Origin: Sipunculus nudus
Taxonomy: Eukaryota > Annelida > Sipuncula > Golfingiida > Sipunculidae
NCBI GenBank assembly: GCA_026874595.1
Contig: CM049316.1
Coordinates: 64,895,176 to 64,959,175, forward strand
Direction of reading: 5' to 3'
DNA: 64,000 nucleotides
Below, one piece after another: positions 1 to 64,000 of this stretch. The notes under the pieces are model-generated. The model made no database searches and was not told where the DNA came from. It was given only the letters and a program-made list of their open reading frames with translations. Within the stretch, counting starts at the first letter, position 1; every line of letters starts with the position of its first letter. Both the position numbers and the translations under genes were made by a program.

Positions 1-129
1 TAAGCCCAAGTCTAATTAATTTTTATTAATTTTCTTCTTCCAGTCATTTCTAAATTGACCATACTTGCATAAACCCATTTGCCAATCAGTTAATTGATCT
101 ATTTGGTGTATTTTGCAAAATTCATTCTG

Positions 130-650
130 ATCCTGTACAATATAACATGACTGATGACCCCTGTAAAAAAAGGTTGATGCAGGTGGTGCCACCAATACCT
201 TAATTTCAAATATGACTCATCTGACCAACATTTGCATAAAATTTGATGATGACAGCTCCAGCCATTTCTGATATTGTAATTTTGGTATCCTTTTTTCTGT
301 TTTTGGTCAAATGACTAAGTTCAACTTTCTTTAACTCAGCCAAAATTCACTGAAATGGAACCATTTGAATAAACTTGAGATTGTTTCAGATATTATTTCT
401 GTGAAATATTGAACAATCTGGCTGGACAATTTCGGAAAAGATTAAAAAAATTGTTTTTTTTTTTTTTATCTTTTCCGATAAAACCTAAGTTAATGCAGAA
501 ACAAAGAATTAAGCAAAATCTTATAGACTTTTGTAGATGACTTGAGTTTTTGCATAACATTTGGTGATGCTAGCTCCTGCCGATTTTGAGATAGTATGGG
601 TTATTGTACGGAGGACAGAAAATGCATAAGCTCACAGGTTCAATAATAAA
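130..650 (+). repeat. 3' part of a pearl/Helentron-like element (GGTGGTGCCACC subfamily)
   Basis: This stretch is similar along its length to 38020-39232 once the insertion at 38056-38754 is removed. Shared landmarks are the GATGCAGGTGGTGCCACC core near 175-193, the segment containing GGTGATGCTAGCTCCTGCC near 560, and the 3' end with CATAAGCTCACAGGTTC near 625-640. It is an interspersed copy that lacks the 5' end. No coding potential was seen. Confidence 0.7.
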
Positions 651-3600
651 AGGGTGTAACTGGGCTTCTCATCAATATTTGCATAAAAGATGCCTTTCTC
701 CTACCCCTACTCCTAAAACAATATAACTTCACTGACAGTTATTTTCCTGTTTGTTGGTACCGTTATTGTGTATGTGTGTGTGTTGGTCTAAGCTTGTGTA
801 TCATTTCATCAATAAGTGTACATTTGAAGTTCTCGCATTTATTTAATTCAAATTCCTGATCTTTGCCTGAAACCTGCCACGGCTATATTTGGTGAATACT
901 TCAATGGTGCAACAGTAACACTGATGTTAACATGTATAAATACAACATATTGTCCGTTAACAACGAATACATTAAACAATACAGAAAGGAACAACACACA
1001 TAACCAGTTTGTTTCAGTTACAAATGTGTAGAGTCTGAGAAAATTATCCAGAAATACAACCATATCATATGCACAATTCCAAAGGCATATTTTTGTTAAT
1101 AACTGAGAACTAGCAATTATGACTCATACAACAAGGTCAAGGAGCACAGTGGTATTAATAATTGATAATGATTCTCTTATCCAAATGCCTCCAAAGTTTT
1201 TTGGGTGTAGCATATATTAAAGGTGTACCACCTAGTTATAGTTGTCCCTAGACCTTTACTGGGGTTACATTTCGCTTATACAGTTAAAATACAAAAACCA
1301 CAGAAGAAAATTATAAATTTACTTGTGATTGTATCAAACAAAGAAAATGATACATGCATTAATTTTAATACAAATGTGCCTGCACTAATTAGCAGAATTA
1401 TCAGGTTCTGCTATACTTTTAATTTATTTATTATTAACAACATTAATACATGTATACACCAGACATAATCATTTAGAATAATTGTAATACAAATGTGCCT
1501 GCACTAATTAACATTATTTTCAGGTTGTGCTGTACTTTTAATTTATTTATTATTAACAATATTAATACATGTATAGACCAAACATTACCATTAGAAAAAA
1601 AAACATAACTTCCTTAATTGTTAACATACTTTACCACTCCGACGGATATAAATGTATATTTCATGTGAATACTAGTAATCTTCTTACAGTCTCTGAACTG
1701 TCTCATGAGTTTGTCTACACACTATTTCAGATTTTCCTTAATATTACCTAAACCATTGCTCTATGACATGCACGTATTCTGAAAGCTAAAAATATTCTGT
1801 ACAACATTTTTTGGTGAAAACTTTTGGGTTTCCATATTAAAGTTAAATTTTAAACATTTTTGTTATAGATTTTAACTTAAATCATTATTTCTAAGCTTTT
1901 TATAGTGAAAAACATCCCATTTTCACGATATTGATTTCTACATGTGTTCTAAAATGTATATTTTTAATTTTTGCCTATCTGTAACAGAAAGCCTTTGATA
2001 AGTGAAAAATATTTAAAAAATATACATTTAAATCTTAAATACCTGATAAAATCATAACCTGGAGAGTCAATATCCCAAATAAAATAAAATCAGAAGTTTT
2101 TAACCTATATTTAACAAGGTGCATAGAGATTGTCTCTAGCCATTACAGGTTTACTGGGATAAATTTATGCTTTTTTCAGTCAAATATATGAATTTTATTA
2201 AAATAATTTAAATTTATAGAAAATCAATCAAACCCAAACTTTCTCTATACCAAAATGTTGAACAGATTTCCAGCTTTTAAGAAATGTGCATGGCTAAAGA
2301 TCCTAGAACAGTTGAATGTATTAAGGAAAAACTGAAACAATGCTCTCACATGCTCATAAGTCAGTTCTACGACCTTAATGTTACTGAGCATTCCAATCAC
2401 TCTGAAGTTAATGTTAATGAACTACAAGTAAGTATATAAAATATCAATTGGCATGATCCAGGATTCACCGGTCTCTTAATACTAATGAAAGCACCAGCTT
2501 TAAATATATCAATATTAAAATTGTTAATTAAACAAAATGGGAAGTACAATAGTTGCCCAAATATAAATGTTAATTCTGGTTAAACTCTGACTGGATAATC
2601 ATCTTCCTTGGATCCAGGCCTGAAGTGCGGTTGAGCAGAGACCTTGCTTCATAAGGCCTAACTATAAAGGTCTGCTTTTTCATGAATTTTGAACAGGTAC
2701 AAGTGATGGGGCTGTACACTGAGCAGACTTGGACTCTTAAGAATATGACTCTGCTGTTTAGGGACTGTTAGATTTATATTCTGACCCCTACAATGCATTG
2801 GGGCTTCTATATAAATCAGTGGTGTAGGTATAAATTTAGTGAAGAGGACCATTTAATCTGTTCAGATATGTTGGGCAAGAATTGTTTCAAGGCAAAATAA
2901 ACACGGGTGTTTTGTGCAGAGGACTTTACAGAATAAGTAATATTCTGTAAGCATGCACATGTGAAATGTTAACAGAGGGTGTTTCCTTGAAATGTAACAA
3001 ATTTTGAATTTACAGTTTGACAGGTGAGACAGATGGTCCCAGCTGTCTCCGAGTGCCTGAACAGAAGAGATTTGTTTTGAGAAGAAACAGCATCTGGCAG
3101 AAGGATACTGAGGTTGAGATCATGAAGGCCAATCAAGTCCTTCTTTACAAAAGTAAACAGTGCAGCTTGACACATGATGGCCAATCAAGTCCATTGTTAC
3201 ATTAGTAAACAGTACAGCTTGAGATCTGGCTCCCAGGAAGATGTTGTGTATGAAAAAAAAAATGTATGATCTGAATCCAGTTCAATGTGTAAATTTCGGT
3301 TAATTCATATTAACACCTTAATATAAAAAATAACATGAATAGCAGTCTATATAATATTGGAACATCTATTTTCCTAATCTGTATTGAATTATTAATGTTT
3401 TATTAATTAATATTACTAATTACTAATTACAAATTCTTCATAACAAATTTCTAACAATAAAATAACTATATATTTCTACAGTTTGACTACTGAAGCATTA
3501 ACTAGGTATGAAATAATTAATATAAATTGATTCATATTTCACCATTTCATATTCATATATCAAAATTACACTTAAAGATTAACAAAGCTGCTACACATCA

Positions 3601-5020
3601 TTTAAAGCTTGTTACTTTGTAAATATCATAAACATGCTCTTGTAAATATCATAAATACCCTGCTATGCAGATAAAACATGCATTCTATAAATATCTTCTA
3701 TCAATATAGCACCTTTAATATATCTATACCAACTGCCCTTACTACAGTTAAAACTACCTTTAATGAACTGAGACAAGATAAAATAATATCAGATCTGTAA
3801 TCTTTTTTTTCAGGTCTGTGCTCTGATTCAAAATACTGTGTATATTATTTATGTGCAACCCTAAATGATTGTTATCATACATACTATTTATGTGAAACCC
3901 TAAATGATTGTTATTATATCTATATATGAAATATAATCATTTTATCAATACATATCACTACAAAAAGTCATTAATCATAGTTAACTTCAATCAAAAGCTT
4001 TCCAATATTCAAGATAATCATCACTTATTAATACGTTATAAAATTAATGTTTCTTGTAAATGCTATCCAATACCACATTCAATTTTTCAGGCAGCAAGCC
4101 CTATTCATATCTATTACATCTTGTTACCCTTAGTTTAAGTATTTAGTTCCAGCTGCAACATTTAAATGTATTTCTCAATATAAAAGGCCCACTCTTTGTT
4201 GCTTCTGACCATGATTCCAGTAACAATATATTCATCAGTTAAACTTCCTCATACATAAAAAGCTGAACAAAACATAACAGTTTACTGAACAAAACATACA
4301 CCAGTTAACCAAACAGAACATACAAAAGTTTACTGAACATAACATACAAAAGTTGTTGAACTATGTTAAGGGAGCTTATTCTGATATCTGACAGCTAATA
4401 ACTAAAGATTATACCTTGAACCTTTAAAATAGACCAAAAAACTCCCAAAATACAAAGGCTGTTTTGCTTATATTCACATGTTTATAACATGTGGGGGTCC
4501 AAATATGTTTATCAAGGACATTTGGTTCCAAGTAAGATGAAGCTTTTCCATATGGTGTTTTGAAACTGGTGACCTTTCAGCTTCCACACATATGCAACCA
4601 ACCACCTTCAGTTATACTGCTTTTCTGTTTGTCAGCATTAGTGCATGCACTGTGTTTAGTTAATATACAAGGGTGTTATCAGAAGATTAATTTGTATGCA
4701 GAATAAGCCAGAAATCACAAAAATTCTTCAGATAAGGCAGGTGAATGGCTGGCTTTATTAGTGGATTTAGGCAGGTGGACAGCTGGTTTTAATAATGTCA
4801 TTAGAAAGCCATTCTGGATTTCAGATTTCAAAAACACAGGCCATGAATACACCAGAAATCAATATGGGTTGTTCACCCAGGTTCAGAGGTTCTGTAGGTA
4901 TTTTAGGCACTAACAGAAATAAAACAACCCTCAGCACTGGTGTTTGGGATCATCTCAGATGGACACTTTTCAGACAGAATGTATTTTTTCAAATAGCATT
5001 AACAATAGGGCAAAAAAAAA
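651..5020. other. AT-rich intergenic stretch, no gene recognised
   Basis: The stretch is AT-rich, with short local duplications such as the pair around 1370-1460 and 1490-1570 (both contain ACAAATGTGCCTGCACTAATTA). I looked on the minus strand for further Eph exons (second FN3, transmembrane segment, tyrosine kinase motifs) and saw none. The small open frames here have low-complexity composition and resemble no family I know. Confidence 0.6.
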
Positions 5021-5284
5021 GGTTTGGTTATCAGGCACTTTTCTTTCCAAAATCAGTGCTGGCAGGTGATATTTTTTTTTTAACTTTTTTTTTGTTTCGA
5101 TAAAAATATCATATGATCAGGGAAAAGCATGATAATAACAGTGTTTTTTTGCTAAACAGGTAAAAGCACTATATAACAAAGGAAATCTGATCAAAATTTT
5201 ATCTTTTTGAAAGATGAAAATCAAAATAAAAATGTTTGATGCGGGGGGTTAAAATTGACGAGGGCGGTGCCTGAGAACCATACC
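5021..5284 (-). mobile_element. MITE with GGTATGGTTCTCAGGCAC-type terminal inverted repeats
   Basis: The left end reads GGTTTGGTTATCAGGCAC and the right end reads GTGCCTGAGAACCATACC, so the two ends are inverted copies. The interior, with a GATGCGGGGG tract and AAAATCAAAATAAAAA, matches the copy at 30222-30524 in opposite orientation. It is non-coding. Confidence 0.7.
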
Positions 5285-5319
5285 TTTTTTTTGCCTAGAA
5301 CCTAAAAACTGCAGACACC

Positions 5320-5467
5320 GACAGGATCTGACATTTGGCACTCAATGCAGAGGTGCCCTCAGTACGGAGGTTATATTTTTGGGACCTCCTTTCAAGGGAG
5401 TGGGGAAATAGGCCATATATAGGAGGTGCCCTTAGTACAGAGGTGCCCGTAAGGAGAGGTTCCACTG
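5320..5467 (-). mobile_element. Tigger-type MITE fragment ending GGTTCCACTG
   Basis: The right end GGTTCCACTG is the inverse of the CAGTGGAACC terminus found at 21247, 51057 and 52820. The interior has AGGTGCCC words spaced like the GGGCACCTC words of the copy at 51057. Only one clear terminus is present, and the flank is CA rather than the expected TA. Confidence 0.55.
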
Positions 5468-7209
5468 CATATAAATTCCATCCAGCTGAACAGCATCCAT
5501 TTTCATAACCTCCATCTGTTGGTGTCCATTTTCACAGTGTCAATCTGTTGGTGTCTATTTTAACAGCGTCCATCTGAACAGCGTCCATCTGACATAAACC
5601 CATATGTTCAGTGAGTGAGCCACTATAGGTTACATCCTACCCCACGCTAAACCAACATCAAGGTCAACTCCATATCATGTGTGACTATTAGTATGCTTAT
5701 TTGAGAGCAAAGCATTACTGAAGGTTCCATTTTTATTTTTACTTATTTCTCTGTTCTGAAGCTTGGTGAAACCTCCATCAATGAAGGGATTGTCATTTGA
5801 ACACAAAACAAAGCCTTTGAAACTGTAAGAATCCACACTGTCAGACAATGAAAACGAACCCAAACAAAATGAAACAGACAAAATAAATTAACACTGATAA
5901 CATAAGTATGATAAGCCATAATGCCTTCATATATGAACGATAAGGGTAATAAATATGGTTATTATTTACGTTATTTATGATGATGCAACATCTGAATGTA
6001 AGGACCATTCAGTGTTCAAACTTCAACCTATTCTCTGTAATTTGTAATATATATGTGGTTTTCCCTTACAGTGCAGTTTGAATCACATATCTAATTCTTG
6101 CAATGTAAACACTGATTCCATCTTTGTGATTCATTCATATTTTATGGTGGAAATAAACGTAGGTGTCCAAGATTAATATATTTCTTAAAGTTACTTTGTT
6201 TCACTGAAAGACCTCAAAATGGCACTGGTAACTCAAGTGGTATTACTGAAAATCAAAATCAAAGACATATTCTATGAACCCCCTTAAACATGAAATAATT
6301 AGTCAAGGGCTAAATAAGCTAGCCAATCAACAATTTTGACCTAAAAAATTATGATTCTCTAAGGGGATGGAGCACAGGTGTTCTAGGGAAATAGTTCTTA
6401 CAATTACTTAAAGAATAATTAAACATCCCGTTTTTTTAAATTATGGTAATTGCAACAAGTAGCACTAAACTGCAATAAAATTTCAAGAAAACTATTTGAT
6501 TACTGAAGTTGTTCTTAGCTTTCTGCAGCAGAGAATTTTAATTTAATAAGCTCAGAAAAATTATAAAGTTTTAAAGCTATAACCCCGTTAGACGGGGAAG
6601 CTCTTTTTAACCCTGGCTCCTTAAGCCATCAAAAATACAATGCTCAAAAAGTTTTGCCATTTCATAAATAATTTTACATCAATAAATTTTATTAATTATT
6701 GTTTTCTATCCCTTTCCTGACGAGCCGTAGCATAGGTGTAATTGGACAAGAAAATAACCAAACAACACATTATCTATCTCTATAAGAATTTCTGCTGTAC
6801 AGGGAGGGATACTAGTATACACTTGGTAACACCTGCCCTGATGAAAGTATTCAACATTTTTTAAGCACCATACCAATACTTCTGTTCTGTGATTTTAAAA
6901 TACTGGCCCTCTGCAGGTTGGATATGGAGAGTCATCTGGTCATACATAGTATAAAACATATTAATCTCTATTCAAGAATATTCAAACGGATCTTTCACTT
7001 TTTTTTTTCATTGTTATGAAAGTACAAAAATTGCATCTAAAGCAGCATATATAAATTAATTTTCTTTTACCATGCTGTATGGTAAAGTGAGCCTGGTTCC
7101 TCCCACTGGAGCTAGTGTGCTTAACATTAAATTAAGTACATGAACAGGACCTTATAAATAACACATATTTACCATCAATGAGTTCAAAGAATATATGTTT
7201 TTACATGTA
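5468..7209. other. 3' flank of the Eph-like gene
   Basis: This is AT-rich sequence downstream (minus strand) of the Eph-like stop codon. It starts with a short array of CATCTGTTGGTGTCCATTTT-like words (5495-5590). No exon with receptor or kinase features was seen. Confidence 0.5.
6688..6693 (-). terminator. candidate polyadenylation signal of the Eph-like gene
   Basis: This is an AATAAA hexamer on the minus strand, about 520 nt past the stop at 7210. Such hexamers are frequent by chance in AT-rich DNA, so the link is only plausible. Confidence 0.25.
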
Positions 7210-7340
7210 CTAGTAGTAAATCATATAAATTGCAGAACATGCCACAAGAACGGACACTGTGGAGCCCCTGTTCAGACCAGGAGATTGGTTGCTTGGTGAG
7301 TCTTTCACTGGTGACATCTTTGTTGTCTTTGGGTGGTATG
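7210..7340 (-). CDS. Eph: Eph-like exon 8: terminal exon with hydrophobic tail and stop
   Basis: It lies after TTTTGACAG, in phase with exon 7. It encodes YHPKTTKMSPVKDSPSNQSP, then GLNRGS, then TVSVLVACSAIYMIYY and TAG. About 15 hydrophobic residues ending at the C-terminus after a Gly/Ser/Asn-containing stretch looks like a GPI-attachment signal, although it has no basic stop-transfer residues and is on the short side. No convincing internal donor was seen, so it appears to be a true last exon. Confidence 0.65.
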
Positions 7341-10300
7341 CTGTCAAAACAAACAGGTAAGCTTTAGTGTTGGGAGTTGCTGCCTTGGTCAGAATTGTTC
7401 ATCAACAACATATTAGTAACTGATGATCAATTTTTAGTCACTTGTAGAAGTGCTGGGAATCATTTGCAGATTTATGATCATCAGTAAATATTAGTTGACC
7501 TCTGAGAGATTTCTGATAAAATATAGACCTGTAAATCTTCTCAATTGATAAACAGGCCTATATTATGGTTAATATATGTAATAACTCTATAGCCCACACA
7601 AATATTTAGTAAGCTTAAGTGTGAATCTATAAGTAAACACAGATTGTTCTCAAGTTTGATCGTATAAATTTGATGATAGCATACATTCAATCATTAAAAA
7701 ACCTAACCTTAGTGAAAAACTCTGTAATCAATTATGGCAATGCAAGATCCAACACCAGATCATCTGCCTCAGCTGACCGATCATTGATTATAATCGATCA
7801 TCTGTCCTAATACTATTGAGCATGATAAAAACTTGTAACCGAGATTCCTGTACCCTTTGGTAGTGTTTCACTGACAGTAAGAGTCCCAGGCTTTTACTCT
7901 CAACAAGTCAAACAAATTTGACCTGAAGATGCATTCAAGATCTCCATGAAATGCCACAGCTCTTGGACAAATCATAATTTTGTGATCTCTATAGTTAATT
8001 AATTAAGTATATTACCAGTAAGCCCATGCTTTACTTAAAAAGACAAACATCTAGATATAATATATTGTTAATAATAAAGGTTTTGTGAGATGCTGTAAAA
8101 CACAAGAATCCATATTATTGCTTCTATCACACTTGATTATATATATATATATATATAAATAAACCTTATTTATTTTAGTATTACATGAATTGCAAATATA
8201 GCTAAAATAACAAATACAAGGCACTCTCCATGGCTCAGATGATAGTATTTTGTAGTCTGTAGAGGTGGAGGAAACCAGAGAAAACCACTGACCTTGGACA
8301 GGCCACTAAAACCCACGCTCATGGCAACTTAAGGGATCTCACAGGGGGCCCTAGTGAAGAGAGCCAAGCGTTGTACCCCAAAACTGTTCAGGCCTATACA
8401 TAGTCCAGGTCTATCTATATATGGTCCAGTCTATGCTAAAATAATAAGTTTTTTTTTTTCAATTTTAAGATATATTCTTTAGTTTTAAGAACAACATGAG
8501 ATACCTGTTTCAACCTCCACAGGCTGTTTAATGATTGTATGCTGATGTCCTGCTGCTCTGTCTCTTGTTTCCCACTCTGAGTGTGAGTGGCCTCGATGGC
8601 TTCCTGAATCCTCATCCCCACCGTCATCTGAAACCACAGAGGTAAATGAGTGCATAATACATCCACAGTATGTCTTGTGACCTTTGACCTTGCTGATTAT
8701 GCAAAGATTTAGCTAAGAGTCAAAATCATTTGAGTTATTTTATTGGTTAATAACCATACTGAATTTTATCAAATTACCTGGTGACCTCTGACCTCATCAT
8801 ATATGTGCATATTTTGCCAAGAATTGAAGTGGGTTGATAAAATTTTTTTGGCAAACATTTATAGTGAATTTCATCAAAATCCATCATATTCCTCCCAATC
8901 ATACTGAATTTCATCAAATTACTTGCTATCACAGCAATACCACAATGAAATCTGATGACCTCTGATCTCATCATAATCCATCATGTTCCTCCAATGTTAT
9001 CGCAGCAGCTCCACAAACAAGCCTGATGACCTCAGAACTCGTGAAAAATATACCGGTATGGATTTTGTTGAGATCTAAACTCAGGCAAGATACTTTGGGT
9101 AAATATCTATAGCCAGTTTCATAAAAATCCATCAAATACTTGGTAAGTTATCTTAGCGACAATAACAGTTAATGGACAGACAAGGGACAGACAGATGGCA
9201 CGAGAGACAGGTGGACCATCGGTATACCATAATATGTCTGTTCATAGACCGGCATATAAAAAGCAGTCTAACCAATAAAAAGTATTAAACTTTCCTTTCA
9301 ATATTAAACTGTTTCAGACCACCATCATTGGGACACCACAGGAGACACTGTAACACTTAACACAGTCATTTACCTGGTAAGGTAGTAACCAGGATTGATC
9401 TAAACGTGTTGTCTCCTGCCTCTCTGCTGACTGCGTTCTGGGCCCACACAAGTATGGTGTACATGGAATCCGGCTCCAGATTACTTATGGTAAGCCTGAA
9501 AAGATGGTGTGATACATGTTATATTTCAAACTTATCAACTCAACATTTAAGCTGAATATGGTTTGGTTTGAAAATATGGCCATATGAGAGCTAATACTAT
9601 CAACAAATGATATAGGATACATCTTTAAGTTTCAGTAAACAAATATAAACTAAAATCAAGGTAACAGGGCGCATACCTCAGCCAAGCCAAAACAATCATA
9701 TTATCACCGGGATGTTTTGGTATTTGTTGGTCTATTGATGAACAGATGAAATCCCAGTGATGTTGCATATATAGATGACAAACTGACAATAACAATTACA
9801 AACTAGAGGTACTGTTGTAAATCTATTTCCTCTTGTGTACAGGAGTAAGCAAATAGTTTTAGAATGAAATACTAGCAGATCGATCCCATAATGTTGTAAA
9901 GAGAAAACATTGTACTTCATGTATATTTAACATTTCAGGCATGTGAATAGGTCCCTTTAAACCAAATTTTGCAAGTGCTCAATGCTCCAACCTCCACACA
10001 GGGTCAAGATCTAATGAGGAGATGATAGGCCCCTGCAATTGCTTGTTCACCCAGCACCCTACTTCAGCGGCCTTGAGGCAACCACTGAATACAAACATTG
10101 TGGACCACATGGACCCATGGCGAGACCACTCGAAACTCCTAGGCTGGATTTGTATTCTCCCAAAACCACCCAAAGATAAGGTGAGGTGTTCCCAGTGGGA
10201 CCCAGACTTCACCCAAGGATCACGCCCATTTACCAAACATGTTTTTTTACCAGGTGCCATGTGGTATTTGTTTGAATACATTAACACTGTCCATCACCAT

Positions 10301-13300
10301 AATGTAGTTCCCCGGGTTTAACAAAATTTCAAATGAAAAGACAATAATAATCTTTATAACCGTTACATTTGGGATTAATGTTGCGAATGCATGTTCCAAT
10401 GGCTTAATTATTGTAATTTACAATTTCCGTGTGCTATAGCTTGATTTTGGCATAAAAGCATGCCCAGTGAATAAATGTATGCAGGAGGGTCATCCTTGAT
10501 ATTCATACACAGACCTTCTGTGTGGAGAGTGTCAATGTTAATGACCTCATAGTAGGACGCATTATCTGATGAAGACAGCAAGGCTTTGAGATTTAATTTG
10601 CACTGGGGTTTTTCCATAAAAATTATACCTTTTGTCATCAGGTTTTTCATGGTGCAAAACAGCGCTGTGACAGCCAACACACTCTGCAGTGTAGGTCAAG
10701 TCAGTCCTTCCACCCAGGGTCAAAGGTTCTGACCAGGTCAAGGTCAGGCTTGTTTTGCCAAGGTCAGAGACTTTCAAGTCTTCTACAGCAGATGGGGGCT
10801 CTGTCAAACAAAAATAAGTATATATCTTTATCAAATATTTTAATCAAATCAAGTGTTTTTACAGAGGGTAAGAGTAATGACAATTTCTGTGAGAGTATCT
10901 GTATATTGGGCCGATTGGGCTGAAATTTTGCACGTTTATACATCTTGGATAGGTTTTCAATTTTTGCGACAGGTGGCGCCACCTACCTCCCCATTTATGC
11001 TCCAAACATTCATGCTAATATCTCAGGACTGGTTTGACGGATCAGCCTGAAATTTTGCATATGTATAGGTCTAATATAGCCCTTTAACATAACAACAAGT
11101 GACCCATAGGTCATGACGCTCAGCTGCCAAGCATGACCTGCGACATCACGGGCTGAGATTCACAACTTCCAGTTAAATTTTGAAGACCCAATTTGCCAAT
11201 ATGTTGAAATTTTCTACGACAACAGAAATATATATCACCTGTGTCTGGTTAAAACACAGTGAATTTATGGTCAGAGGAAAAATATTGATTGTTAAGCTAT
11301 CAGCAACTATTCCCAGAGCTTGCTTGATACCTGTCAGTCTCAAAAGGAACACCACAAATGGCAAATATAAGATCAACATATAAAGCAAAAATCAAGGAAA
11401 ACCATGCAAGAATTATTGAGAAATGGGTGCTTCTGTTTAAATTTTATTTAATACAAGCCAACTGTACTGCACCTGTATAAATGATGGTAATATTTATTAA
11501 GAAATATTTTACACAATCCTTTGCAAGATAAGATTAATATACTTCCAACTGCATTCACTTTAACAGTTCTTGAGATAATATGATCAAAAGGAATATGGTT
11601 GCCTGGTGGCCATATTCAACTTCTGAATGGTCTGAAATCAGACAACAAACATTCTCTAAATTGGATCAAACATTAAAGAAAAATCACTGAAACTGCACTG
11701 AAAAAAAGGATTTCTAAGGTGGCTAACTGGCAGACAAAATGGATTTCTGACAAGTCAGACATTTGATATCACACATCCTCCAATAAGAGACCAAACTTGG
11801 GGCAAATTCTCCAAAGGGTGGTACAGTAATGAATGTCCAAAACAAATCAAAAGGCATGTTAAGGCCCTCATATCAGATTTATAGATATGCAAATGTAAAA
11901 AGTGTAAGTCTAATATTTTTATTATAACTCTGCTTTTCAATGGGGTCAGCAGGGTAGGTAAACTGCAAAACCTGAAAGAAAGGAAATGCAGAAAGCATGA
12001 CTAAGAGTCTTGTAATGAAAAAAAGCCATCCTTAATCCAGGTACATATCCACATATTATGAGAACAAACACTTGCTTTTATATGTGGTGATTTATATATA
12101 AATATTCCGGTATCTAGGAAACTAAGTTTATTGCTATGATTCCATAAAATAAACTGCAAAATTTTCCCATCATCTTATAAATCAGTAGCTAAACCTTAAT
12201 ACTGTACTCTCATAGTCTTAATGGCTGCCTGAAGCATTCCGACAACTGTGTTTTTGTTATGCAGTAACGAGGTACTTATCACTCAGCCTTATCACTTAAT
12301 AGGCTGATACCAAAGGGAGTCATATGTCACCAGTGTCACTCACAATTACAGCGACACAGTGATATGTACCAGCTGGATTGCAATGGTTATACATAAAAGA
12401 AAAATAGAGATGGTCTACAAAATAAGTTATTGCAAACATCCCTGACCAATAACCTTGGCCTTTTGCCCACATATCAACTGGATTCTTTCTAAATGATGGG
12501 TAACCACTTACCACTTAAATCTGGTGTAATTACTTGGCAACCAATGAGTGAATAACTTTGACCTGCAACCTTTAACCTCCTGACCAGCTGACCCCAAAAT
12601 CAATCAGTTATTTCTTCAAGCAAAAAGACCCATAAATATGAAGTTTGGATCAAATTGAGTGATGCATAGATGTGGCATATGTGAAAGACTGAAGGTTTGG
12701 GTTGAACAGTTTCACCAGAAATATGTTCACAAGCATTTAGAACAATTAAGTATTGTGGCCTTGACCTTTGACCTTTTGAATTTGACATCAATAGGCTTCT
12801 TCCCCTATTGGTAGGTAAGCCATATATGTCAGATGGAAGGTATAGATTGAAATGTTTGCCTGAAAATGTCTCCACATTAGAAGAGGGTGCGGTGAACTTG
12901 ACCTTTGACCTGAAAATCAACAGGTCTTTTCCCCTGTTGGCAGAGAATTGATATCAGTGCTGGAAGGTTTGGAATAAAAAGTCCAGCTTGAAATGTGTCC
13001 ACAACCTTTTAAAAAAATATGTTCACAAGCATTTAGAACAATATTGTGACCCTGACCTTTGACCTTTTGAACTCAACATCAATAGGCTTCTTCCCCTATT
13101 GGTAGGTAAGCCATATATGACAGGTGGAAAGTATAGATTGAAAAGTTTGCCTGAAAATGACTCCATGCAAGAAGAGGGTGCTGTGAACTTGACCTTTGAC
13201 CTCAAAATCAACAGGTCTTTTCCCCTGTTGGCAGAGAAGTGATATCAGTACTGAAAGGTTTGGAATGAAAGGTCTAGCTTGAAATGTGTCCACAACCTTT

Positions 13301-16300
13301 TCAAACAAGGGACCCATGGGTCACGGCGCTCAGCTGATCGTGATTGGACTTTAAATGTTTCTCCACTGTGATACTATATCGAGTCAATAAAGCTTATGAA
13401 TATCATGGACATGTTGGGCTATTATAAAGGAATGTAATGTAATATGTGAGTAAATGATAAATGAAATTACCTGACTGATGGATTAATAGAGTAAAATATA
13501 GTGTTTTTTTTTTTATTTATTTAGGAGGGGTTTAAAATTGTGATATATTTGAGCAAATATGAATGCAATGACAGCAATAATAAGCAGTAGTAGAATAATG
13601 ATAGTAGTCTGCAAGCTTTCAATTTGACAGATATGATGTTATGATTAACTATGCTGATGAAGTGATTTATGAATTTGTGACTGTATGACACAATATCTCT
13701 TTAGTCTTGACAAGGTACATTATTGTCATGCCCACTATGTCTACATATTACACAATATTGACATAATTTCTGGCATGTACATAGGTACCTAGGGATGAAT
13801 AGTTATACAAAATATTAAAGTATGAATATATCTGATTCATCTTGTTCTTGCTTACTGAGGCTGACTTTGGGATGGGGTTCGAGAGAAGGGAAAAGTGAGG
13901 GCAGCACGAAGGTGGATGTAGAAATATTCTATTGTAATGTTTTTCATTTATATAAGAATATGAAAAGCTGAGAGGAAAGGGGCCCTCCTACTTAGTTATA
14001 GTAAAGTTCTAAATATATGATTGCAAACTAATACTCTGAGAAGACTGTCATGAAGAAAAACAGTAAAAGTTTTGAGATACTGTGATGCATATGAAAATTT
14101 ACAGATGGACAGGCAAGTGAACAGAATGGACTAATACCTTTATTTCACTTTCAAGGGAATAATGCATTTAAGTTTATATAAAAGCCTATTTTTTAGCATA
14201 TCCACTTTTTCTATTAAGAAGTTTTTATCTGAATCATTTTTTTTAATTACATGTTTTATAAATTTTTAATAAAAAAACTGAAACTATAAGTTAAAATATT
14301 AGAATTGTTGCAAAAATCGCAATCATTATATATACAGAGTAAAAAACTGAAACTATAAGTTTAAATATTAGAATTGTTGCAAAAGTTGCAATCATTATAT
14401 ATCCAGAGTGTAGCTCATATTGGGTCATATTATGCATACACATATATTTTATTATTTTAAATCATAAATGTTTAAACTGAATTTAAAAGAAAATAATGCC
14501 ACAACATGGCATCTACAAGAATATTCCTTGAATCACTATTAAAAAGTTTTGCACATTGGAGTTTTCAGTACATACTTAATTTTATTCACCAAAATAAAAT
14601 AAAAGATTCAGTAAATTTGATAAAAAAAAACATCTTTTCAAATAAAGTATACACACTGTTGGTTGAATGAGGGACAAACAATATCATTGTGCTAATTACT
14701 ATCCCAGTTTTAATTTATTACTGGAATAAATAGTCAATTTCACACCTGGTGAAGTTTTTACTCTTCTGAAGTAAGGAATTACTTATCTCATGAACATCCA
14801 CACTTTCACAGCAATACACCACTTTGTGGACACAATTAAATGTACACTTTAATCATTGTAACCCTGGTGGTCCAATACAAAATCTAAAATGTAGCATGTC
14901 CAAGAATAAAATAAAATACAGAAAAATTATAACATTCATCTAGTTTATGCACCAGCTGGGGGGGGGGGGGGGGATGAGTGCAGGGCAGAGGGGAAGCCTG
15001 CTAGTAGTGGCCAAGCTGGGCCAGGGTAAGCTGCCTGGGGTGGGTTACATAATGCAAGTGAAGGCTGTACTACTAGGTGGGCTAGATGTAAACAACACTT
15101 GACATGGTGTATGAAAACATGAATAAAAGCTATTCATTCCAATCAATTTCTTTTGAAAGTTCATATTTTAAAAGATTAAATCCTTATGCATATATGCTGG
15201 GAAAATTAAATCAACAGTGCCAAAGTTGGACAAAATTTAAGGTATTGATTTTTTATTTATGCTAATAACTTGAAAAATTTGCAAAATTCAGATCTAATTT
15301 TGGGTAAACAATTGAATCTTGATTAAATAAAGTTATATTCCTGAAAAAAAGTCTCTAGGTTCAGCAATTCTCATGTTAGGTGAGTAAATATATTTCCTGA
15401 TTTTTTTAAAAATTGCATTATGTTTTGGCCCATAACTTCAAAATAATACCCAATACTGACCTTATTTTTGGTATGTTCATAGAAAATGTATAAAAGAATG
15501 GGAATACTAAATACGATCAAAAACAGATCAGTGGTTTTGATATTAGGCAGCCTTGAAGTGTAACAATGGCTTTTTTTTATGGAAAACGGAGTTTTTTTTT
15601 CCTTAATATCTCGAAGGAACAAAGTCCTAATGACCCAATTTTCGGTATGGTAGGAGATTTTGGGGACATCTAAAATTATGTCAACAGCCTGGGGAGCATA
15701 GAGATGTGCACTGAATGACCTACAGTCATCAAAGTGGACTGCTTGACAATGTAAGGGAATACAACAAGAGCCTCCAAAAAAATTCAATAACTAGCCTAAT
15801 TTTGCAGCTTTTATTTTCAGATTTTAACAGATTAAATCCTTATGTATACATGGTGTGAAAATTAAATCCACAATACTTACAGGAAAAAAACGTGCCATGG
15901 CCAAAGTTGGGCAAAATTTAAGGTACCAATTTTATATTTTTGCCAATATTTAAAAAAATTTAACAAATTTTGATCTAATTTTTGGTATTCAATTAAATTT
16001 GGTTAATTAAAGTTGTATTACTGGAAAAAAGTCCCTACCTTTAACACTTTTGGCCTTTAGTGACCAAATATCTTCCTGATTTTTTTACAAAGTCCATTAT
16101 GTTTGGGCCCATAACTTTTTTAAATTATATAATACTGACTTAATATCTGGCATGTACATAGGAACTATATAGAGGAATATTTATGGTAAATATGAAGAAA
16201 ACCAGATGAGTGGTTTTGATATTAGGCAGTCCTGAAGTGTGAAAATAGATTTCTAATAAAAAATTGAGGTTTTTCCTTAATATCTCATAAGAACGAAGTC

Positions 16301-19300
16301 CTATTGACCCAATTTTTGGCATGGTAGGAGATTATGGGGACATCTAACTGTATGCTGAAATTCAGATTCGTAGGTCCAACGGTGTCGAAACGTGCCAGTC
16401 TTACGGACAGACATCCAGACGGACAGACAGACGGACAGACGGACGGACGGATGGACGGACGACAGACAATGGACCATGACTATAGCTCAGATGACTTATA
16501 GTCAGAGGGGCTAAAAAGTGGATCCTGTGACCCTGACCTTTGACCTTGTGACCTCAACATCTATAGGATTCTTCTCCCATTTAGTAGGTGAGCTATATGT
16601 GAAAGATCAAAGAATTGGGATGAAAGGTTTGGCTTAAAATGCATCCACAGGCTTTTCAAAGAAGTTGGACCTTTGACCTTGTGACCTCAAAATAATTATG
16701 GTTCTTCCCCTGTTGGTAGGTGAGCTGTATGTGAAAGATGGAAGGTTTGGGATGAAAATTTTGGCTAAAAGAATTATTTCTGGGGGGTGCAAACACACCC
16801 CATAACTTCGAGAATATAGGTCGCAGTGACCTAATTTCAGGTTTGCAAGGAGATCTTTTAAGAACCTCTAAGACTGCATAGGGTTCATGGCCCTAGCCCC
16901 TACGGTTATGATTTGTGCCCTGCTAATGGACGGCCGGACGGACAGACAGAAGGACGCCGGACAAAGACCCATCGCTATAGCCCAGCATGACTGAAAGTCA
17001 GCCGAGCTAAAAACTGGTGGCGCCACCTGCAACCGTTTTTGCGAAGCGGCCATCTGTTATCTGCCTTTGGATAAAATTATGCATATCTCTGCAGTGGTTG
17101 GACTTATTCTCCTAAAATTATGCACGTTTATACATATTGGATAGATTTTTCGTTGATATGACAGGTGGCGCCACCTACCTATGCATTTACAGTGCAGACA
17201 TCCATGCTGATATCTCAGGACTTGTTTGCCAATTGGGCTGAAATTTTACACGCTTATTCATCTGGATAGTTTTTCCATTTTTGTGACAGGTGGCGTCACC
17301 TACCTCCCCGTTTATGCTCCAGACCACCATGCTAATATCTCAGGACTGGTTTGACATATCAGCCTGAAATTTTGCATGTGTATAGATCTCACATACCTCT
17401 CTATCATAGGCAAAACAGGTGGCACCACCTGCAACCATTTTTGCACAGCATCCGTCTGTTTGTGACTGTCTGCAGTGGGATAAAATCACTCATATCTTTG
17501 CAGTGGTTTGACTTACCTGCCTAAAAGTTTGCAGGTTTATACATCTTGGATAGCTTTCTGGATTTTGTGGCAGGTGGCGCAACCTACATTTAAGTTTATG
17601 CTGCAGACATCCAAGCTTATATCTCGGGAACCGTTTGACCGATTGGGCCAAAATTTTGCATGTGTATAGGTCTAACATAACTCTTTATCATACGCAAAAC
17701 TGGTGGCACACTTGCTACAATTTTTGCACTGCATCCATCTGTTTGTCTGCCGTGGGATACAATCTCTCATATCTAGGCAATGGTTTGACTTATCTGCCTA
17801 AAATTTTGCATGTTTATACATCTTGGATGGCTTTCTTGATTTTATGACAGGTGGCACCACCTACATTCACGTTCACGCTGCAGACATCCAAGCTCATATC
17901 TTGGGAACCGTTTGACCAATTGGGCCAAAGTTTTGCATGTGTATAGATCTCATACAGCTCTTTATCATAGGCAAAACTGGTGGCGCCACCTGCAACCATT
18001 TTTAGACAGCGTCTGTCTGTCTGCCGTGGGATAAAAACTCACTCATATCTCTGCAGTGGTTTGACGTTTTGCATATGTATACAACTTTGACAGCTTTCAG
18101 ATTTTGTGGTAGGTGGCGCAACCAACATACACATTTCGGCTGCAGACATCCATGCTAATATGTAACACACCTCACTCTATTTCCCCTTGCCACTCAATCC
18201 ATGCCTCACTTCACCTGTCCCACTCTGATTTCGGCGGATACACATAGTCGCTTGTTGACTACCAGTATTCTAGTTAGAGGTTAAGTTTTAGCTATAAATT
18301 TTAACAAGTGACCCAAGGGTCATGACGCTCATCTGCCAAGAATGACCTGCGACATCATGGGCTGCAATTCACAACTTCTAGTAAAATTGTTGCAGAACCT
18401 ATATGCCAATTTTGTTTAAACTTTCTACATTGCCATAAATTCTTATCATATATGTCTGGTTAAAACATAGTGAATGATGGTCTGAGGCAAAATGTATGGT
18501 TGTTGAGCTATCAGGAACTAATCCCACAGCTTGCTCGATACCTGTCAGTCTCAAAAGAAATACCACACAGGCCACATATAAGATCAAAATACAGCAAAAG
18601 ATCAAGGAAATCCATGCAAGAATTATTGTGAAACGGGTGCTTCCATATTAATTTTTATTCAATACAAGCCAACTGTACTGAGCTTTCATAAATGATGGTC
18701 ATATTTATTAAGAAATCTTTGACCAAATGCAAGATTACATTAATATACATCCCACTGCATTCACTTTAATAGTTCTTGAGATAATATGTTCTAAAGGAAT
18801 TTAAAGATGGCGTCCTGGTGGCCATATTGGATTTCTGACAGGTCGGAAATTGAACAACAAACATCCTCTAAAAGGGACCAAACATCATAAAAAAATCACA
18901 GAAACTGTCCTGGCAAAAGGATTTCTAAAATGGCTACCTGGCAGACATAATGGTTTTCTGACAAGTCACACATCCTCCAATAAGACACTAAACTTGTAGC
19001 AATTGCTTCAAAGAATGTAACAGTTATGAATGTCCAAAACAATTCAAAAGGCATGATCAGGTTGGAGAGCTCTCATATCAGATTTATGAACATGCAAATG
19101 TAAAAAGTGCAAGTCCAATTTGTTTTAATTATCAGCTTGCTATTCAATGAGGTCAGCAGGGTAGGTAAACTGCAAAACCTAAAAGAAAAGAAATGCAGAA
19201 AGCATCACTAAGAGTCTTGTAATCAAATAAAGCCATCCTAAATCCAGGTACAGACCCACATATTATCAGAACAAACACTTGCTGGTATATCTGATGATTT

Positions 19301-22300
19301 GTATAATAATACTCAGATATCTAGAAAACTAAGTTTATTGCTATGATTCCATGATATAAACTGCAAAATGTTCCCATCATTTTATAAATCAGTAGCTAAA
19401 CTTAACACTTAACTCTCATAGTCTTAATGTCTGGCCAAAGCATTCCGGCAACAGTGTTTTTGTTATGCACTAATGATATATCCTTATCACTCCATGAGCT
19501 GATACAAAAGGGAGTCATATATCACAAGTGTCACTGACAATTATGGGCACATAGTGAGATGTACCAGTTGTGAGTGCCATATGGTTATATATGGCCTGTT
19601 CAAAAAAAAAATGGCTCCCCCTTGTTTTCTGAAAATAACTTTGTGTGTAGTTTATTTGGCAGGTTGACTGGATGGTCTATGCATGTGCTAGATAGGTGCC
19701 TATCCTCACAAGAAAAAATTAGAGCTATATCTTTTATCTTTAAAAAGTTATAAACTGAAAAGTGTCCAAAATGTCACAAGTGTAACACCAAAAAGCGTGA
19801 CATTTCAAAATTTGCAAATTTTAAACATGCAGAATTCAATATTTGTTGAAATCTAGTGAATAAATCTGTCAGATTCAGCTAATAGGCATAACAGGCTATC
19901 ATAATAAGTAACTAACAAAGTGCAAACTCATTTTTCCTTTGTGGCAGCTTATTTTAAAGAAAACATGTTTAAATGTCTTAATTATGATGAAAAATGAAAT
20001 AGGTTATTTGAAGGCTTAACAAAAATTTATTGTCAGAAGTAATCAAATGTAATTGCATCATATGTGCTGTTTACATTGTTTAGTTTCATTTTCAGTATAG
20101 TTTAGCAGAGTATTGGTCAGTATCACAAAGTATCTAATTTCATAATATGAGGAAGTCAGCTGTCACAAGTGTAACGCAATTTAACATTTTTGTATTGAAA
20201 ATTTCTTGACTACTAGCCAGGTGTATAATTTATGTTTCATGAATTGTGGCCTAAAGAGTACTTTCTGGTAGAATACAGATCATTATACCATTAAGTTTTC
20301 TTACAGCTATTTTAAGCCATTTCACTATATGTCACAAGTGTAACAAATATTTGGGATACGTTTTCAGGCACACAGCCTCAATTTAATTTAAAATAATGAG
20401 AGTAAAACTAACATTAACATTAAAATTTCACATTTTTACTACTAAAATACTTAAATGGTTCTATGTAGTTGTGGTAATTGTTCTATAAGGCTTACATATC
20501 ATGTTATTTAAGTTAAAAATTGATATATCTGCTTTGCCAGTAAAGACATACTTACAAGGAAGAAACTTTTTTTTTAATTCTTCATGATTTCTGAGGAATT
20601 ACTAAATATATGTATATATAAATATATGTAAATACTAAAGGTTGCTATAAGGAAAAAAAAGTATGATGAACAGTTTTAAGGTATTGGTTCCATATACTGG
20701 AAGTGTTACACTTGTGACAAGTTTTTGGCAACTGTATGCAAATTGTAACAAGAAAGTTTTTACAGGTTGGTTTTGAATAAGTGATAAAAATGAAGGTTAA
20801 ATTTCAGTTTGGTAGACTCCAAAAACAGTGTTCAGTAGATGAAGCATCTGAAAGACCAAACAGACAGTGTACAATAGATGCAGCATCCAAAAAACAAACT
20901 GTAGGTGAAAAAAGAGACCCATGGTTCATGGCACTTAGCTGAACTTTTTAAAAAAATTTAGCAAATGCAGCATGTACATATTGCTATTTTTATACATATT
21001 AGCAATTGAAAAGCTAAGAGGAAATGGCCTTGCTATTTGGTGATAGTCAAATACTAAATATATGCATGCAAGACAAATAATCTAAAAAGTATATATTGTA
21101 CTCAGCTGTGATATATACCTGAAACCATTTAATCATGCAGTAAGGGAAAAAAGGGTTATGGGCCTAAGTGTTATACTAAAGGATATATTTGTTGAAGAAT
21201 AAACAATATCCTTTGTTGAAGAATAAACAATGTGTAAATTAAATTACAGTGGAACCCCGCCTTGCGACCACCCCACAATTGCGACCACCCCACAATTACG
21301 ACCATTTTGCTTGGTCCCGAATTTTTTTTAGTTTATTTATGTTTAAAAATGACTCAAAATTACGACCACCCCAGAATTCAGAATTACGACCAGATTTCCT
21401 GGCCCCAGCGCTAATGCGACCCCGCTAATGCGACCACCGCCGAGAAGTACTGAAACAACATTTGTCACGAGTCAATGGCTGCGTCTTGTCACAGGCACCT
21501 TAACGAAAGATCAAAGCGGGTAACAAGGTTTCTTAACCCGAGTGTTAATCTGGTTCCGCATAAATTCCCGACTCGGTGTCTTCGCTGAGACTCGTTGAGG
21601 TGTAGGTTATAGATCAAAGAGGGTAACCATCGGCCTGATTACTTAATGAGCCAGTCTGACCTGGGGTCAGATGCTAATTACTTCTCACTGATCACCTGTA
21701 TTACAGCTACCCTAAGTGTGGGGCTGCGGGCTTAATATTTCAACTCATCACATATTGTTCGATCCTCATTGGTAAAATTAACGACCTAGTTAATCCTAAA
21801 TGTGTTCATACCTTACTGACACTGAGTATTGAGCAGTCAGTAAAATGTATAAATAAAGCTTGAATGGGGGGGGAAATCCCTCTCATTAAATTGCCTTTTC
21901 TGATAGATCGTTGTCAGTTTATTTTTCTACTGGTTAAGTTTGCATTTAAATTGCTTGCTGTTAGGCAACCATGCCTCTGAAAGAGCTTTCCTTGAAGGAT
22001 AAAGTGGCGTTAATCAAGGCGGCAACACCACGCGCAGTCAGCACCAAATGGCTCAGCGGTTTAGCGTCGGGAAAACTCAAGTGCAAGCAAAATATACTCA
22101 AGCGGAAGGCTAAATATATGACAGCCACGTATTATGTTCAATATGCATTCAGTATGTTGTGATCGTATTGCCTTAGTGTTATTATTTGTTAACCGTCAGT
22201 AACGACGTATGTGTACATGTATATTAATTTTCATCATGAATAAATATGTTCAGCTACACACAAAAAAACATTCAAAATAAGGGTCCTCCGCTAGGTGAAA

Positions 22301-25300
22301 TATTTTGTCATAATTCACATTAAAGATATGCACTAGTGTACTCTGATACACATTAAATATCATCGTGTTATATGCGACCACGGTAAGAGTTTCACAAATA
22401 CGACCACCCCCAAATTACGACCACTTTGCTCAGTCCCTAGGGTGGTCGTAATTGTGGGGTTCCACTGTAATAATTTTAAACATAGTTTAAAGAAATGGCC
22501 AAAGGAGCTAAAGATTAAATTCTCGTAAAATTAGCCGAATGTTTTGAGTGAGTGTACCAGTGGTATGAATGGCAAAAGATTTTAACAAAATGCTCCACAC
22601 TTTTATAGCAGTACATCTCTTTGTGGACACAATTAAATGTGTACCTTAATCATTATGGCCCCTTGTGATACATTACAAAACCATAATGTAGCAAAAGCAA
22701 AGAATTGTAATGAATTAAATAGGGAAAATTATAACATTCATATAGTTTATGCTTCCTGTTTGTGTATGTGTGTGTGTAGGGGGAGGGGGAAGCCAAGCTT
22801 AACTGGACCAACTTGAAGCCTAGTTATGCAAAACTGCTGGGAGTGTAGAGTGATTACATAATATAACCCATTAAATGTACCACTGTTAAACTGGGCTGAC
22901 CTGATGTTAAAATACTTGACATGGTGTCTAAAGAGTTGAATAAAAGCCACTATTTATAAACAATTCCTTTTAAAATTTCAGATTTTGATGAAAGGTTTAA
23001 TTATATTTTAAGTTGTTAATTTTTTTAAAAAAGGAAATTAATTTCTAAAGAAAATGTAACATTACCACAACATGGCATGGATTTCTCCTTGAATTAGAGC
23101 AGTTTTGTACAATGGAGTGGATACATCTTTACAGTTAAGGAAATACTTTTCAAATAATAACAAATATTGCATTACACTTGGTGGTGGGGCGGGGGGGGGG
23201 GGGAAGTGATATGAGAATAACTGTACATCTGTTACCCGTGCACCCCTAGTGACCAATAACAGATCAGGTAAGCAAATAGAACTGTACTGAATGAACTCCA
23301 GTGACCAATGTGAGCTGCTAGACAATGCAAACAAATACAATAAGAGCCTTAAAAAAATCAATAACTAGCCTAATTTTGGAGATTTTATTTTCAAATTTCA
23401 TTTACTGAAACCTGAGGTTCTTTAGCTTAAATATCCAATTCAGCAAGCCATTAATATTATAAATTATATTTTTAATATTAATAATCTTAGGTAGAAAGAG
23501 TTATTTCCATATGCTGCAAGTTACGGCTTTGAACTATTTTAAGTAAGTTTAAGCAAAATGAGTAACTAACATTAAAACATGAGTTTGTTGCACATCCGTT
23601 TTTTTTTGGTTTTTTTTGGACACGAGTGTAACATTTTGATGAAGATCTCTCCAAGAGTCTGATTTTCAGGAACTACAAAGACAGTTCTAAAAACACTTTG
23701 CTTTTGGGTTCGGAAACAAGACGTTCTCCTCATACAAATCAGTGCTAATTTCCTAATAGTTAAGTAATATGAGAAGAAATCCAGATATATTGGTACACTC
23801 TATTATCATGAGTATTACTCAACAATCAAAATGCTTGTATCACAGCCATAAGATGTTTACAAGATATCATTGCACATTATTTAATTTCTTGCAAATTATT
23901 TACAAGTTTTAGCTGCCTTTCAGCTGATGTAAGGACACAAAATACTTCAGCAGGGGATAATGACCAGTTATTAGTGTCATGTCACAAGTGTAACATATTT
24001 GGCTGATACAGACCTAAAATCTATCATGAAGCAACAAATGATCCATGTGGGATTTGGTTTTCAGACTTTCAGATTGGTTTCACAACGGACATATCTTGTA
24101 AAAAAACAGGTTACATTGGCCACAGAGCATGTGACAGTACATCAAGGTCATTTATTGTAAGTCAAATCACTTTTTTCCCCTAAATTTTAAATAAACAGCT
24201 GTTTTTTCCTTGAAATATTGATTACATAACCCCTTTAAAGCATGTAATAATTTGTAAATTTGTCTGGTTATCATTCTATGGACAAATATAAGAACTGCAG
24301 CTAAAAGTAAGGGTGCATTTCCACTCATTTGTTGTACTTAAATGATAAAAAAAAACTGGCTGTTCAGTTGAGACATATCATCCTGACAAGCTTTTACCTG
24401 GAAAAAAACCCCAAACAAGTTGTGCACTGAAGGCTTGGTATAGTTCCTAACACATATCCATATGAAACAAATTATAGTAACATGTTTGAAATTTGACTCC
24501 CATGTCACTCTGGAGCCATTTTTTTTGGTAACAGGCCACATACAAGAAAACAAGAAAAATAGAGATGGTCTACAAAATAAGTTATTGTGAACATCCCTGA
24601 CCTATGACCTTGGCCTTTTGCCCACATATCAACTGGATTCTTTCTAAATGATGGGTAACTACTAACCACTTACATCTAGCCGGGTGTAATTACTTGGCAA
24701 CCAATGAGTGAATAACTTAGACCTGCAACCTTTAACCTCCTGACCAGCTGACCTCAAAATCAATTAGTTATTTCTTCATGCAAAAAGACCCATAAATATG
24801 AAGTTTGAATCAAATTCAGTGATGCATAGATGTGGCATATGTGAAAGACTGAAGGTTTTGGTTGAACAGTTTCACTTGAAATATGTCCACAAGCATTTAA
24901 AACAATATTGTGACCTTGACCTTTGACCTTTTGAACTCAACATCAATAGGCTTCTTCTCCTATTGGTAGGTAAGCCATATATGACAGATGGAAAGTTTAG
25001 ATTGAAAAGTTTGCTGAAAATGACTCCACGCAAGAAGAGGGTGCTGTGAACTTGACCTTTGACCTCAAAATCAACAGGTCTTTTCCCCTGTTAGCAGAGA
25101 AGCTATATCAGTGCTGAAAGGTTTGGAATAAAAGGTCTAGCTTGAAATGTGTCCACAACCTTTTAAAAAAAGTGAATCCTGTGACCCTGACCTTTGACCT
25201 TGTGACCTCAACATCTATAGGATTCTTCTCCCATTTAGTAGGTGAGCTACATGTGATAGATCAAAGAATTGGGATGAAAGGTTTGGCTTAAAATGCTTCC

Positions 25301-28300
25301 TGAGGCTTTTCAAAGAAGTTGGTTCTGTGACCTTGACCTTTGACATTGTGACCTCAAAATAATTATGGTTCTTCCCCTGTTGGTAGGTGAGCTGTATGTG
25401 AAAGATGGAAGGTTTGGGATGAAAATTTTGGCTAAAAGAATTATTTCTGGGGGGTGCAAAAACACCCCATAACTTCGAGAATATAGGTCGCAGTGACCTA
25501 ATTTCAGGTTTGCAAGGAGATCTTTTTAGAACCTCTAAGACTGCATAGGGTTCATGGCCCTAGCCCCTATGGTTACGATTTGTGCCCTGCTCACGGACGG
25601 ACAAAGACCCATTGCTATAGCCCAGCATGACTGAAAGTCAGCTGAGCTAATAAAACATGGCTATTAATTCCCAAGCTAGTATCTATTGAATGTGAAAGCT
25701 TAAGTGACATGCATCAGATACTCTATAGTATATTAATTAGGCTTCCACAAGGATTGAAGGGCAACCCAATCCTTACACTAAACACTTGGGTTGTTGTTGT
25801 AAAATTTGAGTAAAACACTGAAATACTGGCTTGCTTCATCTTCATGGGGGTTGAATTTTTGTGATTTTCTCATTTTCAATGTTTCTCAAGGGTTTCATTT
25901 TTGTGATCTTACCATACATTATCTTCACAGAGTACAATTTTTATATTAAAAATATAAAATAGTGAATAAATTGTAAAAAGCAAAAAATTGATATTATGAC
26001 TAATTATAAATATTGTATGTTAATGTTTGTCTAAGATTGGTTTGGTACTTATTCAGATTTTTTAATTATCTGTCAATAATGAAAGTTTACATATACATAT
26101 TCAATATTCTGATTATTCACTAGGATCCCTGTCCAAAGTAATACATATTACACATATTACTTAATAATAATATAATTCAATCATTAACTGATGGATAAAC
26201 ATGTGTTGGTTATTGTCAGATCGCGAAAATTGATCCCTCGTGAAACAGTGAAAAAAATGAAAATCACTAAATGTTTACCTCGCGAATATAAAGCTAACCA
26301 CAGTATAATATCTGATATGATTTACAAAACAGACGTTTGATTTACATGTAACATGAAATTTGTTATAATTATTGTTATCAATATTTTGTCTTTAGACATT
26401 TTTACGGTACAGGTATTGATTACAGACAGGAGTGGCCAAAGAGTAGAAATGACTGTTTTCCTTTGTATTTATTCACGAAGGTTTATTTTCCCGATAATTT
26501 CTGCTTCATAAAAATAATGAATCTGTAACCCTTGTGAACAGAAAGCAAACTGCAGTATGTAATTACATGAGTACATGATACATTAAGGCAGTACTTATTA
26601 CTGATGTATGTAGTACCCTGTGGTAGGACTGGAGGTAAACTTACGAGTACAAGGTGCACTTGGTAGATCAGATGAGGCTCTGTAGTATTTCTCATCACAC
26701 TGACACCAGATGTCACCACTGAGGAACGAATGGCTGTGCTCTGGACAGGCTGAACAACCATGGTTTCCTACATCTGCTTTGAATGTTCCCGGCTGACAAG
26801 CTGTTTATGAGTAAAATATAAATAGAATTACTGATACCTACAGAAATTCTAGTGGTCACTGCATGAGGCTATCGGTACCAGAGACCCTGGCACATGGTGG
26901 CTAGTAGTGTGCTCATTGCTGGTAGAAAAGGCTAGATTGAACTGTATAGATTACTCTTGACATTTCATCTGACATCATCCAATGGTATAAATAGTGTATA
27001 TATTGGAGGCTCAATGTATAATGAAGCTGGTGTTGGCTGAGATTAATGCTATCTGTTATATTGCTTGCTGTTCATAGCAACTCTAAATAAACGCCATTCA
27101 TTTAATTCCTAAGACACATATTCACTACAAACATGACAAAATGACATAATTTAAAAATAAAATCTGAAAACAACTTAAATCCCAAAGCTGCTTCAAATGT
27201 CAATAACTAGTCTAAAACCTTATTGAATATGCCTTCAAATTCAAGGATGATCTTTTTTTACAAATAGTCAAAAGACATTTAATAAATACTCTCAGTGTAG
27301 GAGCTAAAATGAAAAAAAAAAAAAAAATTTTATTACAACCATCCAAGAGATAAAAAAGTTTTGAAAATTATGAATCTTTGATAAAACTAAAAACAAATCT
27401 GAAATATGCCAAACAGGTGGCTTGCCAATACTTTGAGATATTCTTCCAGAAGTCATGGATTACCTTGTGCAATACAAAAACATTTTCTCAGTCAGGGGTA
27501 CCAAAACTTTTTTGTTACCTTTTTCAAGTACTTTTTTGGTTGGAGTTACTATCTCCGTTTGGTAATGCTTACTAAATGTAGTATATGTACATCTGCAGAT
27601 TGCCATTCAAGTTTCTGACTACATGACAGTGCAGAATCACATGCTTCCTGTCATTTTATATCTTGATGTTAACCAGGCCTGGTGACTACTGCACCTGCAG
27701 GCCCTGGATGCATAATTGTCCCCATTGCTGGGTCATACCACCCAGGAACCCCTGAAATTTGTGATGGAAACAGAGCCGTTGGGCATGGCCTTCCCATTAA
27801 GCCTGTAGAGTGCTCACTCTAGGTGGAGGCCGATCATGAAAAATCTCACCGCCTCGGCTCATATTCTTACTCTTTATCTCCCTGCTTTGAGTCCTGTGCT
27901 CTACCACCGAGCCACAAAACCAAAAACTTACCTGTACATGATGGCTGACTGTCTGTGACTGTCCTCTCATATCCCTTCATACAAGAACAACCTCCTTCAG
28001 GCGTCACCCAATCACCATTTGATCTACACAGAGAACTGGGTGGTACATCCGCTTCTGCATGGAGAATACATTTCCCATATGCCTTCACTGAACCTGCAGC
28101 AGCGCCCTCTACTGGAGTCTCAGGAAACACTGCAAGATTTTCCTGAATTTGAGGACACTGCAGGAAGTGTACTTCAAAACTGATCAAGGCTGAACACACA
28201 GATTCAAACCTAAAACTGAAGTAGACACCATTTTCCTGGATTTCCACATGCCTCGTTTCATGGTAGATTGGTATCTTCTCATGGTTGAATGTTTCATTTT

Positions 28301-31300
28301 TTGGTGTAATTACATCAAGCAGTTGATAATTATCCATACCCCAGCCGGGATGAACTACAGAATCGTTATAACCGTCTGAACCTAAGTAGTACAACCTGAA
28401 TTCATTTTTACACCCTACGCAATGCCTCATGGTGAATCTGATATCAACTGTTAGATTGTGGCCTTGTTTTCGTGGAATGAACGGGGATCGTATCCAGTGG
28501 ACTGCTGTTGTGTTGACATCACACACTGAGATAGTTCTGATAACAGACTCTTTATCATTGTATGACCCTTCATCCATCTGAAAGAACAGTGGGATGGAAG
28601 TCTTGTTCAGATGATAATATATATATCATACTTATCATATGTTCATTATAATAAGATATTCATATTATAAGATACTGTGACATTTGAAAGGAAAGCTCAT
28701 CAATAATTTTGCTGATGCTGCATACCTGTACTCAAATATACTGCTTGTTACACAATCTTAAATTATACATAAAATCCCTTACAGTGATACAATCTCAAAG
28801 TGCTTTTGAAAATGTCATGATTCAAAGCATTGGTATTATTTCATTTCTTTGGCTGTCATAATTCCATATCTCATAATATGATACTTATCGTCTTATTTTG
28901 TTTAAAAATCAGATACAATCCATGGTTTAATATTATGACCAACAGTAAAGAGTTTCTCCATTATCCGTGAAAGATATCCTTATTTCTGACTGATACAACC
29001 TGCTATTTATGCATTTTCCCCTTCAACTTTATTTTAGCCAATTTAAAATAAAAACAAGGGACCTATGGGTCACTGTGCTCAGCTGACGTTAACATTGAAG
29101 GTAAAAATCTAAAATAATATCAAATGGAGATAAAGTGTAAGAGGAAGAGGTAATAAAGGCCATGGTTGGTTTATATGATTGGTTTGTATTGATGAGCAAG
29201 AAATTGTTGCAAAAAATATTTTGTGACCTGGCCATGTGTTTCCTAATGTTGAAACTAAAGCATGCGAGCAGTTTGTGAACAAATGATCTGTATTATTACC
29301 ATGATCATTAGTTGGTTTTTCGATTAACTGTTGACATTTCAGTAGTTTACACATTTGTTCAATTGAATCTATTTTTTTGTATAATATATATTATTAAATA
29401 TATGTATTTTTTTATTATGAAATGTATACAGTTGAAATATAGCACATATTTAACAACAAAAAACAGGGCAAACAAAGCCTGATCTCAAATTCTGCTGAGG
29501 CAGGAAAATAATGAACAAATGTTTGTTTTAAATCCTCATTTTTTTATCACATCAATATATATCTGAATATAAAAGTTGATTCATAATTCTCAATTGCATC
29601 ATCATAAATCTCAATCTTGTCAGATAACACCACATCATGCATACAAATGTTTATTTATTTTTTACCACAAAAATATATCTTTTAAATCTGCAAAACAATA
29701 AATATCTAAAAATAATACTTGATTTAGATTTCACAATTTTTAATTGTGTCTTTATTTATCCATAATGTGCTTCATATTTTATAATAATTTAAGCATACTG
29801 ATGGGTTCAATTATATTTGTTAAAATCATTTAAAAGAAAACTGATTTCTTTAAAAATGCTACATTACACAACATTGCATCTTCTGGATTACACCTTGAAT
29901 TATTTTTTTCAAGGAAAGTTTTTGCATATCGGAGTGGAAACAGCATTACAATTAAGGAGATACAGTGAAAACAATAACAATTACTGCATAACACTTGGTG
30001 GGTTGGGTTGCAGGGGGGGGGGGCGGGGGGGGGGGGGTTGATTGGGGTGGTGATATGAGAATAACTCTACACCTGTCACAGCAGGGGATCTCCCTCAATG
30101 ACTGTAACAAATCAGAAACCCTGGCATAGCTGACTTCCAGTGACCTGGAGTGGGACCCTGCATCTGTAATCAAAGCAAGTGACTACAGAAAAAAAAATCA
30201 ATAAGGCCCAAAAAAATTAAAGGTATGGTTCTCAGGCACCGCCCGCATCAATTTTAAACCCCCGCATCAAAAATTTTTATTTTGATTTTCAATAAAAACT
30301 TTCCAATTTTGAGCTGCTACCGCTCCGACATTTCTTTCAAGAAGATAAAACCATATAATTTCCTTTGTTTTGTAGTGCTTTTACTTATTTACAAAAATAA
30401 AACTGTTATTTTCATGCTTTTCCCTTATCATTTGACATTTCTATAGAAACATACCAAAAAATTTAAAATAAAAAAAGCGCCCGCCCGCATTGATTCCCGA
30501 AAAAAAGTGCCTGAAAACCATACCTTTTTTTTATTTTGGCCTAACTAGCTTAATTTTCAAGCTTTTATTTTCAAATTATAAATTTACATTTACAAACTAA
30601 ATATTTATGTTTACATGCTGTGAAAATTAAATCAATGGTGCTTACAGGAAAAAAACGTGCCATGGTCAAAGTTGGGCAAAATTTAAGGTACTGATTTTTT
30701 TTTTATGCTAATAACTTAAAAAATTTACAAAATTCAGATCTAATTCTGGGTAAACAATTGAATCTTAATTAAAAATAGTTATATACTTGAGAAAATACTC
30801 TAGTTTCCAAATTTTTCATGTTAAGTGAGTTATTATTTTTATTCTGATTTTTTACAAAGTCCATAATGTTTGGGCCCATAACTTAAAGAATTTATACTTT
30901 ACAGACTTAATTTCTGGCATGTACATAGGAACTATATAGAGGCATATTTATGGTAAATATGAGGAAAAACAGATGAGTGGTTTTGATATTAGGCAGTCCT
31001 GAAGTGTGAAAATAGGATTTTAATAAAAAATTGAGGTTTTTCCTTAATTTCTCAAAGGAATGAAGTCGCAAAGACCCAGTTTTTGGCTTGGTAGGAGATC
31101 TTGGGGCTATCTAACATTATGCTGAATTTTGGATTCCTAGGTCTTACGGTTTCAAAACGTGCCACATCTACGGACGGACGGACGGACGGACGGACGGACA
31201 GACGGACGGACGACGGACAATGGACCACGACTATAGCTCAGATGACTTATAGTCAGCTGAGCTAAAAATTAAGTTTATTATTCAAATCAAAATTAGTTAC

Positions 31301-34300
31301 CTTTTCTTTATGTGCAGTAGAATAGTTGGCCCAATCTGACAATGAACTTTTCTCTATGCTATCATATAAAACCACTCCTGTAAAACAAATGTAAATTAAC
31401 ATTAGAAAACATAATTTTGTGTTTGTACCATCCTGTCATTAGTTCTAGTAAAGCACTAAAATAATGGTACTGTTACAAGGTCATCTTGTGTATGTTCACT
31501 TGTAACACAGGGTGAGAGAGACACAAGACAAGACTGGTAGACACTTGACTTTATTCCATATCAACTAAGCATGTTGTTACAGCAGCAGGGTGGTCTCCCT
31601 CTCTTGTGCTGTCTCTGTGATTCTCTCTGGGAGAACTGCACACCATGCAAAACTTCTGACTCAAGAGTTTGGAATGACCTTCTCCATACATATTCATTTA
31701 CCCTTAGTTTGTCATTTTAAAAGAATCTGATTGGTGACCTAACACTGAATTGTGTCAATGTTGATGTTAGAATATTTTCATCTTAATCACATGGCTTTTT
31801 GGAATGTGGTAAAACAAGAGTTCTATTCTGCGATTACTAAACCAGACGTAATTGTACTCATCTCACTTGACATAACAAATATCACCATCTGAACAACATT
31901 TATAATAATGCCCTGGCAGGTTCAAGTCAGAGTGACATCAGTGGATTATGATTACTGTCACTTTGTAGGTCTTTATGAAAACATTACAGGGGAGGCTAAA
32001 TGACTGGGTGGTTACTTCAGTTCTCTTTTTAATCAAACTCCTGGAACAAAGCATATCTCTGTCTTTCTGAATATCAGTCCTCATTAATCTTGGATACCTT
32101 CTGAATGAAATTTAGAAACATTCCTTTAAATATTTCTTAAGTCATAAACATGCCATCTCCTACTTCATTACATATTTACTTGTTATATATAGCTAGGGAC
32201 ATAGAAATCTACTAATTTAAACTGAATATTGATGATTAAAATCAATCAGCAGTTGATAGGCATCATGATATGACAAGTGAACAATTATTTAAACAAGGGA
32301 CCCATGGGTCACGGCGCTCAGCTGATCGTGATTGGACCATAAATGTTTCTCCACTGTGATACTATATCGAGTCTATAAAGCTTATGAATATCATGGACAT
32401 GTTGGGCTATTATAAACGAATGTAATGTAATATGTGAGTAAATGATAAATGAAATAACCTGACTGATGGATTAATAGAGTCATATATAGTGGTTTATTTT
32501 TTATTTATTAAAGAGGTGTAGAAAATTGTGATATATTTGAGCAAATATGAATGCAATGACAGCAGTAATAAGCAGTAGTAGAATGATGATAAGGCTATTT
32601 GTTGAAGGATCTAAAGTGTATGGGAGTCTGCAAGCTTTCAATTTGACAGATATGATGTTATGATTAACTATGCTGATGAAGTGATTTATGAATTTGTGAC
32701 TGTATGACACAATATCTCTTTAGTCTTGACAAGGTACATTATTGTGATGCCCACTATGTCTACATATTACACAATATTGACATAAATTCTGGCATGTACA
32801 TAGGTACCTATGGACGAATAGTTATACAAAATATTAAAGTATGAATATATCTGATTCATCTTGTTCTTGCTTACTGAGGCTGACTTTGGGATGGGGTTCG
32901 GAGAAGGGAAAAGTGAGGGCTGCACGAAGGTGGATGTAGAAATATTCTATTGTAATGTTTTTCATTTATATAAGAATATGAAAAGCTAAGAGGAAAGGGG
33001 CCCTCCTACTTGGTTATAGTAAAGTTCTAAATATATGATTGCAAACTAATACTCTGACAAGACTGTCATGAAGAAAAACAGTAAAAGTTTTGAGATACTG
33101 TAATGTATGAAAATTTACAGATGGAAAATTTACAGATGGACAGGCAAGTGGACAGAATGGACTAATACCTTTATTTCACTTTCAAGGGAATAATGCATTT
33201 AAGTTTATATATAAGCCTATTTTTTTTAAGCATATCCACTTTTTCCATTAAGAAGTTTTTATCTGAATCATTTTTTTTTTATTTACAGGTTTTATAAATT
33301 TTAAATGAAAAAACCTGAAAATATAAAATAAAATATTAGAATTGTTGCAAAAGTTGCAATCATTATATATACAGAGTAAAAAACTGAAACTATAAGTTAA
33401 AATATTAGAATTGTTGCAAAAGTTGCAATCATCATATATCCAGAGTGTAGCTCATATTGGGTCATATTATGCATACACATATTTTATTATTTTTTAATCA
33501 TAAATGTTTAAACTGAATTTAAAAGAAAATAATGCCACAACATGGCATCTACAAGAATATTCCTTGAATCACTATTAAAAAGTTTTGCACATTGGAGTTT
33601 TCAGTACCTGCTTAATTTTATTCACCAAAATAAAATAAAAGATTCAGTAAATTTGATAAAATAAAACATCTTTTCAAATAAAGTATACACACTGTTTGTT
33701 GAATGAGAAACAAACAATATCATTGTGCTAATTACTATCCAAGTTTCAATTAATTACTGAAATTAATAGTCAATTTCACACCTGGTGAAGTTTTTACACC
33801 TCTGAAGAACATCCACACTTTTATAGCAATACACCACTTTGTGGACACAATTAAATGTACACTTTAATCATTGTAACCCTGGTGGTACAATACAAAATCT
33901 AAAATGTAGCATAGCCTAGAATAAGAATGAATCACATACAGAAAATAATAACATTCATCTAGTTTATGCACCATCTGGGGGGGGGGGGGAGGGAGTGCAG
34001 AGCAGAGGGGAAGCCTGCTGGTAGTGGCCAAGCTGACCCAAGGCAAGCTGCCTGGGGTGGGTTACATAATGCAAGTGAAGGCTGTACTACTAGGTGGGCT
34101 AGATGTAAACAACACTTGACATTGTGTATGAAAACATGAATAAAAGCTATTCTTTCCAATCAATTTCTTTGAAATTTCAGATTTTAAAAGAATAAATCCT
34201 TATGTATATATGCTGTGAAAATTAAATCAACAGTGCCAAAGTTGGACAAAATTTAAGGTATTGATTTTTTATTTATGCTAATAACTTGAAAAATTTGCAA

Positions 34301-35761
34301 AATTCAGATCTAATTTTGGGTAAACAATTGAATCTTGATTAAATAAAGTTATATTCCTGAAAAAAAGTCTCTAGGTTCAGCAATTCTCATGTGAGTAAAT
34401 ATATTTCCTGATTTTTTAACAAACTGCATTATGTTTTGGCCCATAACTTCAAAATAATACCCAATACTAACCTAATTTTTGGTATGTTCATAGAAAATGT
34501 ATAAAAGAATGTGAATCCTAAATACAATCAAAAACAGATCAGTGGTTTTGATATTAGGCAGCCCTGAAGTGTAACAATGGCTTTTTTTATGGAAAACAGA
34601 GTTTTTTTTCCCTTAATATCTCGAAGTCCTGAACAAAGTCATAATGACCCAATTTTCGGTGTGGTAGGAGTTTTTGGGGACATCTAAAATTATGTCAACA
34701 GCCTGGGGAGCATAGAGATGTGCACTGAATGACCTACAGTCATCAAAGTGGACTGCTTGACAATGTAAGGGAATACAACAAGAGCCTCCAAAAAAATTCA
34801 ATAACTAGCCTAATTTTGCAGCTTTTGTTTTCAAATTTCAGATTTTAACAGATTACATCCTTATGTATACATGGTGAAAAAATAAATCCACAGTACTTAC
34901 AGGAAAAAAACGTGCCATGGCCAAAGCTGGGCAAAATTTAAGGTACCAATTTTATATTTTTGCCAATATTTAAAAAAATTTAACAAATTTTGATCAAATT
35001 TTTGGTATACAATTAAATTTTGATTAATATAAGTTGTATTACTGGAAAAAAGTCCCTACCTTTAACACTTTTGGTCTTAAGTGACCAAATATCTTCCTGA
35101 TTTTTTTACAAAGTCCATTATGTTTTGGCCCATAACTTTTTTAAATTATATAATACTGACTTAATATCTGGCATGTACATAGGAACTATATAGAGGAATA
35201 TTTATGGTAAATATGAAGAAAACCAGATGAGTGGTTTTGATTTTAGGCAGTCCTGAAGTGTGAAAATAGATTTTTAATAAAAAATTGAGGTTTTTCCTTA
35301 ATATCTTAGGGGAACGAAGTCCTATTGACCCAATGTTTGGCATGGTAGGAGATTATGGGGACATCTTACTGTGTGCCGAAATTCAGATTTGTAGGTCCAA
35401 CGGTGTCGAAACGTGCCAGTCTTACGGACGGACATCCAGACGGACAGACGGACGGACGGACGGACGGACGGACAGACAGAAGGATGGACGACGGACAATG
35501 GACCATGACTATAGCTCAGATGACTTATAGTCAGCTGAGCTAAAAATTTATATCAGAATACACATAGAAGTGAACAGCATAAAGTAAATAAGGACAAATA
35601 TACAGTACATCATTGCACAAAGTAAAGATAAAATGTCTTTACATGTAAAGAAATGGAACATTACCTCATTGCACTGATTTCCCATAAACTTGAAACTTAT
35701 GTAAAAGGTATATATGTAAATATGTGTATATGTATGTCCATGTATATAAGCACTATATCAT

Positions 35762-35811
<50 letters not shown>

Positions 35812-38800
35812 TATATATATATGCATGCATAATGTTTGGAGGACCTCAAACACCAACTTGGTTTTGAAGCACCTTGATGTAAATGCTTTCCTCTTGTACA
35901 TAGACAGACACAGGTCTCTATGGTTCAATATAGTAATTTTTTTTATTGTTTACTGAAAGTGATTCAACACAAATAATTATATGTGCACAGTTTTTATATT
36001 CCACAGAGCATGTGTTTCTCTGTACTGGTAACTTGAGTGTAAAATGTATTGTGCAGTTGAATTGTATATGTGAATGTTCATAGTTTCAAATATGTAGTGT
36101 TTATGAATGTTATTGTTTATGTGATGTTCCACTGTGTAAATACTTATAAATAATGACAATAAAAACTTAAACAAGGCCTACAGGCCTAATGAGAACCTGT
36201 GCATTGGGAAAAACACCAGGTATAATGCTTCAATGCTGGACCATTACTTTTCATGTATATGAACAATGCAAGTACTAAACATTTTGAATAAGAAACAATT
36301 ACACAAACATCACTGCTGAAATTCTGGCATGGGTGCACACAACACAAAAACGAGTGTAGCTGGCACCACCAGTCTTGTATACAACGAAGCTATCAGAGAT
36401 ATAACATATGCCAATTATCAGACTGATATATCAAACCCCTTCTGAGAAATAAGCAGGGACACACATTGTGCAAAAATTATTGTAGGTGGCACCACCAGTC
36501 TTATATACGACAAAGCTATTCGATATGTATAAATATGCCCAATTTCAGGCTGATATATCAAATTCCTCTGTAGAAATAAGCAGGCACATACACTGTGCAA
36601 AAGTCAATGTACGTGGCACCACCTGTCTTGTAAATGAGAATACCATCAAAGACGCAAAGACAGGTCAAAATATCAGTCCAATACATCAAACTTCCCCAGA
36701 GTTTGATGCACTGGGCTGACAAGGCTTAGGGGAGTAAGGCAGTTGCCCCTGAGTGACCTGTGACAAATTGCTGCCTCAAGCTACTGCACTCAGTGAACTC
36801 TTGACCTGTACCTGGCTAGACTGAGTGAACTTTTGACCTGTACCTGGCTGCACTGAGTGAACTCTTGACCTGTTGCATAATCTGACACAGTTGGCAGTCT
36901 GCCAAAGCTATAAATAGAATGCAGCTACTGCACTGAGTGAACTCTTGACCTATACCTGGCTGCACTTCTTCCAATCCTGGCACTGTGCCAAAACTATTTA
37001 TAGAGCTGACATCATCTTTGCTAATGGCCAACATCAAGGCACTGGCAAGTGCTTCCATCTGTACACAAAAGTGGTCCCTACTTGAAATAACTTTGAAATT
37101 TATTTTCCCAATACAAAATGCTTTTCAGCTGACTTTTTATAAAAAAGAAATCAGGAATATTTGTAAAATTATTACGGATGCATACTGAATGCAAAATTAA
37201 AATACAGATATATCTCATTGATGGCAAATTCTTGAATTGAGTAGGGATGCCAATTATTTATAATCCACGTACAGTTGTCTTTATATAGCCACAGAGAGCT
37301 GACTATCCATGATTGTAACATTGCCTGGTATGATAAATAACTTAAATCATAAATCTAATTTTTTTTAAAAGCTTTTAAAAAACTTTCTTGTCAATATTAA
37401 CCAAAGATAACCTGAAATCTAAATGTCTAATTGCATGATGTAATAGATGCTGATAAACTGGTGCCAGGCTAGATGTAACAGCATCACATAGCTTACATTT
37501 TGACTCAATTCAATTTCCATAATTCAGCCAAAAATCATTCATGTTGAACCATTAATGACAATTATTATAAGATTTATTGTAGGAATTATTCTTGTAAAAT
37601 ATTTTACAAACTGGCTTCAGTGGCATCCGTCAAAAAACGTTTCTCAGGTTTATAACTCATATAGGACGATACAGCAAACTGGCTCTGTTCAGCTTCCCGT
37701 AACTCAGCCAAAAAGCACTGAACCTAAACCATTTGAACAAACTTGAATTATCAATATCTGAGGATAATTAATGTGTGAGATTTAAGATTTTGGCCCAGTG
37801 GTTTTGAGAAGAAGATCTTTGTAGCCACTGAGCTAAAATGGGCTGTTATGGCATATGACCAAATTCAGCTTCCCATAACTTAGCCAAAATTCACTGAAAA
37901 GAGACCATTTGAACAAACTTCAGAAAGCACTACCCTAGGATCATTTCTGTGCGATATTAAACATTTTGGCCATATGGTTTCAGAGAAGAAGTTTTTTGTA
38001 GCTCTAAGTGTGATACAGGCACTGATGACCCTGTACAAAAAAGGCTGATGCAGGTACGCTCTTTACACAGCGCTTTACCTATAGGGCTACTACCTATATC
38101 GTAAGGCGCTGTTTCTTATGACCTCATATCCTGAATTGCTACACCAGAGGGGAGCACTGTATATTTGTCCAATCAGATGAGACCTTGTGCTGAAAGACAA
38201 AGCCAAGCGAGGAATACACGGAGCCAATCATGTTCATTTCGTTTTGTGTGACAGCTCATCACCCCGCCTAACTGTCTGAACAGGCCACAGGCTCAGAGAG
38301 AATTGCCCTTGACGTGGTTTGCTTAGGACCTTGGGCACATAGGATGCTTGGCCGGTGAGCTGTAATTCAAACGAAACGTAACAACAAAGGCTGTGTGCAC
38401 ACCTCGCTGGCTGGTTTCAGTTCTGCAGACAACAGATACACGGCTACACTAACATAGTCATAATTGTCATAATCGAATCGGTCGATGATGCGAGAATGCA
38501 GAGGGGGCAATTTAAATTTGACCGGAAACTCATCAAGCGGCGCTTGAAGCGCAGCAATGGATGGAGCCAGGATGCCTGTCGAGTGTTTGTTTATTGGCAT
38601 CTGCTTGGCTGCTTGTCACATCATACGCACATTTATTTCAGCGGACAACGAACCGCCATCTGGTGTCTAAATATATCATAAACGGTCAAAGCTGGCAGCT
38701 TGAAAATCAGTTGCTTCTTTAGAAGCGCAAGATTTCCGCTGCCTCGGGAGTATAGATGCAGGTGGCGCCACCAATACCTCGATTTCAGATATGACCGACG

Positions 38801-41056
38801 GACCAACATTGGCATAAAATTTGGTGATGATAGCTACAGCCGTTTCTGAGATTTAAATTTTAATATGCTTTTTTGCACAGTTAACAAAGTTCCAAAAATC
38901 TCCGAACTGGAACCATTTGAACAAACTTGAGAAAGATTGTTCCAGGGATCATTTCTGTGTAATATTGGACAATTTGGTTGGACAGTTTCAGAGAAGAAGA
39001 TTTTTAAAGTTTCTTTTAGCTTTTTCCCTATAAAATCTAAGAAAATGCAGTTAGAAAAAAATTTAAACAAAATCCGATATAGTTTTTTGGATGACTGATT
39101 ATTTGCAAAAAATTTGGTGATGCTAGCTCCTGCCATTTTTGTGATAGCTATGGTTAACGTACAGACGACGCACGACAGACAACCCACGACGGACAACGCC
39201 GCACCATCGCATAAGCTCACAGGTTCGCTAAAAATATATATATATATAGTGATCAGAAATGTCAAGTTGCTTTGAATGAAAGCTAAATCCAAAATAATAC
39301 AGCTTCAAAACATGACATGTCGAGAGTGTCACATCTTTTTTACATAAACTGATATATATTTAATGATACCTCACACTTTGTAATATCCACAAGAGCATTT
39401 GATTTTTCACACTTTTGTTTTTTATATGTTTTCATAGTGTTGTTTATATTTATTTTGGACTTAAAAACATGCTAGCCATGATAATGTTTAAAACTGCCAG
39501 CCATGATAATATGACATACAGAATGAACCAAGCAGAGCCAACTGTTCTATATGGTAAAAGCTGTCAGAAGTTTCCAGCTTTGTTACAAAATTCTAAGTAT
39601 TTGCCAATATAGATAATTTTTTAGCGCTGTCCTGATACAATATTTTTATTTAATTTCAAATGATCTATTACCATATATATTAATAAAATAAGGCATGAGG
39701 AGACCCAATGATGTTTAGAGTATCTATAATGATCCACTAATATTTGATAAATCAACACATGCTCAAAACATTGTTCTGTGAAAAGATTATGACTGAACGA
39801 GCGCAGATATGAATTATTCAATGTGATAATGGATATACAATGTGTTGGTTACTTCAGGGTAATATCGTGAAAATAGAACCACTGCAAAACAATGAAACGC
39901 TGAAGAGCAGAAAATATTAGCCTCAAGGAAATGTGAAAGGAAACCACAGTATACAGAGCCACAGGCCACTGTCTTAATTTATCTAGAGGATGGAGCACAT
40001 ATAAATTGTAGATGTTGTACTTGTTCCGAGTACTTTTGACATGGCCTGTTGTTGGTGCGTGTCCAAGTGAGTAGCTGTGATTGTTTCAGCCACTGATGTG
40101 CATGTGTTACATCATCACTGCTGTGAGTGTCCTAATTACCTGACCACTGGTTGCACACACTATTGTTTCAGCCTGTACAGTCAGTACGAGGTGCATGTAT
40201 TCATATTTCAGCTGGGTGGGCCAGGAGGTTAACAGTGTCTACCATTTGTATGTGTTCCATCCACCAGATAAATGAAGGCAGCCGCCTGTGGCTCTCTGTA
40301 AACTACAGAACCACACCAGAATACAGAGCCATAACCAATTACAGAGCCACACCAAACTACAGAGCCACAACAGACTAGACAACTAAGCCACAACCAGGTC
40401 TCCTTCTTAAATCATCTTAATTTAAAAGCCCCTGAACTTAATAGAAGCCTGGAAATTTCAATTTAGGACTCTTTTCCTGTCATTTGAACTATACTCTATT
40501 TTTCCTTTAAACTTTAGAAAAGACTTCAACATGTATTCTTTCCAAATGTCAAAAGATAAATTTACAAGCCATAAAACATATTTATATCTTATACATGTAT
40601 GGTACTATAGTATACATTTGGATAACTGAATGGGTCAGTGGAGGTGACATTTTGTCACAAAATCCTGTAAGCTCCATGTCATAGTTAGCTTTAAATGACA
40701 TGACAAAAAATGAGCATGTCACCTCAAAATTTATCTTTGAAATGTGGAGTGAAAGAGGACCTCTTCTCAAGTCAAGTTTTTTTTATGCATGTACCAGTAT
40801 ATTCCTTGTAATGTATAATACAGATATTGTACAAGATTGCATACTAGTATGTTAACATCAGTACCTAAAGTAAATACAGGTAGTGCTATATGCTATTAGA
40901 AAACGTGCTAACTGGTAATATTTAATTACAATTCCCTTCATGAATATTAATTACTATAACAATGCCAATGGAACCCCCAAAATGGCAAAAATACAGTTTC
41001 TTACTTTCGCCTTTGACAATGCTGAAAGCAGCGACAGCCAACATGACACCTGCCAT
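7210..41056 (-). CDS. Eph: Eph-receptor-family protein lacking second FN3 and kinase (whole gene, 8 coding exons)
   Basis: Exons on the minus strand: 41056-41005, 31377-31301, 28577-27932, 26800-26645, 10800-10629, 9495-9374, 8627-8505 and 7340-7210. They join in frame to 1479 nt (492 aa plus stop), and every junction is GT/AG with matching phase. Layout: signal peptide (1-17), ephrin-binding domain (about 20-184), Cys-rich TNFR/EGF-like region (about 191-310), one FN3 (about 312-408), a His/acidic then Ser/Pro linker (409-477), and a hydrophobic C-terminus (478-492). Canonical Eph receptors are roughly 950-1000 aa, with two FN3 domains, a transmembrane helix, a kinase and a SAM domain; all but the first FN3 are missing here. 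The family binds ephrins on neighbouring cells. This product would bind ligand without signalling itself, as a secreted or GPI-linked decoy. Exons 1-6 are secure. Exons 7-8 rest on phase, open frame and splice sites, and could be an alternative ending. Confidence 0.82.
8505..8627 (-). CDS. Eph: Eph-like exon 7: His/acid-rich linker replacing FN3-2
   Basis: This 123-nt exon runs from GGTTTCAG to GTATCT. In the phase dictated by exon 6 it is open and begins DDGGDEDSGSHRGHSHSEWE, then continues as a polar stretch to KQPVEVET. It has no FN3 strands, so the protein departs from the canonical Eph plan here. A second frame is also open; phase continuity on both sides decides between them. An interspersed repeat starts about 20 bp upstream of the acceptor. 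Confidence 0.68.
8648..9265 (+). repeat. interspersed repeat with CATCAAAATCCATCAT words and (GACA)n end
   Basis: It resembles 59690-60058 and 62190-62350. Shared words are GTGCATAATA...CTTGTGACCTTTRACCTT at the start, TTTCATCAAAATCCATCATA inside, and GGTATACCATAATA near the end. It includes one exact TGACCTTTGACCT at 8678-8690 and a GACA-rich run near 9170-9220. It is non-coding. Confidence 0.65.
9374..9495 (-). CDS. Eph: Eph-like exon 6: second half of FN3 domain
   Basis: It lies between TTTTCAG and GTAAAT and encodes LTISNLEPDSMYTILVWAQN, then an FN3 closing strand to VTTLP. It is phase-compatible with exon 5, so the C'-E region of this FN3 is shorter than in vertebrate Ephs. It ends after one base of a codon. 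Confidence 0.9.
9496..10628. other. Eph-like intron 5
   Basis: A GC-richer block lies at about 9990-10320. Its open frames run on both strands and do not resemble known proteins. I saw no FN3 piece that would have to be inserted between exons 5 and 6. Confidence 0.5.
10629..10800 (-). CDS. Eph: Eph-like exon 5: first half of FN3 domain
   Basis: It encodes PPSAVEDLKVSDLGKTSLTL and then TWSEPLTLGGRTDLTYTAEC, the first strands of the Eph FN3-1 domain, including the conserved W and the GGRxDLxY motif. The donor is AAAAG|GTATAA after two bases of a codon. The 15.8-kb intron before it (10801-26644) holds several nested transposons. Confidence 0.9.
10853..11093 (+). repeat. single unit of the GGTGGCGCCACC repeat
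   Basis: It contains a perfect GGTGGCGCCACC at 10972-10983. The surrounding text (CAGGTGGCGCCACCTACC, then CATGCTAATATCTCAGGACT) matches units of the tandem array at 17016-18150. It directly abuts the 5' end of the element at 11094. Confidence 0.75.
12762..13202 (+). promoter_or_regulatory. cluster of four DR1 nuclear-receptor half-site pairs
   Basis: TGACCTTTGACCT occurs exactly at 12762-12774, 12899-12911, 13053-13065 and 13190-13202, spaced about 140 bp apart within repeat units. It is the reverse complement of AGGTCAAAGGTCA, the textbook DR1 bound by HNF4, RXR and COUP-TF type receptors. Binding in vivo is not shown by the sequence. Confidence 0.5.
13304..16516 (+). mobile_element. 3.2-kb pearl/Helentron-like element, copy 1
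   Basis: It is nearly identical over its length to 32292-35545. It starts AACAAGGGACCCATGGGTC and GCGCTCAGCTGA. It ends with CATCCAGACGG, a GGAC/CGGA run (about 16427-16463), a GACTATA...TATAGTC hairpin and GGGGCTAAAAA. The second half holds two related blocks of about 0.7 kb, each with ACTGATTT/ACCAATTT and GATATTAGGCAG words. Open frames in it are frameshifted and shared only between copies, so I do not call a gene. Confidence 0.75.
17016..18150 (+). repeat. tandem array built on the palindrome GGTGGCGCCACC
   Basis: Palindrome sites lie near 17016, 17164, 17284, 17412, 17569, 17700, 17848, 17979 and 18108, perfect at 17016, 17164 and 17979 and with one or two changes elsewhere. They alternate between contexts CAGGTGGCGCCACCTACC and CTGGTGGCGCCACCTGCAAC, giving about four dimeric units of roughly 280 bp. 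The array directly follows the 3' end of the element ending at 17011. It is non-coding. Confidence 0.8.
21247..22467 (+). mobile_element. pogo/Tigger DNA transposon
   Basis: The ends are CAGTGGAACCCCGC and its inverse GGGGTTCCACTG, flanked by a TA duplication. Just inside each end are 17-bp repeats containing GACCACCCCACAATT. The interior holds a fragment of Tigger transposase, so the 1.2-kb copy is an internally deleted element. Confidence 0.85.
21971..22162 (+). pseudogene. N-terminal fragment of pogo/Tigger transposase
   Basis: The 63-aa frame starts MPLKELSLKDKVALIKAA, which matches the first helix of the N-terminal CENP-B/Tigger helix-turn-helix DNA-binding region. It continues with WLSGLASGKLKCKQNILKRK, resembling the second helix, and then loses similarity and stops. 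The second HTH and the DDE catalytic core are absent, so it cannot mobilise DNA. Confidence 0.7.
24917..25200 (+). promoter_or_regulatory. cluster of three DR1 motifs
   Basis: TGACCTTTGACCT is exact at 24917-24929, 25053-25065 and 25188-25200, with a near match at about 25334. This is the same spacing as in 12762-13202, because the two segments are copies of one repeat. Confidence 0.45.
25651..26644. other. Eph-like intron 4, proximal part
   Basis: It is AT-rich. Near 26215-26310 the text CGCGAAAATTGATCCCTCG...AACCACAGTATA resembles 39845-39955 and looks like a MITE end. The other end was not located. No exon was seen. Confidence 0.4.
26645..26800 (-). CDS. Eph: Eph-like exon 4: Cys-rich TNFR-like segment
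   Basis: It lies between TAAACAG and GTAAGT. In the phase set by exon 3 it reads CQPGTFKADVGNHGCSACPE and then DIWCQCDEKYYRASSD to a final APCT. This matches the paired-Cys repeat and the CxCxxxYYRA signature preceding the first FN3 in Eph receptors. A longer open frame over the same bases is a shadow. Confidence 0.93.
27585..27916 (-). mobile_element. tRNA-derived SINE, copy 1
   Basis: On the minus strand it begins TGGCTCGGTGGTAGAGCAC, an A-box-like tRNA start. It continues through GGACTCAAAGCAGGGAG and a conserved body containing CCCAGCAATGGGG and CACCAGGCCTGGTTAACA. It matches 49850-50190 throughout. The B box is eroded in this copy. The SINE starts about 15 bp beyond the donor of Eph-like exon 3, in the sense orientation. 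Confidence 0.75.
27932..28577 (-). CDS. Eph: Eph-like exon 3: ephrin-binding domain and start of Cys-rich region
   Basis: This 646-nt exon runs from TTCTTTCAG to GTAAGT and encodes residues 44-258. It shows the Eph ligand-binding domain pattern: SVIRTISVCDVN, WIRSPFIPR, DIRFTMRHC, then NGVYFSFRFESVCSALISF and VHFLQCP. The domain closes with ENLAVFPETPVEGA, and the Cys-rich region opens with the CRSNGDWVTPEGGCSCMKGY motif. Sequons NTT, NLT, NDS and NET agree with an extracellular location. The apparent open frame past the donor is intron read-through. Confidence 0.95.
28578..29052. other. Eph-like intron 2, distal part
   Basis: AT-rich, with no element ends or coding signal recognised. Confidence 0.5.
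29053..31270 (+). mobile_element. 2.2-kb pearl/Helentron-like element
   Basis: It starts AACAAGGGACCTATGGGTC with GCTCAGCTGA. It ends with a GGAC run (31164-31212), the GACTATA...TATAGTC hairpin and TCAGCTGAGCTAAAAA. It contains one copy of the 0.7-kb internal block, a poly-G tract (about 30015-30037) and the nested MITE at 30222. Its 3' end lies 30 bp from Eph-like exon 2. Confidence 0.7.
30222..30524 (+). mobile_element. MITE with GGTATGGTTCTCAGGCAC terminal inverted repeats
   Basis: The left end is GGTATGGTTCTCAGGCAC and the right end GTGCCTGAAAACCATACC. Inside each end are GC-rich CCCGCAT words. It is homologous to 5021-5284. Confidence 0.75.
31301..31377 (-). CDS. Eph: Eph-like exon 2: start of ephrin-binding domain
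   Basis: This 77-nt exon lies between TTTTACAG and GTAACT. It encodes VVLYDSIEKSSLSDW followed by a Tyr/Ser/Lys stretch with an NYS glycosylation sequon. It corresponds to the first strand of the Eph ligand-binding domain. A transposon ends about 30 bp beyond its donor. Confidence 0.88.
31378..32291. other. Eph-like intron 1, segment between two elements
   Basis: Unique-looking, AT-rich sequence. No exon, RNA gene or repeat was recognised. Confidence 0.4.
32292..35545 (+). mobile_element. 3.2-kb pearl/Helentron-like element, copy 2
   Basis: It is close to identical to 13304-16516 apart from small indels. The 5' palindrome GACCCATGGGTC is at 32299-32310 and the 5' motif GCTCAGCTGA at 32316-32325. 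The 3' microsatellite is at about 35436-35475, the hairpin arms at 35507-35513 and 35526-35532, and the motif TCAGCTGAGC at 35531-35540, followed by TAAAAA. Poly-G is at about 33978. It lies wholly in Eph-like intron 1. Confidence 0.78.
35766..35822. repeat. (TA)n microsatellite
   Basis: A near-perfect TA run just downstream of the element ending at 35545. Similar runs lie at 46003-46050 and 54322-54408. Confidence 0.9.
36170..39234 (+). mobile_element. pearl/Helentron-like element, third terminal subfamily
   Basis: The 5' end AACAAGGCCTACAGGCCT is followed by GAGAACCTGTG (36191-36201). The 3' end CACAGGTTCGC (39218-39228), then TAAAAA, is its inverse at 10 of 11 positions. The interior has three GTGGCACCACC units at about 36367, 36487 and 36615, an array of GAGTGAACTCTTGACCTG words (36790-36960) and the CAGCCAAAAWNCACTGAA blocks. 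It is split by the 699-bp insertion at 38056. No replication protein is seen. Confidence 0.65.
38056..38754. mobile_element. 699-bp insertion with 9-bp target duplication
   Basis: GATGCAGGT occurs at 38047-38055 and again at 38755-38763. The related repeat at 170-195 has it once and runs uninterrupted, which proves an insertion. The insert is GC-richer than its host. It begins with a hairpin-forming AGCGCTTTAC...GTAAGGCGCT (about 38073-38112) and has no obvious terminal inverted repeats. Open frames inside resemble nothing known. The superfamily is unknown; 9-bp duplications occur in Mutator-like elements, among others. Confidence 0.7.
39235..41004. other. Eph-like intron 1, 5' part
   Basis: AT-rich. 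A short run of ACAGAGCCAYA words lies at 40305-40375 and a possible MITE end at about 39845-39955 (AACCACAGTATA-type). No exon other than exon 1 at 41005 was recognised. Confidence 0.4.
41005..41056 (-). CDS. Eph: Eph-like exon 1: signal peptide
   Basis: The ATG sits in a near-ideal Kozak context (GCGGCCATGG). It encodes MAGVMLAVAAFSIVKGE, a short hydrophobic leader, and then a donor GTAAGA after one base of the next codon. That phase-1 end fits the two leading bases of exon 2 exactly and gives Arg at the junction. The exon was found by frame matching because it is far too short to stand out as an open frame. Confidence 0.7.
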
Positions 41057-41745
41057 GGCCGCAATGGTTATATTTTTGAGGGGTATTTTGTGTCAAAGCC
41101 ACGTTTGAGCCATTTTCGCACGCAAGAAAACCATTATCTGCCAAAATTACGCACGGTTGCACACGACTGATTGACAGATAACTGGATTTGTATACACAGA
41201 CGGGCGTAATTTTTAGTCGTTTCAAGAAATATTCTCCACTCATCAGTTCATTACATTGCATGATAGTTTTGTTGTAAATTTTATAAATTAATAATATTGA
41301 AAATGGTATGGATTCTTCAAATAAACAATATCTTTCAGACTTTAACAACTTGCAACCACTTAAAGTTCATTAAGAGTATTTATTTACGGGAAATATTTCT
41401 AATATATATAACTCATGATTTTAATATGCCTGGAGATGATACATGTGTACAAGCGGTTCGTTCATTAGCGCAACATAAAAGTACAAGCGATACAGACAAA
41501 CTAGGTCTATGCTGTAATTTTGATTCATACTTAAAATTCAGAACCTGACAATTCTTTTCAGGTATAACCAGCTCGTTTTGTTAAGAGAGTTTGGTGGATA
41601 TTTAGATTGTTATTTTTAACTTCTTTTATTATCGCCCGAGAATTTTGCCACTGGTGCGGTCCACATTCTAATAATATCTTCACTTTGAAAGTAAACTGTG
41701 CATGGACATCGTTTGAGGTATCATTGGGAAGCCCATTAGTAGACA
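41057..41745. promoter_or_regulatory. bidirectional promoter region between the Eph-like gene and EXOSC4
   Basis: The two start codons face away from each other across 689 bp, so both 5' UTRs and core promoters must lie here unless there are unseen 5' non-coding exons. No strong TATA box in a sensible place was seen for either gene. It holds none of the transposon ends that crowd the rest of the window. Confidence 0.5.
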
Positions 41746-41916
41746 ATGTCTGGTCTTGAACTATTAACGGATCAAGGATTTCGGATCGACGGGCGCAGGG
41801 TGGATGAGCTGAGACGAATCCAAGGAAGGATGGGGGTGTTTACACAGGCAGATGGATCGGCTTATCTCGAGCAGGGCAACACCAAAGTGCTGGCTACGGT
41901 GTACGGACCACATGAG
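41746..41916 (+). CDS. EXOSC4: EXOSC4 exon 1
   Basis: Codons 1-57, ending VYGPHE before GTGAAT. The ATG aligns with the conserved family start (M-S-G-L-E-L-L). The open frame past 41916 is intron. Confidence 0.95.
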
Positions 41917-44900
41917 GTGAATACAGCCTTGCAGGATCACAGCTGTACACTAAAAGAATCACTGCAGTGATGGGGATATCGGGTGGGGGGGGGGGGGGTA
42001 ATTTGTTTTGAAACCTTTTGTTTTATAAACAGCCATTATCTCCATATTCTGATCATTAAAACAAAATTTATACTTTAAGTAAAATTAAGATTTTACATCA
42101 CATGAAGTTTTGGATTCATAAAATAATGAATACAGGCCTCAATTTTATGCATTCCCGAGGCAGGTTCACGGAGGGAATGCTGTATTTTTCATTGAATTCC
42201 TGATCGGGAATGCTAGCCTATTATAAAAAAATTTGTTTATTTTAAAGGTGATTTATAATATGAAATAAATCTACATAAAGAAAGGAAGTAAAAAGAAACA
42301 CTACCAAAAATAGACGGTATATGCGGTTGATTTAATTTTATGCGTCTCCTGATCAGTTGTGTCCGGTATAGGGACGATTTGTCAGAATCTGACCTGCTCC
42401 TAATACCGTCATGATCGTTTCAGAACTTGCAGTTCTCTCAATAACAAACATCTAATTCGTGAAGATAGTGCACTAGACATCGTATTGATAGTATGAATGT
42501 CGAGCATTATAAAGTGACAGCGTCGAGCTTTCACTTTATTTGTAATCAAATGATAACGATTGCTAATTGCTCAATGTTTTTTTCCGCGATTTGCCTATTT
42601 TTATAAATATTTGTGCATAATTATATGTCAGATTTCATTGATCTTGGGCTGATGCCCGCATGCTGTTTTGCCCAAGTGACAAAATTGGGGAGTGGTTTAC
42701 GGGTAGTTTTTTCCCCTCCAACGTATGAGAATGTATCGGTCGTTCCACGAATATATAGGCACAATCAGACTAATTTTAAAGGCTCAAATTAAACTATCGG
42801 CCTCGTCTGGAATACCTTTCATTATGGAAATTAAGAAAATCTTCCATCAATACTACTACAGCTGTTTTTTCCATGCAAATATTGTGAACGGAAATAAACA
42901 AAACTTGTCCGAACGTACCCATTAAAGTTTCTGCACTTGTGTTTCTCTGGGCCCACTTGTGTCATAATGCGGCATTTGACTTTGGCGGGAACATTCATTT
43001 TGATCCCGGGTACAATACATTAATGCTAATATTTACCCGTTGTACCCTTTCCATCTCATTTACATGTATTTGTATAGTATTTGATTAGAGACATCCAGTA
43101 CCGAGGCCAAATACAAATGCTAATACAAATATTATAATTTTACACAAAACAAATGCAAATACAAATACACAATGAAGCTGTATTTAAATACAAATATGTA
43201 TTTGACCCCAACCCTGCAAGAATCGCATTTCACCGAATACCATTTGTATTACAACATTATTTTATGGTGAACTCTGTTAAGCATGCTGCATCAGATGATC
43301 ATTTATCTTTTGCTTCAGGAAGTCCTTAAGATATACCTTGTTGCTCTTTTTCTATATTTATATTTCTATATTAAATTTACAAGATAAATGTTTTAGTGTC
43401 ATCTAATTAGTCAGAGGGATATTGCATATTCTTTTTTTCAGCTTAAAACATTCTATATTTAAACATATAGTTTCTGAGGGAATGTGATAGGTCTGGTGGG
43501 AATGCCAGAAAAATTGTTGCATTCCCGCGAGGGAATGTAACAAAATTTGATTATTTCGACCCCTGGAATACACCAAGTTTAGTGTCATTGTAATCCTAAT
43601 TCCGAGTTCAACATTAACTTTCTACACTTCAGACAGACTCAAGGTCAAATAAATTTAAGGAAATTCTGGGATAAACTTGACTGAATCAAAAGGGGACACT
43701 TAAAAAATAATGGCAAGTATAATTAGTTTTGCAAATATATTTTAGTATTTGGTCTTCTGATACAAATCTTAGTAAAAGGGCCTTATCTTTAGGTAATTCC
43801 TGTTTTATAGTGAAAAGATTTCTTATGAAAATTTTGATATTTCTGGTTTTGATATTTCTGTTGTTGATTATAAATTTAATGTTTTCAAATTGCAAATTAA
43901 TTTTATATTTCCGCACTGGTACAGTAGACAGAAAAGGAATATAATTATAGAATTTAATTTTACTTTCAGGCAACTGGCAGCAAAAACAAGGCCCATGACA
44001 AAGTTGTTGTGAATTGCCAGTTCAGCATGGCAACATTTAGTACTGGAGAAAGAAAGAAGAGGCCACGAGGAGATCGCAAATCCATCGAAATGACTCAGCA
44101 TTTGAAGCAGACTTTTGAGGCGGCCATAATGACACATCTATATCCTAGGTCACAGATTGACATTTATGTTGAGGTACAGCCAGTCTTCAGAAGTCTCAGC
44201 CATTATTACCTTTTTCATACATTATATGTTTAAACCAGTTACCATTTTAAAGCTGGGAAACCCGTGTGAGATTTTTTAAATTATAATTGATAATTTACTT
44301 ATGTACTTTGTAATTTTTTTTTTATGTATACAGTCATTCTATGGTTTAAACCTATAGCAGTATGAGCTAGAACTGTAAATACCATATATTTTCACTTATT
44401 TTCTTAGGGTTTATTTAAGTGAACCCATTATAACAAGGAAAAGTACTGTATTCAAAGTAACCAGTGCCCTGGGCACTCTCAAAATTGATTTTTATCCAAA
44501 TTTTTTGTATCCAAAAAAGCCCCCCCCCCCCCTCTTCTTCTCAGTTCTATTTGTGTCACATCTTATGAGCCCCTGATCCAGGAGTCTTTACTGACCATGT
44601 AAAACAGCAGGTAACTTAATGTACATTGTTTGAACTGGTGCTCCAAAAGAGAATTTTTTTTTCCTGTGCATTCAATAGAATCTGTGAAATTAATGCTGAT
44701 GTCACTTTAAAAAAATGACAAAGAAAATTCTATTTCCCCTCATTGAACTTGACACATATAGGCCTGCTTCTATTTTAGCATTCCGATTGTTCAGAGTTTA
44801 TTTGCACATTAATCTAGCTGCTGATTTTATTTGCATAAAGTCTGCCTGCAGGATTGGTGCAGAGATGCCACCCAGGAAACAGGATGCTAATCAGAAACCA

Positions 44901-45767
44901 CTAAAAGGACATGCCCTACATAATCAATTTTATTGATAAAAATTTAAGATGAGAAAGATTGTCTTCAAACATTTTGAGCTTATTTATATATTTTCAATTA
45001 GAACATGATATTTAAATTTATATTCACTGACCACCTGTTGACTTAAAGGTGACACATATTATCTGTCATTTCCAAAGTGGTTATGCACCTTGATATATCC
45101 AGGGGGTATCGCAGTTTAGATTTACCAGCCATTTACACACATATGACTGTCCAAAAGTTGAAATACTGATATTTTTGTAAATATTGTTCATGAGACACTC
45201 ATTTTCTTCGATGTAATGTATAGAAGTACACAATATTTGTCTTGCATTCATATAATTAGAATTTGATTATCACCAAAAGGCAGGGCCACTTCCTCTTAGT
45301 TTTCCAAATTTCCAAATATATAAAAAATAAATATTTGTATTTGCTAAAATTTTACTATTTTCAGCTGAGCACCATGACCATGGGTCCCTTGTTTATTGTA
45401 GGTCCTTCAGTCAGATGGTGGAAACTACTGTGCCAGTGTGAATGCTGCGACTCTGGCTGTTATCGATGCTGGCATCCCAATAAAGGATTACGTTTGTGCC
45501 TGCTCAGCCAGCTTCATCAAAGAGTTGCCCATCGTAGACGTGAATTACATCGAGGAGTCTTCAGGTTGCCCAGAGTTAATTGTGGCTTGTTTACCGAAAT
45601 CTGACCAGATAGTGTTCCTGGAAATGAACGCCAGACTGCACGAGGATAACCTGAGTAAAGTTTTAGACATGGGGACCAAAGGATGTAAAGATGTTTATGG
45701 TATTTTGGACAGAATTGTAAGGGATCACGTGACTGATGTTGCAACCACTATGGGTTGGGAAACGTGA
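41746..45767 (+). CDS. EXOSC4: exosome complex component RRP41 / EXOSC4 (whole gene, 3 exons)
   Basis: Exons 41746-41916, 43970-44173 and 45402-45767 are all phase 0 and join to 741 nt (246 aa; the human protein is 245). This is an RNase PH-fold subunit of the six-member ring of the RNA exosome, which degrades and trims RNA 3' to 5' in nucleus and cytoplasm. In animals it is structural, with catalysis by DIS3 and EXOSC10. Diagnostic stretches are MSGLELLTDQGFRIDGRR, ADGSAYLEQGNTKVLATVYG, CQFSMATFSTGERKKRPRGD, HPRSQIDIY-like YPRSQIDIYVEVLQSDGG, and VNAATLAVIDAGIPIKDYVC. The frame is intact throughout. It is divergent from the Eph-like gene and convergent with the gene ending at 52568. Confidence 0.97.
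42133..43565. mobile_element. DNA transposon in EXOSC4 intron 1, 5-bp duplication
   Basis: The left end CAGGCCTCAATTTTATGC and right end ...CGACCCCTG are imperfect inverted repeats (CAGG.CTC.A against CAGGGGTCGA). The element is flanked by GAATA on both sides. GGGAATGC-type words are inverted near the two ends, as subterminal sites often are. Interior frames (for example near 42725-42925) are unrecognised. It could be hAT-like, but this is not settled. Confidence 0.55.
43566..43969. other. EXOSC4 intron 1, distal part
   Basis: AT-rich sequence between the transposon and exon 2. Nothing was recognised. Confidence 0.5.
43970..44173 (+). CDS. EXOSC4: EXOSC4 exon 2
   Basis: Codons 58-125 between TACTTTCAG and GTACAG. 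It encodes ATGSKNKAHDKVVVNCQFSM, then the TFSTGERKKRPRGDRKS motif and FEAAIMTHLYPRSQIDIYVE, the core of the RNase PH fold. Confidence 0.96.
44174..45360. other. EXOSC4 intron 2
   Basis: AT-rich with a poly-C tract at about 44520. The last part (about 45320-45393) is homologous to 58280-58342 and belongs to a reverse-oriented transposon end. Confidence 0.45.
45361..45393 (-). mobile_element. reverse-oriented 5' terminus of a pearl-like element at the exon 3 acceptor
   Basis: TCAGCTGAGCACCATGACC and TGGGTCCCTTGTT is the inverse of the AACAAGGGACCCATGGGTC terminus. The adjoining TTTGCTAAAATTTTAC is shared with 58290-58310 and, inverted, with 20945-20970. The pyrimidine-rich GTCCCTTGTTT may serve as part of the splice acceptor tract. 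Confidence 0.7.
45402..45767 (+). CDS. EXOSC4: EXOSC4 exon 3
   Basis: Codons 126-246 plus TGA. It opens VLQSDGGNYCASVNAATLAV and ends RDHVTDVATTMGWET. The acceptor TTTATTGTAG lies only 9 bp past a transposon terminus. Confidence 0.96.
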   Translation, partial: VLQSDGGNYCASVNAATLAVIDAGIPIKDYVCACSASFIKELPIVDVNYIEESSGCPELIVACLPKSDQIVFLEMNARLHEDNLSKVLDMGTKGCKDVYGILDRIVRDHVTDVATTMGWET

Positions 45768-45837
45768 TTTCTACCTCCATCATGTCCTGTCTCAAACTTT
45801 AATTCAAGCACATTGTAAATATGTATTTTCTGAACAA

Positions 45838-45843
45838 AATAAA
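45838..45843 (+). terminator. EXOSC4: EXOSC4 polyadenylation signal
   Basis: AATAAA lies 71 nt past the stop codon, a typical distance for a short 3' UTR. Confidence 0.7.
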
Positions 45844-45926
45844 GGTTCTTCAGAAATATAATTACTGTAGCATGGTTAAAATATACCCATATTCCAACTT
45901 TTTTCAGACAGTCTAACAACACCAAA

Positions 45927-45997
45927 CAAGGGCGCAGCCAGAATTTACCGAATGGGGTGCCGCAGCCGCTCTGGGGGTTGAGCAGCAAGGAGTACAT

Positions 45998-46031
<34 letters not shown>

Positions 46032-46351
46032 ACATATATATATATATATATTCCATATCTTTGTAACATTTTAAAATTCAAACAAGTGAAAAAGTTCACA
46101 TATAAATCATTTGAGAAACAAGGTCCCGGGGATAGATCACTTTCCATGTATGAATTAATACCTGGAGATGAAAGTATAAATAGAGTAATGAAAATAAATG
46201 TAAACATGATTGATTTTCCTGTTTTTCATATTAATTTTCCTACTTAATTTTCTTAGCGGCAGATTCTGGAAAGTTATTCCGCAATATTACATAGAAAGGC
46301 TGTTAGGGGAGGGTTGTGGGGCCATGCTGCACCCCCCTAGCTATGCCCCTG
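45927..46351. mobile_element. MITE with CAGGGGCRTAGCC-type termini and 5-bp duplication
   Basis: The left end CAAGGGCGCAGCC and right end GCTATGCCCCTG are inverted, flanked by CCAAA on both sides. It contains a (TA)n run (46003-46050). It shares terminus type with 53413-54508. Confidence 0.65.
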
Positions 46352-46850
46352 CCAAATATTTGTGTCAAAATGAATCTGTATCAACCATTATAGGAGTATG
46401 ACCAAATTTTTCACTTAAAGGGCGTCAAACCTCTCAGCCTCTTAAAAAGAATACAGATTGTGTGTATTGATTCAGAAATCTTTTGCTACCCAGGCCATGG
46501 TTAAATAAATATGCAAGGCAAAAAAGTTTGTGTTCCAGGCATTGTGCATCAATGTTTTTACCCCCTGATTAAAAAAAATTGAATTTTTGTACAAAAACTT
46601 CCTGATTTGAGTACCATTCACCCCAGTATTTCTTTCAATAAAATTAAATAAAATATTTATGAAATTTCATTTTGTTGTAATTGTTTCACCCATTTAACAA
46701 CCCAATGCTGTTATTATCATGTTCCCGTATCATTTCTTTTGAATGTTTAACATAAAAAGGTAAAAGAATGATTCACCCTCCTGCCCTAAATCTTAAAAAT
46801 TGGTGCTTATCAGATACCAGCCTTTTCTTGACTAATCCTTCGTTATTTAT
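46352..46850. other. intergenic, nothing recognised
   Basis: AT-rich unique-looking sequence between a MITE and the reverse-oriented pearl-like element. Confidence 0.5.
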
Positions 46851-49460
46851 TTTTAGCTCAGCTGACTATAAGTCATCTGAGCTATAGTCGTGGTCCATTG
46901 TCCGTCGTCCGTCCGTCCGTCCGTAGATGTGGCACGTTTTGAAACCGTAAGACCTAGGAATCCAAAATTCGGCATAATGTTAGATGTCCCCAAGATCTCC
47001 TACCAAGCCGAAAACTGGGTCTTTGCAACTTCTTTCCTTTGAGAAATTAAGGAAAAACCTCAATTTTTTATTAAAAACCTATTTTCACACTTTAGGACTG
47101 CCTAATATCAAAACCACTTATCTGTTTTTCTTCATATTTACCATAAATATTCCTCTATATAGTTCCTATGTACATGCCAGAAATTATGTCTGTATTATTT
47201 AATTTAAAAAAGTTCTGGGCCCAAACAAATTGCATTTTGAAAAAAATAAGGAAAGATATTTGATCACTTAACACAAAAAATGTTAAAGCTGTGGACCTTT
47301 TTTCCAGTAATATAACTTTAATTAATCAAAATTAAATTGTATACCCAAAATTAGATGAAAATCTTTTAAATTTTTTAAAATATTAATAAAAATAAAAAAT
47401 TGGTACCTTAAATTTTGCCCAACTTTGACCATGGCACGTTTTTTTCCTGTAAGTACTGTGAATTTAATTTTCACAGCATGTTTTTGTCAGCATTTCAACT
47501 GTTAACACCAAAAATTTGAAACCAGTTGATCAAAAACTGTAGATTTTAATCAAGTTTTCAAGCACCTTGTAACATATTGTTTACATCAAGCTAGTGTTAT
47601 GCAGTTTGCAAAAGCTCAGCTCCCCAGCTTCAGCTCTAAGTTCCTTAAATTCAGCATACAGTTAGATGTCTCCAAAATCCCCTACCATGCCAAGAATTTG
47701 GTCACTAGGACTTAATACCTTCGAGATATTAATGAAAAACTTCATTTTACCATTAAAAACCCATTGTTACACTTCAAGACTGCCTAATATCAAAACCACT
47801 GATCTGACTTTAATCATAAACAATATACATATTTTTCATTCTCTATGCACATCCCAGAATGATGTCAGTATTGCGTAATTGTTTTAAGTTATGGGCCCAA
47901 ACATAATGCACTTTGTAAAAAATCAAGAAATATATTTACTCCCTTAACAAGGGCATGGCTAGAGATTTTTTTGTCGGGGATGTAACATTATTTAATCAAG
48001 ATTCAATTGAATACCCAAAATTAGTTCTGAATTTTTAAAATTTTATAAGTTATTAGTATAAATGTAAAATTAGTACCTTAAATTTTGCCCAACTGTGACC
48101 ATGGCACGTTTGTTTCCTGTGAACACTGTTGATATAATTTTCATATCATGCACACATAAGGATTTCAGCTTTTTAGCTTAGAAAGCTGAAAGAAATTGGC
48201 CAAAAATTGTAGCTTTTATTAATGTTTTTTATGAGACCCTGTCAGACTTTGGCTCTCTCCAGCCCCTCTTGAGTCACCTGTATGTTGACCTTGTTGACCT
48301 TTCATCAAATTATGCACGCTTGAGGCGAGGCATACAGGAATCCAGGCAGCTTATGGCCAGCCACAGTTGATCCAGGTGTCCAACCCAACTCATCTAGTAG
48401 TTTTAACCAACAACATAACAATAAACAACAAATTAATAAATTTTTATTGGTTTTTAATAAAAAATTAAAGAAAAATAGAAAAGGAATTTGTTAGTTTATA
48501 ATAACAGGAAATTAACTTGCAGTTACTGATGATATAAGAATCTTGTATCAATGGGTAGAATGTCACATATTCCAAATAACACCATGCAGTCACCTATGGC
48601 ATTTTTCAATTCAATTTTAATGATAAAGAAGTAAATCATATTATTCATTACTAATCATTAGGGATCATATGAAGGAAATAAATGATAGACAAAGATGCAG
48701 TTGATAATATTAATCTAGATTCCTACTGTGTCTAGTGTGTACATTGATGTGAAATTAGTCCAAAATTAATTTTTTACAGTTATTTTTTAATATAAATAAA
48801 AGCCATAAAACCAGGTACTTATGATCATTATTTAATTGTGTGAATTTTGTATATTCTGGATTCTCAACATCATTGTTTGGTGAAAATTGAATAAATACCA
48901 GACATGGTGCGAATACTTTGTAATTGTATTTAAATACAAATATGATTATGTACTCCATTATAAAATTTCTTGCATAAAGAATGGGAATTCAGGTAAAAAT
49001 GAAAGTATATGAATACTCGTGCAAATACTTTCAAAATGTATTCATGAATGCATTCATGAATATATTCTTTAATATTATTTTAATAATCATATCAGTTATA
49101 TTTCATTTTAAAAAATCATATGATTCTCTTATTATTTTTAATAAAAATTATATTTGGGACAATATTTGTAATTTTTTTTAATAAATAGTTAAACTCTTAT
49201 ATTATATGTTCTGCTTATAAGTTATATGGCCAAGTCAAAATCTGTGTGACAATAGTACTCCAATTGTTAATAAAATAAATGAAATCAATCCTCTTCCCTG
49301 TCTCCAAAGGTACTATCAAAATCATACATAAGCTAAACAACAACAACTCATAATACAGCTTATTTTTATTACCACACAAAACCAGCATGTGCCTCATTTC
49401 TAAATAATATTTTTTTATCATATATAACAGCTGAGCGTCGTGACCCATAGGTCCCTTGTT
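46851..49460 (-). mobile_element. 2.6-kb pearl/Helentron-like element, reverse orientation
   Basis: The lower end TTTTAGCTCAGCTGAC, with hairpin TATAAGTC...GACTATA-type arms and CCGTCCGTCCGTCC, is the inverse 3' terminus. The upper end CAGCTGAGCGTCGTGACCC and AGGTCCCTTGTT is the inverse 5' terminus. Two internal blocks (about 46960-47480 and 47650-48170) repeat one another at about 690-bp spacing, each with TAATATCAAAACCACT and TGACCATGGCACGTTT. The short frames in these blocks (for example near 46984 and 47666) are repeat shadows. Confidence 0.7.
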
Positions 49461-49486
49461 TTTTTTTGGTGGAGGTAACCACCTAA

Positions 49487-49700
49487 TTTTTAGCTCGGCT
49501 GACTGAAAGTTGTTTGAGCTATAGCGATCACTCTTTGTCTGTTGTCTGTCTGTCTGTTAACCAGGCACACATCTTAACTGCTGGACCTGGAATCTTCTAA
49601 CTTGTCATTCAGGGAGGTCCATGAAAAATCTTGTTGTAAACCTGAAATTAGGTCTCTGTTACCCATATCCTCTGAGCTATGTGGCTCCTAAGTACCTCCA
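49487..49700 (-). mobile_element. 3' fragment of the 11094-type pearl-like element, reverse
   Basis: TTTTTAGCTCGGCTGACTGA followed by a CTGT run and GAAATTAGGTC is the inverse of 16790-17010. It sits 26 bp from the element ending at 49460, so one copy probably landed beside the other. Confidence 0.6.
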
Positions 49701-49849
49701 GAATAATTAGAAATTTGATACAAAAGCTACAGTATCTGAATAACTAATCCATTGATCACCATGATTCTCTGCATGCATATTGATCATGGAGTGTTTCATC
49801 AGTTCCTGCACACTAGTTGTGCTTCCTTATCTAATTCTTAATCTAAGTA

Positions 49850-50190
49850 TGTACATCTGCAGAGTTCCATTTTGGTTTGGGGACCACATGGCAAGGTGGT
49901 AGCACTGGCTTAATTACTATCATATTATTCTGTATCCTTGTTTCACCCAGGCCTGGTGTAAACCTCACCTGCAGGTCCTGATTGTGTAACCATCACCTTT
50001 GCTGGGTCATAACACCGAGGATCCCCCAAAGAAGCACTCGTTTGTGAGTGATACACAGCTACGGGGCACAGCCTTCTCATTAAGGCTGCAGACCACCCAC
50101 CACTGGTTGAGGGCCGACTGTGAAAATCTCACCGCCTCGGCTTAGATTTGAACTCATGACCTCCCGGTTTTGAGTCCTGTGCTCTACCCC
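49850..50190 (-). mobile_element. tRNA-derived SINE, copy 2
   Basis: On the minus strand it has GGTAGAGCACAGGACTC (A-box region) and then GAGTTCAAATC (B box) at normal tRNA spacing. A body ending ATCTGCAGAT-like is shared with 27585-27916. A poly-C/G tract interrupts the extreme 5' end. Confidence 0.75.
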
Positions 50191-51056
50191 TCCCCCCCCC
50201 CCCAACTACATCATAATGCATCTAAACCAGTTGCCTATGCAGGACAGCATAAAATAAAACATTTTCACAATAAATACATTTTTTATTCTCAATATCACAG
50301 TTATCATTTAAAGATATTTGGAATATTTTCGCAGCAGATAATAGTTAAATATAAAATCCATGCAAAACACTTTTATAAGAAGTATATGGTTTCATTTGGC
50401 ACTAGATATATGGCATTTAGCTTAGGTGTGCAGTAGAGTTGGACGGCTACCGGTAACACTTTGATATGACCTGGTAATGTAATATCCATTGTGGAATGCA
50501 TGATATTATGATAACAAAGTAACTAACTAGAATTAGAAATTTACAAAATAATAAAAAATATAATATTGCTTAGTAATTTTTTTTTTTTCAGATGGGCATG
50601 ACAGTTTTATGCATATAGATAGAAGGGTAAATTTCAGGTGAAGTCCCAGTGAGTAAAAATTTCATGAAACTCATTGTTTCAGCTAAGATGTTAAAAAAAA
50701 AAACTTTCATCTCAACCAAAATTGAAATTAAATATAAACTTTTCATGCTGGGTAATATTTGTTAAAAAGATGTGGTCTAAGAAATTTATTTCAGAGGATA
50801 ATGTGTCAGTTATAAAAATGTTCTCTTGGCTTTCATAGGAGTATTCCTTAATTAGGAAGAATATATATGATATTTTTACCATTACTACATAGTTACATAA
50901 TTTACTGTGTGAAGATTATACCATATGCTTGTTAAACCATTTTCCTGTCAATAAACTATCATACAGTGATCCTATTTAAACATTCTGACCTTCCATACAA
51001 CAATAAAAAAAGCCTACCATTAGTCTGCAAAAAACTCAGGTTGATAAAATCACTTA
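50191..51056. other. intergenic, nothing recognised
   Basis: AT-rich. Small open frames only, with no family resemblance. Confidence 0.5.
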
Positions 51057-51215
51057 CAGTGGAACTTCTCCTTATGGGCACCTCTGTACTAAGGGCACCT
51101 CCTATTTAAGACCACTTATGGGCAGTTCCTTGAAAGTAGGTACCAAAATCTATAACCTCCCTACTAAGGGCACCTCTCTATTGCAGGCAAAATATCTGGT
51201 CTGGCCAGTGTCAGT
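51057..51215 (+). mobile_element. Tigger-type MITE fragment beginning CAGTGGAAC
   Basis: It follows TA and starts CAGTGGAACTTCTCC. About 17-18-bp words of the form GGGCACCTC/AAGACCACTT repeat after it. It resembles 5320-5467 inverted. The far end is not clear. Confidence 0.55.
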
Positions 51216-52408
51216 AATTCAGAGGTTCTATACTGTATTCAGATCGTTTGGCACTATAGACTCTGTAACAAATAAGAAGTTCAGTGTGTCAAGTCCTGTG
51301 TTGATATAACCCTGCACACCATTTTGTATAAATATAAAAATGCTCAACAAAACTATATTATTTTAGTCTGTTTTGTACTTTGTTACTTATTGTTTTTGTA
51401 CTTTGTTACTTATTGTATCAGTATTTTCCATTTACATTTTCCCTCTGAAAAATAAAATTATATACATTCCAGCAACTGTAACTGGAAATAAAAACAAATT
51501 GAAAGGCCCTGGTAACACTAGTACAATACATCTCAGCAGTTAAAGATATAACAAATATTTACAGGTGCAGCATATTAATCAGTATATGCATATATTATTA
51601 ACAGGTGCTATATTAATGTAAGTTAAGGTAAAACAGTTTTGTACTTGGCATAAAATTAGCACTACTAAAATCACTCGCCGACTAGGCTGAAGCTATATAA
51701 AAAATCCTAAAATGTTTACAAAATTTCTATGGGCTATATGTAGGTAGGGTGTTTCAGGATAAAGCATACCCTGTATGAAAAATAACAATTTACTTTGTAA
51801 ATAAGGGTATAGTTAGTCTTTAAGTGGTATAAGCCATAATAAAACCCAGTACAGCAGTGTGTTTTCAGCAGATAACACTTTAGTGTTAACATTTTCTGAA
51901 AAAAAAGACAATTTAACTACTTTAATATTCAGCTGTTCAATGAATACTATATGATTAGAATAGATTAATACTGATTCAGGGGCCTGTTACTGACCAGTCA
52001 GCAAGCTCATATTTCACTTGGATATATTGCATGAATTATTCATAAGGCTGAACTGCCAATGAGTAGGATACATATCCTCATGCATTATGCAATGACAAAA
52101 CTGACCAATAGACAGGCTCATTATAGCTTGTTATCATACTATGCATGATCCATGAGGAAAAGCTTCCAAGTATGATAAAAATCCTGCTAATGCAGAATCA
52201 TTAATATTTATGTAGCCAAAATACCAAGAATAATAACTTGTTTTAAAGCATGAATCCATAATGTTAAATATACAAATAAATATACAAATATAAATCAATG
52301 TAAGGTATATCCTTGGTCTGATGACAGGGTTGCTTCATTAATGTGTATTTCAGGAAATAAATATAAAAAGGAAAAATACACACTTTTTAAAATATGCATA
52401 ATAACTTA
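51216..52408. other. intergenic 3' flank, nothing recognised
   Basis: AT-rich, with no element termini or exons seen. Confidence 0.5.
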
Positions 52409-52414
52409 TTTAAT
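52409..52414 (-). terminator. candidate polyadenylation signal (ATTAAA) of the WDR97-like gene
   Basis: This is the common variant hexamer ATTAAA on the minus strand, about 155 nt past the stop at 52568. Confidence 0.35.
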
Positions 52415-52567
52415 TGCAGCAGGACCGTGAACTTACTTAATAAAAATATACACTTCAGCAGTTTACAGATAATAAACATATTCAACAATTCCTTGAGTAA
52501 AAAAGTAAACAGCAGTTCAACATTCTTTTGTGTAAAGAAAACAGATTTAAACAAAAAATGGCACAAT

Positions 52568-52794
52568 TCAGCAGTATTCAGGCACATGAGACCTGGACGG
52601 AACAAAGTATTTCTGCGAGGTTTTTAGTGTCAGCAGTACAGGTTCTTGGTAGATGGGGTCGTACGCATCAAGAGGACACGGGAACGGGTTCATATATACT
52701 GTCTTCATCGGCAGGTTGATACATGGTGCAAAACCATACAGCTGACCAGGCTCAGGCTGGCGCCCTCTGGTGGTGATTGGTGGAAGCTTGAAAT
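52568..52794 (-). CDS. WDR97-like exon H: C-terminus
   Basis: It follows TTTTTTTCCCAG and encodes FKLPPITTRGRQPEPGQLYG, CINLPMKTVYMNPFPCP and YFVPSRSHVPEYC, then TGA. A minisatellite and a CAGTGGAACC terminus lie 26 bp upstream of its acceptor. Confidence 0.85.
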
Positions 52795-54318
52795 CTGGGA
52801 AAAAAAAGAATAAAAGAAACAGTGGAACCTTCAACAGTCTAAAAGCCAACCTGTCTATTAAACCCACCTGTCTATTAAGACCACCAGTCTATTAAGACCA
52901 CCTACCCATTAATGCCACCTGTCTATTAAGACCATCTGTCTATTAAGCCCACCTGTCTATTAAACCCACCTGTCTATTAAACCCACCTGTCTATTAAGAC
53001 CACCAATCTATTAAGCCCACCTGTCTATTAAGCCCACCTGTCTATTAAACCCACCTGTCTATTAAACCCACCTGTCTATTAAACCCACCTGTCTATTAAG
53101 AACACCAGTCTATTAAGACCACCTGCCCATTAATGCCACCCATCTATTAAGACCATCTGTCTATTAAGCCCACCTGTCTATTAAGCCCACCTGTCTATTA
53201 AGACCACCAATCTATTAAGCCCACCTGTCTATTAAGCCCAACTGTCTATTAAGCCCACCTGCCTATTAATGCCTCCTGCCTATTAAGACCCCCTGTCTAT
53301 TAAGACCACCTGGAGTGAACTGAAATCATTCACATTAGATATAACTGACCTGTCTCTCCTGTGAATTAAGACCACTTGGCCAGTCCCACATGTTGGCACT
53401 GTACTCAATGATGAGGGGCGTAGCCAGGATTGAGGGAGGGGAGGGGGCCATCATCAGTGGCGGATCAATAAATTCGAAAACAGGGGGGTGGGGGGGGGTT
53501 AAGAAGCGCTTATATGCATGTATATATATTGTTGTGTATATATCTTATTATTTATAATATTATTATTATCATTATTATTATTACTATACTTCATTGTTTC
53601 AGTGTAAGAAAAATATATTTTTTTATTTTCAATTATGAAACATGGTTTAATTAAGGTTAGTTACAGGTACATGGGGTGGGTATGGGAGGGGGTTTCCCCC
53701 TCACATATTGGGAAATTTTGAATATACAATGTCAAGAGGACATTTTGAGGCAATTTTCACAAAAAAATGAGGATATCCTGTTCCTGAAAAACTGTTCCCT
53801 AATGTCTTTGCGTTATGTAGTTATGATTCAATGGCGCAAAAGTGCAATCACGCTTGTAAATATAAAAATATTATCTTTTATATGTAATGCACGTGGAGAA
53901 ATAACTGAATTATTATGTTAAATTTTGCATTTAACCAGGTTTCGTGGTCTCCACAGCACACAGGACTACTAAGAGCTCAACAGATCGCGAGTTTGAGAAC
54001 CGGTATCACCAGAGGAGCCGTAAGATTGTTCACGGTCCACCCCAACCAGGGCTCAGTGCTCGATCGATCTGCAGTTGTTCTGCAGCTGATCATAAATATC
54101 CTTATACTCAACTAATAAATTTGAAGGGAATTGTAACTGCAGAAAACTTAAATAAAGTCTAATAGCTTATTAATGATAAGAAATATGAAAAACGAATATA
54201 AATCCCAAAAATTGGAAATTAGATAAAATGAGAGACTTTGCAGCTCAACGGGGGGCAGCGCGCCTTCGGCGCCCCCTCTGGAATCGTCACTAATGGCATA
54301 TATCCGCCACTGATTTAA

Positions 54319-54407
<89 letters not shown>

Positions 54408-57400
54408 TAGATTAAGTGAAATTCAGAAAGGAAGGCGAGTACTGGATGCGACCGGGGCGGGGGGGGGGGGGCATGGCCCCCTCCGGCCCCCCCTTGGCTA
54501 TGCCCCTGATGATGCTCATTCATTCATGACAAAATACATGCAATTACTGATATAGCTATTGTCATAAACTTGTTCATTTGAATAATAATTTCAACTCACT
54601 ATATGATTTTGTCTTAAAGGAGTGCATAGCCTTTTTCAGAAATTTTTATTGGTCCACAGTTCTGAACTTGGATATAAACAAATCTATGGCAATCACACAC
54701 AGACTGTATATACCAGCAGTCAAATTGCAGAGTGGTATGACCTAGATATGTCCACTGTACTTTTATTGTCTGTTATTCCCCCCCCCCCCCCCTTATCATT
54801 TTGATGTTACATGTCATATGAAATGAGGTCATTAACATGTGCAGGGGTGATAAATGACTTGTGGCACTTTTTGGCCCCATAGATTTTTTTCCAAATTCTA
54901 CTATATTTGCTTTATGCATACTAATCTACTTCATACTATCAAAGTCTGTGGCAGCAACACTTTCACAGACCTTGATTCACTGAGCTGCTCTGGCATCTAT
55001 TTCATGAATAATGAATATGCGTGCAAGTGTTTGGCCCGAAATCACAACTGCCAATCAAATCCAACAAACAAAATGTAAACAATACACTGTTTAAATGCTG
55101 TCTGAACAAGAACAGCTGCACCAGAAAGGGGACAGGTTTATGAAAATTTATTTGACTGGTCAAAATCTAATTTCTCCCCAGGCAATGCTAAATGTTTGAT
55201 CTAGACCTAGCATCAGACATGCTCTGCCAGCTGCACTAGACATGTGTACATCAATCATTTTATCAGTTTAATTGCCTTATTCATTATAAATTAAATAGAT
55301 GTCGGAATGACTTGCTGGATCAAGGTCTATGAAAGCGTAGCTGCAACATACTTGATAGTAAGAAAATTACATTGGTCAGGAAGAGCTTGATACAATACAT
55401 ACCTACCCTGCCCCAAGCAATACATTTTTTTTTATACTATTAAACTAACTGACCTGCTAAAGCTGTTTCTCGCTGTGGTCGGCAATGGCTGGTGTGGGTC
55501 TCTCCCAGTCGCACCAAGGTTTGTCTCCTGTTTAAATAAAATGAAATGTATTTTTTATTGATTCTGCTCCAAAATCTATTGAATCTTGTTTTAACATATT
55601 TCACAAAATTAAATGGTATAAATTCATATTGGAAAATTTGGTACAAGAGTTTTCCTTCAATTCTTCTAACATGATTGTAAGCTGCTGTGCAATTTTATGA
55701 TGTTATAGTTTATTTGTGAACCCACTTTAACTCATTCCTAGAGTGAGTTCCCTTCGAAAAAAAAGTTTTATTATGTTATTTATTCAGACAATTCCTAAAA
55801 GAAACGTTGAACATATTATATTTTAAACAAAATTTTTTTGCAATTAGTATTCATCAAAATGCAATTTAGGAGGTACTGTACATATGTAGCCTGAAGCAGT
55901 TAGCTTACCCGGCTAGTTTGGGGAACACGAGCACTGTGTTCTTGTGTTCTCCTGCTTTGGTGCCTGTGGCGCCACCTTTCATTCGCTCCAGAGACTTCTC
56001 CAGCTCCATCTCACAGAAATAGTTCAAAGCCTCTATGTAGGTGGCGTTCTCAACAGCCCCAATATCAGGTGTAACATCAAAGGTCACTGAAAATTAAGTT
56101 TGTATCTTATGGTAAAATAGAGAAAATATTTCAAGTTATGTTGAGAAATAAATACATGCAACAAGTCTGATATTTGCTTTCATACTTTTACAAACTTTTA
56201 AGAATACATAAACAAAGATTCAAATTATATTTGACTAATAAAAATATTGCATCAAAAAAGTGCTTGTGCTAAATTGCTGAGCTCCAGTGCTGATCTTTAA
56301 ATATTCAGGGGCATATTTAGAAAGGGTTACAGGGGGCATCAGTTATGTAAGAGGTGTACTAGCATTACTGACACACTTGTTTAACAGGGCCAGGTTGTTG
56401 AGCTCCCACTTTTCTTAAATCCTCTACCCACCCCTGGTATATCCTGAAAACTCCACAGTATTGTGGGATATTTCATAAACCTACCCTTACATATATATTA
56501 TACACCCCTCCTTCACTTCATGTGGACTAACCCATTAATGCACCCTGATGGTAAAGAAGAGAGGAGAGGGACTCCACTTGTCCCCTAGCTGGCCTAGAGG
56601 TTAGGCTACTGTCAAATGTGACAGGCAGATCACTTAATTAGAAGCTAGGGTCTGAGCATAATAAGGAGACAGATGGAGTTCAGCATCAGCAAAGTTCAGT
56701 AGCCAAACCAACTCTGCATCTTTAAACAAGGCGCTTACCAAGGACAGACAGTATAATCATATTTGGCTTATTAATTATAAATATTACAAATTCAGACATA
56801 TCTTTTGGCCAGTTTAGTGATTCTTAACTAAATTCCTGTGTTGTCTTAGTTTATCTGTGGGGGATCCTACATGCAATCACACAATTTGAGTAACAAGCCC
56901 ATCACACCTTGAGCATTGGACTCCTCCCTCTCTACACCGGATGACTTGAGGATTCCGCGTGGTTTCTTGCCAGGTGGGCGGAGATCTCCTTGACTGACAT
57001 GACCTCTGACCGTCTCACCCTTCTTTAACCTCTCAATGGAGTCTTCTATGTGGATCTTGAAGGTTGCCATCCACCTGAAATTAAAGATCCCACAATAATG
57101 TCAGTGAGGGATGTAATAACAAATGAGAAAACTTTCACTGTATGAATAAGAACATTTATATAAGAATATTAAGGAAATCTCTTAAAATTTTCACTAACTC
57201 TCAAATTTATTAACTCTGTGTAAAGTAAGGGTTATTGTTTTCAGATGATTCTGTGTGTGTGTTTATGTGTGTGTATCTGCAAATTATCTTAAGAATGGTT
57301 TTGTAGATTTGATTAAAAATTTGACTTACTGGTAGATATTTAAAAAATACCCAAGTGATTAAATTTTGGTGCAAATCCCAGTGTAAATGACCAGGGAGGA

Positions 57401-60400
57401 GCATTTTTTTGGGTTTGACATATTTTTTACCGCTTATGGTTTTATCATGTGATCATAGACCCACCACAAAGCTCAATTATGTGACATGACGTGGCATCAC
57501 TGAAAAAAATTGCTTCAATGTAATGTGCTGTTCATGAAAGTTGCCAGCTAATCTATCAGCATACAGCTCTACCTAAAGGCACGGTTAAACTGAAAAAAAG
57601 TAATCAGAGCAATATAAAGCTTTTTGAAGCTCAGGGAATATGCTCTGATATCGCTGATTTTTTATTTTTATTTAAAAGTTAAGAAGAAATCTTTCAAAGA
57701 TGATACTAAGAGTATAAAATATCTTAAGGAGTTGTTGCTATACTAATGTTAAGCACAAATTATACTATTTAACTGTACAGGCATGCAGAGAATTACCTTT
57801 ATATATATATCTTATTTATTTGACATAAGATGCATAAAAACATAATTAAGACCAAAAGGCTCACTGACAACAATTGATCAGTGGAAAAAACTTAGTTTGG
57901 TTCTGGATAGGTCTGAAATTTAACGTTTTTTTGTTATAAAGAGACGCTAGTGTGACTGTGAGAATTTAAATATTTCATCTAAAGCTTTAAGACTGTACAA
58001 ATTGCATATCTTTGCATTTTTACATGTATTATTATAGTTAAAAAAATCTCGTCTTCTTCCTTATTCAATAATTTACAGGGCTTCACTTGATAAATTCCCA
58101 ATAAAGTGGGTATTTTAGGTACATATTACTGTCACATAGTTGAAACAATGATACTTCTACAAACATTTGATCATGACAGACTCCTGAATCTATGATATAT
58201 AGTTCATATAGTTCACAGTATTAGTTCGGCAAACTAATATATAATTATGCCAATATATATAAAAACAACAGAAATAAGTATATTTTGCATTTGCTAAAAT
58301 TTTACAAAATTCAGCTGAGCACCATGACCCATGGGTCCCTTGTATATTTCTGTAGTGACTCACTTTTCCAGCCAGGCATCAGCCAACTTCATCAGTTCTT
58401 TCTTGCGTGTTCTCTCATCCAGACTCCATGTATCCCAGCTGTCAAGCTCTTTAGTAAAATAGTTGTGTGGGTCTCGGAGTCCAAGCCCCTTTATCAGTTC
58501 CATCACAGTATTCCTGAGATAATAAGAATAAAAAACAACCATTAAATGTTTCTTGAGTAGCTACTAACACAAACTAATTCTAAATGGATATCAGCACTAG
58601 CATATCAGCCATTCATGCACTGGGGCTGGCCTGTGCAACTTTGGTCATGTAAACTTGGGGCAGGTTTTCTAATGAACAAGCTCAACCACTGAATACAGAT
58701 GTTCCTATGGTACACCCGTGAAATTTCCCAAATAATATCAATTTCCTCAGGATGTATGGAAAACTTTGGGAATTACCTCCTTAGGGCATACTTGGGATAA
58801 TCCCAAAGACCTTAAGACCAAAAATGGACATTGCAGTTCAAGAGATAGTGCCATCAACAGGCCATGGACATATCCTTTAAAAATAAAGTATGCTATGAAC
58901 AGACCACTAACCTTACATCCTTGTCACCATCCAGGAACTGGCAGATAAGCTCTGTATAGAATTCCTTATCATAGATCCCCATCTGATACAGAAGCTGCAG
59001 GCCAGTGATGATAAACTCCTTCTGCTCCTCATTCTGACAGCTTGGCGGGTTGCTATGGTGATTGAACACTGTCATCACAGCTTTGCTGACAGAGTCGTTG
59101 TTTGTGATGCCTTCATTTTGGTGAATGTTCATCAAGGCTTCAGCAACTGGGGTTTTGTGTTTGAAATCAGCAATTTTCAGGACTCTCACCAACATGCTGA
59201 CAAAGGCTGATGCTGTCCAAGGCTTTGGCATAGTCTAAAGAAAGACAAAGTATTTTGTAAGAAAGACAAAATACATGTAGCTAAGTGAGAAAAATGGCAA
59301 ATGTTCTTGATTGATGGATCTATCATCAACTCAAAATATGTTGAAAATTTTTATCTTGTGGCAGAACATGTAATAATCATGTAAGAACAGGAATTGCCAG
59401 GAAAAAGTAATTAAAGAAAACTAGATTTTGCATTTTTTTTACTCCTATGACTGTTGGAGTACTATGGACTGTTGAAAGAAGAGTTCTGTAGTTTTGCTGT
59501 GTACTGGAATTATAAATAACCATGTAAAAATGGCAAAGAAATTTTGAAGACAAAGGGAAGTTGAAATCTCTCCATGAAGTACTATAATAAAATTCTGGCC
59601 CTAAAACCTATAGATTGGCAGTGTCCCTAAACTTTAATTAAGGTGAGAATTTTTATTTAAAAATCCATCAGACTTTAGATAAGTCATCATACCACCACCA
59701 AAATCTGGTTATCTCTGACCTCATTGAATATGCATGAAATTTGCTGGGAATCAAATTAGGTGAGATACTATATTGATTAATATTTCTGTCAAGTTTCATC
59801 AAAATCCATCATATTTCTAGTAAATTATTATGACAACTCCCCAAAGAAGCTTAGTGACCTTTAACCTCATAAGGTATGTATGGTTTAGGCCTAGAACTGA
59901 ACTCGGTTTAGATAATCAATAAGTAAATAGTTATAGTGAGTTTTCATGAAAATCCATCAAAGCCATGATAAGTTATCACTGCAACATTAAAAATTAACGG
60001 GCAAACTGTGGGTATACCATAATACATCATGTATGTGCCGTAAAAGTTGGGCTAATAAAATGGAAACTCATTTTCCAGATTTTCCTCAATTTCTATGAGA
60101 TGGTGGTGGGCGCCATTCTAGGTATCTTTTGTCATACAACTAAGTTTTCAAGACTTAACACCAGATGGTGCTGAAAGTAAATGGAGGCCCAATGGTACCA
60201 ATACAGCAAGTACTTCATAAAGGGACATATTATGCCTATTATGCCTAATCCATTCACACTATCAGTTAAGTTTTGCTTTATATAAAAGTTTCCCAGCATA
60301 ATCATTCCAGCATGCACAAGGTCTCATGGCCTCCCATACAGCTGTTTACATGTGAGTAAACACAGTCCACGTGTGTCTGTTTACCGTACCAAGGCTGTGT

Positions 60401-62585
60401 GACCATAGGTTTGATTTTGCTAATGCCGACAGACCTCAAACAAGGAGTAGCCCAAACATGAATGTGTACAGCTGTAAAACACCGGTTGTAAACATGAAAA
60501 GAAAACAAACAAGAGACCCAGGGGTCTAATGTTCACTCTGTGAATTACTGTGCACGATTTCATACCATTCATTCCTTTCCAAGTAGACTGTCCTATTGCA
60601 CAAGGTAGGTTTATGAGAATACTTTCAAAGATGGATGCAAGTGCCAAATTTCAGACCAATACTCCTGCAATATGAGCAATTTCACCCAAAGTAAATGTAT
60701 GAATGGACACCACATGAAAACAATTGCAGATCCCGCAAAAAGTAGGTCAACACAGGTGGCACCACCTGGAGGTCAAAATCATTTAGCAGTCAAATGATCA
60801 ATTTTCCTGTGAAATTTGAAACTGAAGGCTGCAGCAGTACCTAAAATATTTGGTAACAGACAATATGTCATGTATGGAAACACATCAAGTTGCCAAATTT
60901 TCCGATCGACACAATTAGAAGTTCCGTAGAGACACCATCTTGAAAATGACTTGACTGAATTTACACAAAAATTATTCCCCTTCCTCTAAAGAACTGTTGA
61001 CTATGATTTGAAGGCCAAAATATTAATACTTTATGACTTATCTTGGAAGAAGTGGAAAAGACCATTTCGTCCCGCAGAAAGTAGATCAATATAGGTGGTG
61101 CCACCAAAAGCTTATTTTTGCATGTCCATCCCATGATCAGTAATTCTGCAAAGTTTCATGAAGGTAGCTGCAGTGGCTGTTGAGATATTTGGTAACAGAC
61201 GGTGGACAGTTGACAGTGGACAGTGGACGGCGAACGCTGTGCCATGGCATAAGTTCACAGAGTGAACTAAAAATCGCAGGTGATGTTTGTGTTATGTTTT
61301 TGTTAGCGTTAGTGATCATGCCCCGTTCACTTTTTTAACACTCCTGTACAGGAAAAAGCCAACAATTTCAGTGCATTAGTTTAGCAGGTTGCATTTTATT
61401 TAAAAGAGAAGACACTATTTCTTGTGTTAATTTAACATGCTTTGTAGGTGATTAGGTCCCTTTAAGCATCATTGTTATCAGTAAATCAAGAAGATAATAT
61501 ACGCATTACCTGAGTACTATACTCACATTTTCATTACAGTTGGGGAAGTACTTCTCAAACCACTCTGATCCCTTGAACTGGGTGATAAACCCTGGTAACG
61601 GAGTCGGTGGTGGAGTGGGGGTTTGTGTGGTCTCTGGGGTCATAGGTCGAGTGCGCCTTGGTGGGGACGATGGTCTGAGCGGCTTGGGAGCTACGTATTT
61701 TACTATCGGTTTCATTGGCCGTGGTGCGGCTTTCTTTACTGGTTGAAGGTCAGAGGTGATTGATCTTCGTTGAGATTCTCGGGATTCCTGGGACATTGAC
61801 GTGTCAGCTCGTGGGATGTCCGGTGTTCGTTTCTGCTCTTCAGCAAGCTCTGTAGGACTTGGTGACCTCTGATAAAATAAGGTCAGTGAAGAAAATTAGG
61901 ATTGAACTTGATTTTCAAATCAGATTTCTAGATAATTCATTATGCCCTTTTTTTCTGAGAAATCTTTTACCCATAATAGGCAAATGAAATTGGGTGGGCC
62001 AGTGTGAAAACTTTATTTTGTGTGCGCTGTGACATTCATAATTCCTGAAATTCAATAGGAAAGTTCTAAAGGGGCAACAGGTAAATATTTGTTTATTGAG
62101 GTGGTTTACAACAGAACCAATCACTGATATAAGAAGCCAATGTAATTCTGAAAATGCCACAATTCCAGCCTTGTGCTACTAAACAAGAGTACTGCATGGG
62201 TGCATAATATGTCCATTGCATGTCTTGTGACCTTTAACCTTATAAATGTGTGGATTTTGCCAAGCATTTAATTCAGTTGAGACACTATTAGTAAACATGT
62301 TTAATATATTTCATGAAAATCCATCAGATTTTTGGGAAGTCATCACTGCACAGACTATTTGAAGCAGGGTATTTTTCTTACCGGTGGGGTTGGGGGCTTA
62401 TCCAGAACAGACTGTAATTTCTGCAGGTAGGATGAAGTCTTGGACTTGCTCTCTGTCTGTTTTTTCTCCTTTTCTCTCTCTTCCTTCTCCTTAATTTCCT
62501 CTGCATCTTCTTTCGCTGGTTCCTCATCATCGTAATCCAGGATAAGCACACGTGATGGACCCTTCAATTTTTTTTGAGTAAATCG
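52568..62585 (-). CDS. C-terminal 554 aa of a large protein, possibly WDR97/WDR87-like (partial, 8 exons)
   Basis: Exons on the minus strand: 62585-62382, 61868-61527, 59234-58912, 58513-58364, 57074-56908, 56086-55909, 55527-55454 and 52794-52568. They total 1665 nt in one frame with matching phases at every GT/AG junction. The 5' exons lie beyond 64000. In order the protein has an acidic then Lys/Glu-rich (coiled-coil-like) stretch, a Pro-rich stretch, an all-helical region of about 200 residues starting near FKGSEWFEKYFPNC, a basic Gly/Pro linker, and a Pro-rich tail ending YFVPSRSHVPEYC. No enzyme motif is visible. The layout (disordered charged linker, helical domain, short conserved tail) and the nearness of EXOSC4 suggest WDR97, an axoneme-associated WD-repeat protein. 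The WD repeats themselves would be upstream, so this is a tentative name. Confidence 0.75.
52845..53313. repeat. 17-bp minisatellite, 27 units
   Basis: The unit is CCCACCTGTCTATTAAG with variants. I counted 27 copies of the TATTAA core or its CATTAAT form. A higher-order duplication of about 13 units (221 bp) repeats the order ACCAGTC, TGCCCATTAATGCC, ACCATCTG. It lies in the last intron of the WDR97-like gene, next to a CAGTGGAACC end at 52820. Confidence 0.92.
53455..54312. mobile_element. nested DNA element with CAGTGGCGGAT termini
   Basis: CAGTGGCGGAT at 53455-53465 and its exact inverse ATCCGCCACTG at 54302-54312 form 11-bp terminal inverted repeats. No clean target duplication was found. 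The frames near 53915-54162 overlap in two registers and resemble nothing known. Confidence 0.6.
54322..54408. repeat. (TA)n microsatellite
   Basis: A nearly uninterrupted TA run of about 87 bp between the nested and outer element ends. Confidence 0.92.
54513..55453. other. WDR97-like last intron, upstream part
   Basis: Poly-C tract at about 54779-54792. Otherwise nothing recognised. Confidence 0.45.
55454..55527 (-). CDS. WDR97-like exon G
   Basis: A 74-nt exon between TAAACAG and GTCAGT. In the phase set by its neighbours it encodes RQTLVRLGETHTSHCRPQRE and TALA. Other frames are also open, so the frame call rests on phase continuity. Confidence 0.75.
55909..56086 (-). CDS. WDR97-like exon F
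   Basis: It runs from ATTTTCAG to GTAAGC and encodes TFDVTPDIGAVENATYIEAL, NYFCEMELEKSLERMKGG and VLVFPKLA. A stretch reading GGTGGCGCCACAGG is coding here and differs from the repeat palindrome. Confidence 0.85.
56087..56907. other. WDR97-like intron between exons E and F
   Basis: No exon, RNA gene or element terminus recognised. Confidence 0.45.
56908..57074 (-). CDS. WDR97-like exon E
   Basis: It runs from AATTTCAG to GTGTGA and encodes WMATFKIHIEDSIERLKKG, then a basic Gly/Pro stretch RPPGKKPRGILKSSG. The in-frame Met is internal, not a start. Confidence 0.82.
57075..58310. other. WDR97-like intron between exons D and E
   Basis: AT-rich. The part adjoining 58311 is probably the body of the reverse-oriented pearl-like element whose 5' end is there; its 3' end was not found. 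Confidence 0.4.
58311..58342 (-). mobile_element. reverse-oriented 5' terminus of a pearl-like element next to exon D
   Basis: The stretch is the inverse of AACAAGGGACCCATGGGTC plus GCTCAGCTGA. The adjoining TTTGCTAAAATTTTAC is shared with 45340-45360. It ends 21 bp from the exon D donor. Confidence 0.7.
58364..58513 (-). CDS. WDR97-like exon D
   Basis: It runs from TATCTCAG to GTGAGT and encodes NTVMELIKGLGLRDPHNYF, then KELMKLADAWLE. It ends two bases into Lys, completed by exon E. A transposon terminus begins 21 bp into the following intron. Confidence 0.85.
58912..59234 (-). CDS. WDR97-like exon C: helical repeats
   Basis: It runs from TTCTTTAG to GTTAGT and encodes 107 codons plus two bases: PWTASAFVSMLVRVLKIADF, EALMNIHQNEGITNNDSVSK and EEQKEFIITGLQLLYQMGIY. 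The amphipathic helices resemble HEAT/ARM-like repeats. Confidence 0.85.
59690..60058 (+). repeat. interspersed repeat, second copy of the 8648-type
   Basis: Shared words: TTTCATCAAAATCCATCATA, CTTAGTGACCTTTAACCTCA, AAAATCCATCAAAGCCATGATAAG-like, and GGTATACCATAATAC near the end. Confidence 0.6.
60508..61273 (+). mobile_element. 766-bp pearl/Helentron-like element, fourth terminal subfamily
   Basis: It starts AACAAGAGACCCAGGGGTC (palindrome 60515-60526), then GTTCACTCTGTGAA (60531-60544). It ends TTCACAGAGTGAAC (61254-61267), then TAAAAA; the two motifs are exact inverse complements over 14 bp. It contains GTGGCACCACC at about 60753 and GTGGTGCCACC at about 61097, and a GGACAGT-rich 3' segment. 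It is short enough to be a complete minimal copy. Confidence 0.7.
61527..61868 (-). CDS. WDR97-like exon B: Pro-rich linker into helical domain
   Basis: Phase 0 at both ends, between TTTATCAG and GTGAGT. It carries RSITSDLQPVKKAAPRP, APKPLRPSSPPRRTRP and TPTPPPTPLPGF, then the start of the folded part, FKGSEWFEKYFPNCNEN. The exon starts upstream of the first Met in the frame. Confidence 0.82.
62190..62350 (+). repeat. interspersed repeat, third copy of the 8648-type (short)
   Basis: GGTGCATAATATGTCC, CTTGTGACCTTTAACCTT, TTTTGCCAAGCATTTAATTCAG and AAAATCCATCAGA match the other copies. Confidence 0.6.
62382..62585 (-). CDS. WDR97-like exon A: acidic and Lys/Glu-rich segment
   Basis: Phase 0 at both ends, between CCAACAG and GTAAGA. 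It encodes RFTQKKLKGPSRVLILDYDD and then a long E/K-rich run (EEIKEKEEREKEKK) and KLQSVLDKPPTPP. This is likely a coiled coil or disordered linker. Confidence 0.78.
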
Positions 62586-63746
62586 CTGTTGGAATATTAA
62601 AAAATAAGATAACAGTTTGATGATACCATACAGGCTTAGTCTTTTTATGCAGTAATAAAGAATTATGTAAATACATCTGGAAAAAACAGTAAGGTTCAAC
62701 AGGTCTCCTGTATTCAAAGGGAGCATGGCACAGTCATGTCAATCAAAATAATTCATTGTATATACTTGATAAACACTAAGAATTTCTAGAGTAAAAGTCT
62801 GGTGACTACAACCATGACAAAACAATGATGCCTGATACATGCATATAAAGAAGATTATAACATAATTTAAAAGACAAATTCCTTTGAAATTGCAAGATAT
62901 GGTAAACCTATTGTTTCTACACATTTTTAAATACTTAGAGCTGAGATTTTCTTTGTTAAATAAGCAAACCTTTTCAAATATATGTATTCATTCCAAAATG
63001 TTGAAATTAAATGAAGTCTAGCTAAACAAGAAAAATTTTTTTGACATAATAATATCTTCTGATTTTCTTAACTGATGCAATTCTGACACTGTTTTTTGTG
63101 AATAATCTTACTAATTTGCAAATATACAGAAATACTGATGAGAAATGCAGATGGAAAATGGTAAGAACCATTCAACTAAAAATCACTAATCCACATGTGT
63201 GTGGTGACTGAAAGTCTCTTTCTTTTAAATAAGAAAAAAATAAATCTACAAATCTAAAAGCCTCATGCAGCATGCATGCAACTAATAAGATATCTGAAAT
63301 GTGTTGTACACAAAATAATATATAAAACAAAACAATCCACCACTGCTAAAATGGAAACTAGTTTCTCCATCCTAACTATGAGCATTCTATGCCTATATCT
63401 GTGTTTGATGAAATGAGGCATACTTGGTGGAGAACCAGGTACAATGGTCATGATGTAAAAAGTTCATGTGTTTGAGTTCCTGCACTTAACTTATGCCTTC
63501 TTGTTGTTCTTACTTTGTATTACTTTTATAGTCCTCGAAAGAAAATTATATCTAGTTATATCTTTAGACTGTTTAATAAAAACCTAAGGGTTTCAAAGTT
63601 TTTTTTCCCTTGAAATCAATGATTTCAAAATACTTATATAGTAGTTGTTCTAACTGAAATTGGTTGATTTCTTTCTATTCACAAAATATGTAATTATATT
63701 TGACTTTGGTATATTCAACACCTATGCTTTTGATTGGAGGACATTA
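62586..63746. other. WDR97-like intron, upstream part in window
   Basis: I looked for a further upstream exon in the phase required by exon A and found no convincing one. The rest of the gene therefore lies past the window edge. Confidence 0.45.
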
Positions 63747-63925
63747 CAGTGGAAACACACATTTATGACCACCTTGGGGAATGACCAAAGTTGTCTTAAT
63801 TTGGGGGTGGTCATATTTGTGGAAATTCTAAGTTATCTGGATCATCTATTCGAGACCAAAAAAAGGTTGTTGTAATAGTGGGGTGGTCACAAATGTGGGT
63901 TGGTCAAAAAGGCAGGGTTCCACTG
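63747..63925. mobile_element. 179-bp Tigger-type MITE
   Basis: It starts CAGTGGAAACACACATTTATG, with its end ...CAGGGTTCCACTG inverted, and is flanked by TA on both sides. GACCACC and GGTGGTCA words sit just inside the ends. It is a miniature relative of the element at 21247. Confidence 0.8.
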
Positions 63926-64000
63926 TATAATCACAGAAATTTTCTGAGACTTCAACCCACTTGAACTGATAAATAATTCAAGCTGGTGATCCAGACTAGT

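Follow-up and report, generated by a model that had tools for sequence, protein, structure and literature searches.

The Sipunculus nudus window analysed here (a stretch of 64,000 nucleotides, C11:64895176-64959175, in a genome of 1.43 Gb and 153 contigs that was itself searched) contains an Eph gene with an ephrin-binding outer part and no detected kinase half, the product of which probably acts on ephrins as a decoy or ligand, either tethered at the cell surface or secreted. The explanation that best accounts for the whole, to which we would give a probability of roughly 0.6, is that of a diverged stand-alone paralogue encoding a GPI-tethered, kinase-independent ephrin binder.

The gene model consists of eight minus-strand exons (Table 1) which join in phase, across GT-AG introns, into 1479 nt encoding 492 aa and a stop. 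A preliminary description of this DNA had already given eight phase-consistent exons, a 492-aa protein and a stop at 7210, and rejoining the exons returned the same length. The domains listed there, an ephrin-binding domain, a Cys-rich region and one FN3, were also recovered on the joined protein, all as Pfam families above their cut-offs: Ephrin_lbd (4.7e-24, 85.9 bits against a cut-off of 27), Ephrin_CRD (5e-14), fn3 (8e-9) and Ephrin_rec_like (4.5e-5), the last one barely so (23.6 against 23.1 bits). Adding exon 2 extends the Ephrin_lbd match to profile positions 2-176. The closest solved structures are those of EPHB2 (8.6e-53, residues 42-357), EPHA4 (2.2e-51, residues 49-407) and EPHA2 (2.3e-50, residues 10-404), and since these alignments span exon junctions, the Eph homology extends from exon 1 to exon 6, which clearly read as an Eph ectodomain. 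No Pfam family matched the final 84 aa of the 492-aa protein, and no homology was found for exon 7. Exon 3 had no match in a collection of viral contigs, and in a collection of genome contigs it gave 11 pattern matches, none of them a relative. An AlphaFold2 model of exon 3 alone contained mostly strands in residues 1-140, but its quality (mean pLDDT 49, pTM 0.46) is too low for it to be of use.

Table 1. Exons of the Eph gene and the repeat in its last intron (positions within the window).
Feature	Position	Strand	Content and support
Exon 1 (E1)	41056-41005	-	Start codon and signal-peptide-like segment; 15-residue hydropathy 1.97; EPHA2 alignment starts at residue 10
Exon 2 (E2)	31377-31301	-	First strands of the ephrin-binding domain; from phase and pattern scan
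Exon 3 (E3)	28577-27932	-	Ephrin-binding domain and first Cys-rich module, G-H loop shortened; Ephrin_lbd, Ephrin_CRD
Exon 4 (E4)	26800-26645	-	Second Cys-rich module; Ephrin_rec_like 23.6 bits; C15 peptide 2.4e-11
Exon 5 (E5)	10800-10629	-	First half of FN3-1; fn3 8e-9 on joined protein; C15 peptide 2.4e-9
Exon 6 (E6)	9495-9374	-	Second half of FN3-1; fn3 8e-9 on joined protein; C15 peptide 7e-7
Exon 7 (E7)	8627-8505	-	Likely exon; hydrophilic stalk; open phase 1-1 exon, GC 0.50; moderate splice sites
Exon 8 (E8)	7340-7210	-	Likely exon; Ser/Thr/Pro/Lys-rich stalk, then hydrophobic tail up to the stop; GPI-signal-like
Interspersed repeat	7361-7819		Last intron; ends about 20 bases before E8

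Genome-wide, Ephrin_lbd has two matches, the window gene (80.5 bits) and a locus at C15:12729239 (156 bits). The latter is a canonical Eph, with exons for the ligand-binding domain, the Cys-rich region, a split FN3-1, FN3-2, the transmembrane and juxtamembrane parts, the kinase and SAM within about 26 kb (Pfam confirmed one kinase piece and the SAM, and FN3-2 was placed by its first half); it also carries the single match to the EphA2_TM family in the genome. The window gene has the order expected of a canonical Eph, Cys-rich modules and then FN3-1, with the same intron places and phases. In a comparison by eye with the C15 gene, eight splice sites at five introns fall at the same place and in the same phase, with just one side compared at each of the two outermost introns. 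On the sequence evidence the two genes are paralogues that arose when a gene with introns was duplicated, and neither is a retrocopy. Within exon 3, identity is 32.4% between the window gene and C15, 31.6% between the window gene and EPHB2, and 38.6% between C15 and EPHB2; the window gene would fit a fast-evolving or old duplicate. Exons 1-6 hold about 408 open codons with intact splice sites, and so long an open frame at 32.4% identity to C15 (exon 3 part) points to selection rather than decay. An extra FN3-1 exon between exons 5 and 6 had been suspected because human Ephs are longer there, and was ruled out since FN3-1 of C15 is divided at this position too, in the same phase, and exceeds that of the window gene by about three residues.

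The missing half was sought with C15 peptides in the window and the next 140 kb downstream. Over this range the best matches had E values of 2.3 for FN3-2, 0.24 for the juxtamembrane part, 0.95 for the kinase (four pieces, one of them without a match up to E 5) and 3.1 for SAM. As a positive control, the C15 peptides for the ligand-binding domain, the Cys-rich region and the two parts of FN3-1 detected the window gene at 1.9e-38, 2.4e-11, 2.4e-9 and 7e-7, respectively. Kinase exons are usually better conserved than ectodomains, which makes this ectodomain control a fair one. Two further searches were weaker: Pfam on three minus-strand frames of 1-9902 found nothing of FN3-2, juxtamembrane part, kinase or SAM, a test that also missed the half-FN3 of exon 6, and pieces of human FN3-2 reached at best E 1.5 in 1-9373, with a weak control in which the known FN3-1 exons scored only 0.067 and 0.087 (whole window). 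Downstream of the gene, Pfam identified a TRAF-like frame on the same strand (C11:64882148-64883548, minus, 11.6-13.0 kb past the edge of the window), as well as a RhoGEF frame on the plus strand (from C11:64877147, 16.5-18.0 kb past the edge). With no kinase-half exon in the window or the 140 kb beyond, other gene-like frames downstream and the canonical Eph on C15, the gene most likely stands alone and is not a short isoform. The claim in the preliminary description that the gene lacks a second FN3 and a kinase thus holds over this range, and the search beyond position 1 that it had suggested gave nothing better than the juxtamembrane value when run over 140 kb. Between the two forms it had offered, a separate gene or a short isoform of a larger locus, these results speak for the former and against the latter.

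Exons 7 and 8 are likely rather than proven exons, the support for them being statistical and the splice-site scoring approximate, written from general knowledge. Five other phase 1-1 open exons (two on the minus strand, three on the plus) pass the same splice thresholds in the non-exon DNA of the window, and none of the five has a GC content of at least 0.48, compared with 0.50 in exon 7 and 0.35 in the introns. The codon score of exon 7 was matched by none of 2000 random open intron stretches and the modest score of exon 8 by 88 of 2000; this score is a rough one, given that its codon table was built from exons 1-6 only and that leaving out exons 2-6 one at a time gave values of -0.14 to 0.17, against 0.50 for exon 7. 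Last-exon candidates with an acceptor score of at least 4.0 numbered 49 in non-exon window DNA (30 minus, 19 plus). Tail hydropathy reached at least 1.6 in three of them (1.70 in exon 8), and none combined such a tail with a hydrophilic body.

There are also competitors. When the 21 kb beyond exon 6 were scanned with looser criteria, 7 of 45 frames had a hydrophobic stretch or tail, exon 8 included. A 28-aa hydrophobic-tailed frame at 4909, which narrowly fails the stricter cut, is a possible alternative last exon. Three of the four internal candidates accepting phase 1 in the same 21 kb (at -11144, -351 and 1379) outscore exon 7 on splice sites; they are shorter, with GC contents of 0.33, 0.47 and 0.25, respectively, and none of them matches exon 7 in every respect. 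Splicing exon 6 directly to exon 8, skipping exon 7, would be in phase. The acceptor of exon 8 sits at the edge of the interspersed repeat, which occurs in at least 40 other genomic places (from the scoring of 40 of 4120 candidates), these matches covering the repeat and not the exons. Poly-A signals past the stop are uninformative, the nearest AATAAA being at 6693 and their frequency, by estimate, close to chance.

The hydrophobic segment that follows the stalk of exon 8 has 15-17 residues, extends as far as the stop and lacks basic cytoplasmic residues. Its best 19-residue mean hydropathy is 1.28, compared with 3.31 for the transmembrane segment of C15 (20 residues), in agreement with the earlier statement that the gene has no standard transmembrane segment. 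GPI signals have a small attachment residue, a spacer and a hydrophobic tail up to the stop and, by inspection and hydropathy, the tail of exon 8 likely fits such a signal better than a transmembrane helix. Under the omega, omega+2 rule, N467 (N-Q-S) or N473 (N-R-G) would presumably be the candidate attachment sites. The tail ends with two tyrosines and is not a textbook GPI signal. Surface tethering by GPI is put forward tentatively, at a little short of even odds. We are similarly cautious, leaning slightly against, about the fuller picture of a GPI-anchored Eph from a dedicated gene, in which the ectodomain would be tethered like a GPI-anchored ephrin with the roles reversed, and the pocket remodelled by the near-loss of the G-H loop. 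If such a GPI-anchored Eph exists, the "receptor" would be only a ligand or cis-regulator of ephrins.

The pocket itself was compared with those of C15, EPHB2, EPHA2 and EPHA4. The core is preserved, and of the 61 positions invariant in those four, 38 recur in the window protein, among them the aligned cysteines and the equivalent of EphA2 Arg103, a residue reported to be contacted by ephrin-A1 (PMC3419725). The D-E, G-H and J-K loops are described as capping the ephrin pocket, with a disulphide in the G-H loop (PMC3782497, PMC3274464). Between the cysteines of this loop there are 2 residues in the window protein, against 9 in EPHB2, EPHA2 and EPHA4 and 11 in C15, which may have altered or abolished ephrin binding; an ordinary affinity should not be assumed. 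Binding of ephrins by the window protein is plausible, in a form that may be altered. Two ephrin-family matches above the cut-off lie on one contig (C14:31074573 and C14:44324495) and are candidate ligands of both Eph genes; the match at C14:31074573 has two internal stops, perhaps an intron.

We propose that duplication of an intron-bearing Eph gene gave rise, as the alignments and intron positions support, to a diverged paralogue without the exons for FN3-2, the transmembrane-juxtamembrane part, the kinase and SAM. Past FN3-1, the transcript would most likely enter two other exons, encoding a hydrophilic stalk followed by a hydrophobic C-terminus that would be lost on GPI attachment. The outcome would be an Eph ectodomain on the outer leaflet of the membrane, with a secreted form as the second choice, which might bind ephrins without forward kinase signalling. 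It could act as a decoy or inhibit the canonical Eph in cis; alternatively, it could be a ligand triggering reverse signalling in ephrin-bearing cells.

Release as a soluble decoy, in the manner of EphA7-S or EphA10s, would follow if the tail were not a GPI signal or if another short last exon were used. The signal-peptide-like start, the lack of a strong transmembrane helix and the alternative last-exon candidates within 21 kb after exon 6 are all compatible with it, and secreted or ectodomain-only Eph isoforms have been reported (PMC5295425, PMC13259870). We nevertheless consider it rather unlikely, as the hydrophobic end of exon 8 after a hydrophilic stalk is a combination absent from all 49 candidates, even if the frame at 4909 comes close. 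Loss of ephrin binding altogether, in a decaying or re-purposed duplicate (either a pseudogene of recent origin or a protein that mediates adhesion through a different ligand), would agree with the lower Ephrin_lbd score (80.5 against 156 bits in C15) and with the almost lost G-H loop. It appears improbable in view of the roughly 408 open codons of exons 1-6, their intact splice sites at low identity, and the retained cysteines, invariant positions (38 of 61) and Arg103 equivalent.

The gene could also be read as a full-length Eph with FN3-2 and kinase exons that lie farther off, are misassembled or were missed, exons 7 and 8 being the alternative end of a short isoform. Vertebrate Eph genes are reported to produce such isoforms (PMC5295425, PMC6993872), and exon 6 ends in phase 1 as FN3-1 of C15 does, making a splice to an FN3-2 exon possible. 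This reading is nonetheless very improbable: the C15 FN3-2, juxtamembrane, kinase and SAM peptides found no counterpart in the window and 140 kb while the ectodomain control worked, the lone EphA2_TM match of the genome is at C15, and other gene-like frames follow downstream. We therefore retain the stand-alone, GPI-tethered paralogue as the preferred explanation.

Kinase-less Eph forms are already known as splice isoforms, and the new element here would be a gene dedicated to such a form. Vertebrate EphA7-S and EphA7-T1 likewise lack the kinase and consist of an Eph ectodomain that is either secreted or bound to the membrane, and are reported to block full-length EphA receptors and their signalling (PMC5295425); they are, however, splice products of a kinase gene, whereas the window holds a separate gene with no kinase exon detected, ending after FN3-1. 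EphA10s, described as having only the ligand-binding and Cys-rich domains and as counteracting full-length EphA10 (PMC13259870), is again a splice isoform, unlike the separate window gene with its FN3-1 and hydrophobic-tailed stalk. The zebrafish epha4b cryptic-last-exon product, which ends in an intronic last exon, has the ligand-binding domain without transmembrane or intracellular parts, is active in vivo and disrupts hindbrain boundaries (PMC7997972); that product is aberrant, appearing upon SFPQ loss, while the window gene has no detected downstream kinase exons to skip. Taken together, the EphA7 isoforms and the truncated epha4b product indicate that such proteins can act dominantly. The pseudokinases EphA10 and EphB6 share with the window gene the Eph family and the absence of a catalytic forward signal (PMC6993872), but they retain a kinase domain minus its catalytic residues, whereas none was detected here. 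GPI-anchored ephrins, among them reportedly a mollusc one (PMC6993872), would resemble the window protein in having a stalked ectodomain and a C-terminal anchor signal (putative in the window gene); the window protein differs in bearing the receptor's binding domain and not the ligand's.

Some choanoflagellates reportedly have truncated proteins that contain an Eph ligand-binding domain, and early animals many partial Eph gene models (PMC6485061); a phylogeny from 2008 included, by its own account, no lophotrochozoan Eph sequences (PMC2405795). In the open-access literature that was searched, which leaves most subscription journals outside its scope, we found no dedicated kinase-less or GPI-anchored Eph gene. 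If the proposal is true, a gene dedicated to a kinase-less Eph beside a single canonical Eph would mean that a kinase-independent partner had become fixed in the evolution of Eph-ephrin systems. It would also be a natural system for testing reverse signalling in isolation from forward signalling, as well as the contribution of the G-H loop to ephrin binding.

Several features of the surrounding sequence can be added. An open frame with an RNase_PH_C domain (45402-45767, plus strand, 1.1e-9) lies upstream of the Eph gene on the opposite strand and probably represents a gene for an exosome subunit. Farther along the window there are a minisatellite with about 28 copies of the 17-base unit AAGCCCACCTGTCTATT (52843-53312) and several coding-looking minus-strand frames, Pro-rich and Glu/Lys-rich (58893-62738), three of which were tested and gave no Pfam family. 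Past the other edge, two closely similar TRAF-like frames of 467 aa at C11:64871800 (plus) and C11:64882148 (minus), about 10 kb apart, flank the RhoGEF frame and perhaps represent a recent inverted duplication. A block of long overlapping open frames, mobile-element-like by appearance, is located at C11:64758854-64763600.
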